A DNA stretch of 64,000 nt from Peristeroidobacter soli (GTDB lineage: Bacteria > Pseudomonadota > Gammaproteobacteria > Steroidobacterales > Steroidobacteraceae): NCBI RefSeq assembly GCF_004138485.1, contig NZ_RYEV01000003.1:868001-932000 (forward strand), in the 5' to 3' direction. How positions within the stretch are numbered: the stretch's first letter is position 1; every line of letters begins with the position of its first letter. The position numbers were made by a program, and so were the translations under genes. This document shows, piece by piece, positions 1 to 64,000 of this stretch. The notes under the pieces are model-generated. The model was not told the origin of the DNA. It saw only the letters and a list, made by a program, of their open reading frames with translations, and searched no databases.

Positions 1-564
1 GCGACGCATGCCACGGCTGAAGAGCTGCAAGGTGTCGCGAAGGCGGGCGCGGTGATCGGGTTGTGTCCCACCACCGAAGCAAACCTCGGCGACGGTATCT
101 TCCCGATGGAAACATTGCTGGCGGCGGGCGGGGCGTTCGCCATCGGCTCGGACAGTCACATTTCGTTGTCGCCCATCGAGGAGTTGCGCTGGCTCGAATA
201 TCAGGCGCGGCTGGCCCGTCGCCAGCGTGGCGTGCTCACCGACGGCACGCTGTCCGGTGGCTCGCTGTTGTGGCAGAAGGCATGCATGGCCGGTGCGCGT
301 GTTTCGGGCCGGCCGATCGGCGAGCTCGCGGCCGGCAGGCGGGCTGACGTTGTGGTGTTGGATATCAACTCGCCGTTGTTCGCGGCACGCAGCGACAGTT
401 CGATCATCGATACGTTTGTTTTCTCCGGCACCAGCGAATCGGTGCGGGACGTCATGGTGGGCGGACGCTGGCTGGTTCAGGACCGCCGCCATTTCGCCGA
501 GACGGCGGTATCCGCCGGCTACAGGCGCGCCCTGCAAAAGATGTTCAAGAAGGATCGAGTGTGA
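1..564 (+). CDS. hutF: Formimidoylglutamate deiminase, C-terminal part
   Basis: The reading frame is open from the first base, so only the last 187 residues are in the window. HutF hydrolyses N-formimino-L-glutamate to N-formyl-L-glutamate and ammonia in the five-step histidine degradation pathway. It is an amidohydrolase-fold cytoplasmic enzyme. The visible part carries the metal-site segment GSDSHISLSPIEELRWLEY, whose Asp is the usual late metal ligand, followed by the small C-terminal beta-sandwich (GRRADVVVLDINSPLF). The next gene, hutG, consumes its product and overlaps its stop codon by 4 bases, which supports the assignment over other amidohydrolases. Confidence 0.9.
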   Translation, partial: ATHATAEELQGVAKAGAVIGLCPTTEANLGDGIFPMETLLAAGGAFAIGSDSHISLSPIEELRWLEYQARLARRQRGVLTDGTLSGGSLLWQKACMAGARVSGRPIGELAAGRRADVVVLDINSPLFAARSDSSIIDTFVFSGTSESVRDVMVGGRWLVQDRRHFAETAVSAGYRRALQKMFKKDRV

Positions 565-1355
565 CCATGAATGTTTATGACTTTCACCAGGGCTCGGTGC
601 CGCTGCTGATCAGCATTCCGCATGCGGGCACCCATGTGCCGGAAGCGATCGCGCAACGCTTCACGCTGGCGGGCGGTCACCTGGCCGATACCGATTGGCA
701 CGTTCATCATCTTTATGACTTCGCGCGCGATCTGGGCGCGTCGATCCTGAAGGCGAACTACTCGCGCTACGTCGTGGACCTGAATCGCTCGCCGGATTCG
801 TCGTCGCTGTACGTCGGCAAGCCAACCTCGCCGGTGTGCCCGCTGCTGACGTTCAATGACGAGCCCATTTACGCGCCGGGTCGCGAGGTCACCGCAACCG
901 AAATCGATGCGCGGGTCGAGCAATACTGGCAGCCGTATCATCGGCGCCTGATCGAGGAGTTGCAGGTCATCCGTCAGCGCCATGGTCATGCGTTGCTTTG
1001 GGATGCGCATTCGATTGCGAGCGAAGTGCCCTCGTTGTTCATCGGTGTGTTGCCCGAATTCAACTTCGGCACGCGTGACGATGCGAGCTGTCCGCGCGCG
1101 GTCGCGGATCAGCTGCTCGATCTGGTGACAGCCGATGGCAAGTTCGGCGCCGTGCTGAACGGCCGCTTCAAGGGCGGTTACATCACGATGAAGTATGGTC
1201 GGCCGCAGGAAGGCGTGTATGCCGTGCAGCTGGAGCTGTCCCGACGCGTATACATGGATGAGGCTGCCGGTACCGGCTGGAATCCCGAGCGGGCGACATC
1301 AGCGCAGACCCTGATTTCCCAGCTGCTGACGCGCTTTCTGAAGGCGCGCGCCTAA
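561..1355 (+). CDS. hutG: N-formylglutamate deformylase (amidohydrolase)
   Basis: 264 residues. It hydrolyses N-formylglutamate to glutamate and formate, the last step of the HutF branch of histidine catabolism. Family motifs include SIPHAGTHVP near the N-terminus, DTDWHVHHLYDF, SRYVVDLNRSPD and LLWDAHSIAS, all typical of the zinc-dependent N-formylglutamate amidohydrolase fold. I chose the GTG at 561: it gives a GTGA overlap with the hutF stop and has AAGGAT about 7 bases upstream. The ATG at 567 is the alternative and removes two residues. The stop codon overlaps the convergent response-regulator stop at 1352-1355, leaving no intergenic terminator. Confidence 0.93.
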   Translation: MTMNVYDFHQGSVPLLISIPHAGTHVPEAIAQRFTLAGGHLADTDWHVHHLYDFARDLGASILKANYSRYVVDLNRSPDSSSLYVGKPTSPVCPLLTFNDEPIYAPGREVTATEIDARVEQYWQPYHRRLIEELQVIRQRHGHALLWDAHSIASEVPSLFIGVLPEFNFGTRDDASCPRAVADQLLDLVTADGKFGAVLNGRFKGGYITMKYGRPQEGVYAVQLELSRRVYMDEAAGTGWNPERATSAQTLISQLLTRFLKARA

Positions 1356-1735
1356 CAAGCGTTCGATTCGACGGCGATGGCCGAGGCCTGCACGGCCGCG
1401 ATGACCTCGGCGGGCAGGAAGGGCTTGCCGATGAAACCCAGCGGCCGCAGCCCGGCGACCTTTTTACGCACCTCGTCGTCGATGTTTGCACTGATGAACA
1501 AACATCGAATGCCGTGCTCTTCATACAACTGATGCGCGACGTCGATGCCGCTCTCGCCGTGCGCCAGCCGAAGATCCATGATGGCGATGTTGGGAGGCTG
1601 ACGCGCAGCCGCGGCCATCGCGCTGGGGCCGTCGTGCGCGACCTCGCTGACCCGGTGCCCCGCCTCTTCCACCAGGTCCTGCAGGTGAATGGCGATCAGC
1701 ACCTGATCTTCGACGATCAGGACTTCGAGTCCCAT
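1352..1735 (-). CDS. Single-domain response regulator (CheY-like)
   Basis: 127 residues made of one receiver domain. The acidic pocket is EDQ near residue 10, the phospho-acceptor is D54 in IMDLRLAHG, and the conserved lysine lies in FIGKPF near the end. There is no output domain, so it works as a phosphate carrier or by protein contact. It is the last gene of the minus-strand stressosome operon. Its ATG lies inside the 3' end of the preceding kinase gene (19-base overlap), so translation is probably coupled. An upstream in-frame extension through the neighbour's sequence is rejected because residues homologous to receiver domains begin at this ATG. I infer that it is a phosphorylation target of one of the two kinases encoded just upstream. 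Confidence 0.88.
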   Translation of the reverse strand: MGLEVLIVEDQVLIAIHLQDLVEEAGHRVSEVAHDGPSAMAAAARQPPNIAIMDLRLAHGESGIDVAHQLYEEHGIRCLFISANIDDEVRKKVAGLRPLGFIGKPFLPAEVIAAVQASAIAVESNAC

Positions 1736-2778
1736 GTCGCTGCGGGCTGCTGTGGGAGTGGGAATGTGATGTGAGCGGCGTAGCCGTCGGTGTGCTCGAC
1801 GCTGAGTTGTCCGCTCAGTTGCCGCACCAGCATGCTGATGAGGCGGGTTCCCAATCCGGTGGAGGGCTTCGCGGCGCTGGCCGGGTCGCCGGCGACCAGG
1901 CCCGGGCCGTTGTCGGCGATGGTGAGTCGTGCCTGGCCGGGCTCGATCCGGCGCAGACTGACCTTGATGATGGCGGAGCGGTCGTTCGGTCGACCATGCT
2001 TCAAGGCGTTCATCACCAGCTCGTTGACGATCAGCGCCAGCGAGACCCCGTGCTCGGTCGGCAGTCGCATCGGCTCGATGGCGGGGCGCAGATCGGCATG
2101 TCGTTCGTCGCCGATGCCGGCGCGTGCCAGCTCGGCGCACAGGCCGCTGAGATAAGTCTGCATGTCGATGGTGAGCGGATCGGTGTCCTGATACAGGCGC
2201 TCGTGAATCGACGCAATGGCGGTGACGCGGGCGATGGCCTTGGCGAACAGTTCCTTCGCGCCGGCCTCGCGGAATTCGCCGCCTTGCAGGCTGAGCATGC
2301 TGAGCACCAGCTGCAGGCTGTTCTTCACGCGATGATTCACTTCACGCAGCAGCAGCTCACGTTCCGCGAGCGAACGGCGCAACTCGGCTTCGACTCGATG
2401 TAGACGCAGCAGCGCGCGAGCGACCGCTTCGAGTTCTTCGGGCTCCATCGGCTCGACCAGGAAACTGTCCGCGCCGGCCGAGAGTGAATTGACTCGATCG
2501 AGCACGGCGATGTTGGTGGCCGAGACCTGCAGTACCATGATGCCCGCGGTGTCCGGATCGGATTTCAGCTGTCGGCAAACATCGATGCCGCTCATGTCGG
2601 GCAGGTTCACATCCAGCACTACCAGCTGCGGCGAGGCGCTGCGCGCCAGTCGCAAGGCTTCCTTGCCGGTGCCGGCTTCGAGCACTTGAAAACCGGCGCG
2701 GTTGAGAATGCGCGTGGTCGCGTACCGGCCCGGCTCGTTGTCGTCGACGTTGAGGATGATCTCAGGCTTGGCTGGCAT
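1717..2778 (-). CDS. Receiver domain / HWE-HisKA_2 family histidine kinase
   Basis: 353 residues. Residues 1-120 form a receiver domain with D56 in VVLDVNLPDMSG. Residues 130-350 are a HisKA_2/HWE-type kinase: the phospho-acceptor is H149 in REVNHRVKNSLQ, the N-box is NELVMNALKHG, and later come DNGPGL and GLGTRL. In the receiver the usual Lys-Pro after beta strand 5 is replaced (SFLVEPMEPEEL), which may change how phosphorylation is sensed. The start at 2778 has GGGAGAAG upstream, and the gene overlaps the previous kinase by 17 bases. No membrane segment is present. It probably receives phosphate from the hybrid kinase and passes it on, as one of the stressosome output proteins; this is inference from gene order. 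Confidence 0.88.
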   Translation of the reverse strand: MPAKPEIILNVDDNEPGRYATTRILNRAGFQVLEAGTGKEALRLARSASPQLVVLDVNLPDMSGIDVCRQLKSDPDTAGIMVLQVSATNIAVLDRVNSLSAGADSFLVEPMEPEELEAVARALLRLHRVEAELRRSLAERELLLREVNHRVKNSLQLVLSMLSLQGGEFREAGAKELFAKAIARVTAIASIHERLYQDTDPLTIDMQTYLSGLCAELARAGIGDERHADLRPAIEPMRLPTEHGVSLALIVNELVMNALKHGRPNDRSAIIKVSLRRIEPGQARLTIADNGPGLVAGDPASAAKPSTGLGTRLISMLVRQLSGQLSVEHTDGYAAHITFPLPQQPAATWDSKS

Positions 2779-4555
2779 GATGAACTTCTCCCGGGCTGCT
2801 GGCGCGCCGGATCGCGGCCGCGACGGACTCGCGTGACAACTCGCTCTTCAACAACAGGCCGCTGGCGGCGGCGGCCTGTTCCTCGCCGATGTCGTCGGGT
2901 CGCTGCGAGGTGAACAGAATGACCGGAATGGGCCGGGTCTCCTCGATGGCCTTGAGCATCTTCAACACTTCCAGGCCGTGCACGTCGGGCATGGCCAGAT
3001 CGAGGAAGATCAAGTCGGGGCGCGACTGGCGCGCGAGACGCAGCCCGTCGTAGCCGCCGTTCGCTTCGACCACTTCGAAGCTGCTGCTCGGCAGGAACTG
3101 GCGGAGCGCATAGCGCTCGATCTCGCTGTCATCGACGATCAATACCCGCTGCGCACTGCGTGTCACGGGCAGCTCGGGCGTTCCGATCGGTGTCGTTGCT
3201 GCCAGTCGTACTGGAATTGCCAGCGAGAACACCGAGCCTTTGCCCAGCTCGCTGGCAATGTCGATGCTGCCGCCGAGCAGACCCGCCAGCTTTTGCGACA
3301 GGGGCAGACCGAGGCCGGTGCCCTTGACGCTTTTCTGCAGCGGATTCTCGACCTGCGTGAATTCGTCGAAGATATGCCGATGATGGGTCGCGGCGATGCC
3401 GATACCGGTGTCAGCAACAGAGAACACGATCATGTCGGTGTCGGCTGCCAGTCTCGCCGTGACGCGCACCGAGCCGATCTCGGTGAACTTCAGCGCATTG
3501 GAAATGAGATTGCGCAGGATCTGCGAGACCTTGCCCTGATCGGTGTGCAGCTCGGGCAGCGCGCCGATCTCCTCGAAGCTGAGCGAGACCGTGTCCTTGA
3601 TGCTGAGCGGCTTGAACATGCCACGCAGCGCGCCGAACAGATCGGTGACGTTGAACGACTCGACGCGCAGCTGCAATTTGCCGGACTCGACTTTGCGCAG
3701 GTCGAGCAGATCGTCGACCATGGTCGAGAGTTGTTCGGCGGCCTGACGGATGTAGGTGACTTGTTTCTCCTGCTCGGCGCTCAGCTCGCCGTCGAGCCGA
3801 TGCAACAGGATTCTGGACAGCGCCAGGATGGAATTCACCGGCGTGCGGAATTCATGACTGACCGCCGACAGGAAGCGCGTCTTGGTTTCGTCGGCGAGAC
3901 GCAGGTGCGCGGCGCGCTCTTCCAGCTCGGCATACAGCGCCATCACGCCCCGATTCGTGTCCTCGAGCTCCGCGTTGAGCCGCGCCAGTTCTTCCTTGCG
4001 CAGACGCAGTTCTTCCAGGCTGCGCAGCAGCTCGCGATTCTGCTGTTGCATCTCGGCGGTAGGATCGGCCGCGCCATAGGCGGACAGCTGATCCGCGATG
4101 GTCGCGACGCGCGTCGGCGTGAAGCTTTCGATCCGGCGCGGCAGAAACTTGCCGAGGGTAATGGTCGTGCCCCGGCCCTTGCCGGAATAAACGTCGAACG
4201 TATCCATCAAACGACGCGCGGCGACCAGGCCCAGCTTCAATTCGCCACTGCCCGAATCGGTGATCGCATCGTCCAGGTTGGCGATGCCCGGACCGTGATC
4301 GCTGATGATGACCTGTAGCAACGGAGTGGCCGGCATGCTGGCGCCATGCGGCGGAGCTTCGGTCACCATGAACTCGATGGTGCCGCCGCCGGCGTGGCGC
4401 ATGGCGTTGCGCGCCAGCTCGGACACGGCCGTCGCGATGCGCACCTGATCCTGGGAATCGAAACCGAGCAGGGCACTGACCTGCCGCGCGCGCTGCCGGG
4501 CTGCGACGATGTCGCGGTCTTGCGCGAGATCCAGACGTAGCAAAGAGCGGTTCAT
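2762..4555 (-). CDS. RsbT-like ATPase / histidine kinase / receiver hybrid
   Basis: 597 residues with an unusual order. Residues 1-140 are an RsbT-type GHKL domain (SELARNAMRHAGGG, SDHGPGI, LKLGLVAARRL). A coiled coil follows at about 165-220. Then comes a HisKA dimerisation domain with H234 in SAVSHEFRTPVNSI, a HATPase domain (NLISNALKFT, DTGIGI, GTGLGLPLSQ), and a C-terminal receiver (RVLIVDDSEIER, FLDLAMPDVHG). The ATG at 4555 overlaps the upstream stop as ATGA; the frame is open further upstream but that stretch is the neighbour's coding sequence. RsbT-like input fused to a His-Asp relay suggests it links stressosome switching to a two-component output. The N-terminal domain resembles serine kinases or anti-sigma factors; whether it is catalytic is unknown. 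Confidence 0.87.
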   Translation of the reverse strand: MNRSLLRLDLAQDRDIVAARQRARQVSALLGFDSQDQVRIATAVSELARNAMRHAGGGTIEFMVTEAPPHGASMPATPLLQVIISDHGPGIANLDDAITDSGSGELKLGLVAARRLMDTFDVYSGKGRGTTITLGKFLPRRIESFTPTRVATIADQLSAYGAADPTAEMQQQNRELLRSLEELRLRKEELARLNAELEDTNRGVMALYAELEERAAHLRLADETKTRFLSAVSHEFRTPVNSILALSRILLHRLDGELSAEQEKQVTYIRQAAEQLSTMVDDLLDLRKVESGKLQLRVESFNVTDLFGALRGMFKPLSIKDTVSLSFEEIGALPELHTDQGKVSQILRNLISNALKFTEIGSVRVTARLAADTDMIVFSVADTGIGIAATHHRHIFDEFTQVENPLQKSVKGTGLGLPLSQKLAGLLGGSIDIASELGKGSVFSLAIPVRLAATTPIGTPELPVTRSAQRVLIVDDSEIERYALRQFLPSSSFEVVEANGGYDGLRLARQSRPDLIFLDLAMPDVHGLEVLKMLKAIEETRPIPVILFTSQRPDDIGEEQAAAASGLLLKSELSRESVAAAIRRASSPGEVHHASQA

Positions 4556-5547
4556 GGGGGTGTGCGTCGAATGACAACAATCAGGGAATCGTCGCGACCG
4601 CGCCGGCAGTCCCGATATAACACGCCGGCGATCAATGCCGCGTGATGTTGTATCAGTCCCGGATAGCGGTCGGCTTGCCAGTTCGCGGTGAGGCCGTCGG
4701 AATGCAGTACCAGCACGGTGTCGGGCTGGCACGAGTATGTCAGTTCGCGGGGGCGGGAGATCACGTGACCGACGATGCCGTTGTCGGTGGCGATGCGCTT
4801 GGTCTCGGTGCCGTTGATCATCGCGGCCGCGACGTTACCGACGCCGAGGCTGGTGATCCGGCCCGCATCCCAATCGACTTCCAGCAATGTGACCGCGGCA
4901 CCCCGGGTCGGGCGAAGACCGTCGTGCAGACTCTGCATGAGGCGCGACACAGGTCGATGTTTCTCCGCCTCGAAGATACGACACGCCTCGGTGGCGGCCT
5001 GTTCCGCGCCGAGGCCATGACCGAGGCCATCGATGCCGGCGACCAGGACTCCTTCGACGCGCTCGTGATGACACCAGCAATCGCCGCACGCGACCTCGCC
5101 CGGTTTCGGTACCACCAGCGCACCGATCTGCGTGGGGCTGGGCGGCGGTTCGCGTGAGTCGGGCCACAGCTGAGCCAGCACGGCGGTGCCTCGCCCGAGA
5201 CGGGAATAAATCTCGAAGCGTTGTGACAGGCGTTCCATCGCGCCCAGGCCGGTGCCGGGACTGCCGCTGGTGGAATAACCGTCGCGCAGGCATCTGGAAA
5301 CATCTTCCATGCCGGGGCCCTTGTCGAGGCCGAGCAGCTCCAGTCCGATGCGGTTGTCACGCGAGATCTTCTGCGCGATCAGCTCGCCGCCGCCGCCATG
5401 CTTCACCAGATTGGTGCCGATCTCGGTGGCGACCAGCGCGGCTCGGCCGGCATCCTCCACATCGAAACCCAAGCTGGCGGCAAGTGTGCCGATGCCGCGT
5501 CGGGCGGACGCGACGGCACTCGGATCGCCGATCGAAAACTGTTGCAT
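4552..5547 (-). CDS. RsbT-like ATPase fused to RsbX/SpoIIE-type phosphatase
   Basis: 331 residues. Residues 1-130 are a GHKL ATPase domain of RsbT type (TEIGTNLVKHGGGG, DKGPGMED, GSPGTGLGAMERL). Residues 140-331 are a PP2C-like domain resembling RsbX/SpoIIE: D173 in GIDGLGHG and the late acidic pair in VLHSDGLTANW are the metal-binding positions. In Bacillus, RsbX dephosphorylates RsbS and RsbR to reset the stressosome, so this protein is likely the feedback phosphatase. The start codon directly follows the rsbT stop (TAAATG), with GGAA within the rsbT end as ribosome site. The fusion of a kinase-fold domain to the phosphatase is the notable feature. Confidence 0.87.
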   Translation of the reverse strand: MQQFSIGDPSAVASARRGIGTLAASLGFDVEDAGRAALVATEIGTNLVKHGGGGELIAQKISRDNRIGLELLGLDKGPGMEDVSRCLRDGYSTSGSPGTGLGAMERLSQRFEIYSRLGRGTAVLAQLWPDSREPPPSPTQIGALVVPKPGEVACGDCWCHHERVEGVLVAGIDGLGHGLGAEQAATEACRIFEAEKHRPVSRLMQSLHDGLRPTRGAAVTLLEVDWDAGRITSLGVGNVAAAMINGTETKRIATDNGIVGHVISRPRELTYSCQPDTVLVLHSDGLTANWQADRYPGLIQHHAALIAGVLYRDCRRGRDDSLIVVIRRTPP

Positions 5548-5952
5548 TTATTTCCAACGAGTAATGGTCACGCGAGTGCCTACGCCGGGCTGCGACCAGA
5601 TATCGAATTCGTGGGAAAGCTTCCGTGCTCCATTCAGTCCCAGACCCAGGCCGTTGCCAGTGGTGTAACCGTCGGTCAAGGCCAGATCGAGGTTGGTGAT
5701 CCCCGGACCTCGGTCCTCGAAAGTGAGGCGCACTCCCGCGCGCTTCGGGCCCTGGTTCAGGCGCTCGATGCGGCATTCGCCGCCGCCGCCGTAAGTCAGC
5801 GTATTGCGCGCCAGTTCGCTCGCGGCAGTGATGACTTTGGTTTGATCGACCAGGCTGAAGCCGAGATCCATGGCGAGAGTGCGCACGGCTTGACGGACCT
5901 TGACCACGTCTTCGCCGGAACGCACGGGCAACGTGGTTGGTTCAATCGACAT
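5548..5952 (-). CDS. rsbT: Stressosome serine/threonine kinase RsbT
   Basis: 134 residues, the normal size for RsbT. It is a single GHKL-fold kinase with N-box SELARNTLTYGGGG (around 45-58), G1 box EDRGPGI (79-85) and G2 box TGNGLGLGLNGARKL (98-112). In characterised stressosomes RsbT sits on the RsbR/RsbS shell, phosphorylates both on stress, and is then released to activate a partner. The ATG at 5952 gives an 11-base overlap with rsbS; an ATG four codons upstream (5964) is possible. The natural Bacillus partner RsbU is not encoded in the window, so a downstream kinase or phosphatase fusion is the likely client. Confidence 0.93.
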   Translation of the reverse strand: MSIEPTTLPVRSGEDVVKVRQAVRTLAMDLGFSLVDQTKVITAASELARNTLTYGGGGECRIERLNQGPKRAGVRLTFEDRGPGITNLDLALTDGYTTGNGLGLGLNGARKLSHEFDIWSQPGVGTRVTITRWK

Positions 5953-6325
5953 GGCTGCTTTCATCGCTCCGGTCGAGCACGTTGCGCAGCAAGGCCAGGC
6001 CGGCATCGACGTTCAGAGCGGTGCGGATGCCGGGCAGCGACAATCCGAGCTCGACCAGCGTGATGGCCACCGCGGGCTGCATGCCCACGACGACCGTCTG
6101 CGCATCCAAGATGCGGGACATCCCGGCGATGTTGCCCAGCATGCGGCCGATGAACGAGTCGACCATTTCCAATGCGGAAATGTCGATGAGCACGCCGCGC
6201 GCCTTGGTGGCGACGATCTTGTTGGTGAGATCGTCCTGCAAGGTCATCGCCAGCTCATCGTGCATGTCGACCTGGACGGTGACCAGCAGGCAATCGCCCA
6301 GACGCAGAATCGGGACGCGATCCAC
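5942..6325 (-). CDS. rsbS: Stressosome scaffold protein RsbS
   Basis: 127 residues forming one STAS domain. S57 in EMVDSFIGR matches the position of the serine phosphorylated by RsbT in Bacillus RsbS. The flanking LIDISALEMVDSF and VVVGMQPAVAITLVELGL are strongly family-like. RsbS co-assembles with RsbR into the icosahedral stressosome and retains RsbT until phosphorylated. Translation starts at a GTG (6325), with GAGGA in the last codons of rsbR as ribosome site, and only 4 bases separate the two genes, so the two scaffold subunits should be made in a coupled way. Confidence 0.94.
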   Translation of the reverse strand: MDRVPILRLGDCLLVTVQVDMHDELAMTLQDDLTNKIVATKARGVLIDISALEMVDSFIGRMLGNIAGMSRILDAQTVVVGMQPAVAITLVELGLSLPGIRTALNVDAGLALLRNVLDRSDESSHVD

Positions 6326-6329
6326 GGCG

Positions 6330-7199
6330 TTATCCTCGCGCAGCGGACGATGAAATGACGCTCAGACCGCGACGTTTCAACGCCAGGGCGAAGGCGTCGG
6401 ACAGGCTGGCCTTGGTCGCGACCGCCGAGAGGTCGATGCCGAGGTGCACGATGGTCTGGGCGATCTGAGGACGGATGCCGCTGATGATGCAGTCCGCGCC
6501 CATCAGCTGCGCGGCCGACACGGTCTTGAGCAAGTGTTGAGCGACCAGCGTATCGACGGTCGGCACGCCGGTGATGTCGATGACCGCGATGCTCGAACCG
6601 GTGGCGACCAGTCGTTCCAGCAGGGTTTCCATCACGACCTGGGTGCGCTCGCTGTCCAGCGTGCCGATCAGCGGCAAGGCCAGGATGCCGGGCCACAGCT
6701 CGACCACCGGAGTGGACAGCTCGATCAGCTCCTCCTGTTGACGAGCGATCACCGATTCACGCGCCTGTTGATACACCTCGGTGGTGTACAGACCCATGGA
6801 GTCGAGCAGCAGGGTCGTTTCCCACGAGGCGTCGGCCAGCACCTCCGGCTCATCGAGCAGGTTGGCACGCAGGCGGGCGAAGATGGGCTGCTTCAGCGAG
6901 AACACGAACGTCGCCACCTGCGACGGTGAGAAACCCTGGGTGGCACGGCTGCGGGACAGCTCGGCGAGGAAATCGCGAATGTCGGCCCACTGCGCGCTGC
7001 GGGTGTCGAACTGCACGCCTTTCTGGATGTTGTTCACCAGCAGGGTCAGGAAGCGTTGCGATTCGTCGCGCAACTGCGATTCCTGTAAACGGCCGGCGCG
7101 CCACGTGCCCGCTTCCAATTGTAGTTTGACCCACTCGGTGAGAATTTCTTGTTGATACTGCTCGACCATGGCCGGCAGTCGACTTGCCAGTCGGTTCAT
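6330..7199 (-). CDS. rsbR: Stressosome sensor-scaffold protein RsbR
   Basis: 289 residues. Residues 1-150 are an all-helical sensor domain of the kind in Gram-negative RsbR proteins (MVEQYQQEILTEWVKLQ, then SPSQVATFVFSLKQPIF). A linker helix follows to about 165, and the STAS domain runs from about 167 to 280. The STAS core IAVIDITGVPTVDTLVAQH and ISGIRPQIAQTIVHLGIDL holds T217 and T249, which appear to match the two threonines phosphorylated by RsbT in Bacillus RsbRA. No heme or flavin motif is evident in the N-domain, so the sensed signal is unknown. The ATG at 7199 has AGGAG at good spacing. It is the first gene of the stressosome operon. Confidence 0.92.
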   Translation of the reverse strand: MNRLASRLPAMVEQYQQEILTEWVKLQLEAGTWRAGRLQESQLRDESQRFLTLLVNNIQKGVQFDTRSAQWADIRDFLAELSRSRATQGFSPSQVATFVFSLKQPIFARLRANLLDEPEVLADASWETTLLLDSMGLYTTEVYQQARESVIARQQEELIELSTPVVELWPGILALPLIGTLDSERTQVVMETLLERLVATGSSIAVIDITGVPTVDTLVAQHLLKTVSAAQLMGADCIISGIRPQIAQTIVHLGIDLSAVATKASLSDAFALALKRRGLSVISSSAARG

Positions 7200-7335
7200 C
7201 CGCGACTCCTGTTGGTGGCCTTCGGCGAAGACCAGGAACGTTAGGGGCTGTGAGGAATGGCTCGCTCAGGGAGCCTTTGAAGTGCAATCTCGAGGACGCA
7301 GGGGCGCCCCCCCGCTACCGACGCCCTGACGGTCC

Positions 7336-7363
7336 GTTACGCGCGACGGCGCAGGACGGTTCC
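7336..7363 (-). promoter_or_regulatory. Candidate ECF-type promoter upstream of rsbR
   Basis: On the minus strand, GGAACC (7363-7358) is followed after 16 bases by CGTAAC (7341-7336). This is the pattern of many extracytoplasmic-function sigma promoters (GGAAC, 16-17 bases, CGT). It would leave a leader of about 130 bases before the rsbR ATG. It sits in the 204-base gap between the GGDEF/EAL gene and rsbR, the only gap large enough for a dedicated stressosome promoter. It was found by eye only and such short motifs occur by chance. Confidence 0.33.
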
Positions 7364-7403
7364 CAGTTCTTTGAAATTTTTTCTAGAGCGCCCGGGCGGA
7401 CGC

Positions 7404-8978
7404 TCAGGCGCTGGCGACTTTGAGCAGATCGGTCTCGACGTCGTTCAGGCCGAGCGGCCGGCCGTTGAGGAATTCGCGGCATTTACTGGCGGGCGCGGGC
7501 TCGGCGAACAGATAGCCTTGCGCGTACCGGCAGCCGAGCTTGCGAAGCATCTCCAGCTGCGACCAGCCTTCCACGCCCTCGGCGATCACCTTGATCTTCA
7601 GGTGCTGGGCCATCGCGATGATGGCGCCGACGATGGCGTGATCGTTGGAATCGGTGCCCAGATCGCGAATGAAGCTGCGATCGATCTTGAGGTAATCGAC
7701 CCGCCAGCGCTTCAAATAGCTGAGCGAGGAATAGCCGGTGCCGAAGTCGTCGATGGCGACACGCACGCCGAGCGCACGCAGGTCGTTGATGGCGTCGACG
7801 CCGTCTTCACTGCCATTCGAGCCGTGACGCGACTCGACCTGATCGAACATCGCACCCTCGGTCAGCTCGATCTGGAGCATGGCCGGGCTGATGGAATTAA
7901 CTTGTGTCAATTCAGCAATGCGCTGACGCAGGTCGCAACGTGACAACTGGCCCGGTGAGATGTTGATCGCCACCGGTACCAGCACTGAGTTGCCGGCCTT
8001 GCGCCACTGGACCATGTCGTCGATGACGCGCTGGATCACGAAGTCGCCGAGCCCGGCGATCAGCCCGGTCTCCTCGGCGACCGGAATGAACCGGGTCGGC
8101 GAGACATAGCCGTCGATCGGATGTTTCCAGCGCACCAGCGCTTCCAGCGTCACGACCCGGCGGGTCTCGATGTCGATCAGCGGCTGGTAGTGCACGTCGA
8201 GCTGGGTTTGCGATTCCAGCGCGGCGCGCAGGCTCGCTTCGATGGCGACGCGTTCCTTCAACTGCCGGTCCATGACCGGACTGAACACCTGGAAGTTGTT
8301 CCGGCCGCGATCCTTCGCTTGATACATCGCCGTGTCCGAATGGCGCAGGAGGGCTCCCACATCTTCGCCGTCGCGCGGGAACATGCTCACGCCGACGCTG
8401 GCCGTCGTGACGAGCGGCTTGCCATCGATTTCCAACGGCACCGCCAGTGCGCTGGTGATGCGTGATGCGGTTTCCTGAACCTGGTTGCTGCTGCGGACGA
8501 TGTTGAGCACGACCACGAATTCGTCACCGCCCATGCGTACCACGATGTCCTCGTTGCGCACAGCGTCTTTGATTCTTTGCGAGACCGATTGCAGCAGCTT
8601 GTCGCCGGTTTCGTGACCGTGCGTGTCGTTGACGTGCTTGAAGCGGTCGAGGTCGATGAACAGCACGGCCAGCGCCGCTTTCTTGCGGCGGGCCTCTTCG
8701 ATGGCTGCGGGCAGATGCGCCGAGAGGAACAGGCGATTGGGCAGGCCGGTCAGCTGATCGTGATGCGCGAGCCGATCGAGCCGCTGCTGTTTCTCCAGCA
8801 ACTGCGCTTCGATCTTGCGGCGGACCATGCCGCCGTGCTCCACCTGCTCGATGAATTGCTGATGTCGCGACTCCGCTTCGACGACACGTACGTCCAGCTT
8901 ACGGATGCGCAGTTGCAGGAAGATTGCCCAGGCGACGGCGCAGAGTGCGGTGATGGCACAAACGGCAAGGTAGAACAT
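7404..8978 (-). CDS. GGDEF/EAL cyclic-di-GMP turnover protein
   Basis: 524 residues. One membrane segment (about 3-22) is followed by a coiled coil (30-70), a GGDEF domain and an EAL domain. The diguanylate cyclase signature GGDEF is intact at 150-154, and an inhibitory I-site RNED lies at 141-144, exactly five residues before it. The phosphodiesterase signature is EALVRWKHP at 279-287, with the later DDFGTGYSSLSYL, KIDRSFIRDL and AEGVE motifs also intact. Both activities are therefore possible. It lies between the phytochrome genes and the stressosome on the same strand, which suggests that light or stress signals feed into c-di-GMP, as inference. The ribosome site before the ATG is weak. 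Confidence 0.93.
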   Translation of the reverse strand: MFYLAVCAITALCAVAWAIFLQLRIRKLDVRVVEAESRHQQFIEQVEHGGMVRRKIEAQLLEKQQRLDRLAHHDQLTGLPNRLFLSAHLPAAIEEARRKKAALAVLFIDLDRFKHVNDTHGHETGDKLLQSVSQRIKDAVRNEDIVVRMGGDEFVVVLNIVRSSNQVQETASRITSALAVPLEIDGKPLVTTASVGVSMFPRDGEDVGALLRHSDTAMYQAKDRGRNNFQVFSPVMDRQLKERVAIEASLRAALESQTQLDVHYQPLIDIETRRVVTLEALVRWKHPIDGYVSPTRFIPVAEETGLIAGLGDFVIQRVIDDMVQWRKAGNSVLVPVAINISPGQLSRCDLRQRIAELTQVNSISPAMLQIELTEGAMFDQVESRHGSNGSEDGVDAINDLRALGVRVAIDDFGTGYSSLSYLKRWRVDYLKIDRSFIRDLGTDSNDHAIVGAIIAMAQHLKIKVIAEGVEGWSQLEMLRKLGCRYAQGYLFAEPAPASKCREFLNGRPLGLNDVETDLLKVASA

Positions 8979-9126
8979 TGCGACAGGCGTTCAACTTCGA
9001 CGCCGCAGTGTCGCGAAATGCCGTCATCGGCCGCCGGATGTGGCGCACACTTTTGGGCCGCCCGAGCCGGGGACGGCCAAAACTTCGACGCAGGACCGGT
9101 TTATGACTTAACAGTTGTTACGCGTG

Positions 9127-9765
9127 TTACGCAGCGGGCGCGGTGCGCAGCTGCAAATCGTTGGCGGCCTGACTGAAGGCGCGGATGAACATGGTGAAGG
9201 CGTACACCGCGCCGGACACGGTCTGAGTCTGATCGTCGGCGGCTTCGTGCGTCTCGAGCAGTTCCAGGAAGCTGCGCCACAGGCTGCTGCCTTCGCCCGG
9301 CTGGCCGTGACGCAGATAGGTCGAAGCGTTGCGAACGTTCTCGTCGTGGCTGGCCTGCACTTGATCCAGTTGCACACGCGCGCCGAGACGCGAACCTTCC
9401 AACACGTACAGGATGCCGAACACTTCCGAAGGCGTCGGCGCGGTACGGCGGAGGGCGAGCGGTTGCACATCGGAATGAAGGTTGTGCAGATCGGCAAGGA
9501 TGGCTGCGCGACGCGACCGCTGCGGCCAGTCCGGCAACAGTTGTTCGACGCTCGCGTTCTCCAGCAGCTGTTCGATCGCGATCAGCGTCGCCGCGTTGGC
9601 CTGCAGGAAACGCCGGTAGTGCGTGACATCGGCCAGGTTGAATCCAGCCGCGATCCGGTCGAGATCACGGTGCAAATGATCGGTCGCGCCGCGTAGCGAA
9701 TTGCGACGATTCAATTTGCGGCCGGCCGTCACTGGGCCGCCCGCGGGCGATTCTTCAATTTGCAT
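9127..9765 (-). CDS. bphO: Heme oxygenase for bilin synthesis (BphO-like)
   Basis: 212 residues. Heme oxygenases split heme to biliverdin, iron and CO. The N-terminal LRGATDHLHRDLD holds H32 at the spacing of the proximal heme ligand (T plus four), and FGILYVLEGSRLGARV is the distal helix signature. Sequence divergence from HmuO/HemO is strong, typical of the BphO group. It lies 8 bases downstream of a hybrid kinase in the bacteriophytochrome operon, so its likely role is to make the phytochrome chromophore rather than to obtain iron. The N-terminal 20 residues are poorly conserved and the start could be a little later. Confidence 0.88.
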   Translation of the reverse strand: MQIEESPAGGPVTAGRKLNRRNSLRGATDHLHRDLDRIAAGFNLADVTHYRRFLQANAATLIAIEQLLENASVEQLLPDWPQRSRRAAILADLHNLHSDVQPLALRRTAPTPSEVFGILYVLEGSRLGARVQLDQVQASHDENVRNASTYLRHGQPGEGSSLWRSFLELLETHEAADDQTQTVSGAVYAFTMFIRAFSQAANDLQLRTAPAA

Positions 9766-9773
9766 GTCGAGCT

Positions 9774-12158
9774 TCAGTCCTGACCGTCGAGCACGCTACG
9801 AATGCGCGCTGCCAAGTCATCGAAAGCGAAAGGTTTGGTGATGAGTTCCACGCCCGGGTCGAGTCTTCCATGATGCACGATCACGTCGCGGGCATAGCCG
9901 GTCGCAAACAGCACCTTCAAGTGCGGATGGAGTACCACGGCCTGCTGTGCCAGTTGCTGGCCGTTCATGCCTCCCGGCAGCACTACGTCACTGAACAACA
10001 AGTCGATGTCGCCGGCGGGCGTCTGACGCAGTACGTTGAGTGCGTTGACGCCGTCGCGCGCTTCGAGCACATCGTAGCCAAGCTCCCGCACGGTCTCGAC
10101 GGTAAAAGCGCGTACATCGGGATCGTCTTCTACCACCAGAATGGTCTCGCGCTCGGCGGCGAGCGACGATTCACATTGACTGTCGTCCTCGGGCACTTGC
10201 GCATCCGGTCGAGCGGCGGGCAGATAGATGCGAATCGAGGTGCCGGCGCCGTCCGTCGAGGCGATACGTACCTGTCCGCCCGACTGGCGCACGAATCCAT
10301 AAACCTGTGATAACCCGAGGCCGGTACCCTGACCGACACTCTTGGTCGTGAAGAACGGCTCGAACGCCCGTGCCAGCACTTCGGGCGGCATGCCGGTGCC
10401 GGTATCGCGAACGTTGATGACGACGTATTCGCCCCGCGGCAGATTCTCCGCCGTGGTGTGCGGCGCGTTACGCGTGTCCAGATTGAATGTTTCTATGCTG
10501 AGCTTGCCGCCGTGGGGCATGGCGTCGCGCGCATTGACCGCCAGATTCAACAGCGCGATCTCGAGTTGATTGCCGTCGATCTCGACGTGCCGCAAGTCGG
10601 GCGCCATCGCGGTCTCGACCAGGATCAATTCACCGAGGGTCCGCTGCATCATCTCGGACATGCCGGCGACCAGCCGATTGACCGCGACCGGGCGCGGATT
10701 CAACGGCTGTTTGCGTGAGAAGGCGAGCAGATGCTGAGTGAGATTGGTCGCGCGCTGTGCGCCGGCCATCGCGTGATCCGCCGCCCGGCGCAAACGGTCC
10801 AGATTCGGCGGCAGCTTGCGTTGCAACGTTTCGATGTTACCGACCACGACCTGCAACAGATTGTTGAAGTCATGCGCCAGACCGCCGGTGAGCTGACCGA
10901 CGGCTTCCATCTTTTGCGCCTGACGCAGGGCTTCCTGCGCTTCTTCCAGCTGAGCTTGCCCGGCCTTGTCTTCGGTGATGTCCCGACCGACCGCGTAGAT
11001 GCAGCCGTGACCGAGCGCCGTCGACCATGAGACCCAGCGGGTCTCGCCGTCGCGGCACAGAAACCTGCATTCGAACGGGCGCTGATTTTCCAGCGCGGCT
11101 TGCGCCACGGACTGCCGGACTGCGGACGCGTCGTCGGGATGGGCGAACTTCGACAGATGCTCGCCGACCACTTCGCTGGTTCCATGGCCGAGCGAGGCTT
11201 GCCACGCGGGATTCACTTCGATGAGCGCGCCGACCGGCGTCATCACGGCCATCAGATCTTTAGACAATTGCCACAAGTGATCGCGCTCGGCGGTCTTGTG
11301 CGCGACGCGCAGAGTCAATGTTTGGTTCAGATCGTGGAGCGCGGTCTCGGCCTGCTTGCGCTCGGTGATATCGTTGACGATACCGATCAGGCGGGTGCAG
11401 CAGCCGCTGTCGTGGAACGAGCGACCCGAGAGTGAAACCCAGCGTTCCTGCGCGTCACCCGCCCGGACGATGCGAAACTCGGTGGCGATGTTGCTTGCGG
11501 TAGCGGCACGCAAGGTCTCGTTGAAGATCGATTCGATGCGCAGCCGATCGCCGCTGTGGCAGCTCTTGAGAAACGCTTCCCGATCGGGCACTGCCTGGGG
11601 CACGAGCCCGAACAGCTCGCGACAACGCGCGTCCACATCGAACGTGCCGGTGGCGGGATCGAATTCCCAGCGGCCGAGGCCCGCGGTTGCGATGGCAAGC
11701 TGCGCGCTGGTCTCGCTGATACGCAGCGCCTGTTCGGCCCGCACGCGGTCCTGACGTTCGCGCGCTTCAGCGACGGCGCGATCGACCGCCGCCGGCAGAC
11801 GACTCAAGCCGCGCTTCATCACATAGTCAGTCGCGCCCCGGCGCAAGGCATTGATGGCGAACTCTTCGCCGACCACGCCGGACACGAAAATAAATGGCAT
11901 CTCGGGGCAGCGCTCGCGCACGATGTCGAGTGCCGCGAGCCCATCGAAGTCGGGCAGGGAATAATCCGCGAGCACCACGTCGTAAGCGCCGCTGCCGATC
12001 TCGCGCATGAAGTCGTCGCGCGTGGCGACACGGCAGACCGTGCTCTCAGTCCCGGCTTTCGACAGGTGAGTGATGGCGAGCTCGGCATCGATCTCGCTGT
12101 CCTCGAGCAACAGAATGCGAGTCGGCGAGTACAGGCGGGAAGCGAGCTCGGCGGCCAT
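9774..12158 (-). CDS. Hybrid sensor histidine kinase: REC-PAS-PAS-HisKA-HATPase-REC
   Basis: 794 residues. It begins with a receiver (ILLLEDSEIDAEL; acceptor Asp in VVLADYSLPDFDG), followed by two PAS domains (about 145-270 and 300-400). Next is the HisKA helix with the acceptor His in GGLAHDFNNLLQVVVGN, then a HATPase domain (NLAVNARDAM, DTGTGMPPEV, GQGTGLGLSQVYG) and a C-terminal receiver (ILVVEDDPDVRAF; Asp in LFSDVVLPGGMNG). No membrane segments are seen, so it is cytoplasmic. It starts 2 bases after the stop of the phytochrome response regulator, so the two are almost certainly co-translated. A receiver at each end makes it a plausible relay hub for the phytochrome signal. Confidence 0.9.
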   Translation of the reverse strand: MAAELASRLYSPTRILLLEDSEIDAELAITHLSKAGTESTVCRVATRDDFMREIGSGAYDVVLADYSLPDFDGLAALDIVRERCPEMPFIFVSGVVGEEFAINALRRGATDYVMKRGLSRLPAAVDRAVAEARERQDRVRAEQALRISETSAQLAIATAGLGRWEFDPATGTFDVDARCRELFGLVPQAVPDREAFLKSCHSGDRLRIESIFNETLRAATASNIATEFRIVRAGDAQERWVSLSGRSFHDSGCCTRLIGIVNDITERKQAETALHDLNQTLTLRVAHKTAERDHLWQLSKDLMAVMTPVGALIEVNPAWQASLGHGTSEVVGEHLSKFAHPDDASAVRQSVAQAALENQRPFECRFLCRDGETRWVSWSTALGHGCIYAVGRDITEDKAGQAQLEEAQEALRQAQKMEAVGQLTGGLAHDFNNLLQVVVGNIETLQRKLPPNLDRLRRAADHAMAGAQRATNLTQHLLAFSRKQPLNPRPVAVNRLVAGMSEMMQRTLGELILVETAMAPDLRHVEIDGNQLEIALLNLAVNARDAMPHGGKLSIETFNLDTRNAPHTTAENLPRGEYVVINVRDTGTGMPPEVLARAFEPFFTTKSVGQGTGLGLSQVYGFVRQSGGQVRIASTDGAGTSIRIYLPAARPDAQVPEDDSQCESSLAAERETILVVEDDPDVRAFTVETVRELGYDVLEARDGVNALNVLRQTPAGDIDLLFSDVVLPGGMNGQQLAQQAVVLHPHLKVLFATGYARDVIVHHGRLDPGVELITKPFAFDDLAARIRSVLDGQD

Positions 12159-12160
12159 GG

Positions 12161-12628
12161 CTATCTCTTCTCGATGCCGGACATGGCAGCCATGCGCGGC
12201 GGGGTTTCGTTCAGGACACCCCAGAACATGCCCAGATCCTGGATGGCTTCGAAGAAGGCATTGAAGTCCACCGGTTTGACCACGAACGCGTTGACGCCCA
12301 GCTCATAGCTGCGCACCAGATCGCTCTCCTCGCGCGAGGAGGTGAGCATGACGACCGGCACCGAGCGGGTAGCGACGTTCGACTTGATCTTGGCCAGCAC
12401 TTCCAGGCCGTCGACCTTGGGCAGCTTCAGATCCAGCAGCACCACGGCCGGGTCGCCGGGCGGACGATCCTTGTACTGTCCGCGACAGTATAAGTAGTCG
12501 AGTGCTTCCGCGCCGTCGCGGGCCACGACGATGTCGTTGGCCAACTGGCACTTGGCCAGCGCGGCCAGAGTCAACTCGATATCTTTCAGGTTGTCTTCGA
12601 CCAATAGGATGGGTCGCAGATCAGCCAT
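12161..12628 (-). CDS. Phytochrome-associated response regulator (Rcp1-like)
   Basis: 155 residues, a single receiver domain of the Rcp1/BphR type, with the long loop before beta-3 (YLYCRGQYKDRPPGDP) typical of that group. The phospho-acceptor is D66 in VVLLDLKLPKVDG, and the conserved lysine is in FVVKPVDFNAF. The ATG at 12628 has AAAGGAG upstream and overlaps the phytochrome stop by 8 bases; the in-frame stretch further upstream is phytochrome sequence. Rcp1-type regulators are the usual phosphate acceptors of bacteriophytochrome kinases and act without DNA binding. Confidence 0.92.
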   Translation of the reverse strand: MADLRPILLVEDNLKDIELTLAALAKCQLANDIVVARDGAEALDYLYCRGQYKDRPPGDPAVVLLDLKLPKVDGLEVLAKIKSNVATRSVPVVMLTSSREESDLVRSYELGVNAFVVKPVDFNAFFEAIQDLGMFWGVLNETPPRMAAMSGIEKR

Positions 12629-14849
12629 CGACGCTTGCTCCTTTATGAGGTATGCCAAAGCGGAATTCCGCGCCTTCATCGACGGCACCGCGCGCTTCGA
12701 TCCAGCCGCCGTGACGCTCGATGATCCGGTGGGTCAATGCCAGGCCAATGCCCGTACCGGCAAAATCCTCCATGCGATGCAGCCGCTGGAACACGCCGAA
12801 CAGCTTGTGGGCATACGCCATGTCGAAGCCGACGCCATTGTCGCGCACTGTGTAAACGCACTCCGACGCAAGTTGTTCACCGCGGATCTCGACGATCGCG
12901 GGTGAGCGGTCCCGGCTGTACTTGAGCGCGTTGTCCACCAGGTTGTACAGCGCCTGGCGCAGCAGGGCGGCGTCGCCGGTCGTGGGCGGCAGCGGCTGGA
13001 TGCGCCATTCGATCTGCCGGCCGCGCACGTCGGGTTCGACCGACCGGACGATCTCCTGCACGACTTTCTGCATGTCCACCGGCAACACCGACAGCGCCGT
13101 GCGACCGAGCTGCGAGAAGCTCAGCAGGTCGTCGACCAGTTGGCCGGCCGAGGCCGCGGCCTCATTGATGCTGTCCAGGTAATGCAGCGATTGCGCGCTC
13201 AGCGATTGCTCACGATCTCGCAGCAGCTGGGTGTAGCCGACGATGTGCCGGAACGGTGCGCGCAAGTCGTGACTGACGGAATAGGAGAACGACTCCAGTT
13301 CCCGGTTCGACCGCTGCAGCTGGCTGGTGAGCTCGGCGCGCTCCTCGGCACGGCGAAGCACGAAGTTGATGATGGCGCTCCGGAAATCCAGCGCGCCATC
13401 GATCTCAGCCTGCGACCACGGCAGGGCGCGGCCTTTGACCAGTTCTTTCCAGCTGGTGAACGAATTGCGCGGATGCAGTCGTTCATTCTCGATCTGCTTC
13501 GCTTCGCCCGGATCGCCGGCCCACAACACCGTGCGCTCGACTTCGGGGCGGAACCAGAAGATGTAACTGGGATGCAATTGTGAGATCGAGATTGCCAGCA
13601 CCCCGCTCGCCACGTCGACGATGTCGGCAAACTCCGGCCACTGCTGTCCCAACCGGTCGGTGACGAAGGAGTCGGCGCCTTCACTCTGAAGTTTCTCCGT
13701 GAGCGCGCGCAGCCGGTCAGGCGCGGGCGTGACTCCGGCGGTAAACAGCAAATCGTCATGCAGGACCGCCGCGCCCGCCGCGCCGGCGATTTTCAGCCAG
13801 GTATTGGCGTGAGTGCCGAGGCCGCTTTGGAATGAATCGCTGGCCGCGATCTTGGTCAGCAGCTCACTTTCCACGCGCTTCAGATCGATACGTTTGGCGG
13901 CGTACGCGCCACGTTCACGCGCGCCGATATGCTGAGACAACACTTGGCCCAACAGATCGCACGCCGTTCGAGCCTGTGCGTTCACCCGACGGGGCGAGGC
14001 GTTGTGACAGGACACCAGGCCCCACAGTTTTCCATCCACCAGCACCGAGATGGACATCGACGCGAGCGTGCCCATGTTTCGCATGTATTGGAGATGCACC
14101 GGCGAGACGCTGCGCAGGGCGGCGAAACTCAAGTCCAGCGGCGCGCCGCCCGGATCGAGCGGCGGCTCGATCGGCACTGGTGTGTAGTTCGCATCGGGAA
14201 TGACGCGCAGCCGGTTCAGGCGATACAGCTCGCGCGCCTGAGTTGGAATGTCCGACGCGGGAAAGCGCAGCCCGGCGTAGGAGGGCAGCACGCCGTCGCC
14301 ATCCTCGGCCAGCACTTCGCCATTCCATTGCTCGTCGAAACGATAGATCAGAATTCGATTGAAGCCGCTGATCTGCCGGAACTCGCGCGCGGCGGCCGAG
14401 CACAGCTCGGCGATGTTTTCATGAACGGGCAGGTCTTCCATGAAGCGGCCGACGCGCGGGTAGTACGCTTCGAGCGTCTCGCCTTCGCTGGCGGGCGGTT
14501 GCTCGAATTCCAGAATGATTCCCTGCGCGGTCTGATGGCCGAGCACCTGCAGGCGCTGACCGTTGATGTCCAGGGTTCTTAGATAACTGCTGTCCGGATT
14601 GGCCAGCCAGGCGTTGATCTGGCGCTCGGCCGTTTCACCGACCAGCTCGCTCAGCGACAGGCCGAGCACGGCCGAGCTGCGGCCTGTGCCAAGCAACGCC
14701 CGTGCATTGGCGCTGGCTTGCACGATCCGCCGGCTGCTGGGATCTACAACCACAAGCGACCCGTGCGGCTGAATGCTGCCCGGAATCCGGATAGGTTCTT
14801 GCGCGCATAGGTCGAGGTTGAGATCGGATGTTGAGACCGCTGACACCAT
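12621..14849 (-). CDS. bphP: Bacteriophytochrome (red/far-red sensor histidine kinase)
   Basis: 742 residues with full PAS-GAF-PHY-HisKA-HATPase order. C15 in the N-terminal extension (LNLDLCAQEPI) is the expected biliverdin-binding cysteine of bacterial phytochromes. The GAF domain has PASDIP at 197-202 and H252 in SPVHLQYM. The PHY tongue has WFRPE (432-436) and PRNSF (460-464). The kinase acceptor is H527 in SVSHDLRAPF, followed by NLVDNALKYS, DNGVGF and GTGIGLALTHRI. The ATG at 14849 was chosen because phytochrome homology begins directly after it; the frame is open for 72 codons upstream but that stretch has no family resemblance. It is the first gene of a bphP-regulator-hybrid kinase-bphO operon, so chromophore, sensor and relay come from one transcript. 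Confidence 0.95.
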   Translation of the reverse strand: MVSAVSTSDLNLDLCAQEPIRIPGSIQPHGSLVVVDPSSRRIVQASANARALLGTGRSSAVLGLSLSELVGETAERQINAWLANPDSSYLRTLDINGQRLQVLGHQTAQGIILEFEQPPASEGETLEAYYPRVGRFMEDLPVHENIAELCSAAAREFRQISGFNRILIYRFDEQWNGEVLAEDGDGVLPSYAGLRFPASDIPTQARELYRLNRLRVIPDANYTPVPIEPPLDPGGAPLDLSFAALRSVSPVHLQYMRNMGTLASMSISVLVDGKLWGLVSCHNASPRRVNAQARTACDLLGQVLSQHIGARERGAYAAKRIDLKRVESELLTKIAASDSFQSGLGTHANTWLKIAGAAGAAVLHDDLLFTAGVTPAPDRLRALTEKLQSEGADSFVTDRLGQQWPEFADIVDVASGVLAISISQLHPSYIFWFRPEVERTVLWAGDPGEAKQIENERLHPRNSFTSWKELVKGRALPWSQAEIDGALDFRSAIINFVLRRAEERAELTSQLQRSNRELESFSYSVSHDLRAPFRHIVGYTQLLRDREQSLSAQSLHYLDSINEAAASAGQLVDDLLSFSQLGRTALSVLPVDMQKVVQEIVRSVEPDVRGRQIEWRIQPLPPTTGDAALLRQALYNLVDNALKYSRDRSPAIVEIRGEQLASECVYTVRDNGVGFDMAYAHKLFGVFQRLHRMEDFAGTGIGLALTHRIIERHGGWIEARGAVDEGAEFRFGIPHKGASVDG

Positions 14850-14946
14850 CCGCCGCTCGTCGAGCTTGATTTTCTGCGCGATCCAATGCGTGGCAGCGGA
14901 AAAAAGTTCCGATCCCTGGCGATGCCCGATTTCCTGCCGGTTATTT

Positions 14947-15396
14947 TCAGGCGGGGCGGCGAAATTGTAAAAACGGCGTGAGCGTGCCGACCTGGTTGTA
15001 CAGAATCTGCGCTCGTGCGTTGGTGTTTTCTGTATGCCAGTAGACACGCGTGCTGCCTTTCTCATCGGCCGCTTTGTAAACAGCCTCGATCAGCGCGCGT
15101 CCGACATGACGACCACGGCCTTGCGGATCGACGAACAGGTCTTCGAGATAACAATAGCCGAGCGGCGACCAGGTCGAGAGATGGAAGTGATAATGAACGA
15201 AGCCGACCATGCGGCCGCCGTCATCCAGTCCGGCGAAGCCCCACAGCTCGCGACCTTCCATCAGCCGGCGCCAGGTGAGGTCGGTGGTGGATTGCGGCAG
15301 GGTCTGTTGATAGAACTGGAGGTAACCGGCCCACAACTCGCCCCAGCGGGCGCGATCGTCGGATTGCAGAGGCCGTACGCGAGCAGCTGACGTCAT
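14947..15396 (-). CDS. GNAT-family N-acetyltransferase
   Basis: 149 residues covering one GNAT fold. The acetyl-CoA-binding motif A is visible as YLEDLFVDPQGRGRHVGRAL, followed by WHTENTNARAQILYNQVG, which is the usual C-terminal core. The substrate cannot be told from sequence. It lies 97 bases upstream of the phytochrome gene on the same strand, but I see no functional link and it may be a separate unit. Confidence 0.88.
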   Translation of the reverse strand: MTSAARVRPLQSDDRARWGELWAGYLQFYQQTLPQSTTDLTWRRLMEGRELWGFAGLDDGGRMVGFVHYHFHLSTWSPLGYCYLEDLFVDPQGRGRHVGRALIEAVYKAADEKGSTRVYWHTENTNARAQILYNQVGTLTPFLQFRRPA

Positions 15397-15453
15397 ATCG
15401 ATCCCCCTACTTCCATCATGGAATGGAAGTATACGGGACCGGTTCGCCGGCGA

Positions 15454-15798
15454 TTATCCTCGGCGGCGGTTCTGCTCGTCGATTTCCTTTTCCGCGCTCA
15501 ACCAGTCGTCGAGCTCGTTGCCCGGGCTGAAGCCGCGACGCTCGGCTCGCCAATAAGCGGCTTCAGCAATCCTCGCTTCGCGACTTTCGGAGAACGATGG
15601 AATGTCACGCTGTTCGAGTTTGCTCGCGGTGATCTGCACGTCGTGACCTTCACCAACCACGCCGTCGGCGGCGGGATTGTCGACGGCTTCGGCATCGGGC
15701 AGCTTCGGCTCCTCATTGGTCACAGTCGTCACCGGTGGCAAAGTGCGCGTCGATGCTTTCTTGGATCGCGGGGTCGTACCTGAGGAGCGGCTCGCCAT
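15454..15798 (-). CDS. DUF2934 domain protein
   Basis: 114 residues. The C-terminal 45 residues (REARIAEAAYWRAERRGF, then PGNELDDWLSAEKEI) match the DUF2934 pattern, a short domain of unknown function common in proteobacteria. The N-terminal 70 residues are polar and probably disordered, with a basic start (SRSSGTTPRSKKAS). No signal peptide or membrane segment is present. It lies near a hemerythrin gene; genes of this kind are often found among stress-related loci, but a role is not known. Confidence 0.8.
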   Translation of the reverse strand: MASRSSGTTPRSKKASTRTLPPVTTVTNEEPKLPDAEAVDNPAADGVVGEGHDVQITASKLEQRDIPSFSESREARIAEAAYWRAERRGFSPGNELDDWLSAEKEIDEQNRRRG

Positions 15799-15910
15799 GT
15801 GGATCTCCGATTGGCGGTTATGTTCAGTGCTCGATTCAAATTGTCCGCGGCCGCCAAAGTTCCGGAACCTGCATGGGTGAGGGGCGATGCGCTCATTCTT
15901 CCGACTACAC

Positions 15911-15945
15911 CAAAGAAAACGGCGGTGACCCGAGAGTCACCGCCG
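15911..15945 (-). terminator. Rho-independent terminator after the hemerythrin gene
   Basis: A perfect 10-bp stem, CGGCGGTGAC (15920-15929) with GTCACCGCCG (15936-15945), encloses a 6-base loop. On the minus strand it is followed by a T-rich run (the complement of 15911-15919, CAAAGAAAA). It lies 30 bases past the hemerythrin stop. Confidence 0.82.
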
Positions 15946-15975
15946 CATTTCCTGCGATCACGAATCGGTCACCTA

Positions 15976-16599
15976 TCAGTGACGAGCGCGACTCGCGTGG
16001 CCCCGCGCAGTCTTGGTGCGACTGCCGGCGCGAGCTTGCCGACTCTTCGCCGCTGATGTGCGCGTGGACTTCGAACGCGATGCGCGCTTGCGTGGCGTCG
16101 GTGCCTCTTCGGCTTCGATGCCCATCTGCTCCATCAGCTGCATCTTGCGTTGCGCGAGCTGGCTGCCGACTTCCTTCAGGTCGAGCTCGGTCTCCTTAAG
16201 CGCGGGGAACATCTCCTTCTCCTCTTCCTTGACGTGGTGCTTGATGTATTCGCTCAGCACCTTCACCAGCGGCTTGAATTCCGGATCCTCGGGCGTGCCG
16301 GCTTCGATCTTGGCGATCAGTTCCTTGGCGGAACCGTGCTCGATCTCGGCCTCGTACACTTTCTCGTCGTCTTCCTCGCCGAACGCTTCCTTGGCCTGCG
16401 GATAAAGAATCTCTTCCTCGATCTGCGCGTGCACCGTCAGCATCTGACAGATGCGTGTGGCGAGCTCGGACTGCTCGCTTTCGTCCGCGTCCTCGAACTC
16501 CTCGAACAACGCTTCCACTGCGCGATGATCTTGCTTGAGCAACGCGATCGCATCCCGCGGCGCGTCTGTTGAACGGGTCTGATGATTAGCTCGTGCCAT
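15976..16599 (-). CDS. Hemerythrin HHE domain protein with histone-like basic tail
   Basis: 207 residues. Residues 10-150 form a hemerythrin-like four-helix bundle with the diiron ligands spread as H in LLKQDHRAVEALFEEFE, HAQIEEEILYP, EHGSAKELI and HHVKEEEKEMFP. Such domains bind oxygen or nitric oxide, or sense iron and redox state. From about residue 165 the chain is rich in Lys, Arg, Ser and Ala (PTPRKRASRSKSTRTSAAKS), resembling the histone H1-like tails of bacterial nucleoid proteins. The ATG at 16599 has AGGAG just upstream, with short spacing. The tail suggests nucleic-acid or polyanion binding, which is inference. Confidence 0.88.
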   Translation of the reverse strand: MARANHQTRSTDAPRDAIALLKQDHRAVEALFEEFEDADESEQSELATRICQMLTVHAQIEEEILYPQAKEAFGEEDDEKVYEAEIEHGSAKELIAKIEAGTPEDPEFKPLVKVLSEYIKHHVKEEEKEMFPALKETELDLKEVGSQLAQRKMQLMEQMGIEAEEAPTPRKRASRSKSTRTSAAKSRQARAGSRTKTARGHASRARH

Positions 16600-16694
16600 T
16601 TGCTTGCTCCTATAAGCGGGCTCGCTGAAGCAATGACTTGCCAATCGGTGAAGTTCCTGAGCAGCAACCGTGAAAGCGGAGCAAGGACGGAAAT

Positions 16695-16714
16695 CGCTCG
16701 CGAGCCCGCGAGCG
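16695..16714 (-). terminator. Hairpin downstream of opgH, possible terminator
   Basis: A perfect 8-bp stem CGCTCGCG / CGCGAGCG with a 4-base loop lies 12 bases beyond the opgH stop on the minus strand. The following T-run is weak (ATTT), so termination efficiency is uncertain. Confidence 0.4.
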
Positions 16715-16726
16715 ATGTATCAAATG

Positions 16727-18859
16727 TTAGTTCTCCGGCAGCTCGGCGAGGCGCTCGAGCATGCGAGGGTCGCCCGCGACGTGCACTTTTTCGGCGGGCC
16801 CGAGCCACGCGAGTGCTTCGTTGAGCGTGGCCGCGTCGTGCACTTTCTGTTCGGCGGTGAGTCGATGCGGATCTGGATGGCCGCGCGATTCGGCGGGGCG
16901 TGGCAAGTTGCCCGTGATGTGCGCGTAACGAGCCTGACGATCGGTAGCCAGCAACCGCAACCCCTCGCGCGCCGGCTCCTTGGCTTGAGCGAGCAATTCG
17001 TCGCGACGCTTGATGACAGGCGGCGCCTGTTTCTCTTCCGGTGTGCGCAGCAGGCCCAGCGAATACATCACGCGACCGGCGAGCACGCTGCCGCTCATCT
17101 TCGACAACGGGATGGCCAGCAACAGACCGGCCAGCGTGGGCGTCAGCCAGGCCAGCAATGTAGGTGATATCAGATAAGCGACGATGCAGGTGAGTACGCC
17201 GATCACCACGTGCACCCAATGAATGCGCGCCGACTCGCTCCAGGCCGTCGAGTCGCTGCGTCGACGTTGTGCATTCCAACCGGAGTCGCGGCCGGTCAAG
17301 ATTTCGATGACGTGCTGGGTCTGCACCAGCATCATGATGGGGGCGTACAGGGCGGACAGCAGGGTCTCGAACACCGTGCTGACGATGACGCCGAGGAAGC
17401 CGCCGCAGCCCTTGCGGATCTTGCTGTTGAACAACGACCGCAACATGCCCAGCACCTTGGGAATGAACAGCACGGCCATGGTGAAGACGAACAGCTGCAT
17501 CATGCGGGGCGCGTCGAACTTCGGCCAGTCGGGGAACAGCTGGAAACTGCGGCTGAAATATTCGGGACGGATCAGGGTCGCCTGCAGGGTCAGCGCGAAG
17601 CCCACCATCAGCAGCAGCAGCCACAGCGGCGAGGACAGATAGCTCATGATGCCGATGAAGAAATGACCGCGGCTGATGGTCGACAGCCCGTCGGAGCCGA
17701 TGATCTTGGAGTGCTGCAGGTTGCCCTGCGCCCAGCGGCGGTCGCGGACCGCCACGTCGATCAACGACGGCGGGCTTTCCTCCCACGAGCCGTCGAGGTC
17801 CGGCGCCATGCGAACTTTCCAGCCGGCCCGGCGCATCAACGCCGCTTCGACGAAGTCGTGCGACATCACGTGACCGCCGAACGGCTTGCGGCCCGGCAGC
17901 TGCGGCATGCCGCAGGCTTCGGCGAACGCCTGGACGCGAATGATGGCGTTGTGGCCCCAGTAGTTGCCTTCGTTGCCCGACCAGGTCGCGACACCGCGCG
18001 CGATGACGCCGCCGTACACGCGACCGGCGAACTGCTGGATGCGAGAAAACAGACTGTAATGACCTTGCAACATCGGCACGGTCTGCAGGATGCCGAGGTG
18101 CGCGTCGCCCTGCATGCGACGAACCAGCTCGACCAGCGTCTCCGCCGACATCAGGCTGTCGGCGTCCAGCACGATCATATAGTCGTAACGCCCGCCCCAG
18201 CGCTTGACGAACTCCTCGACGTTGCCGGCTTTGCGACCGGTGTTGTGCCAGCGGCGCCGATACCAGACCGGCATGACGTTGCGCAGCTCGCGCCGCAGCC
18301 GGTCGACGGCAATCGATTCATTGATCCACGGATCGACCTGCGTCGAGTCCGAGATGATCACGATCTCGAAGTGTTGCGCGGCCCCGGCTTGCGCCAGTGC
18401 CTCGGCCATCGCCTGCAGCGCCGAGGTCGTATGGGTCGGGTCCTCGTTATAGATGGGCATCAGCAGCGCGGTGCGCGAGCCGGCCAGGTTCGCCTGGGTC
18501 TTGGGAATATGGATGGGCACCAGCAGGCCGGCGATAGCCGACGCCGCTGAGAAGGCAATCCAGGCGAACGTGACGGTGAAAAAGAAAACCATCACGCCTT
18601 GCAGGATGGTCATCTTCGAGAATTCGACGATGCCCAGCATTTCGAACAGGGCGTAGCCGGTGAGCCCGAGCGTGCCAAGAATCACGATGGCGCGTGCAAA
18701 TATTGCCCGGATCGGTGCCGGCCCGAGCGCCCGCACCACCTGCGGCGAGCGCCGCAAGTCCTGCACGGGCATATCGATCGGCCGTTCGAACGGCATGCCG
18801 CCGCGAACTACGTCGCGGCCTTCGGTGGGAGTCGTTGGAGATTTCAGCTGGCCGTCCAT
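16727..18859 (-). CDS. opgH: Periplasmic glucan glucosyltransferase OpgH (MdoH)
   Basis: 710 residues. OpgH is the inner-membrane family-2 glycosyltransferase that builds the beta-1,2-glucan backbone of osmoregulated periplasmic glucans from UDP-glucose and moves it across the membrane. The catalytic domain shows LMPIYNEDPTHT, the metal-binding VLDADSLMSAETLVEL, and RRWAQGNLQHSKI in the QxxRW position. Membrane segments flank it: two before residue 120 (ILGTLGLTGYALFEML and the following FFFTVTFAWIAFSA) and several after residue 400. The protein is shorter than the 847-residue E. coli enzyme, mostly at the N-terminus, as in other short homologues. Its start overlaps opgG by 16 bases, the usual opgGH operon arrangement. 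Confidence 0.93.
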   Translation of the reverse strand: MDGQLKSPTTPTEGRDVVRGGMPFERPIDMPVQDLRRSPQVVRALGPAPIRAIFARAIVILGTLGLTGYALFEMLGIVEFSKMTILQGVMVFFFTVTFAWIAFSAASAIAGLLVPIHIPKTQANLAGSRTALLMPIYNEDPTHTTSALQAMAEALAQAGAAQHFEIVIISDSTQVDPWINESIAVDRLRRELRNVMPVWYRRRWHNTGRKAGNVEEFVKRWGGRYDYMIVLDADSLMSAETLVELVRRMQGDAHLGILQTVPMLQGHYSLFSRIQQFAGRVYGGVIARGVATWSGNEGNYWGHNAIIRVQAFAEACGMPQLPGRKPFGGHVMSHDFVEAALMRRAGWKVRMAPDLDGSWEESPPSLIDVAVRDRRWAQGNLQHSKIIGSDGLSTISRGHFFIGIMSYLSSPLWLLLLMVGFALTLQATLIRPEYFSRSFQLFPDWPKFDAPRMMQLFVFTMAVLFIPKVLGMLRSLFNSKIRKGCGGFLGVIVSTVFETLLSALYAPIMMLVQTQHVIEILTGRDSGWNAQRRRSDSTAWSESARIHWVHVVIGVLTCIVAYLISPTLLAWLTPTLAGLLLAIPLSKMSGSVLAGRVMYSLGLLRTPEEKQAPPVIKRRDELLAQAKEPAREGLRLLATDRQARYAHITGNLPRPAESRGHPDPHRLTAEQKVHDAATLNEALAWLGPAEKVHVAGDPRMLERLAELPEN

Positions 18860-20364
18860 CGATAAAGCCAGGTTTCGGTAATGGGACGATTGGCGCGCAA
18901 CAGCCGCAATCGCAATTCGACCAGATTGGCGCCGGCCGGATCCAGCTCGAAGCTGGCGCGGACGCCCTTGGTCAGCGGATTCTGTTGCAACGTCGGGTGC
19001 GACAGTTTGCCCGCTGAGGCGCCCACATCGAGCTTGAGGTCCTCGATGTTACGCCCGGCGCCGGCGAAGTCGATCACGAAGATCCGGCGCTTGCCGTCGA
19101 TCGTCGGACCGCTGCGCGTGGCGGTGGCGCGCCCCAGCGAAGGGGTGATGCGCGGCGTGGCATTCCAGCGAACGCGATATGACGCATGCCATGGTTTGCC
19201 CGCTGGCAATACGTAGTGGGGACGGAAGAACGCCACGACGTTGTCGTTGGTCTCGTTCTCGGTCGGGATCTCCACCAGATCCACCGAGCCTTTGCCCCAG
19301 TCGGACGTCGGTTCGATCCAGGCACTCGGCCGCAGCTCGTATTTGGCTTCGAAGTCGCGATAGTCGCTGACCCGGCGGGAGCGCTGTATCAGACCGAATG
19401 CGCGCGGCGCTTCGGCGGTGAACGCCGACACTTGCAGCTCGGTCGGATTGCGCAACGGCCGCCACAGACGTTCGCCCGACGCAGTGACCACTTGCAGACC
19501 GTCGGAGTCATGCACTTCGTCGCGGAAGTCGTCGATGCGGGTGCGCTCGGATTCATCGAACAGAAACATTGATGTGAGTGGCGCTAGACCGATGTTGTCG
19601 AGGTCAACGCGCGGCACCAGCGTTACGTCCACGTCCATGACGGTTTCGGTGCCGGGCTGGATCGAGAACCGATAGGCGCCGGTGGTGGACGGGCTGTCGA
19701 GCAAGGCGTGCACGACGATACCGGAGGAATTTGCGCCCGGACGTTCAATCCAGAACTGGGTGAAGGCGGGAAACTCCTCGCCAGCCGGATGCGCCGTACG
19801 AATCGCCAGGCCGCGGGCCGACAGACCGTACTGGCCGCCACGAGGCACGGCGCGAAAATAGGAGGCGCCTTGGAACACCATGAATTCATCCCACACCGAG
19901 CGGGAATTGAGCAGCGTGCGCACGCGAAAGCCCGACAGCGGCAAGGTTTGATTGGCGAGCTGCTTCTCGACATGCGGCCCGAGCCAGAACAGGTCCGGCG
20001 TACCGGTCAGATCCCGGGCCATGCCGCTTTCGACTGCCGACACCTTCACCGGTGTTTGAAACAAAAAACCCGCCGGCAGCAGCTCCACCCGGAACGGCAC
20101 CTGCTCGTTCCGCCACAGCGCCAGGTCCGGCCGGAACCGGATGTCGCGATATTGATCGTAGCTGAGCTGCTGAAGCGCCGGATTGCCTTCCAGCCGGCGC
20201 GGCACATACGCGGCCGCGGCGGTTCGTTTCGCCAGATCGACCACGGTGGCCGGTGTGAATTTATAGCTGGCGGTGCGCGTCGTGTCGGCCGCGGGCTTTA
20301 CCGAAGCGGCGCCGGCCACGCACGAGAAAGTGATCGCGAGCATCAACAGCCAATAGCGGCGCAT
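18844..20364 (-). CDS. opgG: Periplasmic glucan biosynthesis protein OpgG (MdoG)
   Basis: 506 residues. OpgG is a periplasmic protein needed for branching or release of the glucan backbone made by OpgH. The chosen ATG gives a clean Sec signal peptide (RRYWLLMLAITFSCVAGAAS). The family core follows: LSYDQYRDIRFRP, FSAFTAEAPRAFGLIQR-like VSAFTAEAPRAFGLIQRSR, and PSAWIEPTSDWGKGSVDLVE. In-frame codons extend 38 residues further upstream without homology. The ribosome site is weak. OpgD, a Tat-exported paralogue, is an alternative identity, but the single copy and the opgH linkage favour OpgG. Confidence 0.92.
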   Translation of the reverse strand: MRRYWLLMLAITFSCVAGAASVKPAADTTRTASYKFTPATVVDLAKRTAAAAYVPRRLEGNPALQQLSYDQYRDIRFRPDLALWRNEQVPFRVELLPAGFLFQTPVKVSAVESGMARDLTGTPDLFWLGPHVEKQLANQTLPLSGFRVRTLLNSRSVWDEFMVFQGASYFRAVPRGGQYGLSARGLAIRTAHPAGEEFPAFTQFWIERPGANSSGIVVHALLDSPSTTGAYRFSIQPGTETVMDVDVTLVPRVDLDNIGLAPLTSMFLFDESERTRIDDFRDEVHDSDGLQVVTASGERLWRPLRNPTELQVSAFTAEAPRAFGLIQRSRRVSDYRDFEAKYELRPSAWIEPTSDWGKGSVDLVEIPTENETNDNVVAFFRPHYVLPAGKPWHASYRVRWNATPRITPSLGRATATRSGPTIDGKRRIFVIDFAGAGRNIEDLKLDVGASAGKLSHPTLQQNPLTKGVRASFELDPAGANLVELRLRLLRANRPITETWLYRWTAS

Positions 20365-20675
20365 GACTTTCTGCGACGGCAGCAGCGGAGCTCGTGTGCG
20401 CGGGAGGGGCGGGACGCCGGGGCCCCGAGAATTTGCTGACTCGCCTGAATTCATCCGACTCGATCGTTCCTGGTTCAAAGGCCGCGGCGCGAGCAGCGTT
20501 CACATACGTTCATGTCTACGCGCTTCCCGATGCCACGGTTCCAGATTTCATCACTGTCGCGGAACCGCGTCGCTTCGCCGCGTATTAGACGCAGCGATGT
20601 TCGCTCGTGGCTTTACCACAACATCGACACTCTACCAGCCTACCCGTTCGTACCGCATTCTTATCGGAGACCAGC
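20365..20675 (+). other. Divergent intergenic region
   Basis: 311 bases between the opgG start (minus) and the nucleotidyltransferase start (plus). It must hold promoters for both directions. I see no convincing sigma-70 boxes, repeats or small gene. It includes a GC-rich patch, GGGACGCCGGGGCCCC (20411-20426), with no clear function. Confidence 0.5.
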
Positions 20676-21695
20676 ATGACCGACGCGTCGCGAGCCCCGG
20701 ATCGTGGCCATTCCAACCATTGGGCATTAGTTCTGGCGGCGGGCGAAGGCAGCCGGTTGCGCGCGTTGACGACCCAGCCTTGCGGCACGCCGGTGCCCAA
20801 ACAGTACTGCTCCCTGAGTGGTGGCCAGTCGCTGGTGGAAGACGCCGTGACGCGTGCCCGATCTTTGGTCGCGCCGGAGCGGATCTGCGCCATCGTTGCC
20901 CAACAGCACCATCGCTGGTGGTCGAACGTGCCGGCGCTCACCTCGCTGCCGCAGCCGAATCTGATCGTGCAGCCGAGCAATCGCGGCACGGCCATCGGCA
21001 TCCTCTACTCGCTGATCCATATTTTAAGCCAGGACGCGGACGCGCAGGTGCTGTTGTTACCTTCGGATCACTACGTGGCCCAGGAATCCGTCCTGCAACG
21101 GTCGCTGGCGGCAGCCATGGAACATGTCTCGCGCTGTCCTGATCGACCGGTGCTGCTGGGACTGCACCCCGATGAGCCGGATAGCGAGCTGGGCTACATC
21201 GTGCCGGGCGCGGCCGACGAATTCGGTGGCCGGACTGTGGCGCGCTTCATGGAAAAACCCGAGCTGACTGTGGCAGCCCAGATCGTGCGCGCCGGCGGCC
21301 TGTGGAACACCTTTATTATTGCGGCGTCGGCCCGTGCGCTGCTGAATCTGTTCCTGCCGCGCTTCGCGCCGACCGTCATGGAGATGCAAGTCATCGTCGG
21401 CAGCGCGCTCCAGCATCGCTCGGCGGGCGGCTGGCCGGCCATCGTCGATATGTATACGCGTCTGCCGGACCTGGACTTCTCACGCGACCTGCTGGAAGGC
21501 CGTGAGTCGTCACTGTGCGTGCTGCCCGTGCCGGCGTGTGGCTGGAGCGATCTGGGCACGCCGCATCGAGTCGGCGAGACGGTGCGCAGGCTGACCGGCG
21601 AACGGGGCGCTTGGCAGGCCGATGTTTCCGGCTATATCAATCTCGCCGCCCGGCACGCGCACTTCGAGCGCTCCTTGTCCGGCGCAATGGTCTGA
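20676..21695 (+). CDS. Sugar-phosphate nucleotidyltransferase (mannose-1-P guanylyltransferase-like)
   Basis: 339 residues. The N-terminal pyrophosphorylase signature LVLAAGEGSRLRALT with PVPKQYCSLSGGQSLVEDAV resembles GDP-mannose pyrophosphorylases (GGxGSRLWPLS...PKQF). It also has VLLLPSDHYV (metal Asp), LGYIVPG and FMEKPELTVA. The C-terminal isomerase domain of bifunctional ManC is absent. The true nucleotide and sugar cannot be fixed from sequence. The ATG at 20676 has GGAG at 20666-20669; 23 extra in-frame codons upstream lack homology. It sits 52 bases before treZ in the same direction, so it may belong to the glycan/trehalose transcription unit. Confidence 0.8.
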   Translation: MTDASRAPDRGHSNHWALVLAAGEGSRLRALTTQPCGTPVPKQYCSLSGGQSLVEDAVTRARSLVAPERICAIVAQQHHRWWSNVPALTSLPQPNLIVQPSNRGTAIGILYSLIHILSQDADAQVLLLPSDHYVAQESVLQRSLAAAMEHVSRCPDRPVLLGLHPDEPDSELGYIVPGAADEFGGRTVARFMEKPELTVAAQIVRAGGLWNTFIIAASARALLNLFLPRFAPTVMEMQVIVGSALQHRSAGGWPAIVDMYTRLPDLDFSRDLLEGRESSLCVLPVPACGWSDLGTPHRVGETVRRLTGERGAWQADVSGYINLAARHAHFERSLSGAMV

Positions 21696-21747
21696 TTTCA
21701 GTCCTGCGATCCGCAAGGAGGGCAGGCAGGCGCGCGAGGGAGCTGCT

Positions 21748-23544
21748 GTGAGCAAAGACATTTCGTGGCAGTTCGGCCCGCGGCTCGGCGTTGATGGGAC
21801 CCTGTTCCGCTTTTGGGCGCCCGGTGCGCGACGGGTCGATCTGCTGATGGATGCCAGGGATGGCACGCCGTCGCGACAACAGTTTGCGGCGGCCGGCGAC
21901 GGCTGGTTCGAAACATTGGCTCGCGGCTTCGGCGCGGGTGGCCGCTATCGATTGCGCATCGACGATGAGCTCGATGTGCCCGATCCCGCTTCCCGATTCC
22001 AGCCCGACGGGGTCACTGGCCCCGGCGAAGTTCTGGACCCCCATTCGTATCAGTGGCGTGACCTGCGTTGGCAGGGCCGGCCGTGGCACGAAGCCGTCCT
22101 GTACGAATTGCACGTGGGCACTTTCACACGCGAGGGCACCTACGCCGCCGCGATCGCGCGCCTGGACGACCTCGCCAAGGCCGGCATCACCGCCATCGAA
22201 TTGTTGCCGCTGAATACTTTTCCCGGACGGCGCGGCTGGGGCTACGACGGCGTGTTGTTATATGCGCCGCAGCCGGGTTACGGTCGGCCGGAAGACTTGA
22301 AACGTTTCGTGCAGGCCGCGCACGAGCGGGGGCTGATGGTGTTGCTCGACGTGGTCTACAACCACTTCGGGCCGGAAGGCAATTATCTGCACCGTTATGC
22401 CGAGGATTTTTTCACTTCGGCGCAGCACACGCCGTGGGGCAGCGCCATCAATTTCTCACATCCCGTCGTGCGCCAGTTCTTCATCCAGAATGCGTTGTAC
22501 TGGCTGAGCGAATATCGCTTTGACGGTCTGCGGGTCGACGCCGTGCATGCCATGTTCGATCAAGGCGACACTCATTTCATCGACGAGCTGGTGGATAGCG
22601 TGCAAAGCGGTCCTGGCAGCGAGCGCTATGTGCATGTCGTGTTGGAAAATCATCACAACGAGGCGCGGCGACTGGGGCGCAAAGGCCGCACCATGGTGGC
22701 GCAGTGGAATGACGATTTTCATCATCCGCTGCACGTGCTGATGACCGGCGAGCGCGATGGCTACTATCGCAATCATGCCGAGCGCACTCTCGAGCAGCTC
22801 GGTCGCGTGCTCGCCGAAGGCTTTGCTTATCAGGGCGAGGTTTATCAGACGGACGGTCACGCTCGCGGCGAGCGCAGCGCCTCGCTGCCGCCGACCGCAT
22901 TCGTGAGCTTCATCCAGAATCACGACCAGATCGGCAATCGTGCCTTTGGTGAACGACTGACGCAGCTCGCGCCCCGCGAAAAACTGCGCGCCGGCCTGGC
23001 GGTTCTGTTGCTGGCTCCGCAGATCCCCATGCTGTTCATGGGCGAGGAATATGGCGCCGCCCAGCCGTTTCTGTACTTCTGCGATTATCAGGGTGACCTG
23101 GCGACAGCCATTCGCGACGGCCGGCGCAATGAGTTCGCCGCGTTCGGCGTGTTCGCGGATGAGCAGCGGCGCGAACAGATTCCCGATCCGAATGCCGAGG
23201 ACACTTTCCTGACCAGTCAGCTCGACGCGGAAGACATTGCTCATGCGCCTCATCGCGAATGGCTGGCGTATACGCAGGAGCTGCTGAGTGTGCGTGCCGC
23301 GAAGTTGGTGCGGCTGATTCCCGAGATCGTTCCCGGGACCGCGCGCTACACAACCGACGATCACTTGCTCACGGTCACGTGGCCCATGAGTCGCGGTCGC
23401 GCGTTGGTGATGCAGGCGAACTTCGGTGACACGCCGAAGCCGGTGCCTCGTGCCACGAACCTCTGGTATTCCACCGCGGGTTCGTCCTTGCGTGATGAAG
23501 CGCTTGCCGGTTGGGAAGTCAGGGTGTCGCTGGGAGCGTCATGA
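21748..23544 (+). CDS. treZ: Malto-oligosyltrehalose trehalohydrolase
   Basis: 598 residues. TreZ releases trehalose from maltooligosyl-trehalose made by TreY. An N-terminal E-set/CBM48 domain (about 1-100, FGPRLGVDGTLFRFWAPGA) precedes the GH13 barrel. Catalytic regions are visible: VVYNHFGPEGN, FDGLRVDAVHAM (nucleophile Asp), VVLENHHNEARRLG (acid/base Glu) and IQNHDQIGNRAFG. I chose the GTG at 21748 because GAGGGAG lies 6 bases before it and homology begins immediately after; the frame is open upstream into the previous gene. Its stop overlaps treY as ATGA. Confidence 0.94.
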   Translation: MSKDISWQFGPRLGVDGTLFRFWAPGARRVDLLMDARDGTPSRQQFAAAGDGWFETLARGFGAGGRYRLRIDDELDVPDPASRFQPDGVTGPGEVLDPHSYQWRDLRWQGRPWHEAVLYELHVGTFTREGTYAAAIARLDDLAKAGITAIELLPLNTFPGRRGWGYDGVLLYAPQPGYGRPEDLKRFVQAAHERGLMVLLDVVYNHFGPEGNYLHRYAEDFFTSAQHTPWGSAINFSHPVVRQFFIQNALYWLSEYRFDGLRVDAVHAMFDQGDTHFIDELVDSVQSGPGSERYVHVVLENHHNEARRLGRKGRTMVAQWNDDFHHPLHVLMTGERDGYYRNHAERTLEQLGRVLAEGFAYQGEVYQTDGHARGERSASLPPTAFVSFIQNHDQIGNRAFGERLTQLAPREKLRAGLAVLLLAPQIPMLFMGEEYGAAQPFLYFCDYQGDLATAIRDGRRNEFAAFGVFADEQRREQIPDPNAEDTFLTSQLDAEDIAHAPHREWLAYTQELLSVRAAKLVRLIPEIVPGTARYTTDDHLLTVTWPMSRGRALVMQANFGDTPKPVPRATNLWYSTAGSSLRDEALAGWEVRVSLGAS

Positions 23545-26414
23545 ACGCGCTGGTGGCCACCGGGCGGGGTGCGAGATTCAAAGTCCCTCGCGCCACCTAT
23601 CGACTCCAGTTCAATCATCGGTTCACGTTCAACGACGCGGCCCGCATCGTTCCGTATCTCGCGCGGCTCGGCATCAGCCACGTTTACGCATCGCCGATTC
23701 TCAAGGCGCGTCCAGGCAGCATGCACGGCTATGACGTGGTCGATCACTCGCAGCTCAATCCGGAGCTGGGCACGCGTGAAGATTTCGACCGGTTCGTGCA
23801 GCAGCTGCACGAGCAGGGCCTGGGGTTGATCGTCGACATCGTGCCCAATCACCTGGGCGTGATGGGCAACGATAATGTCTGGTGGCTGGACGTGCTGGAG
23901 AACGGGCCGGCCGCGCGCTGCGCCTTTCACTTCGACATCGATTGGCGGCCAAACCGCGGCTCGATGCGCGATCGCATCCTCGTGCCGGTGCTGGGCGACT
24001 CCTATGGCGTGGTATTGGAGCGCGGTGAATTGCAGCTCGAGTTCGACGCGGCGGCCGGCAGCTTTTCGCTGCGTTATCACGATCATCGGTTGCCGATCGA
24101 TCCGCGCGAGTATTCGAGAATCTTCTCGCAGCCGATCGCAGAAACATTGCTGCCGAAAGATGACGCGCATCGCGGCGACTTCGAGAGCCTGCTCACCAGT
24201 TTCAGCAATCTGCCGCCGCGCGCCGATACCTCGGCGGATGCGGTGGCCGTGCGTTATCGCGATAAGGAAGCCCACAAGCGACGCCTCGCGCGCTTGATCG
24301 AACGCAGCCCCGAGGTTCTGCGTCATATCAACGAGAGTGTGACCAGGATCAACGGTACGACGGCAGAGGCCGAGAGCTTCGATGCGCTCGACGCGCTGCT
24401 GGAGGCGCAGGCCTATCGTCTGTCGTACTGGCGCGTTGCCGTCGACGAGATCAATTACCGTCGGTTCTTCGATGTGAACGATCTGGCGGCGCTGCGCATG
24501 AACGAGCGCAGCGTTTTTGATGTGACTCATCGGCTGATTTTCGAGCTGATCGATGCCGGCAGTATCGACGGCCTGCGCATCGATCACTCCGACGGCCTGT
24601 ACGATCCCGAAGAATATTTCCTGTGGCTGCAGGAACGCTTCGGCGGTGGGCCGGGGCAGCGGTCGTTGTATGTCGTGACCGAGAAGATCCTGGCCGCGCA
24701 TGAGCGTCTGCCCGAGTCGTGGCTGGTTCATGGCACGACCGGCTATGACTACGCGGCGTTGCAGACGACCTGGCTGGTCAGCGGCGATGAAGAGTCGCGC
24801 ATGACTCGACGCTATCGCGCCTTCACCGAGAATGAGGCGTCGTTCGAGACACTGGCGTATGAGAGCAAGCGATTGGTGATGCGTTCATCGCTGGCCGCCG
24901 AAGTCGAAGTGCTCGCGACCCAGCTGGATCGCATCGCTCATCTGGATCGCCACACGGCGGATTTCACGCGGGCGGCATTGCGCGAGGCGATTCGGGAAGT
25001 GATCGCCTGCTTTCCGGTGTATCGCACTTATATATCTCCGCGCGGCATCGGCGACGAGGATCGCCGGATCGTTCATTGGGCGACGGGCCTCGCGCGCCGG
25101 CGTAGTACCGGTGCCGAGTTGAGTGTGTTCGACTTTCTTCGCGATGTGTTGTTGGGCACGGCCGCGGACGGTCGCATGCCGTCGCATCGTCAGGCCATGC
25201 TGGAGTTCGCGATGAAGTTTCAGCAGGTCACTGCGCCCGTGACCGCCAAAGGCGTCGAGGACACGGCGTTCTATCGTTTCAATCGCCTGATCTGCTTGAA
25301 TGAGGTCGGCGGCGATCCCAGTCGTTTCGGCGTGTCGTCGACGGCGTTGCATCAGGCCAATCTGGAGCGCGCCCGGCTGTGGCCGCACTCGATGCTGGCG
25401 ACTTCGACTCACGACACCAAACGAAGCGAAGACGTGCGCGCCCGTATCGCCGTGCTGAGCGAGCTGCCGGATCTGTGGAAACAGCATCTGTCGCGCTGGT
25501 CTCAGCTGAATCGGAACAAGCGCCGTCAGCTCGACGATGCGCCGGCGCCGGATCGCGAAGACGAGTATCTGCTGTATCAGACGCTGGCCGGACTGTGGTC
25601 GCCGGGGTTGCCGACCGATCAACTGATCGAGCGCTTGCAGGCGTACATGATGAAGGCGGGGCGCGAGGCGAAGCGTTCGACGTCATGGATCAATCCGAAT
25701 GCCGATTATGAAGCGGCGGTGAGCGATTTCATCGTGCAGCTGTTGAGCAATCCGGACCGCAACGCCTTTCTGCGCGACCTCGCATCGTTCGTCGTGCCGG
25801 TGACCTTCTTCGGGCGAATCAATTCGCTGGTGACGACGGTGTTGAAGATCACCTCGCCGGGGGTACCCGACTTCTATCAGGGCACCGAGCTGCCAACGTT
25901 CACGCTTGTCGATCCTGACAATCGCGCGCCCGTGGATTTCACCGCGGCGGCTGCGCAATTGGAGTCGGTCTCGAATGTTTCGGATGTGCGCGCGATGCTC
26001 GAGGACTCCGACGGCGCGCGGGCCAAGCTGTATGTAACGTCGAAGCTCTTACAGCTACGCGCCTCCGACGCGGCGCTGTTCGCCTTGGGCGCCTATCAGC
26101 CGTTGCAGGTGGAGGGGGAGAAGAAAGAGCACGTATTTGCTTTCGCGCGTACCCATGAAGGGCGCAGCTGCGTGGTCATCGTGCCGCGTTGGTCGGCCCG
26201 TCTGACGGCAGGCGAGACGCGTCTGCCTCTGGGGAATGTCTGGGGTGATACCAGAGTTCTGATCGGCGCAGCAGCAAATGCCGAACTGCGCGACGTGCTG
26301 ACGGCTCAGGTGTCGCGAACAAGCGGTGACGACTCCGCGGTGCGTGTCGCGGATGTTTTATCTACATTCCCATTTGCAGTGCTGACTTCCGCGACAGCTC
26401 CTCACGGCACCTGA
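23541..26414 (+). CDS. treY: Malto-oligosyltrehalose synthase
   Basis: 957 residues. TreY converts the reducing-end glucose of maltodextrins to an alpha,alpha-1,1 linkage, the first step of the TreY-TreZ route to trehalose. GH13 motifs are ATYRLQFNHRFTF at the start, GLIVDIVPNHLGV, SIDGLRIDHSDGLYDPEEY, YVVTEKIL and TSTHDTKRSEDVRARI. The C-terminal segment GVPDFYQGTELPTFTLVDPDNR is also family-specific. The ATGA overlap with treZ fixes the start. Trehalose made by this pair would serve as an osmo- and desiccation protectant; the glycogen-debranching partner (treX/glgX) is not in the window. Confidence 0.95.
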   Translation: MNALVATGRGARFKVPRATYRLQFNHRFTFNDAARIVPYLARLGISHVYASPILKARPGSMHGYDVVDHSQLNPELGTREDFDRFVQQLHEQGLGLIVDIVPNHLGVMGNDNVWWLDVLENGPAARCAFHFDIDWRPNRGSMRDRILVPVLGDSYGVVLERGELQLEFDAAAGSFSLRYHDHRLPIDPREYSRIFSQPIAETLLPKDDAHRGDFESLLTSFSNLPPRADTSADAVAVRYRDKEAHKRRLARLIERSPEVLRHINESVTRINGTTAEAESFDALDALLEAQAYRLSYWRVAVDEINYRRFFDVNDLAALRMNERSVFDVTHRLIFELIDAGSIDGLRIDHSDGLYDPEEYFLWLQERFGGGPGQRSLYVVTEKILAAHERLPESWLVHGTTGYDYAALQTTWLVSGDEESRMTRRYRAFTENEASFETLAYESKRLVMRSSLAAEVEVLATQLDRIAHLDRHTADFTRAALREAIREVIACFPVYRTYISPRGIGDEDRRIVHWATGLARRRSTGAELSVFDFLRDVLLGTAADGRMPSHRQAMLEFAMKFQQVTAPVTAKGVEDTAFYRFNRLICLNEVGGDPSRFGVSSTALHQANLERARLWPHSMLATSTHDTKRSEDVRARIAVLSELPDLWKQHLSRWSQLNRNKRRQLDDAPAPDREDEYLLYQTLAGLWSPGLPTDQLIERLQAYMMKAGREAKRSTSWINPNADYEAAVSDFIVQLLSNPDRNAFLRDLASFVVPVTFFGRINSLVTTVLKITSPGVPDFYQGTELPTFTLVDPDNRAPVDFTAAAAQLESVSNVSDVRAMLEDSDGARAKLYVTSKLLQLRASDAALFALGAYQPLQVEGEKKEHVFAFARTHEGRSCVVIVPRWSARLTAGETRLPLGNVWGDTRVLIGAAANAELRDVLTAQVSRTSGDDSAVRVADVLSTFPFAVLTSATAPHGT

Positions 26415-26544
26415 CGCGCGCGTAACGCGCGGAGTCGGGCCAGAATAAAAATGGGGCGATCGGGTCTGTTTATATATACAGTCGCGAAGCGCCTGCGTAT
26501 GCTCCGCTCACTCGCCTCGAGCCCAACCCACCGCGGAGGATCTC

Positions 26545-26928
26545 ATGTCTGATACAGCCACGTTGTCCGAGCTGATCGAGCACGAGCGCGTCGAGCTCAT
26601 GCAAATCCATGCCATGGTCCGATGTTTGAACGATGTCCTGCTATACGCGGACGATGATGATTCGCCCATGCACGCGGACGTGGCGCTGGTCATCGGGCGT
26701 CTGTTGAATGATTCGGTGGTACGCCTGGAGGGTGTCCGCGCGCGCGTCGCGCAGATGGAACAGGTGGTAATGCCGCCCAACCAAGTGCGCGACTGTCCGC
26801 AACTCGATGACGTGTTCCCATGGCGAACGACTCCTTCGGAACCTTGGCTGATGGTGCGCGATTGCTTGGATATTGCGCGCACAGGAGACACTTCATGCAA
26901 GCCGAGTTCGAGAAATTGGGTGAGCTGA
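26545..26928 (+). CDS. Small hypothetical protein
   Basis: 127 residues that I do not recognise. The first 85 residues look helical (TATLSELIEHERVELMQIHA, then VALVIGRLLNDSVVRLEGVR) and contain no membrane segment or signal. GGAGGA lies 5 bases before the ATG, a strong ribosome site, which supports translation. Its 3' end overlaps the next gene by 34 bases in another frame. A TATATA stretch at 26470-26475 may mark a promoter. Residues after about 90 coincide with the neighbour's ribosome site and are probably not conserved. Confidence 0.65.
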   Translation: MSDTATLSELIEHERVELMQIHAMVRCLNDVLLYADDDDSPMHADVALVIGRLLNDSVVRLEGVRARVAQMEQVVMPPNQVRDCPQLDDVFPWRTTPSEPWLMVRDCLDIARTGDTSCKPSSRNWVS

Positions 26929-27374
26929 TCAAGGATATCCGCGTTGCCATGGTGACCACCGTGGGGCCGGATGGAACGTTGCACACGCGGCCGCTGGCTT
27001 CGTTGGCCTACGAGAACGACGGTCAGCTCTGGTTCTACACGGCCATCGATTCGGCGAAGGTCGATGAAGTCATGCACGATGTGCGCGCCAGCGTGGCGTT
27101 CGCGGATACAGGCAAGGATGCTTATGTTGCCGTGTCGGGCACGGCGGACATCGTCAACGATCGCCGCCGTATCCACGATTTGTGGACGGCATTCGCGAAG
27201 CCCTGGTTTCCCGACGGACCGGACTCGCCGAAACTGGCGCTGCTACGTGTGCATGCGGAGCGAGCCGAGTATTGGACGTCGCCCGGCAAGACGGCGTATT
27301 TATTCGGCGTCGCCAAGGCGGCAGTGACCGGCAAACGCACGCCCCTCGGCGATAATCGCAAGTTGACTATGTAA
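26895..27374 (+). CDS. Pyridoxamine 5'-phosphate oxidase-fold protein (general stress protein 26-like)
   Basis: 159 residues with the split-barrel flavin-binding fold. The pattern KLGELIKDIRVAMVTTVG, then TLHTRPLASLAYENDGQLWF, matches the GSP26/YdaG-type group that binds FMN, FAD or related cofactors. It also has WTAFAKPWFPDGPDSPKLAL, conserved in that group, and the aromatic tail AEYWTSPGKTAYLFGVAKA. The ATG at 26895 has AGGAG at 26883-26887. The substrate is unknown. It overlaps the preceding small gene, suggesting coupled translation. Confidence 0.88.
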   Translation: MQAEFEKLGELIKDIRVAMVTTVGPDGTLHTRPLASLAYENDGQLWFYTAIDSAKVDEVMHDVRASVAFADTGKDAYVAVSGTADIVNDRRRIHDLWTAFAKPWFPDGPDSPKLALLRVHAERAEYWTSPGKTAYLFGVAKAAVTGKRTPLGDNRKLTM

Positions 27375-27397
27375 CGTCAGCTGCGTTCCGGCTTGAC

Positions 27398-28252
27398 GTG
27401 GCGGCTGAGCTCTGGAATTTGACCAAGTGCGCGGTGACCAGTTGGGTCACGGACCGGTCGTCCGCGGCAGGCGCCGCGCTTGCCTTTTACAGCGCCTTTT
27501 CGCTGGCCCCGCTGCTAATCATTCTGCTCAGTGTCGCTGGCTGGATCGTCGGGACGGAGGTCGCTTACGGCCAACTCAGAGATACGTTGACCCAACTGTT
27601 CGGGCACGCCACGGCGGGCGTCCTGCTGGAGGCGATGAAACAGTCCCAGGAGTCCGAAGGCATCGCCGCGGCCGCGATCAGCATCGTCAGTTTGATCGTG
27701 GGCGCGACGACGGTGTTCGCGGCGCTGGAGGAAGCGCTCGACACCATCTGGAACGCGCAGTCGCTCGCGCCCAAAGGCGTCTGGGGCTGGGTGAAAGTCC
27801 GGATCCTGTCGTTCGGCGTGATTCTGGCGGTGGGATTTCTGCTGCTGGTGTCCTTGTCGGTCACGTCCGCCCTTGCGTCGTTGCGCGTTCTCATCGCCGC
27901 CCGCTTCGCCGAGCTCGTCGTTCTGGCGGCAGTGCTCGATTTCGCGATCTCACTGACGCTGGTGGCGGGGCTGATCGCCCTGATCTACCGATATCTGCCA
28001 TCGAAACGGTTGCCCTGGCGCCCCGTGCTGATCGGCGCGGTGGTGACGGCGCTGCTGTTTCATCTCGGTCGATGGATGATCGGGTTGTACCTCGCGAAGT
28101 CGACGCAGCCGTCGGCTTTCGGTGCGGCAGCATCGTTCGCCGCGATGCTGCTCTGGTTGTATTACTCCGCGCAGATCTTTCTGTTGGGCGCGGAGTTCAC
28201 TGCTTGTGCCGGCGGTGTGAAGGAAAATGCGGTCAAGGCAGATCGCGCGTGA
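27398..28252 (+). CDS. YihY/BrkB-family inner membrane protein
   Basis: 284 residues with about six membrane segments. Family motifs are DRSSAAGAALAFYSAFSLAP near the N-terminus, SIVSLIVGATTVFAALEEAL, and the late LYLAKSTQPSAFGAAASFAA with MLLWLYYSAQIFLLGAEFT. The family was once called ribonuclease BN, which is now considered wrong; the actual function is unknown. The GTG at 27398 is the only reasonable start, without a clear ribosome site. It converges on the DUF4382 gene with a 20-base overlap of the 3' ends. Confidence 0.86.
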   Translation: MAAELWNLTKCAVTSWVTDRSSAAGAALAFYSAFSLAPLLIILLSVAGWIVGTEVAYGQLRDTLTQLFGHATAGVLLEAMKQSQESEGIAAAAISIVSLIVGATTVFAALEEALDTIWNAQSLAPKGVWGWVKVRILSFGVILAVGFLLLVSLSVTSALASLRVLIAARFAELVVLAAVLDFAISLTLVAGLIALIYRYLPSKRLPWRPVLIGAVVTALLFHLGRWMIGLYLAKSTQPSAFGAAASFAAMLLWLYYSAQIFLLGAEFTACAGGVKENAVKADRA

Positions 28253-29156
28253 TCGTTTCCTTGTCATCGAGGTTGATGTTGACGGCATTGCGGAACCGCA
28301 GGTCCTCATCGGTCGTGGGGTCTTCGTCATTGCCGTCACACGTGACTGCCAGGGTGTAATCACCCGCCGGCAGATAGCGCAGCGCGTAGAAGAAGGTGCC
28401 GCCGCTGGACGCGGTGAAGACGGGCGCGGTGGCGAACGGTTCGACGCCGGAGCCATCGATGTCGTCGGGAGTGACGTCCCGCCCTTGGAATAAATAAACC
28501 GCGCCGCGCGCCAGCGTGGTGCCGGTCGGGCAGGTGACGCTCACATTACCTTCGATGCGGCTCATCTCATTCGTGTCCACGGCGCGCAGCATCGGCGTGA
28601 GGTTGTACTCCCGATTATCCTCGTCGTAGCTGAGCGACTTGCGCAGATCGAGCAGGAGCGTGAACGAGTCGTTGCTGTTCGAGTTGTTGTCGATGCTGAA
28701 GCTCAACGGCGCGTAGTCGCCCTCGGCTATGTTCAACTGGTACTGCGTGCCGGCTGCGTTGGTGACGAAGGCATCGTCGGCATGGTCCGCGTCGAACAGC
28801 AGACGCACGCCGGTGTAGCTGCCGTCTCCGAGATCCTCGCTGGTGAACAGGCGGAGCACGCCGGTGTCGTCGGCGAGATTGATCAGGTCCAGTTGTTCGC
28901 TGCTGTTGAACTCCAGGGTCTTGGTGCCGCCGCCGCTGGTGGAGAACTCCACCCCGCGGATGTAAGCGACCACCTGGTCGATGTTCGGATCGGCCGGCAG
29001 CTCGGTGGCCAGGTCAGTGGTGACCTGGCCCTGACAGCCGGCGAGCAGAGCCAACACGCCCACAGCGCTCAGACGGATCAAGCCGCCGCGACCCAGGCTG
29101 AACCGCCACCAAGCTGAACGTTGCATAAAAGCCATGAAGCGCACCATCGAGTCCAT
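28233..29156 (-). CDS. DUF4382 domain lipoprotein
   Basis: About 307 residues. A basic/hydrophobic N-terminus leads to the lipobox LLAGC (SAVGVLALLAGCQGQ), so the protein should be lipid-anchored. The mature part has a beta-rich DUF4382 region (DQVVAYIRGVEFST, LDLINLADDTGVLRLFTSE, YTGVRLLFDAD) and a C-terminal carboxypeptidase-regulatory-like beta sandwich (FFYALRYLPAGDYTLAVTCDG). Several ATG codons at the 5' end (29156, 29147, 29135, 29126) make the exact start uncertain. Function unknown; other DUF4382 proteins are exported and probably surface-associated. Confidence 0.83.
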   Translation of the reverse strand: MDSMVRFMAFMQRSAWWRFSLGRGGLIRLSAVGVLALLAGCQGQVTTDLATELPADPNIDQVVAYIRGVEFSTSGGGTKTLEFNSSEQLDLINLADDTGVLRLFTSEDLGDGSYTGVRLLFDADHADDAFVTNAAGTQYQLNIAEGDYAPLSFSIDNNSNSNDSFTLLLDLRKSLSYDEDNREYNLTPMLRAVDTNEMSRIEGNVSVTCPTGTTLARGAVYLFQGRDVTPDDIDGSGVEPFATAPVFTASSGGTFFYALRYLPAGDYTLAVTCDGNDEDPTTDEDLRFRNAVNINLDDKETITRDLP

Positions 29157-29380
29157 TGTTCGCAAGCATCCCTGATTCTGATGCAGGAGTCCCGCTTTTG
29201 GTCACGGACGGACGCAACAAAGTTCCCGTCCCTGTCGTTCGCCCACAACGGCCACCGCCCAAGGTGATTGTGGCTTACCGAAGGTCCCTCGGCCAGGCGG
29301 CCCGGCTGCCCGAAAGGACACATCACAGCCAATGCACCCGCCAATACTCTGCGCCACGGACCTGTGGAGGCTGAGGAATC

Positions 29381-29665
29381 GTGGAACGGGGTGTCGTCGT
29401 CGGCGGGTTGATGATCTGCGGCAGTTTTCTGCTCGCGGCGATGCTCAACCGTTCCGCCATGGAAGAGCGGCCCGCCCCCGCCCCTGTGGTACCGATCGAA
29501 GCGGTCGTTCCGGTGGCGCCGCCCGCCGTTCAGCCCGCCGGTGCTGCCAGCATCGCCGACTGCGCCGATGTGAACACGCGCGCCGATGCGAATGAAGCGG
29601 CCGTTGCGGCCGAACCTCCCACTTCTGACCTTATGGTCAATGGGCGCGAAGCCTGTCCGCGCTGA
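29381..29665 (+). CDS. Small putative membrane protein, Pro/Ala-rich
   Basis: 94 residues from a GTG at 29381, preceded by GAGGAATC. One hydrophobic helix at residues 5-22 (VVVGGLMICGSFLLAAML) is followed by a Pro/Ala/Val-rich stretch (ERPAPAPVVPIEAVVP) and a short tail with two cysteines. I do not recognise it. The third codon positions are mostly G or C, as in neighbouring genes, but a chance open frame cannot be excluded. It may be a single-pass anchor with a periplasmic tail. Confidence 0.42.
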   Translation: MERGVVVGGLMICGSFLLAAMLNRSAMEERPAPAPVVPIEAVVPVAPPAVQPAGAASIADCADVNTRADANEAAVAAEPPTSDLMVNGREACPR

Positions 29666-29826
29666 GAATCGATTCGAGCCTTGCGCCTTCATCGGTTTGA
29701 AGCCGCGGCTGGCTGGATGCCACCGCATTAGCGCGCGATCCGTTCTCCTCCCGCTCGGACGCACGTCGCAGCCAGTCGCGGCTTCTCCTGACTTTGTTTG
29801 CTTCCTGCCCTCGAGGCCCTCCATCC

Positions 29827-32800
29827 TTGGAAGCCGCCAGTCAAAACAATTCGGCGAACGCGACCAGTCCCGCCAACTTTGCAGTTCGCGGCGGCAGTCG
29901 ACGCTCGCGGCGACTGCCTCTCGCGCAATTGTTGTTCGTGGTGGCCAGCATCGTGTTGCTGGTGGCCGCGGGCTCCTATGTGTTTCGCTTCGTCAGCGCG
30001 ACGGCATTTCATAAGGAGCGCGCCTTCCGGGTGCTGGACGAATTCGGCAGCCAGCTGGACAACCTGCAGCGCACGCTCGCCAATCAATTGCGATTGTTGC
30101 CGACGGAGCTGGTCAGTCAGCAATGCCTCCTGGAATTTGCCGGTCAGTCGCCGTCGAGCCGGTCATGCGGCGATCGACGTGACAGTTATCAGCGCCGCCT
30201 GGCGCTGCAGGGACCCAAGGTCGGCATCGCCAACGTCGACAAGAATCTGTTCGCTCGCGCCTGTGGCCAGACCAATCGTCATGGCATGACCTTGCAGATC
30301 CACGAGCCGGGCGTGCCTTTCACAGCCTTCTCGTGCGCCATCGAATTGCCGTCGCGTAGCGAGGGGCGGGTTCTCACCGCATCGTTCCAGGGCTCGGTGG
30401 GCGAGACGGTGGAATCGTTCGTCTCGCAGACGTTCTTCGATGAAGTGCTGGTCGCATTGGGCGATGGCACGGTCATCGCAACGGTGCCCCGTCAGGTCGA
30501 AGCGGCGTCGCCGACTCTGCCGTTGCATACGGTGAAGATGCGACGGCTGGGTGTGACAAACGTCGCCACACTATTGCGTTCCAGTGACACTGCCACTGAT
30601 AACAAAGCCGCCACGCTGCCGACGCAACCGGACGTACTGACGACCACGATCGCGGGCGACAACTACCGCGCGTTCGTACGCGCCGTTCAGCCTCGTATTG
30701 GCATCTATCAGGAGCAGGAGGAGGGCAAGCCGGCGCTGCGTGAGGAACGGTTGTATCTGGTCGGCTTGCAGCGTGAGGACCTGCGCGCTGAACTGGCGAG
30801 CTCGATGGAGCCGGGCGGGCGCTTTCTGCTCACCATTCTGACCTTGCTGGCTTTCCTGGTCTGGCCGTTGGCGAATCTGCGCTCCAAATCGCCGGACGAC
30901 ACGATCGCGTGGAGTGAGGCGGTGGCGTGCCTCGCGTCGGTGGTGCTGATTCCGGCAGTGCTGGCCATCGCGGCGGTGTGGGTCTGGAGTTATCAAAGTC
31001 TGTTGTCGTGGGTCGATGCCGGAGCGTCCAGATATGCACAGCAGATCGACACGACGTTGAATCGTGAGCTGCAGGAAGGGCGCGTGCTGCTCGATCAGTA
31101 TCGAGCGCTGTACCGGCCGTCGCGGCCCTCCGGTCCGGTCGCCATTCCGATCCGCTCGCAAGAGAATGGCTTTGTGACAGGTCGCGTCGGCGCTTGTAAC
31201 AAGCAGCAGGATCGGACCTGTGTGATCGATGTTCCCAAGGATGGCGCCGGTGAGTGGCGCAGCTGGACGACGTTTTCCTCGGTGTTTGCGACTGACAGCC
31301 GCGGCATTCGCGAGGGCGATCGCTACACCGTGTACGACCCGCCGATGGTGAAGTCGGACGCGAGCTACGACAACCGCGAGTACTTCCGGGCGCTGCAGAG
31401 ACACGAAGGCTGGGCGTTCTCGGACCCGGGCACCGGCAAGAAAGACTCCTTCGTCGCGCAACGTTTGTTCAGCGGCAGCGACGGCGCCCGAGTTCTGCAG
31501 ATCGCCATGTCTCGGTCGGAAGGCGCCGAATGCAGCGACGGCTTCTGCGGCATCGTGACGGGCAGTGCCAGCTTTCATAGTTTGTCGGCGTCGGTGTCGC
31601 CGCCGTTGTTGAGCTTCGCGGTCATCGACCGAAACAACGGCTTGGTGCTGTTCCATAGCAATGACAGTCGCAGTCTGGCCGAAAATCTTTTCGTCGAGAC
31701 CGAGCGCAATCCGGAGCTGCTGGCGCTGACGGAAGTGGGGCAGAGCGGGTTCTTCAGCGGTCACTATGTCGGCGCGGGACATCGTTTCTACCATTTGCCC
31801 ATGAAGGACACGCCGTGGAGCGTGGTGGTCTTCTATTCGCTCAAGGAAGTGGGCGACTTGCCCTGGCATGCGGTGTTCACCGCGCTTGCCGCTTACACCG
31901 GCGCGCTGCTCGTGTTGTTCTCGGCTTCCGGGTTGCTCGTAGGGTTATGGGCGAAGCGGAGTCGCAAGAGCGTGCTGAGCATCGCCGCGGGCTTTTGGAT
32001 GCGTGGCGGTTCGAGTTGCAGCTACGCGCGCTGGGGCGTTGCGTTATTCGGCGCAGGGCTTTGTTTGGTGACGATCTACGAGATCTGGGCTGATGGGCCG
32101 GTGAGCCTGATCACTCGAGTCATGTGGGTCTTGCTGGCGGTGGCGAGTGGCGCGGTCCTGTTACAGCATCGCTTTGGCGTTCACAGCGTGTGTATCACGT
32201 TGTGGCTGCTGCTGGTCTCGGCGCTACCGGCGGGATGGATGGCGCTGGGTTATCACGATGTCCAGGTGCAGGGGCTGCTGCGCGATGGCTTGCTGGGTGC
32301 CGCTCGCGATGTGCAAAAACGCAGTGCGGTCATCGCCAGCGATCTGCAGCGCTGGTTGTCGTCCAACGACGATCGGGAGAATGATTTCCCGCCGGTTGCG
32401 AAGCTGGCGAGGCCCTCCAATGTCATGCCCGTGCCGGGGTATGCATCGGGCAGCTGCAAAGGCGAGCCCGCCCGGGGCCAGGAGAATACCTGGGCACTCT
32501 GTGTTTTCGATGAGCCGCCGCTCGCCACGCTGATCACCCGGCGGGATCTGGATTTCTGGCGTCGTGAGACCTGGGATGCGTCGGTGCGGGCGCAGACTCA
32601 GCAGCGTCGTATCCGGTTGCTCGGGCGCATGAATGGTTGGAATCCGGTGTGTCATTCGAGGGACACAGCGGAGCAATGTGTGTTCCGCACGACCAACGGA
32701 CAGAGCTTCACGATCCGCGCCGAGGCGGCGCCTGGGCGGGACACGGCGCATGATGACGACGATCGCCGCTTCGAAGGCGTCGCCGGCTCGCTCAGTAGCG

Positions 32801-33801
32801 TGCTTGCATTGCTGGCTGCGGTGTTCGTGACGTGGATGCTGTCGTTCTTCATCTCGCGTCGCCTGCTGGGAACCGGCCTGCACAAGGAACTCTGTCGAGC
32901 GACTGTGCCTGCGAGCGCGCATCACGGAGTGCTGTTCTATTCGCGGAAGATGTCCAGCGAGGAAGTGGACCGGCTGCTGACAGCGTTGCGGTCGGGCGAG
33001 GCGGAAGTCACTCGCATCAATGTCGCGGCGAAATCGTTTCATACCGCACTGACGCCTGACCGCGCCATCGAAGGTCGCGTGTTGCTGACGAATCTGGACA
33101 TCGCGCTCGCCGATGCCGCTCGGCGACGGGACCTGCTGGATGTGCTGGAACGGCTGGTCGATGACTCACACGTGCAGCTATTGATTCTCTGCCGCCGCTC
33201 ACCCATCGAGCAGCTCTATCATCCCGAGCGCTATCCAGAAGCCGGGCCACAGCATGCCTTGGCGGTGGAGGAATCGCTGCGCTGGGACAATGTGTTGCAG
33301 AAGTTCGAATGTCGGGACCTCGAGAACACGGATGTGCCACGTTCGCACCCGCATCTGGCGACGGTCGATCATCATCGGACCTGGAAGCTGTGCAGCCGGA
33401 CCGAACGTTTGCTGTTATATGAATTGGCGCGGGGGCGACTGGCCAATCCGCGCAATACGACGGTGATCGAAGCGCTGCTGGCACGCGGACTGTTGCAGCT
33501 CGATCCCTGGCCGAAGATCGCGGATGAGAGCTTCGAGAAGTTCGTGCGCACCGCCGAGACCACCGAAGAAGTGGCGCAGTGGCAGGATGCGAACCAGGAC
33601 GTCGGCAAGCGCTGGCGCTCGATTTTTACCGGCATTCTGCTGGCGGCGCTGTTGCTGGCGGTGCTGTGGTTCAGCTGGTCGGGCGGCGACAAGTTCAAAG
33701 TCGTGTATGCCATCCTGGCCGGTGCGGTCGCGTTCCTCAGTCAGATCGGTCAAGCCTTCAACTTCGTTCGCGGCGGCTCGGGAACGCGCGCCGGCGGCTG
33801 A
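29827..33801 (+). CDS. Large multi-sensor membrane protein with degenerate NTPase-like cytoplasmic domain
   Basis: 1324 residues if it begins at the TTG at 29827 (GAGG 11 bases upstream); an in-frame TTG at 29794 is the other option. The order is: membrane helix (31-55), periplasmic domain of about 275 residues, two helices (about 332-352, 367-389), and a second periplasmic domain with a Cache-like motif YDNREYFRALQRHEGWAF. Four helices follow, then a third, cysteine-containing periplasmic domain, another helix and a cytoplasmic region of about 290 residues, ending in two helices. The cytoplasmic region has a Walker-B-like GRVLLTNLDIALADAARRRD and a sensor-like VQLLILCRRSPIEQLY, but no Walker A loop. 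It is followed by a winged-helix-like segment (LCSRTERLLLYELARG). I infer a signal-sensing protein with a dead or nucleotide-independent P-loop-like module; function unknown. Confidence 0.75.
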   Translation: MEAASQNNSANATSPANFAVRGGSRRSRRLPLAQLLFVVASIVLLVAAGSYVFRFVSATAFHKERAFRVLDEFGSQLDNLQRTLANQLRLLPTELVSQQCLLEFAGQSPSSRSCGDRRDSYQRRLALQGPKVGIANVDKNLFARACGQTNRHGMTLQIHEPGVPFTAFSCAIELPSRSEGRVLTASFQGSVGETVESFVSQTFFDEVLVALGDGTVIATVPRQVEAASPTLPLHTVKMRRLGVTNVATLLRSSDTATDNKAATLPTQPDVLTTTIAGDNYRAFVRAVQPRIGIYQEQEEGKPALREERLYLVGLQREDLRAELASSMEPGGRFLLTILTLLAFLVWPLANLRSKSPDDTIAWSEAVACLASVVLIPAVLAIAAVWVWSYQSLLSWVDAGASRYAQQIDTTLNRELQEGRVLLDQYRALYRPSRPSGPVAIPIRSQENGFVTGRVGACNKQQDRTCVIDVPKDGAGEWRSWTTFSSVFATDSRGIREGDRYTVYDPPMVKSDASYDNREYFRALQRHEGWAFSDPGTGKKDSFVAQRLFSGSDGARVLQIAMSRSEGAECSDGFCGIVTGSASFHSLSASVSPPLLSFAVIDRNNGLVLFHSNDSRSLAENLFVETERNPELLALTEVGQSGFFSGHYVGAGHRFYHLPMKDTPWSVVVFYSLKEVGDLPWHAVFTALAAYTGALLVLFSASGLLVGLWAKRSRKSVLSIAAGFWMRGGSSCSYARWGVALFGAGLCLVTIYEIWADGPVSLITRVMWVLLAVASGAVLLQHRFGVHSVCITLWLLLVSALPAGWMALGYHDVQVQGLLRDGLLGAARDVQKRSAVIASDLQRWLSSNDDRENDFPPVAKLARPSNVMPVPGYASGSCKGEPARGQENTWALCVFDEPPLATLITRRDLDFWRRETWDASVRAQTQQRRIRLLGRMNGWNPVCHSRDTAEQCVFRTTNGQSFTIRAEAAPGRDTAHDDDDRRFEGVAGSLSSVLALLAAVFVTWMLSFFISRRLLGTGLHKELCRATVPASAHHGVLFYSRKMSSEEVDRLLTALRSGEAEVTRINVAAKSFHTALTPDRAIEGRVLLTNLDIALADAARRRDLLDVLERLVDDSHVQLLILCRRSPIEQLYHPERYPEAGPQHALAVEESLRWDNVLQKFECRDLENTDVPRSHPHLATVDHHRTWKLCSRTERLLLYELARGRLANPRNTTVIEALLARGLLQLDPWPKIADESFEKFVRTAETTEEVAQWQDANQDVGKRWRSIFTGILLAALLLAVLWFSWSGGDKFKVVYAILAGAVAFLSQIGQAFNFVRGGSGTRAGG

Positions 33802-33842
33802 GGCTGCTACCATTCGCCGCCTGTGCATGGTCGGGGCGGCGT

Positions 33843-34877
33843 GTGATCGGAACGAACCGGGCGTTGTTGGCTATATTGGCGCTGGCGCTTGCACCAGTGA
33901 TGAGCGGATGCGAGCGCAAGCCCCCGGAACTGGCCCTCTCCGGGCCGGCCCAGGGAACGACGTACTCGATCAAAGTGGCGTCCGCACCCGACGGCATCGA
34001 TGCCCACGCGTTGCGAGTCGCGACCGATCAGATCCTCGATAGCATCGATCGCAGCATGTCGGGCTATCGCGATGACTCGGAGATCTCCCGCTTCAATGCG
34101 TCGACCTCGACCGACTGGTTCGAGGTCTCCGGCGATCTCGCCAAGGTGGTCGATTTCGCGCTCCAGGTCAGCCGGGAATCGGGCGGCATGTTCGACATCA
34201 CGGTCGGGCCGCTGGTCGCCGCGTGGGGTTTCGGCAAGGCGGGTGAGCCCATCGATCTGCCCGATGAAGCGCAGCTCGCCGAACTGCGCTCGCAGGTCGG
34301 GTATCAAAAGCTGGAGGCGCGCTTGAGTCCGCCCGCGCTTCGGAAGTCGGATGCCAGGGTGCGGGTCGATCTCAACGGCATCGCGCCGGGTTACACCGTC
34401 GATCTGATCGCCGAGCGCTTCCGGAGCATGCATCTGAACGATTTCATGATCGATCTGGGGGGCGAGGTGCGGGCGCAGGGCCGGAATGCCCGGGGGGAGC
34501 CCTGGCGAATCGCGGTGGAGCGCCCCATCGATGCGGAACCTGAGCCCTACGCCATCGTAGCCCTGGCGGATGCGTCGGTGACAACGTCGGGCGAGTATCG
34601 TCACTATTACGATCGTGACGGGCATCGCTATTCGCATACCATCGATCCGCGCACCGGCCGGCCAGTCGAACACACGCTCGCTTCGGTCGTCGTCATCGGC
34701 CCGACCACGATGCACGTCGACGCCTGGGCCAAGGTGTTCAACGTGCTCGGCACCGCAGCCGGGCGCAAGGTGGCGCTCGAGCGGGCGATGCCTGTGATGT
34801 TCATAGAAGCGCGCGGCACCGGGTTGTATTCGGTGACCACGCCCCAGTTCGATCCCTACGTGTCAGACAGGAAATAA
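33843..34877 (+). CDS. apbE: FAD:protein FMN transferase (ApbE), lipoprotein
   Basis: 344 residues. ApbE attaches FMN from FAD to Thr/Ser residues of exported redox proteins. The GTG start at 33843 gives a lipoprotein signal ending in VMSGC. The mature domain has AQGTTYSIKV, VDLNGIAPGYTVDLIAER, FMIDLGGEVRAQG and the metal-site DAWAKVFNVLG, with HTIDPRTGRPVEHTLASV. An open frame extends upstream through the previous gene without homology. No obvious flavinylated target (Nqr/Rnf or FMN-binding domain) is in the window, so its substrate lies elsewhere or is unrecognised. It is followed after 3 bases by a secreted amidohydrolase. Confidence 0.92.
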   Translation: MIGTNRALLAILALALAPVMSGCERKPPELALSGPAQGTTYSIKVASAPDGIDAHALRVATDQILDSIDRSMSGYRDDSEISRFNASTSTDWFEVSGDLAKVVDFALQVSRESGGMFDITVGPLVAAWGFGKAGEPIDLPDEAQLAELRSQVGYQKLEARLSPPALRKSDARVRVDLNGIAPGYTVDLIAERFRSMHLNDFMIDLGGEVRAQGRNARGEPWRIAVERPIDAEPEPYAIVALADASVTTSGEYRHYYDRDGHRYSHTIDPRTGRPVEHTLASVVVIGPTTMHVDAWAKVFNVLGTAAGRKVALERAMPVMFIEARGTGLYSVTTPQFDPYVSDRK

Positions 34878-34880
34878 ATC

Positions 34881-36188
34881 ATGAAGTGGATGATTCCGAC
34901 CAGCCTGGCCATGACGGCGATGTTTGGCGCGACCAGCGCCGGCGCGCAGGTCTCTGGAGCACAGATCGATGCCGCCGCCGGTAAGGTGGAGGCCAAGGTC
35001 ATCACCTGGCGACGGGATATTCATCAGCATCCCGAGCTGAGCAATCGCGAGACGCGCACGTCGAAGCTGGTCGCGGATCATTTGAAGAAGCTGGGCTTGC
35101 CGGTGCGCACGGGCATTGCCCGCACGGGTGTCACGGCGGTGTTGAAAGGCGGCAAGCCGGGGCCGGTGATTGCGTTACGCGCCGACATGGATGCTTTGCC
35201 GGTGTCGGAGCAGGTCGATGTGCCGTTCAAGTCGACGGTGACGACCGAATATCTGGGCAAGAAAGTCGGTGTCATGCACGCCTGCGGTCATGACTCGCAT
35301 GTCGCGAATCTGATGGGCGTGGCCGAGATGCTGGCGGGCATGAAACAGGATCTGCCCGGCACGGTGCTGTTCATTTTCCAGCCGGCCGAAGAGGGCGCGC
35401 CTGAGGGTGAAGAAGGCGGCGCCGGGTTGATGATCAAAGAAGGCGTGTTCAACGAAGTGAAGCCCGAGGCCGTGTTTGGCCTGCATGTCACGTCGACCCT
35501 CAACACCGGCGTCATCGGTTATCGCTCCGGCCCGTTCATGGCGGCGTCGGATGCGTTCCGTATCGAAGTGCAGGGTCGGCAGTCGCACGGCTCGCGCCCA
35601 TGGTCGGGCGTCGATCCGATCGTCGCGGCGTCGCAGATCGTCGTGGGACTGCAGACCATCGTCAGCCGTCAGATCGATATCACTCAGCTGCCGGCGGTCG
35701 TGACCATCGGCAAGTTCGACGGCGGCGTTCGTCACAACATCATCCCGGACAGCGTCGACATGCGCGGCACGCTGCGCACGTTCGACAAGGACATGCGCGC
35801 CGACATCATGAAGCGCATCGATAAGACGGCGACCAGCATTGCCGCGTCCAGTGGCGCACAGGCGAAGGTCACCTTCAGCCCGGGCAACAACCCCGTCGTC
35901 ATGAACAATCCTCAGCTCACGCAGCGGGCGTTGCCGTCACTCAAGCGGGTTGCCGGTGACGACAAAGTTGTGACGCTGCCGTTGATCACCGGCTCGGAAG
36001 ATTTCGCGTACTATGCGGACTTGATTCCCAGCCTGTTCTTCTACGTCGGCGTAACCCCTCCGGGCCAGGATGCGAACGCCGCGCCGAGCAATCATTCACC
36101 GTTGTTCTATATCGACGAACCCAGCATCGCATTCGCGACCCGCGCGCTGGCGTCAGTGGCCGTCGATTATTTGCAGGGGACGAAGTAA
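34881..36188 (+). CDS. Exported M20-family amidohydrolase
   Basis: 435 residues with a Sec signal peptide (LAMTAMFGATSAGAQ). It belongs to the M20D/IAA-amino-acid-hydrolase group: metal ligands are in HQHPELSNRETRT, MHACGHDSHVANLMG, QPAEEGAPEGEEGG and TGSEDFAYYAD, with the dimerisation domain in the middle (SHGSRPWSGVDPIVAASQ). Members remove N-acyl or amide groups from amino acids; the substrate here is unknown. The periplasmic location is notable because most homologues are cytoplasmic. It starts 3 bases after apbE and is probably co-transcribed with it. Confidence 0.9.
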   Translation: MKWMIPTSLAMTAMFGATSAGAQVSGAQIDAAAGKVEAKVITWRRDIHQHPELSNRETRTSKLVADHLKKLGLPVRTGIARTGVTAVLKGGKPGPVIALRADMDALPVSEQVDVPFKSTVTTEYLGKKVGVMHACGHDSHVANLMGVAEMLAGMKQDLPGTVLFIFQPAEEGAPEGEEGGAGLMIKEGVFNEVKPEAVFGLHVTSTLNTGVIGYRSGPFMAASDAFRIEVQGRQSHGSRPWSGVDPIVAASQIVVGLQTIVSRQIDITQLPAVVTIGKFDGGVRHNIIPDSVDMRGTLRTFDKDMRADIMKRIDKTATSIAASSGAQAKVTFSPGNNPVVMNNPQLTQRALPSLKRVAGDDKVVTLPLITGSEDFAYYADLIPSLFFYVGVTPPGQDANAAPSNHSPLFYIDEPSIAFATRALASVAVDYLQGTK

Positions 36189-36249
36189 TCGCGCCTAGCC
36201 CTGAACCGCAATAGCTCGTCGCAGCCCATCCAATGAGTGTTAACAGGCC

Positions 36250-36990
36250 CTAGCTCAGGCCCTCCAGCGCCACTTCCATCGTAGCGCCGATCCCTTCATG
36301 GATGACGAGATCGGCGAGCCGGTCCACCGGCGTCGGATCCCGATTGACGATGACCAGTTTCGCGCCGTTGTTTTTGGCGCGAACGGGAAAGTCGGCGGCG
36401 GGGAACACCGACAGCGACGAGCCCAGGACCAGAAACAAATCGCAGGCGAGGGTTTCTTCCTGGGCGCGGCGCATGGGCAGCTCGGGCATCTGCTGGCCGA
36501 AGGAAATGGTGGCGGTTTTGATGATGCCGCCGCAGCGCTTGCAGGGCGCGACGGTGTTGGTCTCCCGGAACTCACGTTCCAGTTCGTCGAGCTCGACGCG
36601 GGTGTGGCACTTGAGGCATTTCGCGTAAGTCGAGTTGCCGTGCAGTTCGATGACCTTTTCTTCCGGCACACCGGATGTCTGATGCAGGTTGTCGACGTTC
36701 TGGGTGACGACCACGCTCGCCCGGCCCGAGTGAATCAATTCCGCCACGGCTGCATGCCCACGATTCGGCCTCGCGCCGACCCAACCGTCGGCATTGCTGA
36801 AGCGACGGCGCCAGGCCTGGCGACGGGTATGTTCCGAGGCGACGAAGTCCTGATAGTAGATGGGCTGGATCTTGCTCCACACGCCGCCGGGGCTGCGGAA
36901 ATCGGGAATACCGGATTCGGTGCTGATGCCGGCACCGCTGAAGACGAGGACGCGCCGGCTGGCGCGGAGCAGATCGTTGAGTTCGCTCAT
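36250..36990 (-). CDS. Sirtuin, NAD-dependent protein deacylase
   Basis: 246 residues. Class-wide motifs are all present: GAGISTESGIPDFRSPGGVW for NAD binding, TQNVDNLHQTSG, and ELHGN with the catalytic His. The four-cysteine zinc module is CLKC and CKRC. It also has VVLGSSLSVFPAA-like LVLGSSLSVFPAADFP. The residue pair typical of desuccinylases (Y and R in the acyl pocket) is not clearly present, so a deacetylase is more likely. It is transcribed alone and convergent to the amidohydrolase gene. Confidence 0.93.
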   Translation of the reverse strand: MSELNDLLRASRRVLVFSGAGISTESGIPDFRSPGGVWSKIQPIYYQDFVASEHTRRQAWRRRFSNADGWVGARPNRGHAAVAELIHSGRASVVVTQNVDNLHQTSGVPEEKVIELHGNSTYAKCLKCHTRVELDELEREFRETNTVAPCKRCGGIIKTATISFGQQMPELPMRRAQEETLACDLFLVLGSSLSVFPAADFPVRAKNNGAKLVIVNRDPTPVDRLADLVIHEGIGATMEVALEGLS

Positions 36991-37152
36991 AAGTCAGCGG
37001 TGGACGGAGGACGACGGTTGAGAGGTGGGAGGAAGGGGTTCCTCTTTATACTCTCACGCGCCGCCCGTTCCGCCTACCGCCAACGCACCTGAGCAAGTTG
37101 TGCTTGCTCAGGCATATATAAACGGCTGAGCGCTGGGCTCCGTTCCGCGCGA

Positions 37153-37686
37153 TCAGTTGTGAGCCAGCTGCAATTCGCCGTTGAGCACCGGAATTTGCGT
37201 GCCCGGATCGCGGTCCATACGCACGGTATCTTCCTTGTCGCCGAGCCGGTAGCGCACGTCATAGCCGACGATCTTTTCCTTGCTGTCGTACACGGTCTCA
37301 CAACGCTTTTCCGTGGTTGTGTATGTGTTGCCGTTCTGCATGCGTTGCTGGACTTTGTTTCCAGCATAGCCGCCGGCCGCGGCACCAGCGGCGGTCGCGA
37401 TCTTCTGGCCTCGGCCATCGCCGACCTGATTGCCCAGCACGCCACCCACCACCGCGCCGATCACGGTGCCAGCGATGCGCTTCTCGTCCTTCACGGGCGC
37501 CTGATGTGTAACGACGTGATCATTGCAAACTTCCCGCGGCGTGCGGGTCGTTTCCTTCACGGTGTCGACTTTCAGCACCTGGGCGAATTTGGGGCTGCGA
37601 TCGAAGATATCCAGATTGGCAACTGCCGCACCGGCCGTCACGACCGCCGCACCGATCACCAGACCCGTCACCAACGACTTGTTCAT
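37153..37686 (-). CDS. Glycine-zipper 2TM-domain envelope protein
   Basis: 177 residues. An N-terminal hydrophobic helix (VTGLVIGAAVVTAGAAVA) acts as signal or anchor. A classic glycine zipper follows: GTVIGAVVGGVLGNQVGDG and AAGAAAGGYAGNKVQ. Such Rickettsia 17-kDa-antigen-like proteins sit in the outer membrane or periplasm and often respond to envelope stress. The C-terminal part (YDVRYRLGDKEDTVRMDRDPG) is a common conserved extension of the group. It appears to be a single-gene unit. Confidence 0.85.
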   Translation of the reverse strand: MNKSLVTGLVIGAAVVTAGAAVANLDIFDRSPKFAQVLKVDTVKETTRTPREVCNDHVVTHQAPVKDEKRIAGTVIGAVVGGVLGNQVGDGRGQKIATAAGAAAGGYAGNKVQQRMQNGNTYTTTEKRCETVYDSKEKIVGYDVRYRLGDKEDTVRMDRDPGTQIPVLNGELQLAHN

Positions 37687-37803
37687 GCAAAGCTCCTGTC
37701 AAGCCCGCGCCGACGATTACGCGCAGGGTGTAGGACAAAGATTAAACGAAATGGGCCCGGGGTCGGTTCCCGTCGCCAGACAGCGTCAGTGAGGCCCGCA
37801 CAG

Positions 37804-37839
37804 CAAAAGAAAAAGGCGCCGGAAAGTCTTCGCGGCGCC
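37804..37839 (-). terminator. Rho-independent terminator after the serine protease gene
   Basis: A 7-bp stem GGCGCCG (37815-37821) / CGGCGCC (37833-37839) with an 11-base loop is followed on the minus strand by a T-rich run (the complement of the A-rich 37804-37814). It is 28 bases past the protease stop. Confidence 0.78.
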
Positions 37840-37867
37840 CAGGAAAAGGGATGTCTCGAATTCGAAT

Positions 37868-38782
37868 TCAGTTCGCGACGCGCGCCTCGCGCTGCTGCTG
37901 CATCTCGCTCTTGAGTGTCTTTTCCAGCCAGTCGTTCATGGTAATCATGGTGTTGTGCGCCGACTGCGCATGCATGCCGACGATCACGCCCGTCGTCTCA
38001 TCGATCAACGGCGCGCCGGGAGAAATGTCGCGAGAATCCAGGTCGTGCGTGAAGCCGCCGGTGCTGGCATTCACGATACCGTTCGCGCGGCGCTCATACA
38101 CCGTGCCGCGAGCCTTGCGCTTGATGCTGTCCGCGTCGATGTCGTTCTTGTAGCCGATCATCACCACGGAAGCGGCGGAGCCCGAGAAGCGGCCGAGCGG
38201 CATGGTGCGCTGGGCATAGCGCGACGGCTGGCTCAAACGCACGACCGCGAAGTCCTTGCTGACCTGGCCAGCGGCGCCGGCTTCATCCCACTGGGATTTC
38301 ACATACGAAACCGGAATGCGTTCGCGCACCTGGCCGACCGAATCGATGCTGTTGTAAGTGCAGTCGGAAGGCTCGGCGCCGGTGGCGCTCTTCTGAAACA
38401 TGTGAGCGACGGTGACGCCGATGTCGAATGCGCCGACCAGAAACGCCGTCGACGTGCGCTGCTTGCCGTCGACCATGCAGGAGATCACGCCGACCCCGCT
38501 GAACGACGCGTAATCCTTCGATGTCACTTCCGTCCGGCGCAAGGACTCGTGCTGATTGGACTGGTCGTGCGCGGTGGAAAAGCGGAAAAAATGCTGATTC
38601 TCGGCCGGCGACGACAGATCCGGCGCGCATTGGCTGCCTTTGCCGCACAGAGCCGCATCCGCGTGCGCGCGCTGATTGCCCATCAATGCCAGCGCCGCCA
38701 ATGCACCCGTCACCAGAGCGAGTTTCGATGCGCCCTTCCGTGTGTTGCTGGCAGAGGGCAGAGAGGCAAGTTTCACGCGCAT
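37868..38782 (-). CDS. Exported trypsin-like serine protease
   Basis: 304 residues from the ATG at 38782. The signal peptide is basic then hydrophobic (KLALVTGALAALALM) with an AHA/DAA cleavage area. The chymotrypsin-fold triad can be read as H in GVTVAHMFQK, D in SKDFAVVRLSQP and S in SRDISPGAPLID; the last motif has lost the usual GDSGGP form but keeps a Ser flanked by small residues. Paired cysteines (ALCGKGSQC; SCMV/DCTY) suggest disulfides in the periplasm. Whether it is active is uncertain. In-frame codons before 38782 add 18 residues without a better signal. Confidence 0.75.
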   Translation of the reverse strand: MRVKLASLPSASNTRKGASKLALVTGALAALALMGNQRAHADAALCGKGSQCAPDLSSPAENQHFFRFSTAHDQSNQHESLRRTEVTSKDYASFSGVGVISCMVDGKQRTSTAFLVGAFDIGVTVAHMFQKSATGAEPSDCTYNSIDSVGQVRERIPVSYVKSQWDEAGAAGQVSKDFAVVRLSQPSRYAQRTMPLGRFSGSAASVVMIGYKNDIDADSIKRKARGTVYERRANGIVNASTGGFTHDLDSRDISPGAPLIDETTGVIVGMHAQSAHNTMITMNDWLEKTLKSEMQQQREARVAN

Positions 38783-39011
38783 GGTCACCACCGTGGCTTG
38801 GTTGCTGGAGAAGGTCGCATGCCTCGGCGGGGTCAAGCTTTAGGGCGGGCCCTGAAGCACCTGATCGCCATGGCCTGTCCGTTGTCTGCGGACGGGGACA
38901 GTGATCCCTCAACTATCCTTGCGACCGAGCCTAGGGCGATGAGTTCGACGCAGGCGTGACGCGGCTCAAATTCCTGCGTCGGAAATTGAGAACTGTCCCA
39001 AAGAACGGCGA

Positions 39012-39040
39012 CAAAAAAGGGCCGGGCGAAGGGCCCGGCC
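39012..39040 (-). terminator. Rho-independent terminator after tonB
   Basis: A perfect 8-bp stem GGCCGGGC (39020-39027) / GCCCGGCC (39033-39040) with a 5-base loop is followed on the minus strand by six Ts (the complement of A's at 39013-39018). It lies 30 bases past the tonB stop. Confidence 0.88.
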
Positions 39041-39070
39041 TGAGTGCTCGCCAACTGAACGGACCGAGTC

Positions 39071-39688
39071 TTACTGGCTCGTCAGACGGAAGGTGATGGC
39101 GACCTGAGTCCAGGCGCTGATCGGATTGGTGCCGTTGGTCGCGGCTACGAAGCGCCACTTACGGACTGCCTGCATCGCAGCTTCGTCGAGTCGCGCAAAG
39201 CCACTGCTGGTAGCGATCGCGACCTCTTTCGGACGACCCTTCTCATCGACCAGCACCTTCAAGCGCACCGTGCCTTCCTCACCCGCGCGTCGCGAAGCGG
39301 GCGGATAGGCCGGTTCGACCCGATTGCTCGTCTTGAGATCCTGCGCCGGCGCCGCCGCCGTGGTCGCGGCGATCGCATTCTCGGACGGCGCGGTGTTCTC
39401 CACCGGGGCCACCACAGGCTCGTCGAACTGAACCTCGGGCATCGGCGTCTCGGTCGGCATGGCCTGATCGATTTCCGGCTTCACAACAGGCGCCGGCGGC
39501 TCAGGCTCGGACTTGGTCTGCTCGGGAATGAATACGGCTTCGAGCGGCGCTGCGAATTGCGGCACCTTCACCACGCCCATGGTGGCGGCGAGACCGTAAA
39601 TGATGAGGATGTGAATGCCGATAACGGCCATCGCCGGGCCGCCACGAGAAAGCAAGCTCTCGTTGCTCGGGGTATCGGGTGCGTACAT
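39071..39688 (-). CDS. tonB: TonB energy-transducing protein
   Basis: 205 residues from the ATG at 39688, which has GGAGG 6 bases upstream; an ATG four codons earlier lacks this. One membrane helix (about 22-40, AVIGIHILIIYGLAATM) precedes a Pro/Glu-rich periplasmic linker (KSEPEPPAPVVKPE). The C-terminal TonB domain follows (NRVEPAYPPASRRAGEEGTV, then FARLDEAAMQAVRKWRF). TonB passes proton-motive energy to outer-membrane receptors. ExbB and ExbD are not adjacent. One TonB-dependent receptor is encoded at 61201-63294 but need not be its only partner. Confidence 0.9.
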   Translation of the reverse strand: MYAPDTPSNESLLSRGGPAMAVIGIHILIIYGLAATMGVVKVPQFAAPLEAVFIPEQTKSEPEPPAPVVKPEIDQAMPTETPMPEVQFDEPVVAPVENTAPSENAIAATTAAAPAQDLKTSNRVEPAYPPASRRAGEEGTVRLKVLVDEKGRPKEVAIATSSGFARLDEAAMQAVRKWRFVAATNGTNPISAWTQVAITFRLTSQ

Positions 39689-39827
39689 TCTGACCTCCAC
39701 TTTCTACACAGGCCTGGCCTGCGCTCCTGCTTATAAACGGGCGGAATGACGCAAAGGGTTCAACAATTTTGTGGCGGCACTGTCGCGAGTTGGCGGCAAC
39801 CCGAAAAAGTTCCGTACACTTGGCGTC

Positions 39828-42719
39828 ATGACCTCCCCAATTTCCAACACCGTGCGCGGCCTGCTCGCTGACAGCGAAAAGCGTCTGGCCGCCGCGCGCG
39901 AAGAAAATCCTGAAAGCTGGCGCGCGATTCTCGAGGAAGGGCGCGTCGCCGAGTCGTTGCCGCGAGTCTGGACGTGCAGCGAGTTCGTCGCGACCAGTTG
40001 CCTGCGTTCGCCGGCGCTGTTGGCCGATCTGATTAGTGACGGACATCTGTTTACGCGCGCGCCCGACGACTGGTTGGCGCAAGAAGCGGAAGCGCGCGTG
40101 CGCGGTGAGACAGAGGCCGATTTGATGGAAGCGCTGCGCCGCTTTCGCCGCCGACAGATGGTCCGGATCGCATGGCGCGATATCGCGGGCTGGGCAACGC
40201 TCGATGAAACCCTCCGCGATCTGTCCACGCTCGCCGATGTTTGTATCGATCTGGTCTACCGTCGCATGTACACCGCGCTGGTCACGAGGTACGGCACGCC
40301 GCGGGGCGCTGAGAGTGGCGAAGCGCAACCGCTGATGATTCTGGGCATGGGCAAACTCGGGGGCGGCGAGTTGAATTACTCGTCCGACATCGATCTGATC
40401 CTGCTGTATCCGGAGGACGGCGAGACCGACGGCGCGCGTCCCATCGACAACGCGGAGTTCTTTCTGCGTCTCGGCCAGAAGATCGTCCAGCAGTTGGCGA
40501 CGCCGACGGTCGATGGTTTCGTGTTTCGAGTGGATCTGCGTTTGCGACCATTCGGCGATAGCGGCCGCCTGGCGCTGAGCTTCGCGTCATTCGAGCACTA
40601 CCTGCAGCAGCACGGTCGCGACTGGGAACGTTACGCGTATGTCAAAGCACGCGCGCTGACGGCGACGGATCAGTTCCCCTCCCTTTATGACGAGGTGCTG
40701 CGGCCGTTTGTTTATCGTCGCTATCTCGACTTCAGCGTGTTCGAGTCGCTGCGTGACATGAAGGCGATGATTGCGCGCGAAGTCGAGCGGCGCGAGTTGA
40801 AGGACAACGTCAAGCTCGGTCCCGGCGGCATTCGCGAAATCGAATTCATCGTGCAGGCGTTCCAGCTGATCCGCGGCGGCAGCGATCGGCGGCTGCAAGG
40901 CAAGGAGCTGCGGTTGATCTTGCCGCAGCTGATCGGTCAGCGACTGCTGCGCGAAGATGCGGTTCGCGATCTGGAAGCTGCGTATGCCTACCTGCGCGTG
41001 CTGGAGAATCGGCTGCAACAGTGGAATGACGAGCAGACGCATCAGCTGCCTGAAGATCCCGTCGCTCGCGAGCGGCTGGCATTCTCGATGAATGTTGGCA
41101 GTTGGGATCAGCTGGCAGCTCAAACCAACGCGCATCGGCAACGGGTCGAACGGTCCTTCACGCAGACCGTGTTCGGTCCGCAGGAGCGCACCGATGGCAT
41201 CGCTTCCGCCACATCCAGCTTCGATCTGGAAGCCGACGAAGACGAGCGGGCGCGAATGCTCGTCAGTTGTGGAGTCGCGGATCCCGCCCCGATCAATGTT
41301 CGGTTCGAAGAGCTGCGCGCAAGCACCTACTACCGTCGGCTCGATGAAACCGGGCGTCGTCGGTTGCGCGATCTGTTGGCGCGTATTCTGCCGATGCTCG
41401 CATCCGATGCCGCGCCGACCACGACGCTCGCCCGAATTCTGCGCATCTTCGAGATGATTGGTGGGCGGACCGTGTATCTGGCTTTGCTGACCGAGAATGC
41501 CGCCGCTCTGCGTCGTCTCGTTGAGCTGTGCGCGCGTAGTCAGTTCCTTGCGGATCAGATCGCCGCGCAGCCGCTGTTGTTGGACGAGTTGATCGATGAG
41601 CGCTTCATCGAAGAAGCGCCGTCGCGGGCGCAGTTCGCTGCCGATCTCGCATCGTCGCGCGGCCGCATGCAGCACGAAGATCCGGAGCGGCAGGTCGAGA
41701 TTCTGCGCCAGTTCCAAAGCGCGGCGATGTTCCGCGTGGCCGTGGCCGACCTCACTGCCGGCTTGCCACTGATGAAGGTCAGCGATCGCTTGACCGATAT
41801 CGCCGAGCTCATCGTGCAGGAAACGTTGTCGCTGGCGTGGGCGCAGATCACCGAGAAGCACGGTGTGCCTCGTTACGTCGACAAGAGCGGCGAATCGCAC
41901 ATGGCCCACATGATCGTGGTGGCTTACGGCAAGCTCGGCGGTCTGGAGCTGGGCTACGGCTCCGATCTGGATCTGGTGTTCCTGCACGACTCGATCGGCG
42001 AGTCGCAACGAACCGATGGCGAGCAGTCCGTCGAGAACACGGTGTTCTTCCAACGGCTCGGACAACGACTCGTGCACTTGTTGACCGTGCATTCGGCCTC
42101 CGGCCGGCTGTATGAGGTCGATACTCGTCTGCGACCGGGGGGCAACAAAGGCATGTTGGTGCAATCGTTGGCCGCGTTTCGCGAGTACGAATTCCAGGAA
42201 GCGTGGACCTGGGAGCATCAATCGTTACTGCGCGCCCGCGCGATCGCCGGCGATCCGCAGGTCTGTGAGCAGTTCGAGCAGGCGCGCATCGAGGTGCTTC
42301 GTAACGCGGTCCGCCGCGACGGCTTGAAGCACGAAGTGCGCAAGATGCGCGAGCGCATGCGGGAGAACCTGTCCAAGGCGCGGCCCGGGCAGATCGATCT
42401 GAAGCAGGATGCCGGCGGTGTCGCCGACCTGGAGTTCCTGGTGCAGTTCTGGATGCTCGAATGGGCGGACCGCTATCCGGAGATCGTCACGTTTTCGGAC
42501 AACATCCGGCAGCTCGAAAGCCTGGGCTCGGGCAACCTGGTGCCTCAGTCACGCGTGGACTTCCTGGTCGACACCTATCGCAAGTACCGCCAGCGCATGC
42601 ACCGGCTGGCCCTGGATGGGGTCAAGAACGTGGTCAGCGACTCGGAATTCGCAGCCGAACGTCGGGGCGTCGTGGAAGTTTGGCAAGAGGTCATGCGCGA
42701 GGCGGGCGATCTGCGATAA
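39828..42719 (+). CDS. glnE: Glutamine synthetase adenylyltransferase/adenylyl-removing enzyme
   Basis: 963 residues. GlnE adds or removes AMP on glutamine synthetase according to PII status. Two nucleotidyltransferase domains are evident: the N-terminal removase site GMGKLGGGELNYSSDIDLIL with PEDGETDG, and the C-terminal transferase site YGKLGGLELGYGSDLDLVFL, each followed by its helical regulatory domain (GPGGIREIEFIVQAFQLI and DAGGVADLEFLVQFWML). The ATG at 39828 is preferred; 19 upstream in-frame codons have no homology. The length matches the family. Confidence 0.96.
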   Translation: MTSPISNTVRGLLADSEKRLAAAREENPESWRAILEEGRVAESLPRVWTCSEFVATSCLRSPALLADLISDGHLFTRAPDDWLAQEAEARVRGETEADLMEALRRFRRRQMVRIAWRDIAGWATLDETLRDLSTLADVCIDLVYRRMYTALVTRYGTPRGAESGEAQPLMILGMGKLGGGELNYSSDIDLILLYPEDGETDGARPIDNAEFFLRLGQKIVQQLATPTVDGFVFRVDLRLRPFGDSGRLALSFASFEHYLQQHGRDWERYAYVKARALTATDQFPSLYDEVLRPFVYRRYLDFSVFESLRDMKAMIAREVERRELKDNVKLGPGGIREIEFIVQAFQLIRGGSDRRLQGKELRLILPQLIGQRLLREDAVRDLEAAYAYLRVLENRLQQWNDEQTHQLPEDPVARERLAFSMNVGSWDQLAAQTNAHRQRVERSFTQTVFGPQERTDGIASATSSFDLEADEDERARMLVSCGVADPAPINVRFEELRASTYYRRLDETGRRRLRDLLARILPMLASDAAPTTTLARILRIFEMIGGRTVYLALLTENAAALRRLVELCARSQFLADQIAAQPLLLDELIDERFIEEAPSRAQFAADLASSRGRMQHEDPERQVEILRQFQSAAMFRVAVADLTAGLPLMKVSDRLTDIAELIVQETLSLAWAQITEKHGVPRYVDKSGESHMAHMIVVAYGKLGGLELGYGSDLDLVFLHDSIGESQRTDGEQSVENTVFFQRLGQRLVHLLTVHSASGRLYEVDTRLRPGGNKGMLVQSLAAFREYEFQEAWTWEHQSLLRARAIAGDPQVCEQFEQARIEVLRNAVRRDGLKHEVRKMRERMRENLSKARPGQIDLKQDAGGVADLEFLVQFWMLEWADRYPEIVTFSDNIRQLESLGSGNLVPQSRVDFLVDTYRKYRQRMHRLALDGVKNVVSDSEFAAERRGVVEVWQEVMREAGDLR

Positions 42720-42750
42720 TCCGCCTCCCGAAGAAGCTGCCGATGCCGTT

Positions 42751-42951
42751 ATGACGACTGAACCTGCCGCCAAGCTGATCCAGCCCAACGCCCAGAACCA
42801 GTACACCGTGACCGCGGCCGACCTGCCCTTGTCGTGTCCGATGCCCGGCATGCACCTGTGGAACTCGCATCCCAAGGTGTTCCTGCCCATCGAGAAGACG
42901 GGCTGGGCCAAGTGTCCCTACTGCAGCGCTGAATACACGCTGAGCCGCTGA
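42751..42951 (+). CDS. zf-CHCC zinc-finger domain protein
   Basis: 66 residues starting at ATG 42751. The chain DLPLSCPMPGMHLWNSHPKV with WAKCPYCSAEY gives Cys, His, Cys, Cys zinc ligands in zf-CHCC spacing, related to the small subunit of mitochondrial complex I (NDUFS6). In many proteobacteria this tiny gene sits beside ilvE or glnE; here it begins 31 bases after glnE and ilvE is missing. Function unknown. Confidence 0.88.
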   Translation: MTTEPAAKLIQPNAQNQYTVTAADLPLSCPMPGMHLWNSHPKVFLPIEKTGWAKCPYCSAEYTLSR

Positions 42952-43006
42952 GTCCGAGCGGTAATACCTCACGCTCCGGCGTGAGTCGATTCGGTACCAT
43001 CGCCGG

Positions 43007-44137
43007 ATGACAAAAACACTGGACACGACGCCGGCGGCCGATGGCTTCCACATGCCGGCCGAATTCGAGGCCCACGACGGTTGCTGGATGCTCTGGCCGG
43101 AGCGGCCGAGCAACTGGCGGCTCGGCGCCAAGCCGGCCCAAAAGGCCTTTGCCGCCGTTGCCACCGCAATCGCCACTGGCGAACCCGTTACGGTCGGCGT
43201 CTCCCGCGGGCAGTACCTCCAGGCTCGTGCGATGCTTCCCGATGCGATCCGCGTCGTGGAGATGTCCAGCGACGACGCCTGGATGCGCGATGTCGGCCCG
43301 ACCTTCGTGGTCAACAAACGGCGCGAGCTGCGCGGCGTGGACTGGGTGTTCAACGCCTGGGGCGGCATCAGCGGCGGTTTGTATTTCCCTTGGGATCAGG
43401 ACGACCTGGTCGCCCGCAAGGTCTGCGAGCTCGAAGGCGCCGATCGATATCGCGCCCCGTTCGTACTGGAAGGCGGCGCCATCCATGTCGACGGCGAAGG
43501 CACGCTGATCACCACCGAAGAGTGTCTGCTCAGCCCGCATCGCAATCCGCATCTGGACAAGGGGCAGCTGGAAATCCTGCTGCACGAATACCTGGGTATC
43601 ACCAGCGTCATCTGGCTGGGCAAAGGCGTCATCGACGATGAGACCACCGGGCACGTCGACAACCTGTGTTGTTTCGCGCGACCGGGCGAAGTGATTCTCA
43701 CGTGGACCGACAACAAGCGCGATCCGCAGTATCAGGTGTCGCAGGATGCCTATGAGCGTCTGATGGAATCCCGGGATGCACAAGGTCGCAAGTTGAAAGT
43801 GCACAAGCTGATTCAACCGGGGCCGCTGAAACGCACGCATGCGGAATCTCTGGATGTCGATGTGGCGGATGCAGGCACGGCTTCGCGCAAGATCGGGGAA
43901 CGGTTGGCGGGCTCGTACGTCAACTTCTACATGGGCAACTCCACCATCGTGATGCCGTTGCTGGATCCAAAGCAGGACGGTGCCGCTACGCGCACGTTGC
44001 AGAAGATTTTCCCGGAGCGCCGGATCATCGGCGTGCAAGCGCGCGAGATTTTGCTAGGCGGCGGCAACATTCATTGCATTACTCAGCAGGTGCCGGCGCG
44101 TAAGCCGGTGCGCGGTAACCCCCCGAAGAGGAAGTGA
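43007..44137 (+). CDS. aguA: Agmatine deiminase
   Basis: 376 residues. It converts agmatine to N-carbamoylputrescine in the arginine-decarboxylase route to putrescine. The guanidine-modifying fold shows [19 protein letters not shown] at the start, [53 protein letters not shown] and the catalytic cysteine in [12 protein letters not shown]-carbamoylputrescine amidase (aguB) is not adjacent. It is followed after 3 bases by a polyphosphate kinase gene, perhaps co-transcribed. Confidence 0.95.
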
Positions 44138-44140
44138 GCA

Positions 44141-45586
44141 ATGCCGGCTCCACGCATCAGTAAGGCGGCCTTCCAACGAAACCTGCCGACACTGCGCGAT
44201 GAGCTGCTCGACCTGCAACTCAAACTGCACACGGCGAAGTCGTGTGCGGTCGCCGTCATCATCGCCGGCACCCCTGCCGCGGGCCGCAGCGAAACCGTCA
44301 ACGAGCTGCTCGAATGGCTCGATCCCAAACATATCGGCGTGCATGCGCTCGGTTCTCCGTCCGCCGAGGATCGCAAGTTTCCGGCGCTGTGGCGCTTCTG
44401 GCAGAAGCTGCCGGCGCGCGGACGGATGACGTTCTTTTTCGCCGGCTGGTACGGCGAATATCTCACCGGCGTCGTCAAGGACCGCAAGTCCAAGCAGCGC
44501 GACAAGCGTTCGGTCGAGCGGATTCTTCAGCTCGAGAAGATGCTGGTGCGCGACGGGGTCCGCGTCGTGAAGATTTATCTGCACACCGATCATGAGACTC
44601 AGCAGAAACGTCTCAAACAGCTGCGTGCCAGCAAACTCACGAGCTGGCGCGTCACCAAGGAAGATCGTTGGCAGGCGAAGCACTTCGATCAAGTGAATCG
44701 GGTGGTGCGCTCCTGCTTGAACGCAACCGACCACGAGGCCGCGCCGTGGCATCGGGTGGACGGCACCGATCAGGAATATCGTTTGCTGAGCGTCGGCAGG
44801 ATTCTGCGCGACCAGATTGCGGCTGGCTTGCAGGCCGCGGAACAGAAGCGTCGCGACTGGCCCGCTACTAAACCGGGCAAAGTGAAGCCGCTGACAGTGC
44901 CGCCGACCCAGCACCCGCTCGATGACGATGAGTACGAACGGCAGCTCGAAACATTGCAGGGACGGTTGGCCCGGCTCGTGCGCAAGTCGCGCTTCTGCGA
45001 GCACGGCATGGTGCTGGCGTTCGAAGGCATGGACGCGGCGGGGAAGGGCGGCGCCATTCGCCGCATCACGCATGCGCTGGATGCGCGTCAGTATCAAGTT
45101 GTGCCGGTGTCGGCGCCGACGCCGGAGGAGTTGTCGTATCCCTATCTGTGGCGCTTCTGGCGTCACATTCCCGCGCTCGGCTCGATCACGATCTACGATC
45201 GCTCCTGGTACGGGCGCGTGCTGGTGGAGCGTGTGCGCGATCTCACCCCCGATGCGGATTGGAAACGCGCCTATGCCGAGATCGTCGAATTCGAACGGCA
45301 GCTGACGGAGCACGGCTTGTTGGTGGCGAAGTTCTGGCTGTCGGTCAGCAAGGATGAGCAACTGAAACGATTCAAGGCGCGCGATGACGACCCGTTGAAA
45401 CGGTTCAAGGTGGATCGCGAAGATTGGGCGAACCGGCGCTACTACGATGCCTATCAAACCGCCGCTACCGAGATGATCCGCCGCACGGACGCGAAGGATG
45501 CGAAATGGCACGTCGTCGCGGCGGACGATAAGAAACAGGCGCGGTTGACGGTGCTGAAGGCGGTTTGCGAGACGCTCGAGCGCTGA
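44141..45586 (+). CDS. pap: Polyphosphate:AMP phosphotransferase (two-domain PPK2)
   Basis: 481 residues with two tandem PPK2 domains (about 1-230 and 250-481), as in class II PPK2 enzymes that make ADP from AMP and polyphosphate. The C-terminal copy has an intact Walker A (EGMDAAGKGGAIRR), the SYPYLWRFWRHIP lid and YDRSWYGRVLVERV. The N-terminal copy has a decayed Walker A (AGTPAAGRSETVNE, the Lys replaced by Arg) but keeps FFFAGWYGEYL. Only the second domain is therefore likely to be catalytic, which is also the known pattern for this class. Confidence 0.92.
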   Translation: MPAPRISKAAFQRNLPTLRDELLDLQLKLHTAKSCAVAVIIAGTPAAGRSETVNELLEWLDPKHIGVHALGSPSAEDRKFPALWRFWQKLPARGRMTFFFAGWYGEYLTGVVKDRKSKQRDKRSVERILQLEKMLVRDGVRVVKIYLHTDHETQQKRLKQLRASKLTSWRVTKEDRWQAKHFDQVNRVVRSCLNATDHEAAPWHRVDGTDQEYRLLSVGRILRDQIAAGLQAAEQKRRDWPATKPGKVKPLTVPPTQHPLDDDEYERQLETLQGRLARLVRKSRFCEHGMVLAFEGMDAAGKGGAIRRITHALDARQYQVVPVSAPTPEELSYPYLWRFWRHIPALGSITIYDRSWYGRVLVERVRDLTPDADWKRAYAEIVEFERQLTEHGLLVAKFWLSVSKDEQLKRFKARDDDPLKRFKVDREDWANRRYYDAYQTAATEMIRRTDAKDAKWHVVAADDKKQARLTVLKAVCETLER

Positions 45587-45610
45587 GGGGTCTCGGCCGG
45601 CTGTCTCATC

Positions 45611-45876
45611 CTGGAGGGAGTTGTTCGGACTGTCAGCGAGGACTCCTCGGTGCTGAATCAGGACAGCGGCGCTTCGCAAGGTTCCGCGAGTCCTGCGCTG
45701 GCATTCAAAGCGATTGTCGAATTGTAGATCCAACGGCTCGCCACCGGCGATGTGGAATTACCACTCGCTGCGGGGATGCAATTGTCGGCGGAGATCTGCA
45801 AGGGAAGAGGACGGTGCTTGAGTATTTGTTGTCGCCAGTGCAGCGGGTGGTGTCGGAGGCGGCGTCGGAGCGGTAG
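45611..45876 (+). pseudogene. Remnant of an HlyD-family secretion adaptor, C-terminal end
   Basis: Reading from 45611 gives LEGVVRTVSEDSSVL, then ALAFKAIVEL, an in-frame TAG at 45725-45727, then LPLAAGMQLSAEIC. A one-base shift near 45800 restores the frame RTVLEYLLSPVQRVVSEA and ends at the TAG at 45874. This order (GMQ-x-AEI, then RTVLEYLLSPVQ) is the C-terminal end of HlyD-type periplasmic adaptors of type I secretion. Only about 85 residues of a roughly 400-residue protein remain, with at least two disabling changes. It begins about 25 bases after the pap stop codon, so the deletion joined it to that gene. Confidence 0.75.
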
Positions 45877-45900
45877 ATCAGGGAAATACTGGGCGTCACT

Positions 45901-46242
45901 ATGAGATTCGTACTCCTGTTAGTAGCTACCTTGGCCTCGGGCGGCTGTGCTACAGGCGATCCATTGCCCGCAGCCTGCTTGCCAGAGCACGTTGCACCCG
46001 GCCTCAGTGTCGTTGACGGGGAGGAGCGTAGGGCGCTTCTCGACGAACTTTCTATCGCTATCGATGTGGCTTCGGTAACTAAATTCGACCGCAGAAACAG
46101 TAAGCAGTACGTTGCCCGATCCGCGGATAGAGCGATTGTTTGTGAACTCAGCACCTGCTTGCCCGCTTGGTGGAGATTCGAACGTGTCGATGGCACTTGG
46201 ACATATCGAAGCCATGACCCGGCGATATGCCTCGTACGCTGA
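45901..46242 (+). CDS. Small putative lipoprotein
   Basis: 113 residues. The N-terminus MRFVLLLVATLASGGCATGD is a lipoprotein signal with lipobox ASGGC. The mature part has four further cysteines and no family I recognise. Base composition is visibly less GC-rich, with more A/T third positions, than flanking genes. No strong ribosome site precedes the ATG. Together with the HlyD remnant this suggests acquired, decaying DNA. Confidence 0.5.
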   Translation: MRFVLLLVATLASGGCATGDPLPAACLPEHVAPGLSVVDGEERRALLDELSIAIDVASVTKFDRRNSKQYVARSADRAIVCELSTCLPAWWRFERVDGTWTYRSHDPAICLVR

Positions 46243-46298
46243 GCTTTCAGTCGGATCGAGCGGTTGCTTGCGAGCGTGGCTCGTGGTCTGCATGGTAA

Positions 46299-46508
46299 AT
46301 GCATACATCGAAGCCATTGCGGCTTGGCAAATGCATGAATGAGCAATTGACGCAGGTAGAAGGTGCTTTGAGCTCCACTTATCAGAAGGTGTTGGCGCGG
46401 TTGGCAAGGCCTGATTGGCTGAGCATCTGGGCGGTCGGACACGGCGGCCTACGGCGGAGATCTGGCGTTGAGTTGACGAGGAGGGGGTGGGATCACCCGT
46501 CTTGGTGA
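46299..46508 (+). other. Short open frame, possibly truncated LprI-like domain
   Basis: The frame reads CMNEQLTQVEGALSSTYQKV then LARLARPDWLSI, reminiscent of the helical repeat of LprI/DUF1311 lysozyme-inhibitor-like domains (Cys, then L-x-x-x-Y-x-x-L-L). The rest lacks similarity and a proper start or signal peptide. It may be a broken 3' part of the upstream lipoprotein gene or chance. I give it as a low-confidence remnant. Confidence 0.22.
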
Positions 46509-47476
46509 ACGCCCAACACGAAAACAACGTCTGGCGAATGCTCCACGGCGATGTCCTCGCTGACGCCGAGGTCGAGGCGCCAGCCGGACTCGAATAAATA
46601 GTCACCGCCGACGGTCAGCACGACGGCGTCGCTGAAGAAATCCAGATCACTGTCGTATGCCGCGGTGTGCGCGTCGAATTGCGCCTTGAACGACAGCCCG
46701 CGCCAGGTGCGCACGCTCACGCCGGCCATGCCGCTCCACACGACGCTGCGCTGTTGATCGGGGAGCAGATCGCCCTCGCCGAGATAGGTGACGCCTGCCT
46801 GTCCGAACATGGTCCAGCGGCTGTTGAGTGGTGAATGTCGGCCCGCCAGCACCAAGGAAACATCCGTTGCGCCGCTGCCGGTCAGTTTGTCCGCGTCGCC
46901 GGTGGGAAGTTTGATATCCAGCCAGGCAGTGAGCGTCGAGCTTGCTGCGGAGTGGAGTTCATAGCCGAGGGCGGCCTGAAGATCCCCGAGGCCACTGGAC
47001 GACGATGTAATGTCCAGCTGTCGCGTCCCCGTGCGGGTGTAGGCGATGGCAATCTGATCGTCCGGCAACGCTGAGCGTGCGCCGTCCGGCAGGCCGAAGG
47101 TGTTGTGCCAGCTGTCGATGAAACTATCGAGAGTGCCGCCGCCGGTATAACGATAAGGAACCTGCAGCCGCCAGCCGACGCGATCCGTGAGTTTGCCTTC
47201 CAGGATGGCGCGAGCTTCGCGAGTTTCGGCGTCGACGAGCAGCGCCTCGTCGCCGTGCGATTGCATGATCGCGGTGCTGCCCCAGTACAGATCGAGGCCG
47301 CCGGAGAATTCGTCCGCGATGCGTGACGGCAGGGTCGTCGGTAGCCCAAAGCCTGCCAGCAGAGGGTTTTGATCTCGAACCACGAAAGGCGTGCCGGCGG
47401 CAGGCTCGTCAGCGGCGGCAGGGGGGATGCTGCCGGCGGAAGTCACCAGCAGCGCGCTGAGGATCGGTAGCCTCAC
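46493..47476 (-). CDS. DUF3187 family outer-membrane-type protein
   Basis: 327 residues from a GTG start. A signal peptide (LPILSALLVTSAGSIPPAAA) precedes a beta-rich chain with alternating hydrophobic strands and a DUF3187-like core: RDQNPLLAGFGLPTTLPS, EARAILEGKLTDRVGWRLQV, then GTLDSFIDSWHNTFGLPDGA. The family is thought to form outer-membrane beta barrels; function unknown. It lies 6 bases after the DUF3570 gene on the same strand and is the last gene of the envelope operon. Confidence 0.83.
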   Translation of the reverse strand: MRLPILSALLVTSAGSIPPAAADEPAAGTPFVVRDQNPLLAGFGLPTTLPSRIADEFSGGLDLYWGSTAIMQSHGDEALLVDAETREARAILEGKLTDRVGWRLQVPYRYTGGGTLDSFIDSWHNTFGLPDGARSALPDDQIAIAYTRTGTRQLDITSSSSGLGDLQAALGYELHSAASSTLTAWLDIKLPTGDADKLTGSGATDVSLVLAGRHSPLNSRWTMFGQAGVTYLGEGDLLPDQQRSVVWSGMAGVSVRTWRGLSFKAQFDAHTAAYDSDLDFFSDAVVLTVGGDYLFESGWRLDLGVSEDIAVEHSPDVVFVLGVHQDG

Positions 47477-47482
47477 GAGTCG

Positions 47483-48667
47483 TTAGAACCAGATCGACAC
47501 GAACGCCTGAATCACGTTCGCGCCGAACTCGTACAACGGCTCGCTGCCAGCGGGCGCGTAGCCCGGGTCGGTGGGCAGCAACTTCGAGACGCGGGCGTCG
47601 CGGAAGTCGTCGTATTTGAACTCGATGCGGTCGTAGAACAGATTCACCGAGCCCTTCTTCACGAAGCGCCAGCCGGTCTGCGCGAACTCGTAGCTGGCGC
47701 CGATGCGGAAGGCCATGCTGTTGAACGTCGACAGCTCCTTGTCGCGCGCCATGAAGTTCTGCTGGTTCACGCGACCGAACAGATCGGAATAGAACTCGGC
47801 GTTGTCCTGCTGGTAGTAACGAACGCGAGCTTCCAGCGTCCATTGCTGTTTGATGGGATGGATATAGCCGAGCTCGAAGGTATCGGCCCGGATCCGCCAG
47901 GTGTCGGTGAAGAAACGATAGCCGCCGTAAACCACTGCGCGATACGGCAGGAAGTAACGGCCATTCAACGCCACCGCGTTGCTGGTCCGAGTGCGCGGAT
48001 AGATTTCCTGCGCCAGGATGAAGCGGCGGTTGTCGTTCGGATCGATGTAGCGATACGAGCGATACGGATTGTTCAGGAAGCCTTCGTCCGTGATCACTTC
48101 GAGGTTCATCGCGGCGATGAACGACTTGGTCAGGATCTGCGACACGCCGACGCGATAGCTCCAGCGATCGATGTCCCGCTCGAAGCTGGGATCGGTGGAG
48201 TTGCGCACCTTATCGGCGCCGCGCGAAAAGCCCATGCTGATCGTGGTCAGGTCGCCGAACAGATCCTGGCTCAGGCCGAAGCTCGCGGTCTGGGCTTCGT
48301 AGTCGTTCTCTTCGCTGTTGGTGTAGCTGAGGTTGTACGTGGTCTTGCCGCGCAGGTACTCGAAGCCGAGCGAGTACTGATCTCGCTCTTCCTTGTACTG
48401 GCTGGCGCCGCTCACCTCGACGTCGATGGACGCACTGGTGATCATGTCCTGGTAGTAATTGGCGGTGACGGCGTACTTCTCCGCCATCTTCTTGCGTACC
48501 AGCACCGACGGACCTTGAATGGTCACGCCGCCGCCTTCGTAACGATGATAGAGCGCGTCGGCGCGATCGTCGGGCAGCACGCCGGCCGAGCTCACCAGCG
48601 GCAGCGCCAGCGCGGCGCCCGCCACCATCGACCAGAGAATGCGTGCTTTGTTACGGGCCAGGCTCAT
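47483..48667 (-). CDS. DUF3570 family beta-barrel protein
   Basis: 394 residues. The signal peptide (ILWSMVAGAALALPLVSSAG) is followed by amphipathic strands typical of an outer-membrane barrel and ends in the aromatic Phe of SIWF, a usual C-terminal insertion signal. DUF3570 features include DRADALYHRYEGGGVTIQGP near the mature start and YNLSYTNSEENDYEAQTASF. The start of the gene is 8 bases after DUF4266, a pairing seen repeatedly in Gram-negative genomes, usually with a thioredoxin-like gene as here. The transported or bound compound is unknown. Confidence 0.87.
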   Translation of the reverse strand: MSLARNKARILWSMVAGAALALPLVSSAGVLPDDRADALYHRYEGGGVTIQGPSVLVRKKMAEKYAVTANYYQDMITSASIDVEVSGASQYKEERDQYSLGFEYLRGKTTYNLSYTNSEENDYEAQTASFGLSQDLFGDLTTISMGFSRGADKVRNSTDPSFERDIDRWSYRVGVSQILTKSFIAAMNLEVITDEGFLNNPYRSYRYIDPNDNRRFILAQEIYPRTRTSNAVALNGRYFLPYRAVVYGGYRFFTDTWRIRADTFELGYIHPIKQQWTLEARVRYYQQDNAEFYSDLFGRVNQQNFMARDKELSTFNSMAFRIGASYEFAQTGWRFVKKGSVNLFYDRIEFKYDDFRDARVSKLLPTDPGYAPAGSEPLYEFGANVIQAFVSIWF

Positions 48668-48675
48668 GCGAGTTC

Positions 48676-48912
48676 TCAGTTACAGCCGCAGCCACCGCCG
48701 CCGCCGCCGAGCGCGCCACGCGCGCCCTCACGAGCCTCGAACACGTGGTCCATGTAAGCAGAGGAGACGGGATTGGGATTCGCGGCCATGAGCGGATCGG
48801 CCAGCTGCTGACGCTCGTAAGGCTTCACCCACGGCTCGATGTTGCCGCAGGCGGAAAGGCCGGAGACCAGCGCCACGGCTGCCGCTACCTTGACCGCGAT
48901 TCCTTTAATCAC
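48676..48912 (-). CDS. DUF4266 small lipoprotein with Gly/Cys C-terminus
   Basis: 78 residues from the GTG at 48912, which has GAGAGG at good spacing; upstream in-frame codons add a non-signal stretch. The lipobox is GLSAC (Cys 22). The mature peptide has the DUF4266 pattern WVKPYERQQLADPLM and ends in a run of glycines followed by CGCN (Cys 75 and Cys 77). The tail could bind metal or be a disulfide/thiol site for the neighbouring TlpA thioredoxin. Function unknown. Confidence 0.85.
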   Translation of the reverse strand: MIKGIAVKVAAAVALVSGLSACGNIEPWVKPYERQQLADPLMAANPNPVSSAYMDHVFEAREGARGALGGGGGGCGCN

Positions 48913-49034
48913 GTCAAACCCTCTCGAACTATCCAACCGACTGCCCAGTCCCAACCTCGTCAACTTCGCTCAACGGAGCATTTCAATCAGTTGCACGTCG
49001 GCCAGCTCAGGGAGGTCGAGTAATCGACGCTTCC

Positions 49035-49529
49035 CTATTCTTTCAGCAGGGCGCGGATCTGATTCAGATACTCGCTTTCGTCGCCGGGCTTGTAGCCCTT
49101 GTGCAGATAGCGGATGTTGCCCTTGCGATCGATGAACACCGTGCTCGGCATGGCGCTCACGTCGTACAGTTTGCTCACCTTGCTGTCGCGATCGAACAGC
49201 ACCGGGAACGACACCGGCGTATCTTTCAACCAGCGTTCAGCATCCGCGGTGTTCGCTTCGACGTTCACGCCCACCATGGTGAAGCCGAGCGAACTGTAGC
49301 GCTTGTGCATCTGTTCGAGAAGCGGCATTTCCGTGCGGCACGGACCGCACCAGCTCGCCCAGAAATTCAACATCACCACTTTGCCCTTGAGCGACTCGAG
49401 CGACACGTTGTCGCCAGCTCGCGACGGCAGGGTGAACGTCGGCGCCACCGTGGTGCTCGCGCTCACCAGCGAGGAAACAACCAGCGCGCAGCACAGCCCA
49501 GCGGCGCGAATCCATTTGCTCATCGACAT
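49035..49529 (-). CDS. TlpA-family periplasmic thioredoxin
   Basis: 164 residues from the ATG at 49529 (AGAGGG upstream). The N-terminal hydrophobic segment (AAGLCCALVVSSLVSAS) is a signal peptide. The redox site is WASWCGPCRTEMP with C61 and C64, and the cis-proline loop is AMPSTVFID. TlpA/ResA-type proteins reduce exported cysteines, often for cytochrome c heme sites or copper sites. It sits between a beta-barrel lipoprotein gene and DUF4266/DUF3570, so its targets may be the CxxCH proteins or the Cys-tailed DUF4266 product of this locus. Confidence 0.92.
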   Translation of the reverse strand: MSMSKWIRAAGLCCALVVSSLVSASTTVAPTFTLPSRAGDNVSLESLKGKVVMLNFWASWCGPCRTEMPLLEQMHKRYSSLGFTMVGVNVEANTADAERWLKDTPVSFPVLFDRDSKVSKLYDVSAMPSTVFIDRKGNIRYLHKGYKPGDESEYLNQIRALLKE

Positions 49530-49573
49530 GAGAGACGACCCTCTATGCATGGAAACCCAGCAGGTATCGTCGC

Positions 49574-50281
49574 TCAGAAGAAAATCGACAATCCGAGATG
49601 TGCCTCTAGATTATTGACGATCTTCTTCTCGCCCAGCAGGTCGGTATCGAACACGTGATCGCGCACGTCGAAGTGCACGGCAATCCAGTCGGCCGGCAAC
49701 ACGCGATAGCCGAAGCCGCCGTTCACCGTGAAGCGATCGTCGCCCGCGAACGTAGTGCTGCCGATGCCGGCAATCAGATAAAACGCGGTGTTATAGGCGC
49801 GGTTCTTACCGATGAAGATTTCGCCCGGCAGCGCGTTCCAGCCCAGCGACAGGGCGTAGTAGGAATAGTCCCGATCGTCGTCGGACAGCAGATCGGCGGA
49901 GCCCGACAGATTCTCGTAGCTGGTGCGGCCGGCGCGTGACTGGCCGTACGTGCCTTCGATGAAGAAGTCTTCGGTGAGGTGATAGGCGAGGCGCGCGCCG
50001 TACACGACGTTGCTCTCGAAATCCTCGATGCTCAGGATGCCGACGTAGGCGCCCAGCTCGAAATCTTCCGTGTCGATGCGCGGACGCCTGATCTCGCGAC
50101 GCTCGACTTGCGGATCGATGATGGGCTTCTGATCCGGCTCGCCGGTCACCGGCACGGAGCTTGCGGCCGGCGCGATGGCTTCAGGCTGGTCGTCGCCGCG
50201 CCCGCCGAGCATGGAGCAGCCCGGCAGCACCGTGACGGCGAGCAGGCTCAGAAAAAGAATGCGAAACCGAGATACTTCCAT
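49574..50281 (-). CDS. Outer-membrane beta-barrel domain lipoprotein
   Basis: 235 residues. A lipobox VLPGC ends the signal. A short polar linker (residues 25-65) leads to an eight-strand OmpA-like barrel: FELGAYVGILSIEDFESN, ARLAYHLTEDFFIEGTYG, then NNLEAHLGLSIFF with terminal Phe. The group is annotated in related genomes as outer-membrane beta-barrel protein. It resembles the next gene upstream in its strand pattern and ending (both finish in FF), suggesting paralogous barrels. It overlaps that gene by 34 bases. Confidence 0.82.
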   Translation of the reverse strand: MEVSRFRILFLSLLAVTVLPGCSMLGGRGDDQPEAIAPAASSVPVTGEPDQKPIIDPQVERREIRRPRIDTEDFELGAYVGILSIEDFESNVVYGARLAYHLTEDFFIEGTYGQSRAGRTSYENLSGSADLLSDDDRDYSYYALSLGWNALPGEIFIGKNRAYNTAFYLIAGIGSTTFAGDDRFTVNGGFGYRVLPADWIAVHFDVRDHVFDTDLLGEKKIVNNLEAHLGLSIFF

Positions 50282-51021
50282 TCGTCCACTTCCTCGTTGT
50301 CGTTGCGGCTGGTGAACACGATGTTGTGTCGATATTCCGAGCGCAACATGAAACGACGGGTCAGGTAAAACTGCAGGCCGCCACCGACGTAGCCGATCTG
50401 ATCGTCACGGTCGATGGAGTCCACCAGATTCGATTTGGGATCGGTGTAGATGATGCCGGTGCCGAGCGTGAAATAGGGCGACAGGCGCCATTCGGGCGCG
50501 AACACGTGCAGCAGGCCGACGGTGGCGCTGTAGCCGTTCGAGAACTCGCCCAGGATATGGTTGAACGTCAACTCGATGGACAGGTTGTCGCTGAACGCGT
50601 AACCGCCGAACACCGAGATGAGGCTGGCGCCCGCGAAGTCGCCGCCACTGATGCCGCCTTGCCAGCGGCGGCTCATGTAGTTTTCGCGCGCCGGTTCCTG
50701 CAGGTCGAGCGGCTCGCCGGTGGGCTCCAGCGTGGCGATCATCTGATCGCGCGACGCCCAGCCCACGACGCCCTGATCGGTGCGCAGCTCGAACCAGTCG
50801 GTACGGCGCTTGACCAGCACCACTTCACGACCGCGCTCGACCACATGGAAGATCGGATAGCCGCGCCCCGGGCCGGAGCGCAGCTCGATGAACGGATCCG
50901 CGATGAGGATCTTGTGACCCTCGTCCTTTTTGTCTTCAGCCCGAGCCTCTGATTGGACGCCCGCCGCGATGAACAGGACTAGCAACCACAGACAGCGAAG
51001 CGGCGTGAGCGACCGAGACAT
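50248..51021 (-). CDS. SH3-like domain plus outer-membrane beta-barrel protein
   Basis: 257 residues. After a signal peptide (CLWLLVLFIAAGVQSEARA) comes a bacterial SH3-like domain at about 35-95 (IELRSGPGRGYPIFHVVERG, then DWFELRTDQGVVGWASRD). A beta barrel from about 120 to the end follows (SVFGGYAFSDNLSIELTFNH; ends LGFAFFF). SH3-like domains bind peptidoglycan or peptides, so this protein may link the outer membrane to the wall. The ATG overlaps the upstream stop as TGATG, a translationally coupled pair with the HzsA-like gene. Confidence 0.84.
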   Translation of the reverse strand: MSRSLTPLRCLWLLVLFIAAGVQSEARAEDKKDEGHKILIADPFIELRSGPGRGYPIFHVVERGREVVLVKRRTDWFELRTDQGVVGWASRDQMIATLEPTGEPLDLQEPARENYMSRRWQGGISGGDFAGASLISVFGGYAFSDNLSIELTFNHILGEFSNGYSATVGLLHVFAPEWRLSPYFTLGTGIIYTDPKSNLVDSIDRDDQIGYVGGGLQFYLTRRFMLRSEYRHNIVFTSRNDNEEVDEWKYLGFAFFF

Positions 51022-53813
51022 CAATTCTCCGGGGCGGTGAACGGGTCGTTGAAGTACTGCGCGCCGATGTCCAACCATTCGGACAGCAAGCGTAACTCAC
51101 TTGGTGACATAAAGTCCCTATGGTCGACCGTGACCACGGTGCGGCCCTCCATTGTATTGAAGAAGCGCGCCGAGGCCGCCGCCCCGTTCGAGCTCATGGA
51201 CGCCGGCACGTTACGGAAGGCCACGCAGGTAGTGACGTTGGTCACCGGGTCGGTCTGGAACTCCAGGCATTCATCTTCCAGCTGAGTCCCGTTCAAGATC
51301 TGGCCGCGGTCGCCGAACAGCAACTCCCGATAGGACTTGAACTGCAGCGGCTGCTCTTCGGAGGGGCCGTCGGTCAGGTCCAGATCGCCGGCCGGGACCT
51401 GGGCGGCATTGGCCGCGCTCACGGGCGAATGACAGCTGGTGCACTTGTGATTGATCGGCTGCATGGTCAGCGGATCCAGGTCGTTGCCCGGCACGCCGTC
51501 CACATCGACGAAGCGGTCCAGGCCCCACAACGGATGAATGTGGCGCTCGTAATGAATGGTGATGCGGCACAGGGTCGTCAGGTTGGAGCGGCACGAGGGC
51601 TGCACCGGTGCCACCGCGCCGGCCGGCAATGAATTCGCACAAGCGAAACGGGCCGTCGTATCGGCCGCATTCGTCAGCACGTTGTTGATGCCGGCGGCAT
51701 AGCAGGCGTCGACCTGATTGGTCGCGGGCGCTGCCGGCAGCCAGTAATCCTTGAACGCCAGGTCGACGCTCATCGCACAGGCGCCGGCGCACATGACGCG
51801 GCTACGCGTCTCCGCCATGGTCTCGCCGACGATGTTGGCGAACAAAGCCGCATTGGTGCCGGGGAACGCGACGCCCGCGCTCGGTGCGCCGGGGTTCGCC
51901 GAATTCGTCATGCCCGGGCGGCCATGCGCCGTGGGCACCGTCGGATTGCCGTTGTGGCAGCCGTTACATGTCAGCTGTTCACCGGGCTGCAGTTGCAGCC
52001 AGTTGGTATGGCGGCCACCGATGGCGCCACCGAGACGGCGGCCGTTTGCGTCCAGCACGCTGATGGAGATCGCGACGTTGGCGGGCACTTTCACTTTCAC
52101 CGAGCCGTCCGGTTCGACCGGTGCGTAACCCAGGATCTCGCGCATGCCGAGCGCACGGTTCGGGCCGAACGCGGTGTTCGAGAAATTGCGAGTGTCGTTG
52201 TCCGGAATGGACACGGCCTTCTCGACTCGCAGGAAGCGAGCGGGGCGCGTCGCATAACCGGCATTGGCGGGATTGCGGACCGTGGCGATGCCACCGGGCG
52301 CGGTATCGACGCCGTCGATGTCATACACGCTGCGAATGTTCAGCACGCCGACGCCTTCGTTCTGCAGCTGTTGGGGATAGTCGATGCCGGCGATTCGATC
52401 CGGAATGACAGTCGGCAACGCGCGCTGCGAGCCCGAGACCACTTCGGTGTAGATGAATCCTTCCTGCGGAACGACGATGGGCCGCTGGGTATTGTCGCGA
52501 ACGTCGTAGGTGTAGATGCCATACAGCGGCGGCGCTTCCACCGCGTTCGGATTCTGCAAACGCTCGCTGGTGCAGGGGACGATACGAGCGTTCTCCACCA
52601 GGCGACACTGCGACCAGCTCACCAGCAGGCGACCCGTTCCGTCATACAACGGTTGGGCCGTGCGATAGCGACCGCCGGGCGAGGGGCCGGGAATCGTGCG
52701 CACGTCGGTCGGCAGCGCGCGCGTCTGCGCCGGGCCGGTCATGCCGATGTTCGAGGCCGAGGCGGCGCGAGTGTTGTCGACGTATGTATCGGTGTCGATG
52801 AGCAGCAGGTCGCCGCCTTCACCGGTGCCCTGAAAGGGGCGGACCAGCGACAGCGTGCGGCCGTCCTGCATGGGCTTGGCATTCAGGAACTGAATGGTGC
52901 TCAACGTCGTGGCCGGCGGCGGATTGGGCGTGCCGGTCTGATGGCTGTTCGCGCCATACAGCAGTTGCAGATCCGAGCCGTCGGGATTGATGGAGTACAG
53001 ATCGAACTGGTTGTCATCGATGTGATGCTCCCAGCGCGTGAACACGACGCGGCCGTTCGGCAGCACCTCCGGATCCAGGTCGTGGCTCTGGTTGAACGAG
53101 ATCTGATGGATGTTGGTGCCGTCCGCATTCATCACGTGCAGCACGAAGGCCGGCTCGTTGTCGTTCTCGTCCTGAGCGGCGAACTGCGGCTTGTTCTCAT
53201 CGAGCAGGATGGCGCGCGAGGTCGCCTGGCGGGTCGAGCTGAACACGATGCGCCCGTCCGGCAGGTAGTGCGGCATGATGTCGTGGCCGGTCTCTTCCAC
53301 GATGTCCGAAGTGATCACGCGACGCAGCTGGCGGCTCGCCACGTCGTATTCCCAGATGTTCCAGGTCGGCTGATCTTCCTCGTCGGCGTTTTCGATGAAG
53401 CGCGCGCGCATGGAGAAGACGACCTTGCTGCCGTCGTAGTTCACGGCCACGTCGCGGATGTCGCCGAGCCCCTGGGTCTGGGCCGAGGTGAGATTCACTT
53501 CCGGTGCGGAGGTCGAAGCACGGTCGCGCATGAACAGATCGGCCCCGATCTCGAAGCGCAGCAGCTCGCGTGCGTCGGCGTTGGCCAGCTCGTCGTCTTC
53601 CGGATCGGGCACCGGGCGCTTCACATAGAACACCGGGAAATCCAGCGTCACCGGATCCTGGCTCTGGCCGCTGCCGATGGTCACATCGGTGCCGCCGCTG
53701 CCGCCGTCGCAACCGCCCAGCAGGAACGCGATCGCGCTCATCAGCAGTACCGCTGCGCCTTTCTTGGGCACGGCGACCCGATTCGACGCGTCTGGCTGCG
53801 CCTGATGACTCAT
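51021..53813 (-). CDS. HzsA-related diheme c-type lipoprotein with beta-propeller
   Basis: 930 residues from the ATG at 53813. The lipobox FLLGGC (Cys 35) anchors it. Residues about 80-350 form a TolB/WD40-like propeller with repeated YDGSKVVFSMRA, LPDGRIVFSSTRQ and LPNGRVVFTRWEHHIDDN units, as in proteins related to the hydrazine synthase alpha subunit middle domain. Two heme-c sites follow, CNGCH (about residue 614) and CTSCH (about 790). Real hydrazine synthesis is very unlikely here since no anammox partners exist. The family name marks fold similarity only. It heads the minus-strand envelope operon. Confidence 0.83.
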   Translation of the reverse strand: MSHQAQPDASNRVAVPKKGAAVLLMSAIAFLLGGCDGGSGGTDVTIGSGQSQDPVTLDFPVFYVKRPVPDPEDDELANADARELLRFEIGADLFMRDRASTSAPEVNLTSAQTQGLGDIRDVAVNYDGSKVVFSMRARFIENADEEDQPTWNIWEYDVASRQLRRVITSDIVEETGHDIMPHYLPDGRIVFSSTRQATSRAILLDENKPQFAAQDENDNEPAFVLHVMNADGTNIHQISFNQSHDLDPEVLPNGRVVFTRWEHHIDDNQFDLYSINPDGSDLQLLYGANSHQTGTPNPPPATTLSTIQFLNAKPMQDGRTLSLVRPFQGTGEGGDLLLIDTDTYVDNTRAASASNIGMTGPAQTRALPTDVRTIPGPSPGGRYRTAQPLYDGTGRLLVSWSQCRLVENARIVPCTSERLQNPNAVEAPPLYGIYTYDVRDNTQRPIVVPQEGFIYTEVVSGSQRALPTVIPDRIAGIDYPQQLQNEGVGVLNIRSVYDIDGVDTAPGGIATVRNPANAGYATRPARFLRVEKAVSIPDNDTRNFSNTAFGPNRALGMREILGYAPVEPDGSVKVKVPANVAISISVLDANGRRLGGAIGGRHTNWLQLQPGEQLTCNGCHNGNPTVPTAHGRPGMTNSANPGAPSAGVAFPGTNAALFANIVGETMAETRSRVMCAGACAMSVDLAFKDYWLPAAPATNQVDACYAAGINNVLTNAADTTARFACANSLPAGAVAPVQPSCRSNLTTLCRITIHYERHIHPLWGLDRFVDVDGVPGNDLDPLTMQPINHKCTSCHSPVSAANAAQVPAGDLDLTDGPSEEQPLQFKSYRELLFGDRGQILNGTQLEDECLEFQTDPVTNVTTCVAFRNVPASMSSNGAAASARFFNTMEGRTVVTVDHRDFMSPSELRLLSEWLDIGAQYFNDPFTAPEN

Positions 53814-54299
53814 GGAAGCGTTACTCCGGGGTTCTCGCAATCGATTCACAACGTTGTCTGCCAGGGGTCCGCCAAGGTCATTCGAGTGTGGAGCGCTTCG
53901 TTTTCGGGGGCGCCATCTTCGACTCGACATATTTCGCGATCCGTTAAGCGAGTCACAAGCGGGCGCGATATTCCCTGAATCCATGCCGTGCCCCGCCTGA
54001 CTTCGGGGCATTGCGTGAAGCGCCTCACATTCCGGTCGGGTCCGCGTCGGTTCAATGACGGGGACGACGACCGAAGCACGCATCGTGGCGGCGAGACTAC
54101 ACGCGCGCGCGAAGCCATCGACACTGTCTCCTGGGCGCGACGTATGGCGATTGAGACAGTTAACCAGCTGAAAAAGCGACCGTATAGTCCGCCGCAATGT
54201 CGGGGTACAACCGACCTTTGTATCGATACCGCGGGTGGGCCCTTAAGAGATCGCCGGAGTCTGCCGAGAGTAGATCGTCCGGCTGTGGGAATGAGCTGC
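53814..54299 (+). other. Divergent intergenic region of the envelope redox locus
   Basis: 486 bases between the HzsA-like gene (minus) and the monoheme gene (plus). Open frames run through it on both strands as extensions of the flanking genes but show no homology. The plus-strand promoter candidate is listed separately. No repeat, RNA gene or terminator was recognised in the rest. Confidence 0.5.
54160..54188 (+). promoter_or_regulatory. Candidate sigma-70 promoter for the cytochrome/Tat operon
   Basis: TTAACC (54160-54165), a 17-base spacer, and TATAGT (54183-54188) fit a sigma-70 promoter with four and five consensus matches. It would give a leader of about 105 bases before the ATG at 54300. 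Found by eye. Confidence 0.45.
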
Positions 54300-55511
54300 A
54301 TGAGCAACATGAAACGAACGAATGGAACGTCGCCGCTCGCCAAAGCAGCCGCGCTGGCGGTCGCTGTGGCTGCTTTGGCGTCGGGGCAACAGGCGAACGC
54401 CGGTCCTCGCGAGCAGGCCCATCGCATGTATCAGCGGCTCACGGGCACCGCGCCTTCGGAGCTGTTGCTCAACGATCTGGAAACGCAGGTCACCAACCGG
54501 GGACTCGCCGGCGCGGCCGCGTACATGATGGATCCGACGCTGGCGCACTCGAAGAACTTCTATACCGTCACGTTGAAGAACTTCGCGACGCCCTGGACCA
54601 ATCGCGATCAATCGATCTTCGCGCCGCTCAACGATTACACCGCGACCGTCATCGGCCTGGTGAAGGACGATGAGGATTTCCGTACGGTGCTGTTCGATGA
54701 CGTGGTCTATATCGGCAACGGCGCCGGCGTCCCGGCGTACTCGCCGACCAGCAACGCGCACTACGAAGCGCTGGAAAGTAACAACGTCGATCTGCGCGGC
54801 CTGACCCGCACGACGCAGTCCTCGCTGAACGGTCTGCCGCCGGCGGCGACCGCGGGCATCATCACTTCGCGCGCAGCTTCCGAAGCGTTCTTCATCGACG
54901 GCACCAATCGCGCGATGTTCCGTTTCACGCTGATCAATCACATGTGCCGGGACATGGAGCAGATCCATGACACTTCCCGTCCGCCCGATCGGATTCGTCA
55001 GGATGTGTCGCGCAGCCCCGGCGGCGACAGCAGCGTGTTCAACAACAACTGCATCGGCTGTCACTCGGTCATGGACTCGATGGCGCAGGCCTTCGCGTAT
55101 TACGACTTCGACGAGACCGCGGGCCGCCTGGTGTACACCCAGGGCCAGGTGCAACCGAAGTACCTGATCAATTCGGACAACTTCAAGCCCGGCTATGTCA
55201 CGCCCGACGATGCCTGGGAGAACCGGATGCGTCTGGACGGCAAGAACGACTTTCATGTGCTGGGCTGGGACCCGAACCTGCCGAATCGCGGCAACGGCGC
55301 GAAGAGCCTGGGACAGGAGTTCGCGTATAGCACCGCGTTCGCGGAGTGCCAGACCGAGAAAGTGTTCCGCAAGCTCTGCTTCCGCGGTCCCACGACCACT
55401 GAGCTCGCGTCAGGCGGCGTCGTCGACGGCATCGTCGCCACCTTCAAGAACAGCGGCGGCAGCCTGCGAAGCGTGTTCGCGCAGGTGGCTGCGCAGTGTG
55501 CTGGCCAGTGA
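54300..55511 (+). CDS. Exported monoheme c-type cytochrome-like protein
   Basis: 403 residues. The signal peptide (AAALAVAVAALASGQQANA) ends before GPREQ. The chain opens with a helical region (AHRMYQRLTGTAPSELLLND) like that of proteins with DUF1549/DUF1592-type domains, and has one heme-c motif, CIGCH at 251-255. I do not recognise a defined family for the whole length. The start could be ATG 54291, 54300 or 54309; 54300 has GGGA nine bases upstream. It is followed after 14 bases by a diheme LamG lipoprotein, then a Tat protein, and the three probably work together. Confidence 0.78.
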   Translation: MSNMKRTNGTSPLAKAAALAVAVAALASGQQANAGPREQAHRMYQRLTGTAPSELLLNDLETQVTNRGLAGAAAYMMDPTLAHSKNFYTVTLKNFATPWTNRDQSIFAPLNDYTATVIGLVKDDEDFRTVLFDDVVYIGNGAGVPAYSPTSNAHYEALESNNVDLRGLTRTTQSSLNGLPPAATAGIITSRAASEAFFIDGTNRAMFRFTLINHMCRDMEQIHDTSRPPDRIRQDVSRSPGGDSSVFNNNCIGCHSVMDSMAQAFAYYDFDETAGRLVYTQGQVQPKYLINSDNFKPGYVTPDDAWENRMRLDGKNDFHVLGWDPNLPNRGNGAKSLGQEFAYSTAFAECQTEKVFRKLCFRGPTTTELASGGVVDGIVATFKNSGGSLRSVFAQVAAQCAGQ

Positions 55512-55525
55512 GGCGCGGTGATCCC

Positions 55526-58075
55526 ATGAGCATCAACAGCATCAAGAAACCCATGCGCGCTCACCAAATCAACATCGCTGCCCGAGTGGCCCGAGTCGCA
55601 GCGTTGGCTGCGCTCGGCGTACTGACACTCGCCGGTTGCAGCGGCGGCTCGAGCACCGAGCAGAATCCGGTCCCGGATCGTCCCACCGCGGGCGCCGACT
55701 ATGTCGGCCCTGGCGCGGCGAATGACGATATCCAGGCCTTCCGTAACGAGTTCTGGACCAACATTCGCGGCGCCGATCGCTGCGGCGGCTGTCACAACGC
55801 CACGGGTCAATCGCCTTCGTTTGCTCGCTCGGACGATGTGAACCAGGCCTATCAGCAGGCCACCGGCATCGTGAATCGCGAGAATCCTTCACTGTCGACG
55901 CTGGTCACGAAAGTGGCCGGCGGCCACAACTGCTGGCGCGGCGATCCGGCCGCCTGCGCGAGCGATCTGACTCGTTGGATCACGGCGTGGGTCGGCGCGA
56001 CGGGCTCCGGCGGCAAGCAGATCACATTGATCGAGCCGCAGCCGGTCGACGCGGCCGCTGGCAAGCGCCTGGATGCGAGCACGATTCCGACCGAGTTCAG
56101 GGGCGTCTACGACCTGCTCGATGAGCATTGCTCGGGCTGCCATCAGCCGGACTCCGCGACGGCGCAATCGCCGTTCTTCGCGGCCGGCGATCGCGCTTCG
56201 TTCAACCCGGCGGGCGCGGTGTTCCTGCAAGCCTATCAAGCGGCGATTCCGAAGATGAATCTGAACTCGCCGGAATTGTCCCGCTTCGTGGTGCGCCTGG
56301 GCCAGGAAAAGCACAACTGCTGGACCGCCGACTGCTCGGCGGACGCGCAGGTCATGCTTGCCCGCATTCGTACGCTGGCGAACGCGACGCCCGACCCGGT
56401 GCTCGATCCGTCGCTCATGCTCAGCAAGGCGCTGACGCTGTACGACGGCACGGTCGCGAGCGGCGGCAATCGCTATGAATCGAACATGATCGCTTTGTAT
56501 GAATTCAAAACCGGCAGCGGCAACATCGCGTACGACACCAGCGGCGTCGCGCCCGCCGCCGATCTCGAGCTCTCGGTACCGGGCGTCGATTGGGTCGGCG
56601 GTTGGGGTATCAACATCCGCAGCGGCCGGGCCAAGACCTTCGGCGCGCCGAGCCGCAAGTTCAACGATCTGATCAAGGCGACGGGCGAGTACTCCATCGA
56701 AGCGTGGGTCGTGCCCGGTAACGTCACGCAGGAAGACGCGCGCATCGTCAGCTACTCCGGCAGCGCGACCGTGCGCAACTTTACGATGGGTCAGAACCTG
56801 TACAACTACGAGTTCGCCGCGCGCAGTTCCGAGACCGATGCGAACGGCATGCCGAAGCTGATCACCGATGACGACGCGGAACGTTTGCAGGCGTCGTTGC
56901 AGCACGTCGTCATGACGTTCGATCCGGTCAACGGTCGTCGCATCTATGTCAACGGCGAATTCACCGGCGACCTGGACAGCGCGGGCGGCGGAACGCTGGA
57001 AGCCTGGGACAATACTTTCGCGCTGTACCTCGGTAACGAAGCCAGCGGCGATCGCCAGTGGCAGGGCGTGCTGCGCCTGGTCGCTGTTTACAACCGCGCG
57101 CTGAACCTGCAGCAGATCAAGCAGAACTTCGAAGCGGGCGTCGGCCAGAAGTTCTTCCTGCTGTTCGGCGTGTCGCATATCGTCAATGTGCCGAAGTCGT
57201 ACATCATGTTCGAAGTCACGCAGTACGACAGCTTCGGCTATCTGTTCACCAATCCGAAGTTCATCAGCCTGGATCCGACGGCGATGCCCGGCAACATCAC
57301 TCTGGACAGCATGCGTATCGGCGTGAACGGCGCCGAAGCGCCGGTGGGTCAGGCGTATCGATTGTTGAATACGACCATCAACGATCAGCTGTACTCGGCC
57401 GCGACCGGTCAGCTGCTGTCCTCGGTGGGCACGATCATTCCGCTGGAGCAGGGGCCGGAATTCGACCAGTTCTTCCTGTGCTTCGACCAGCTGGGCTCCA
57501 GTCGGCATGTTTGCTCGGCGTACAGCCCGGGGCTGCAGCCGGCGAAGGTGGGCAGCTCGGGCACGTCCGACATCGGCGTGAAGCTGTTCGATGCCATCAA
57601 CGCGAGCATGGCATCGATCACCGGCGTCGATCCCAACAACGCCGATATCAAGCGCTCATATAACAACGTGCGTCAGTCGTTGCCGGCGGTGCATGACCTG
57701 CAGGGTTATCTGTCCTCGCATCAGACCGCGGTGGCTCAGCTGGCCTTGCAGTACTGCAACGTGATGGTGAACACGCCGTCGTTGCGGACCGCCTTTTTCC
57801 CGGGCGTGGACTTCAGTGCGGATCTCACCCAGCCGGGCGGAGGCGGCAGAGTGCCGAACGCCAACGGCCAGGCGGTGCTCGACACCCTGTACTACAAGAC
57901 CGTCGGCACGGCCACTTCGCAGTTGAACAACGACGCCAACGGATTCGATAGCGATATCGGTGGCCTGATGGGCACGCTGTGCTCCAGTCAGACCTGCACC
58001 GGACAGCGCACGGCGGATGTCGTCAAGGCTGCCTGCGGCGCCGCGCTCGGCAGCGCCACGACCCTGGTTGAGTAA
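55526..58075 (+). CDS. Diheme LamG-domain lipoprotein
   Basis: 849 residues from the ATG at 55526. The lipobox LTLAGC (Cys 38) follows a long basic N-region; an ATG at 55553 is an alternative. Two heme-c motifs occur: CGGCH (86-90) and CSGCH (202-206). A LamG/concanavalin-like jelly roll spans about 325-530 (GEYSIEAWVVPGNVTQEDAR, then GRRIYVNGEFTGDLD). The C-terminal 300 residues are unassigned. LamG domains bind glycans or proteins, so the protein may tether to extracellular polymer while carrying electrons; that is inference. Confidence 0.8.
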   Translation: MSINSIKKPMRAHQINIAARVARVAALAALGVLTLAGCSGGSSTEQNPVPDRPTAGADYVGPGAANDDIQAFRNEFWTNIRGADRCGGCHNATGQSPSFARSDDVNQAYQQATGIVNRENPSLSTLVTKVAGGHNCWRGDPAACASDLTRWITAWVGATGSGGKQITLIEPQPVDAAAGKRLDASTIPTEFRGVYDLLDEHCSGCHQPDSATAQSPFFAAGDRASFNPAGAVFLQAYQAAIPKMNLNSPELSRFVVRLGQEKHNCWTADCSADAQVMLARIRTLANATPDPVLDPSLMLSKALTLYDGTVASGGNRYESNMIALYEFKTGSGNIAYDTSGVAPAADLELSVPGVDWVGGWGINIRSGRAKTFGAPSRKFNDLIKATGEYSIEAWVVPGNVTQEDARIVSYSGSATVRNFTMGQNLYNYEFAARSSETDANGMPKLITDDDAERLQASLQHVVMTFDPVNGRRIYVNGEFTGDLDSAGGGTLEAWDNTFALYLGNEASGDRQWQGVLRLVAVYNRALNLQQIKQNFEAGVGQKFFLLFGVSHIVNVPKSYIMFEVTQYDSFGYLFTNPKFISLDPTAMPGNITLDSMRIGVNGAEAPVGQAYRLLNTTINDQLYSAATGQLLSSVGTIIPLEQGPEFDQFFLCFDQLGSSRHVCSAYSPGLQPAKVGSSGTSDIGVKLFDAINASMASITGVDPNNADIKRSYNNVRQSLPAVHDLQGYLSSHQTAVAQLALQYCNVMVNTPSLRTAFFPGVDFSADLTQPGGGGRVPNANGQAVLDTLYYKTVGTATSQLNNDANGFDSDIGGLMGTLCSSQTCTGQRTADVVKAACGAALGSATTLVE

Positions 58076-58087
58076 GAGGCTCATCCC

Positions 58088-59656
58088 ATGTTCATTATCA
58101 AGTCACAACGTAAACGCGCTCTCGGTCTGGACGAGCCTCTGAAACATGGCTCGCACAGGAGGCCGGTGACTCGCCGAGATTTTCTCGCGCAGGGTTTCAC
58201 CACTGGCGCCGCTTCGGTGATGGTGCCGGCGGCTCTGAGCATGATGAATCCGCGTCAGGCGAAAGCAGAGCTTCACGACGATTTCGACAACATGCTGGAT
58301 ACCTGCGGTCTGACCGCGGGCGATCGTCGGATTCCATTCATCTGTTTCGATCTGGCCGGCGGCGCGAATATCGCGGGCTCGAACGTGCTGGTGGGACAGC
58401 AGGGCGGCCAGATGGATTTCCTGAGCACTCAGGGATATTCCAAGCTGGGCTTGCCCGGCAACATGCTGCCGAACAATGCGACCACCAATTTCGTCAACAC
58501 GGAATTCGGCCTGGCATTTCATTCGGACAGCGCGTTCCTGCGCGGCATGCTCGAGAAAACCACGACGGCCACGCGAGCTCGAATCAACGGTGCCGTGATC
58601 GCCGCGCGTTCCGAGAACGACACGGGCAACAATCCTCACAATCCGATGTATGGGCTCGCCAAGTGGGGCGTCCGCTCGCGCTTGCTGACTCTGATCGGCT
58701 CGCAGAACTCCGAGTCCGGCGGCAACTCGATGAGCCCGGCCACGTTCGTGAACCCCGAGTTCCGCCCGACCAAGATCGATCGCGTCAGCGACGTGACGGG
58801 CCTGGTCGACACCGGCGACGTCGCCACCATCCTCAGCGCGCCCGACACCGTGCGGACGCTCGAGACCATGTACCGCATCACCGAGCGCAAGCTCGCCAAC
58901 GTCAGCACCGGGCTGCCCAATGACGCTCAGGTCGAAGAGCGTTTCAAGTGCGCCTATCTGAAGAGCGCCGGCACGGTGGACATGTTCAGCAATCCCTCGA
59001 CGTTGAATCCGTCGCTCGATACCGTCATTCAAGGACTGTTCGGCGCCGACTTCGGTGGCGACGGTGAGTTTCAGAAGACGGCTTCGGTGATGAAGCTGGT
59101 GCTCGAAGGCAACGCCGGCGCCGGTACCATCAGCATGGGCGGCTTCGACTATCACACGGGCGATCGTGCCACCGGCGAAGCGCGCGATCTGCGCGCGGGT
59201 CGTTGTATCGGTGCCTGCTTGGAATACGCGGCGGCGAAGAACAAGCCGCTGATGCTCTACGTCTTCAGCGACGGTTCGTTGTCCTCGAACGGCATGATCG
59301 ACGACTCCGCCGGCGGTCGCGGCAAGGGTCAATGGACCGGCGACAATCAGCAGACGGCTGCGTCGTTCTTCCTGGTCTTCAGCCCCAACGGTCGTCCGAC
59401 GCTCATCGGCGATGGCACTGCGGCTGCTCCGCGTCATCAACAACTCGGCTTTTACAGCGCCGGCGGCGACGTTGTCACGAGCAGCAGCCCGGCTGCCAAC
59501 AACGTCAACCTGCTGGTGCAGACCGTGATCCTCAACTACATGGCGCTGCACGGCCAGAGCGGCGCGTTCAACGGCATCTTCGGCAACGCCCTCGGCACGG
59601 GCACGGCCCTCGATGGAATGACCGCTTTCAATCCCATCGTCAACGGTCCGGTGTAA
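58088..59656 (+). CDS. Tat-exported DUF1501-like protein
   Basis: 522 residues. The twin-arginine signal is VTRRDFLAQGFTTGAASVMV (R29-R30). The mature part resembles DUF1501/sulfatase-like proteins: IPFICFDLAGGANIAGSNVL at the start, GGFDYHTGDRATGEARDL, and LMLYVFSDGSLSSNG. In other bacteria, such proteins are paired with cytochrome-containing DUF1800/DUF1592 partners; here the partners are the two upstream heme proteins. Some databases label homologues as GspF, which the sequence does not support. It starts 12 bases after the LamG gene and is closed by a strong terminator. Confidence 0.8.
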   Translation: MFIIKSQRKRALGLDEPLKHGSHRRPVTRRDFLAQGFTTGAASVMVPAALSMMNPRQAKAELHDDFDNMLDTCGLTAGDRRIPFICFDLAGGANIAGSNVLVGQQGGQMDFLSTQGYSKLGLPGNMLPNNATTNFVNTEFGLAFHSDSAFLRGMLEKTTTATRARINGAVIAARSENDTGNNPHNPMYGLAKWGVRSRLLTLIGSQNSESGGNSMSPATFVNPEFRPTKIDRVSDVTGLVDTGDVATILSAPDTVRTLETMYRITERKLANVSTGLPNDAQVEERFKCAYLKSAGTVDMFSNPSTLNPSLDTVIQGLFGADFGGDGEFQKTASVMKLVLEGNAGAGTISMGGFDYHTGDRATGEARDLRAGRCIGACLEYAAAKNKPLMLYVFSDGSLSSNGMIDDSAGGRGKGQWTGDNQQTAASFFLVFSPNGRPTLIGDGTAAAPRHQQLGFYSAGGDVVTSSSPAANNVNLLVQTVILNYMALHGQSGAFNGIFGNALGTGTALDGMTAFNPIVNGPV

Positions 59657-59680
59657 CTGATTTTTTCGCGCTGTCGATTG

Positions 59681-59708
59681 TCAGGCCCGGCTCTCGCCGG
59701 GCCTTTTT
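59681..59708 (+). terminator. Rho-independent terminator, copy 1
   Basis: An 8-bp stem AGGCCCGG (59683-59690) / CCGGGCCT (59697-59704) with loop CTCTCG is followed by five Ts. It lies 25 bases after the stop of the Tat-protein gene. The same 28 bases recur at 60432-60459. Confidence 0.9.
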
Positions 59709-59829
59709 ATTGGCGCGGGCCTTAGCACATTCCTCTTGCCGTGCGGCTTGCGTTTTCTGGCGCTTCGTCGAACTATCGCCTCCGAACGGCCGTTCGAGGC
59801 CCGGTACCTTCTCCATCGAGGACCAACTT

Positions 59830-60402
59830 ATGAATGCCATGACTAACAACGACGTGATGAAGCATCGAATCACTGTCGATGAGTATTACCGCATGGCTGA
59901 AGTGGGCTTGCTCGCGCCGGACGCGCGAGTGGAATTGATCGATGGAGAGATCATTGATATGCCGCCCATGGGAAGCCGCCACGGCGGAACGGGAATGTTA
60001 CTGATCCAGCGCTTCGTGAAAGCCGTTGGCGATGCCGCCATTGTTAGCAGCGGGTCGACGTTGATTCTCGGCGAATACAGTGCGCCTCAGCCCGATCTGA
60101 TGTTGCTGCGGCCGCGCAATGATTTCTATCGTCGATCGAATCCAATACCTGACGACGTGCTGCTGGTGATCGAGACCAGCGACAGCACGCTACGTTACGA
60201 CCGTGACGTCAAGGTGCCCTTGTACGCGCGGCACGGCGTTTCCAACTACTGGATCGTGAACCTCCGGAAACAGGAACTCCAGTGCTTCAGCAGTCCGCGC
60301 GGCGGTGAGTTTTCTGAGGTCGTGAATATTACAAATCCTGATCTTGTGCCCGTGAAGTCAGTCGGTGACGTCTCGGTCGATTTGACAGGCTTGTTCGAGT
60401 AA
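59830..60402 (+). CDS. Uma2 family (PD-(D/E)xK fold) protein, copy 1
   Basis: 190 residues starting at ATG 59830. Uma2 proteins have a restriction-endonuclease-like fold and are predicted nucleases; their role is unknown. Visible motifs are ARVELIDGEIIDMPPMGSRH (acidic strand), PQPDLMLLR (catalytic Asp position) and VLLVIETSDSTLRYDRDVKV (the E-x-S/K position), then YARHGVSNYWIVNL. Open codons upstream are antisense-like and lack homology. The next gene is a close paralogue. Confidence 0.9.
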   Translation: MNAMTNNDVMKHRITVDEYYRMAEVGLLAPDARVELIDGEIIDMPPMGSRHGGTGMLLIQRFVKAVGDAAIVSSGSTLILGEYSAPQPDLMLLRPRNDFYRRSNPIPDDVLLVIETSDSTLRYDRDVKVPLYARHGVSNYWIVNLRKQELQCFSSPRGGEFSEVVNITNPDLVPVKSVGDVSVDLTGLFE

Positions 60403-60431
60403 CTCGTTCGCTCAGTTTGCGCAGTGAATTT

Positions 60432-60459
60432 TCAGGCCCGGCTCTCGCCGGGCCTTTTT
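60432..60459 (+). terminator. Rho-independent terminator, copy 2
   Basis: Same stem (60434-60441 / 60448-60455), loop and T-run as the copy at 59681. It lies 30 bases beyond the stop of the first Uma2 gene. Confidence 0.9.
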
Positions 60460-60619
60460 CTGTGCGCGCGCTTTCCGCGCGTGCAGATGCGCGGGAATGC
60501 CGCGGAACGAAAAGCCCCTCCTACACCATTCCGGGCCGGATAGTTGTTGATTTTCTGGTCGAATCGCCAACACTAATCATCGATTCACGCCGTGGCGATG
60601 CTGATAAGGTCTGTCCAAC

Positions 60620-61216
60620 ATGGCTACCAACCCAGTGAGCAACAACAAGCACAGCCCGTACCGATTTTCGGTCGAGCAGTACTACCGCATGGCCGAAGTG
60701 GGTCTGCTCGCGCCGGATGCGCGGACGGAGCTGATCGAAGGAGAGATTTGCGATATGCCCCCGATAGGATGTCGGCACGCGGCCACGGTCTCATGGTTGC
60801 ATCGGCAGTTGGTGAAGGCGGTCGGTGATCGAGCTGTAGTGTTCGAACAGTCGCCGCTGCGGCTGAGTCGTCACACCGAGCCTCAGCCCGATCTCATGTT
60901 GCTCCGTCCGCGTCGCGATCGTTATTGCGAAGCGCACCCGACCGCGCGTGACACGCTCCTGGTCATCGAGGTGAGCGACAGTACCTGGCTCTATGATCGG
61001 GAGGTCAAAATGCCGTTGTACGCCGCTTACGGAGTGCGTGAAGCGTGGCTGGTGGACGTCGGCGTAAAGACGTTGAACTGCTACGGCGCTCCGCACGGCG
61101 GCGCGTTCGTGGAGCAGGAGTTGATACAGCCGCCGCGGCCGCTAGTCGTGCCGTCGCTGGATATTCATATCGACCTGACGCGGCTGTTCAACTTCGGCGA
61201 CTATTCCATCTCGTAA
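60620..61216 (+). CDS. Uma2 family (PD-(D/E)xK fold) protein, copy 2
   Basis: 198 residues. It shares YYRMAEVGLLAPDAR and the following LI-GEI-DMPP pattern with the preceding gene, and keeps PQPDLMLLRPRRD and LLVIEVSDSTWLYDREVKMP. The C-terminal 50 residues differ, which suggests divergence after duplication. The ATG at 60620 follows a leader of about 160 bases after the second terminator. Its 3' end overlaps the convergent TonB-dependent receptor gene by 16 bases. Confidence 0.9.
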   Translation: MATNPVSNNKHSPYRFSVEQYYRMAEVGLLAPDARTELIEGEICDMPPIGCRHAATVSWLHRQLVKAVGDRAVVFEQSPLRLSRHTEPQPDLMLLRPRRDRYCEAHPTARDTLLVIEVSDSTWLYDREVKMPLYAAYGVREAWLVDVGVKTLNCYGAPHGGAFVEQELIQPPRPLVVPSLDIHIDLTRLFNFGDYSIS

Positions 61217-63294
61217 CGGACTTCGACGAACAGCGTGCGGCCGCGGCCGGGGAAATAGCGATAGTTGCCGAAAGCGAAATCGGCGCGATCGGCATAGGCG
61301 CGGTCGGTGACATTGTTGAGGCGCAGGAGGGTCCGCCAGTGGTCGGTGACGTGCCAGCTGACGCGCAGGTTCAACAAGTCATGACCGGGATATTCGTTGG
61401 CATTGGCGGCGTCGACGAAGTACTTGCCGACCCCCACCCATTCCAGCTCCGCCGCTGCCGAAGGCACGAAGTTCCAATTCAGGCGAGCGGTGTTGATGTG
61501 ACGAGGCGCGGTGTCGATGTCGCGGCCGGCGACGATGGTCTCGCCTTGCTCGATGACCCGGTTGAAATCGTAGGTGTGTTTCGCATAGGTGCCGGCGAGC
61601 GTCAGTGACAGCGTCTCGAGCGCCGCCCAGGAGAACTCATATTCGACGCCCTCGTGTTTGGTGCGCCCGTCGCTGACGTTGAAGCCGTTCGAGTCGCGAA
61701 AGATCACGTTGTCCTTGTCCATCGTGAACGCGGCGAGCGAATAGTTGAGCGGGCCGAAAAAGCCGCGTGCACCGAGCTCGATGCTGTCCAGGCGCTCTGA
61801 ATCGAGATCCGCGACCGACTGCTGACGCTGCAATCGATACAGCTCGCTGGTGTCGGGCGCGCGATAGCCGCGAGTGGCGGTGACATACAACGTGTGATCG
61901 TCGGTGATCTCGTAGCTCAGGCCCAGCTTGGCAGTCACATTGTTGAAGTCGTCGCTGCGATCCGCGGGACGATTGAACAAGCAGCCGCCCGGGCAGGTCG
62001 CTCCGTTCTCGGCGGTGTTGCCGTCGATCATGCGGTTGTCATATTCGTAATCGACGTACTCGTAGCGAACGCCGCCCGTGGCCCGCCAGCGTTCGGCGAA
62101 CGGTTGCTCGACTTGGCCGTAAATGGCGGCGACGCGGCTGTCGACCCGATAGTCGTAATGTTTGCCGGCGGGGCGAATGGCATTGGCGGCAGGCGCGCCG
62201 TCGGTGGCCGGGCCGGCTTGTGTTTCCTCGAGGAAACCCTGCGCAAACTCGATATCGATGCCGGTGAGGAAGCGCGTGTTGTTGAACGCGGTGAAATCCA
62301 GCGCGGTCAGCACGCCGACCGACTCCTGGCCGTTCTCCTCGAGCGGTTTGCCGATGAGGAAGTGCTGCAGGAAGTCCATGCGCGAATAGCGAGCATACGG
62401 ACGCACGGCCAGATGCATGTTCTCGCTGAGCGGTTGCTCATAGCGACCCGTCAGGCGCACCGCGTAGGCATCGCGATATGCTTCCGGGTTGGGATTCGAT
62501 CTGGCGATGGCTTCGTTGCGATAGGCATTGAAGCCTTGAATGAAACCGGCCGTTTCCTGATTCAAATTGGTGGCGGCGAGATCGAGTCCCATCTGCGCAT
62601 CGCCGCGCCGGTGCGTGAGCCCGACATTCAACTTCTGTTCTTCGAGACCCGAGCTGTCGCGCCAGCCTCCGTCGTGCGAGGCGACGACGACACCGCCGAT
62701 ATCGGTCGCATCGCTCTTGTGGCTCAAGCCGAGCTTGCCGCGGTAGTACTCGTCCGGACCGGCTTCGAGCGCGACACTGCCGGCCGGCATTTCGCCGGGT
62801 TGAGCTGAAATCACATTGATCGCGCCGTGCATCGCGCCCGAGCCGTAAATCACACCGGCCGGTCCGCGCAGCACTTCGATCGAGCTGGCCTGTTCGCTGT
62901 TGACCTCGAACAACTCGTTGACGTTGCAAAAGCCGGTGGGGCGGATGGGCACGCTGTTTTCGAGAAACAGAAACGTGCCGCACGAGCCGGGGCCGCTCAG
63001 CACGGGCGAGCGGATCGCGGTAAGACTTTCCTCGCCGCTGTTGCGCTGGATCATCGTGCCTGGGGCGCGGTTCATGATCTCGCTGTGATGAGTCGAGCCG
63101 ACGACGGTGACGTCATCGCCTTTCACGAGCGAAATGCTGCCGGCGAAGTCGCGCAGTTGTTCGGCTTCACGGGTGCCTGTAACGACGACTTCTTCCACGC
63201 GACCGTTGGTGCCGCGGTCAGCCGCTTGCACGGTGGTGATCAGGAGCGCCGTGCAACCGAGCAGGGCAGTGGAACCGAAGCGCGAAGCACGCAT
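61201..63294 (-). CDS. TonB-dependent outer-membrane receptor
   Basis: 697 residues. The signal peptide (GSTALLGCTALLITTVQAAD) is followed by a TonB box-like VEEVVVTGTRE and a plug domain (IEVLRGPAGVIYGSGAMHGA). The 22-strand barrel ends in LFVEVRYEME. The barrel holds typical segments such as TATRGYRAPDTSELYRL. A cysteine pair in the plug (GSCGTFLFLENSVP and GFCNVNEL) is unusual. The substrate is unknown; the downstream neighbour on the same strand (upstream in transcription) is a PQQ dehydrogenase, so a sugar, alcohol or cofactor could be the ligand. Confidence 0.93.
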   Translation of the reverse strand: MRASRFGSTALLGCTALLITTVQAADRGTNGRVEEVVVTGTREAEQLRDFAGSISLVKGDDVTVVGSTHHSEIMNRAPGTMIQRNSGEESLTAIRSPVLSGPGSCGTFLFLENSVPIRPTGFCNVNELFEVNSEQASSIEVLRGPAGVIYGSGAMHGAINVISAQPGEMPAGSVALEAGPDEYYRGKLGLSHKSDATDIGGVVVASHDGGWRDSSGLEEQKLNVGLTHRRGDAQMGLDLAATNLNQETAGFIQGFNAYRNEAIARSNPNPEAYRDAYAVRLTGRYEQPLSENMHLAVRPYARYSRMDFLQHFLIGKPLEENGQESVGVLTALDFTAFNNTRFLTGIDIEFAQGFLEETQAGPATDGAPAANAIRPAGKHYDYRVDSRVAAIYGQVEQPFAERWRATGGVRYEYVDYEYDNRMIDGNTAENGATCPGGCLFNRPADRSDDFNNVTAKLGLSYEITDDHTLYVTATRGYRAPDTSELYRLQRQQSVADLDSERLDSIELGARGFFGPLNYSLAAFTMDKDNVIFRDSNGFNVSDGRTKHEGVEYEFSWAALETLSLTLAGTYAKHTYDFNRVIEQGETIVAGRDIDTAPRHINTARLNWNFVPSAAAELEWVGVGKYFVDAANANEYPGHDLLNLRVSWHVTDHWRTLLRLNNVTDRAYADRADFAFGNYRYFPGRGRTLFVEVRYEME

Positions 63295-63319
63295 GATGTG
63301 AACCTGTACGTTTGAGTCG

Positions 63320-64000
63320 TCAGCGCGCCGGCGGCAACGCGAAGGCGACGACGTAATCGCCCTGCTTGGTCTTCAGCCCGCCATGCCCGCCGGCGGCAAT
63401 CACTACAAATTGGCGCCCGCCGATCTCGTAGCTCATGGGCGTTGCCTGGCCCCCCGCGGGTAACCGGCCCTTCCACAGCTCCCGACCCGTCTGGATGTCG
63501 AACGCGCGCAGGTAATTGTCGGTGGCCGCGCCGATAAAGACCAGTCCGCCCGCCGTTACCATTGGCCCCCCCATATTTGGCATGCCAATGGTCCGCGACG
63601 GCACAAACCAGGGCGTGCGGTCGCGGGTCGAGCCAAGCACGACTTGCCAGAGGATGGCATTGCGCCGCAGATCGATGGCCGCCAGCGAGCCCCAGGGCGG
63701 GGCGGTGCAAGGCAGCCCGAGCGGCGATGCCAGCATTTCGCGGCGCATGCCATAGGGCGTGCCTGCCTGCTCAGCGAACTCGGAGTCGGGATAGTTCCCG
63801 GAGTCGCGCATGGCTTGCAGTTGGTCGCGCGGAACCAGAGTCGCAACCATGGGCACATGATTGACGGCGGCCAGGATGAGCTGGCGCTCATGGTCGAAGG
63901 CGAGGCTGCCCCAATTCACGCCACCAACGAAACTGGGCGAGAGAATGGTTCCCTGCAGACTGGGCGGCGTGAACAAGCCTTCCGAGCGATATTTGCTGAT
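63320..64000 (-). CDS. PQQ-dependent dehydrogenase, C-terminal part
   Basis: The frame is open to the edge of the window, so about 226 C-terminal residues are visible. GLFTPPSLQGTILSPSFVGG followed by NWGSLAFDHE and GMPNMGGPMVTAGGLVFIGA match membrane-bound quinoprotein glucose/quinate-type dehydrogenases of the PQQ eight-bladed propeller class. The last blade GGRQFVVIAAGGHGGLKTKQ is also typical. These enzymes oxidise sugars or polyols in the periplasm and feed ubiquinone. The membrane part, if present, would be N-terminal and outside the window. It ends 25 bases before the TonB-dependent receptor start, suggesting one operon. Confidence 0.9.
   Translation of the reverse strand: MSKYRSEGLFTPPSLQGTILSPSFVGGVNWGSLAFDHERQLILAAVNHVPMVATLVPRDQLQAMRDSGNYPDSEFAEQAGTPYGMRREMLASPLGLPCTAPPWGSLAAIDLRRNAILWQVVLGSTRDRTPWFVPSRTIGMPNMGGPMVTAGGLVFIGAATDNYLRAFDIQTGRELWKGRLPAGGQATPMSYEIGGRQFVVIAAGGHGGLKTKQGDYVVAFALPPAR

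What the first reader, a model, noticed from the sequence alone, without database searches (positions are those of the whole stretch)
1352..14849. Bacteriophytochrome operon joined to a complete Gram-negative stressosome
Twelve same-strand signalling genes run from bphP to a terminal receiver: bphP, Rcp1-like regulator, hybrid kinase, bphO, GGDEF/EAL, then rsbR, rsbS, rsbT, RsbT-RsbX fusion, RsbT-kinase-receiver, receiver-HWE kinase, receiver. The domains and motifs are seen in the sequence. Stressosome modules linked to two-component genes are known in Gram-negatives, for example in Vibrio, but tandem linkage to a full red-light sensing and chromophore-making operon is not something I know of. 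It suggests that light and general stress feed one output network.
Basis: partly seen in the sequence, partly recalled or inferred. Interest (0 to 1): 0.82.

Follow-up and report, generated by a model that had tools for sequence, protein, structure and literature searches.

The report
Neighbouring light and stress signalling operons
In one small group of soil bacteria a red-light sensor operon sits next to a stress-sensing operon; the adjacency looks like an accident of one lineage, but both operons begin with the same kind of general-stress promoter, and the genome carries a general-stress switch that was thought to belong to another class of bacteria.

Summary
All twelve genes are there, at the stated coordinates, on one strand. 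They are two known modules side by side: a bphP-rcp-hybrid kinase-bphO cassette plus a GGDEF/EAL gene, and a common rsbRST-(RsbT/RsbX)-kinase module. The adjacency occurs in one Steroidobacter clade (5 of 14 genus genomes, 2 of the 5 across contig breaks). A relative (G005) has the stressosome at the same site without the five-gene block; Povalibacter has the four-gene cassette and a diverged stressosome on different contigs. Almost the whole window is collinear in the clade, so conserved adjacency proves nothing. Outside the genus group 1 of 72 stressosome loci has a phytochrome within the fetched flanks, on the other strand. What may connect them is promoters: GGAAC-N16/17-C[GA]T[TA] sites precede rsbR (8 of 11 genomes) and bphP (6 of 6, unlinked Povalibacter included). 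The genome holds a phyR-nepR-ecfG-HisKA_2 kinase locus, a general-stress switch described in print as alphaproteobacterial; nepR carries the motif in 13 of 13 genomes. Best reading: two transcription units of one EcfG-type stress regulon, the stressosome's terminal HisKA_2 kinase and PhyR-like receiver plausibly feeding PhyR. Sigma recognition and phosphate flow are inferred.

The parts
12621..14849 (-). bphP, bacteriophytochrome histidine kinase (PAS_2-GAF-PHY-HisKA-HATPase), 742 aa from ATG 14849
   Evidence: Cys before the PAS domain seen in the translation (its role recalled, not tested)
12161..12628 (-).
9774..12158 (-). hybrid kinase REC-PAS-PAS-HisKA-HATPase-REC
9127..9765 (-). bphO heme oxygenase (biliverdin supply)
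   Evidence: Pfam 33.5 bits, cut-off 23
7404..8978 (-). GGDEF-EAL protein; present with the cassette in the linked clade, not found in the fetched Povalibacter cassette region or at the G005 site
6330..7199 (-). rsbR, RsbRD_N + STAS
5942..6325 (-). rsbS, single STAS domain
5548..5952 (-). rsbT, HATPase switch kinase (open frame to 6006; start uncertain)
4552..5547 (-). RsbT-like HATPase fused to SpoIIE/PP2C phosphatase (RsbX role)
2762..4555 (-). RsbT-like HATPase + HisKA-HATPase-REC hybrid kinase (open frame to 4732; start uncertain)
1717..2778 (-). REC + HisKA_2/HWE histidine kinase
   Evidence: kinase part 39% identical over 217 aa to the kinase of the phyR locus
1352..1735 (-). single-domain receiver, PhyR-receiver-like (start uncertain)
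7338..7363 (-). EcfG-type promoter-like site GGAAC-N17-CGTA upstream of rsbR
   Evidence: same type in G005, whose site lacks the photo block
14885..14910 (-). EcfG-type promoter-like site GGAAC-N17-CATT upstream of bphP
16632..16657 (-). EcfG-type promoter-like site upstream of the hemerythrin gene (15976-16599), neighbour
20517..20542 (-). EcfG-type promoter-like site upstream of mdoG (18844-20478), neighbour

Best explanation
Two separately evolved signalling operons lie next to each other. (1) A photoreceptor operon: bphP, its Rcp1-like receiver, a hybrid kinase and bphO, with a GGDEF/EAL gene behind it. (2) A widespread stressosome operon, RsbR-RsbS-RsbT-(RsbT/RsbX)-(RsbT/hybrid kinase)-(REC-HisKA_2)-REC. 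In this clade the photo block occupies the space between a GNAT acetyltransferase gene and rsbR. Each operon starts with its own GGAAC-N17-C[GA]T[TA] site. I propose that both are transcribed by the EcfG-type sigma factor of the phyR-nepR-ecfG locus found elsewhere in the same genome, so general stress raises both the red-light sensor and the stressosome. The stressosome probably signals by release of RsbT, acting on the RsbT-domain hybrid kinase. The last two gene products (REC-HisKA_2 kinase and PhyR-like receiver) are of the kinds that phosphorylate PhyR or relay to it, so the stressosome probably feeds the same switch and closes a positive loop. Shown: gene content, distribution, synteny, the PhyR-NepR-EcfG genes, motif conservation. 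Inferred: recognition by EcfG, stressosome assembly, and every phosphotransfer step, including any from BphP.
For: Domain content. Same site without the photo block in G005, and cassette plus diverged stressosome on different contigs in G007. Collinearity of the window (45 of 47 called genes found in order in G011, 45 of 47 in G010, 46 of 47 in G001 over two contigs). PhyR-NepR-EcfG-HisKA_2 kinase locus. nepR motif in 13 of 13 genomes with a NepR match. rsbR motif in 8 of 11 and bphP motif in 6 of 6. In the rsbR gap 9 of 9 motif positions are invariant in six sequences against 22 of 215 other columns. In 1.144 Mb of own chromosome GGAAC-N16/17-CGT[TA] lies upstream of genes in 8 of 27 places, against 7.4% pooled for 29 permuted -35 words. 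Alphaproteobacterial stressosome loci carry the motif in 7 of 25, other loci in 2 of 41 (shuffle expectation 0.10 and 0.26, permuted -35 control 0.12 and 0.62). The published EcfG motif is GGAAC-N16-CGTT in R. etli; two listed EcfG-dependent genes of S. melonis have putative sites that begin GGAAC and end in CATT.
Against: The motif was first noticed in this very window, so its clustering here is partly circular. Genome-wide GGAAC-N16/17-CGTT is not in excess: 148 places against 213 for the reversed control. rsbR of G012, G022 and G058 lacks it, and most alphaproteobacterial loci do too (18 of 25). The -10 words differ (CGTA, CATT, CGTT). The Povalibacter bphP site lies 196 bp before the start codon I used, not 61. 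One permuted -35 word, GAACG, had more upstream hits (9 of 45). Not all genes with a site look stress-related. No terminator was seen between the GGDEF/EAL gene and rsbR, so read-through from the photo operon is possible. I found no transcript or phosphotransfer data for these genes.
Confidence: 0.62

Rival explanations
1. Incidental neighbours: the photo block came to lie between GNAT and rsbR once, and has stayed because gene order in this clade is hardly ever broken. There is no functional link between light and stress.
For: Window collinearity. One clade only, united at 100/100 in the rpoB tree (G005 not in it). G005 and Povalibacter separate the two. Outside the genus group 1 of 72 loci has a phytochrome within the fetched flanks, about what chance gives by my own estimate.
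Against: Both operons and several neighbours carry EcfG-type sites that are conserved while the sequence around them is not. The unlinked Povalibacter bphP carries one too, though further upstream.
Confidence: 0.25
2. One dedicated light-stress system: a single transcript, and BphP or its hybrid kinase phosphorylates the stressosome's receivers directly.
For: Same strand, short gaps, no terminator in the gaps. All five linked genomes keep the order, two of them only as inferred across contig breaks.
Against: rsbR has its own conserved promoter-like site, which is also there in G005 without the photo block. Each module occurs without the other. The order is no better conserved than the surroundings.
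Confidence: 0.1
3. The GGAAC sites belong to another ECF sigma factor (RpoE/AlgU type, whose -35 is also GGAACTT), so the operons answer envelope stress and not the PhyR switch.
For: The E. coli RpoE -35 box is GGAACTT (passage of PMC8103513). bphP in the five linked genomes and hemerythrin in three of four have GGAACTT. mdoG and an outer-membrane beta-barrel gene are among the genes with a site.
Against: The rsbR sites of the linked clade and G005 read GGAACC, not GGAACTT, and the nepR-ecfG operon itself carries GGAAC-N16/17-CGTT in 13 of 13 genomes (there too the -35 reads GGAACTT). A scan for GAACTT-N14..16-TC[TA][GA]A found none in 344 kb.
Confidence: 0.15

Closest known systems
Four-gene RSTX stressosome module of Gram-negatives (Vibrio vulnificus; PMC9237108)
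   Same: rsbR, rsbS, rsbT, PP2C feedback phosphatase, then output genes; downstream HisKA/REC relays are described there
   Different: RsbR has RsbRD_N, no globin found by Pfam; the phosphatase is fused to an RsbT-like domain; the operon ends in a HisKA_2 kinase and a PhyR-like receiver; EcfG-type promoter-like site
Bacteriophytochrome operon of Ramlibacter tataouinensis (PMC6848086)
   Same: heme oxygenase, BphP1, CheY-like regulator and atypical hybrid kinase in one putative operon
   Different: gene order; here followed by GGDEF/EAL and a stressosome operon
PhyR-NepR-EcfG general stress response of Alphaproteobacteria (PMC3892343, PMC4598750)
   Same: phyR divergent from nepR-ecfG and a HisKA_2 kinase; PhyR with sigma-like and receiver domains; GGAAC-N16/17-CGTT before nepR
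   Different: found in a gammaproteobacterial genus; PMC3892343 calls EcfG exclusive to Alphaproteobacteria
MrrA/SdrG FATGUY single-domain receivers (PMC5964349)
   Same: single-domain receiver of the PhyR-receiver kind, here next to a HisKA_2 kinase
   Different: the FATG motif is not matched here (FISAN in its place); no phosphotransfer known

Membership tests
Stressosome RSTX module | RsbR (sensor domain + STAS), RsbS (STAS), RsbT (HATPase) in order | tested here: met
Stressosome RSTX module | RsbX-type PP2C phosphatase after rsbT | tested here: met
   SpoIIE/PP2C domain in 4552-5547, fused to HATPase_c_2; that it acts as RsbX is inferred
Stressosome RSTX module | Phospho-accepting Ser/Thr in RsbS and RsbR | not tested
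   candidate residues seen by eye; no alignment to a studied protein was made
Stressosome RSTX module | Assembly of RsbR and RsbS into a stressosome particle | not testable with these tools
   only sequence similarity to solved RsbR chains
Vibrio-type globin-coupled stressosome | Heme globin domain in RsbR | tested here: not met
   Pfam finds RsbRD_N and no globin family
RsbU-type output | RsbU_N domain in a downstream target | tested here: not met
   no RsbU_N match at E<=0.001 in the stressosome proteins
Bacteriophytochrome operon | PAS-GAF-PHY kinase with heme oxygenase | tested here: met
Bacteriophytochrome operon | Biliverdin attached to the N-terminal Cys and red/far-red switching | not testable with these tools
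   Cys seen; position recalled from the family
PhyR-NepR-EcfG general stress response | PhyR with sigma-like and receiver domains | tested here: met
   PF22029, PF22233 and Response_reg above cut-offs; NF006623 369 bits, cut-off 240; Caulobacter control rings
PhyR-NepR-EcfG general stress response | NepR next to an ECF sigma factor | tested here: met
   NepR PF18557 53.3 bits, cut-off 25.7 (the NCBIfam NepR equivalog, 34.9 bits, stays under its cut-off of 100); ECF sigma 8807-9451 of L202; closest PDB chain 5uxx
EcfG regulon | GGAAC-N16/17-CGTT promoter | tested here: inconclusive
   rsbR has CGTA, bphP has CATT; conserved but no expression data and no genome-wide excess

The most novel reading that the evidence does not exclude
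In Steroidobacter the stressosome (the Gram-positive sensor hub) is wired into PhyR-NepR-EcfG (the alphaproteobacterial partner switch): RsbT released from the stressosome acts on the RsbT-domain hybrid kinase; phosphate passes through the REC-HisKA_2 kinase and the PhyR-like receiver to PhyR; EcfG is freed and transcribes the stressosome operon, the red-light sensor operon and its own operon. Two general-stress systems known from different bacteria would form one circuit with a light input, and stressosome operons with an EcfG-type site in Bradyrhizobium and relatives would be wired in the same way.
Probability: 0.33. Interest if true: 0.85.

Novelty: new variant of a known kind. Interest (0 to 1): 0.6.

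Why it matters
It replaces an adjacency argument, which fails against the synteny background, by a testable regulatory one. What Gram-negative stressosomes act on is poorly known: PMC4976288 calls the downstream partner of V. brasiliensis RsbT unknown, and PMC9237108 says little is known of their function (passages). A genus with a stressosome whose operon ends in a HisKA_2 kinase and a PhyR-like receiver and starts with an EcfG-type site, in a genome that has PhyR, NepR and EcfG, makes that output directly testable. The PhyR-NepR-EcfG set in a gammaproteobacterium also contradicts the printed statement that EcfG is exclusive to Alphaproteobacteria (PMC3892343).

Tried and rejected
Rejected: conservation of adjacency as proof of coupling. 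A wider phytochrome-stressosome association: of 80 named loci (best 80 of 413 relatives) a phytochrome or bphO hit lies in L054, L055 and L062 (bphO only), all Steroidobacter, and in L059, an uncultured Sphingomonas MAG where a BphP-HWE-REC gene lies on the other strand beyond intervening genes; many loci have flanks under 10 kb. Of 17 class genomes with the RsbT/RsbX fusion, one (G175, a draft) has a phytochrome, on another contig. Horizontal origin of the photo block from base composition: GC 0.634 against 0.641 for the rsb block and 0.627 for the window, not informative. Insertion or loss: unresolved. G005 lacks the block at the site, but in Povalibacter a GNAT gene 61% identical to the window's lies about 3.3 kb from the cassette, which would fit an older linkage and a loss in G005.

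Led nowhere: a first rpoB tree with mixed frames, replaced. G005 has no rpoB match, so its place in the species tree is not known. A NepR/EcfG comparison read in a wrong frame, replaced; I use only the receiver and kinase comparisons. Plasmid search with the RsbT-hybrid kinase: 23 records, 17 of them Deinococcus, not followed up. PhyR_sigma2 in the class sample: 34 of 369 at E<=1e-17, but of the six loci given only the two of this genus are PhyR; the best match of three of the other four covers PhyR's sigma part alone and the fourth gave no match; the remaining 28 genomes were not examined. The second phytochrome of the genome (C1:979355) is a different one (30%). In one search, 6 of the 80 loci were dropped for want of an rsbR match or of 250 bases upstream. 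No structure prediction was run.

Papers. Passages were seen of PMC6848086, PMC4976288, PMC9237108 (its section 10 read in full), PMC3999984, PMC4598750, PMC3892343, PMC6599016, PMC5964349 and PMC8103513; all others only as search listing with the start of the abstract. Stressosome with phytochrome gave 9 papers (8 listed) and bacteriophytochrome with RsbR 3; no title or abstract start there describes a stressosome next to a phytochrome operon, and of these I opened only PMC6848086. Steroidobacter with phytochrome: 0 papers. EcfG with stressosome: 2 papers; the passages I saw do not link them. The PhyR-with-Gammaproteobacteria listings show no title on a gammaproteobacterial PhyR; none of those papers was opened.
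Full report
OBSERVATION. The twelve genes are real and lie where stated. Searches give the translations and the domains. The order from bphP is: phytochrome kinase (start best at 14849), receiver, REC-PAS-PAS-HisKA-HATPase-REC, heme oxygenase, GGDEF-EAL, RsbRD_N-STAS, STAS, HATPase, HATPase-PP2C, HATPase-HisKA-HATPase-REC, REC-HisKA_2, receiver. The cluster ends convergently on an N-formylglutamate amidohydrolase gene (FGase).

WHERE IT IS. The window is C2:868001-932000 of a 9.37-Mb genome. NCBI places Steroidobacter in Gammaproteobacteria.

THE ADJACENCY. Of 14 genus genomes (own included), 10 have the RsbT/RsbX fusion protein and 7 have a PHY domain. Both modules lie on one contig in G000, G010 and G011. 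In G001 and G008 the contigs break inside the cluster and the pieces are consistent with the same order. These five form one clade in the rpoB tree (support 100/100; G005 gave no rpoB). G005 carries the stressosome at the same site: FGase, the seven rsb-operon genes, then GNAT 138 bp from rsbR, and hemerythrin further on; the five genes GGDEF/EAL-bphO-hybrid kinase-rcp-bphP are missing. G005 is 84% complete, so I claim absence at the site only. In Povalibacter bphP-rcp-hybrid kinase-bphO (51-85% identical) lies near the middle of a 1.2-Mb contig and a diverged stressosome (39-69%) on another contig. G003's phytochrome is a different one (35%), on a 5.2-kb contig. G005, G006 and G012 have a stressosome and no PHY match.

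BACKGROUND SYNTENY. A crude gene call on the window gave 47 genes. Found and in the same order: 45 in G011, 45 in G010, and 46 in G001 over its two contigs. Keeping bphP beside rsbR for the age of this clade is therefore no more than the neighbourhood does.

WIDER SEARCH. In 80 named loci (best 80 of 413) the order rsbR-S-T-TX followed by kinases recurs in Proteobacteria, Acidobacteria, Cyanobacteria and others, so the stressosome half is ordinary. Eight of the 80 belong to the genus group. Of the other 72, one (L059) has a phytochrome within the fetched flank, on the opposite strand. That is near what I would expect by chance (own estimate, from recall: two phytochromes per 5 Mb in some of the genomes). 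The photo half matches the operon of Ramlibacter tataouinensis: heme oxygenase, BphP1, CheY-like, atypical hybrid kinase (passages of PMC6848086).

PROMOTERS. Aligning the gap before rsbR showed GGGAACC...GCGTA kept in all five linked genomes and in G005. In the form GGAAC-N16/17-C[GA]T[TAC] the site precedes rsbR in 8 of 11 genomes examined (not in G012, G022, G058), bphP in 6 of 6 (at -61 in the five linked genomes, at -196 from the start used in unlinked Povalibacter), hemerythrin in 4 of 4, DUF2934 in 2 of 5, and the GGDEF/EAL gene in 0 of 4. Starts in relatives were taken from tblastn and are approximate. In the rsbR gap all 9 motif positions are invariant in six sequences against 22 of 215 other columns (the column range was my choice). 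In 1.144 Mb of the own contig GGAAC-N16/17-CGT[TA] occurs 27 times, 8 of them upstream of a gene on the same strand. For 29 permuted -35 words the pooled fraction is 7.4% (the highest, GAACG, 9 of 45), and for GGAAC with eight other spacer ranges 1 to 4 are upstream. Four of those 8 lie in this window of 64 kb (binomial 6e-4), but the motif was found in this window, so that figure is partly circular. Genome-wide the CGTT form is not in excess (148 against 213 in the reversed control). Of seven further genes with a site scanned by Pfam, some look stress-related (superoxide dismutase, Transgly_assoc protein), others not evidently (outer-membrane barrel, HAD hydrolase, receiver, CDP-alcohol transferase, one without a match). 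In the window mdoG, a Sir2 gene and a glycine-zipper gene have one.

THE SIGMA FACTOR. All 14 genus genomes match PhyR_sigma2 (Caulobacter rings as control). PhyR aligns over its full length in 12 of the 14 and only in part in G005 and G009. In the own genome (L202) phyR is divergent from nepR-ecfG, followed by a HisKA_2 kinase. The Pfam models NepR, PhyR_sigma2 and PhyR_sigma-like and the NCBIfam PhyR model pass their cut-offs; the NCBIfam NepR model does not (34.9 of 100 bits). The closest solved chain of PhyR is 3n0r and of the sigma factor 5uxx. nepR carries GGAAC-N16/17-CGTT in 13 of 13 genomes with a NepR match; G009 gave no NepR match. PhyR is 51-57% identical to those of the 29 other-class loci compared. 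In a phylum sample 73 of 398 genomes match PhyR_sigma-like at E<=1e-13; apart from the own genome all 72 are listed as outside the class (how many class members the sample holds is not shown). PMC3892343 states that EcfG is exclusive to Alphaproteobacteria (passage).

LINK TO THE STRESSOSOME. The terminal receiver's best NCBIfam family is PhyR (2.8e-24; 86 bits, below that model's cut-off of 240, as expected for a receiver alone). The REC-HisKA_2 kinase is 39% identical over 217 aa to the kinase of the phyR locus. In Caulobacter a FATGUY single-domain receiver, MrrA, relays phosphate from several kinases to PhyK and so to PhyR (passages of PMC5964349). Among stressosome loci the EcfG-type site before rsbR is found in 7 of 25 alphaproteobacterial loci and 2 of 41 others (Fisher 0.02), which fits lineages that own EcfG. 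My assignment of loci to Alphaproteobacteria was by record title; 6 of the 80 loci were dropped before the count.

CONCLUSION. The finding is two known operons side by side in one clade, probably co-regulated as members of an EcfG-type general stress regulon, with a stressosome whose last two gene products look built to talk to PhyR. The adjacency is not the evidence; the promoters and the PhyR locus are. Insertion or loss of the photo block at the GNAT-rsbR site is undecided.

Noticed in passing
L202 7653-11376 (own genome C2, about 0.55 Mb from the window): phyR-nepR-ecfG-HisKA_2 kinase locus in a gammaproteobacterial genus; PhyR_sigma2 matches in 14 of 14 genus genomes.
   Followed up: partly
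window 16632, 20517, 37121, 37745: EcfG-type sites before hemerythrin, mdoG, a Sir2 gene and a glycine-zipper gene; the window looks rich in such sites.
   Followed up: partly
L079, L084, L085, L073, L111, L120, L129: Alphaproteobacterial stressosome operons with GGAAC-N16/17-CGTT upstream of rsbR (7 of 25).
   Followed up: partly
L040 8600-18010: Povalibacter photo cassette has a GNAT gene 61% identical to the window's GNAT about 3.3 kb away on the other strand, hinting at an older linkage.
   Followed up: no
L059 1033-3705: Uncultured Sphingomonas MAG with a BphP-HWE-REC gene near, but opposite to, a stressosome operon.
   Followed up: partly
L173 9894-10334: RsbW-like HATPase_c_2 protein near a YscD-like protein in the own genome.
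   Followed up: no
L049 8407-10281: Second, divergent phytochrome (30%) in the own genome; no rcp, hybrid kinase or bphO hit in the 20 kb fetched.
   Followed up: no
L172 6462-8484: In G405 a GGDEF-like stretch lies just upstream of rsbR.
   Followed up: no
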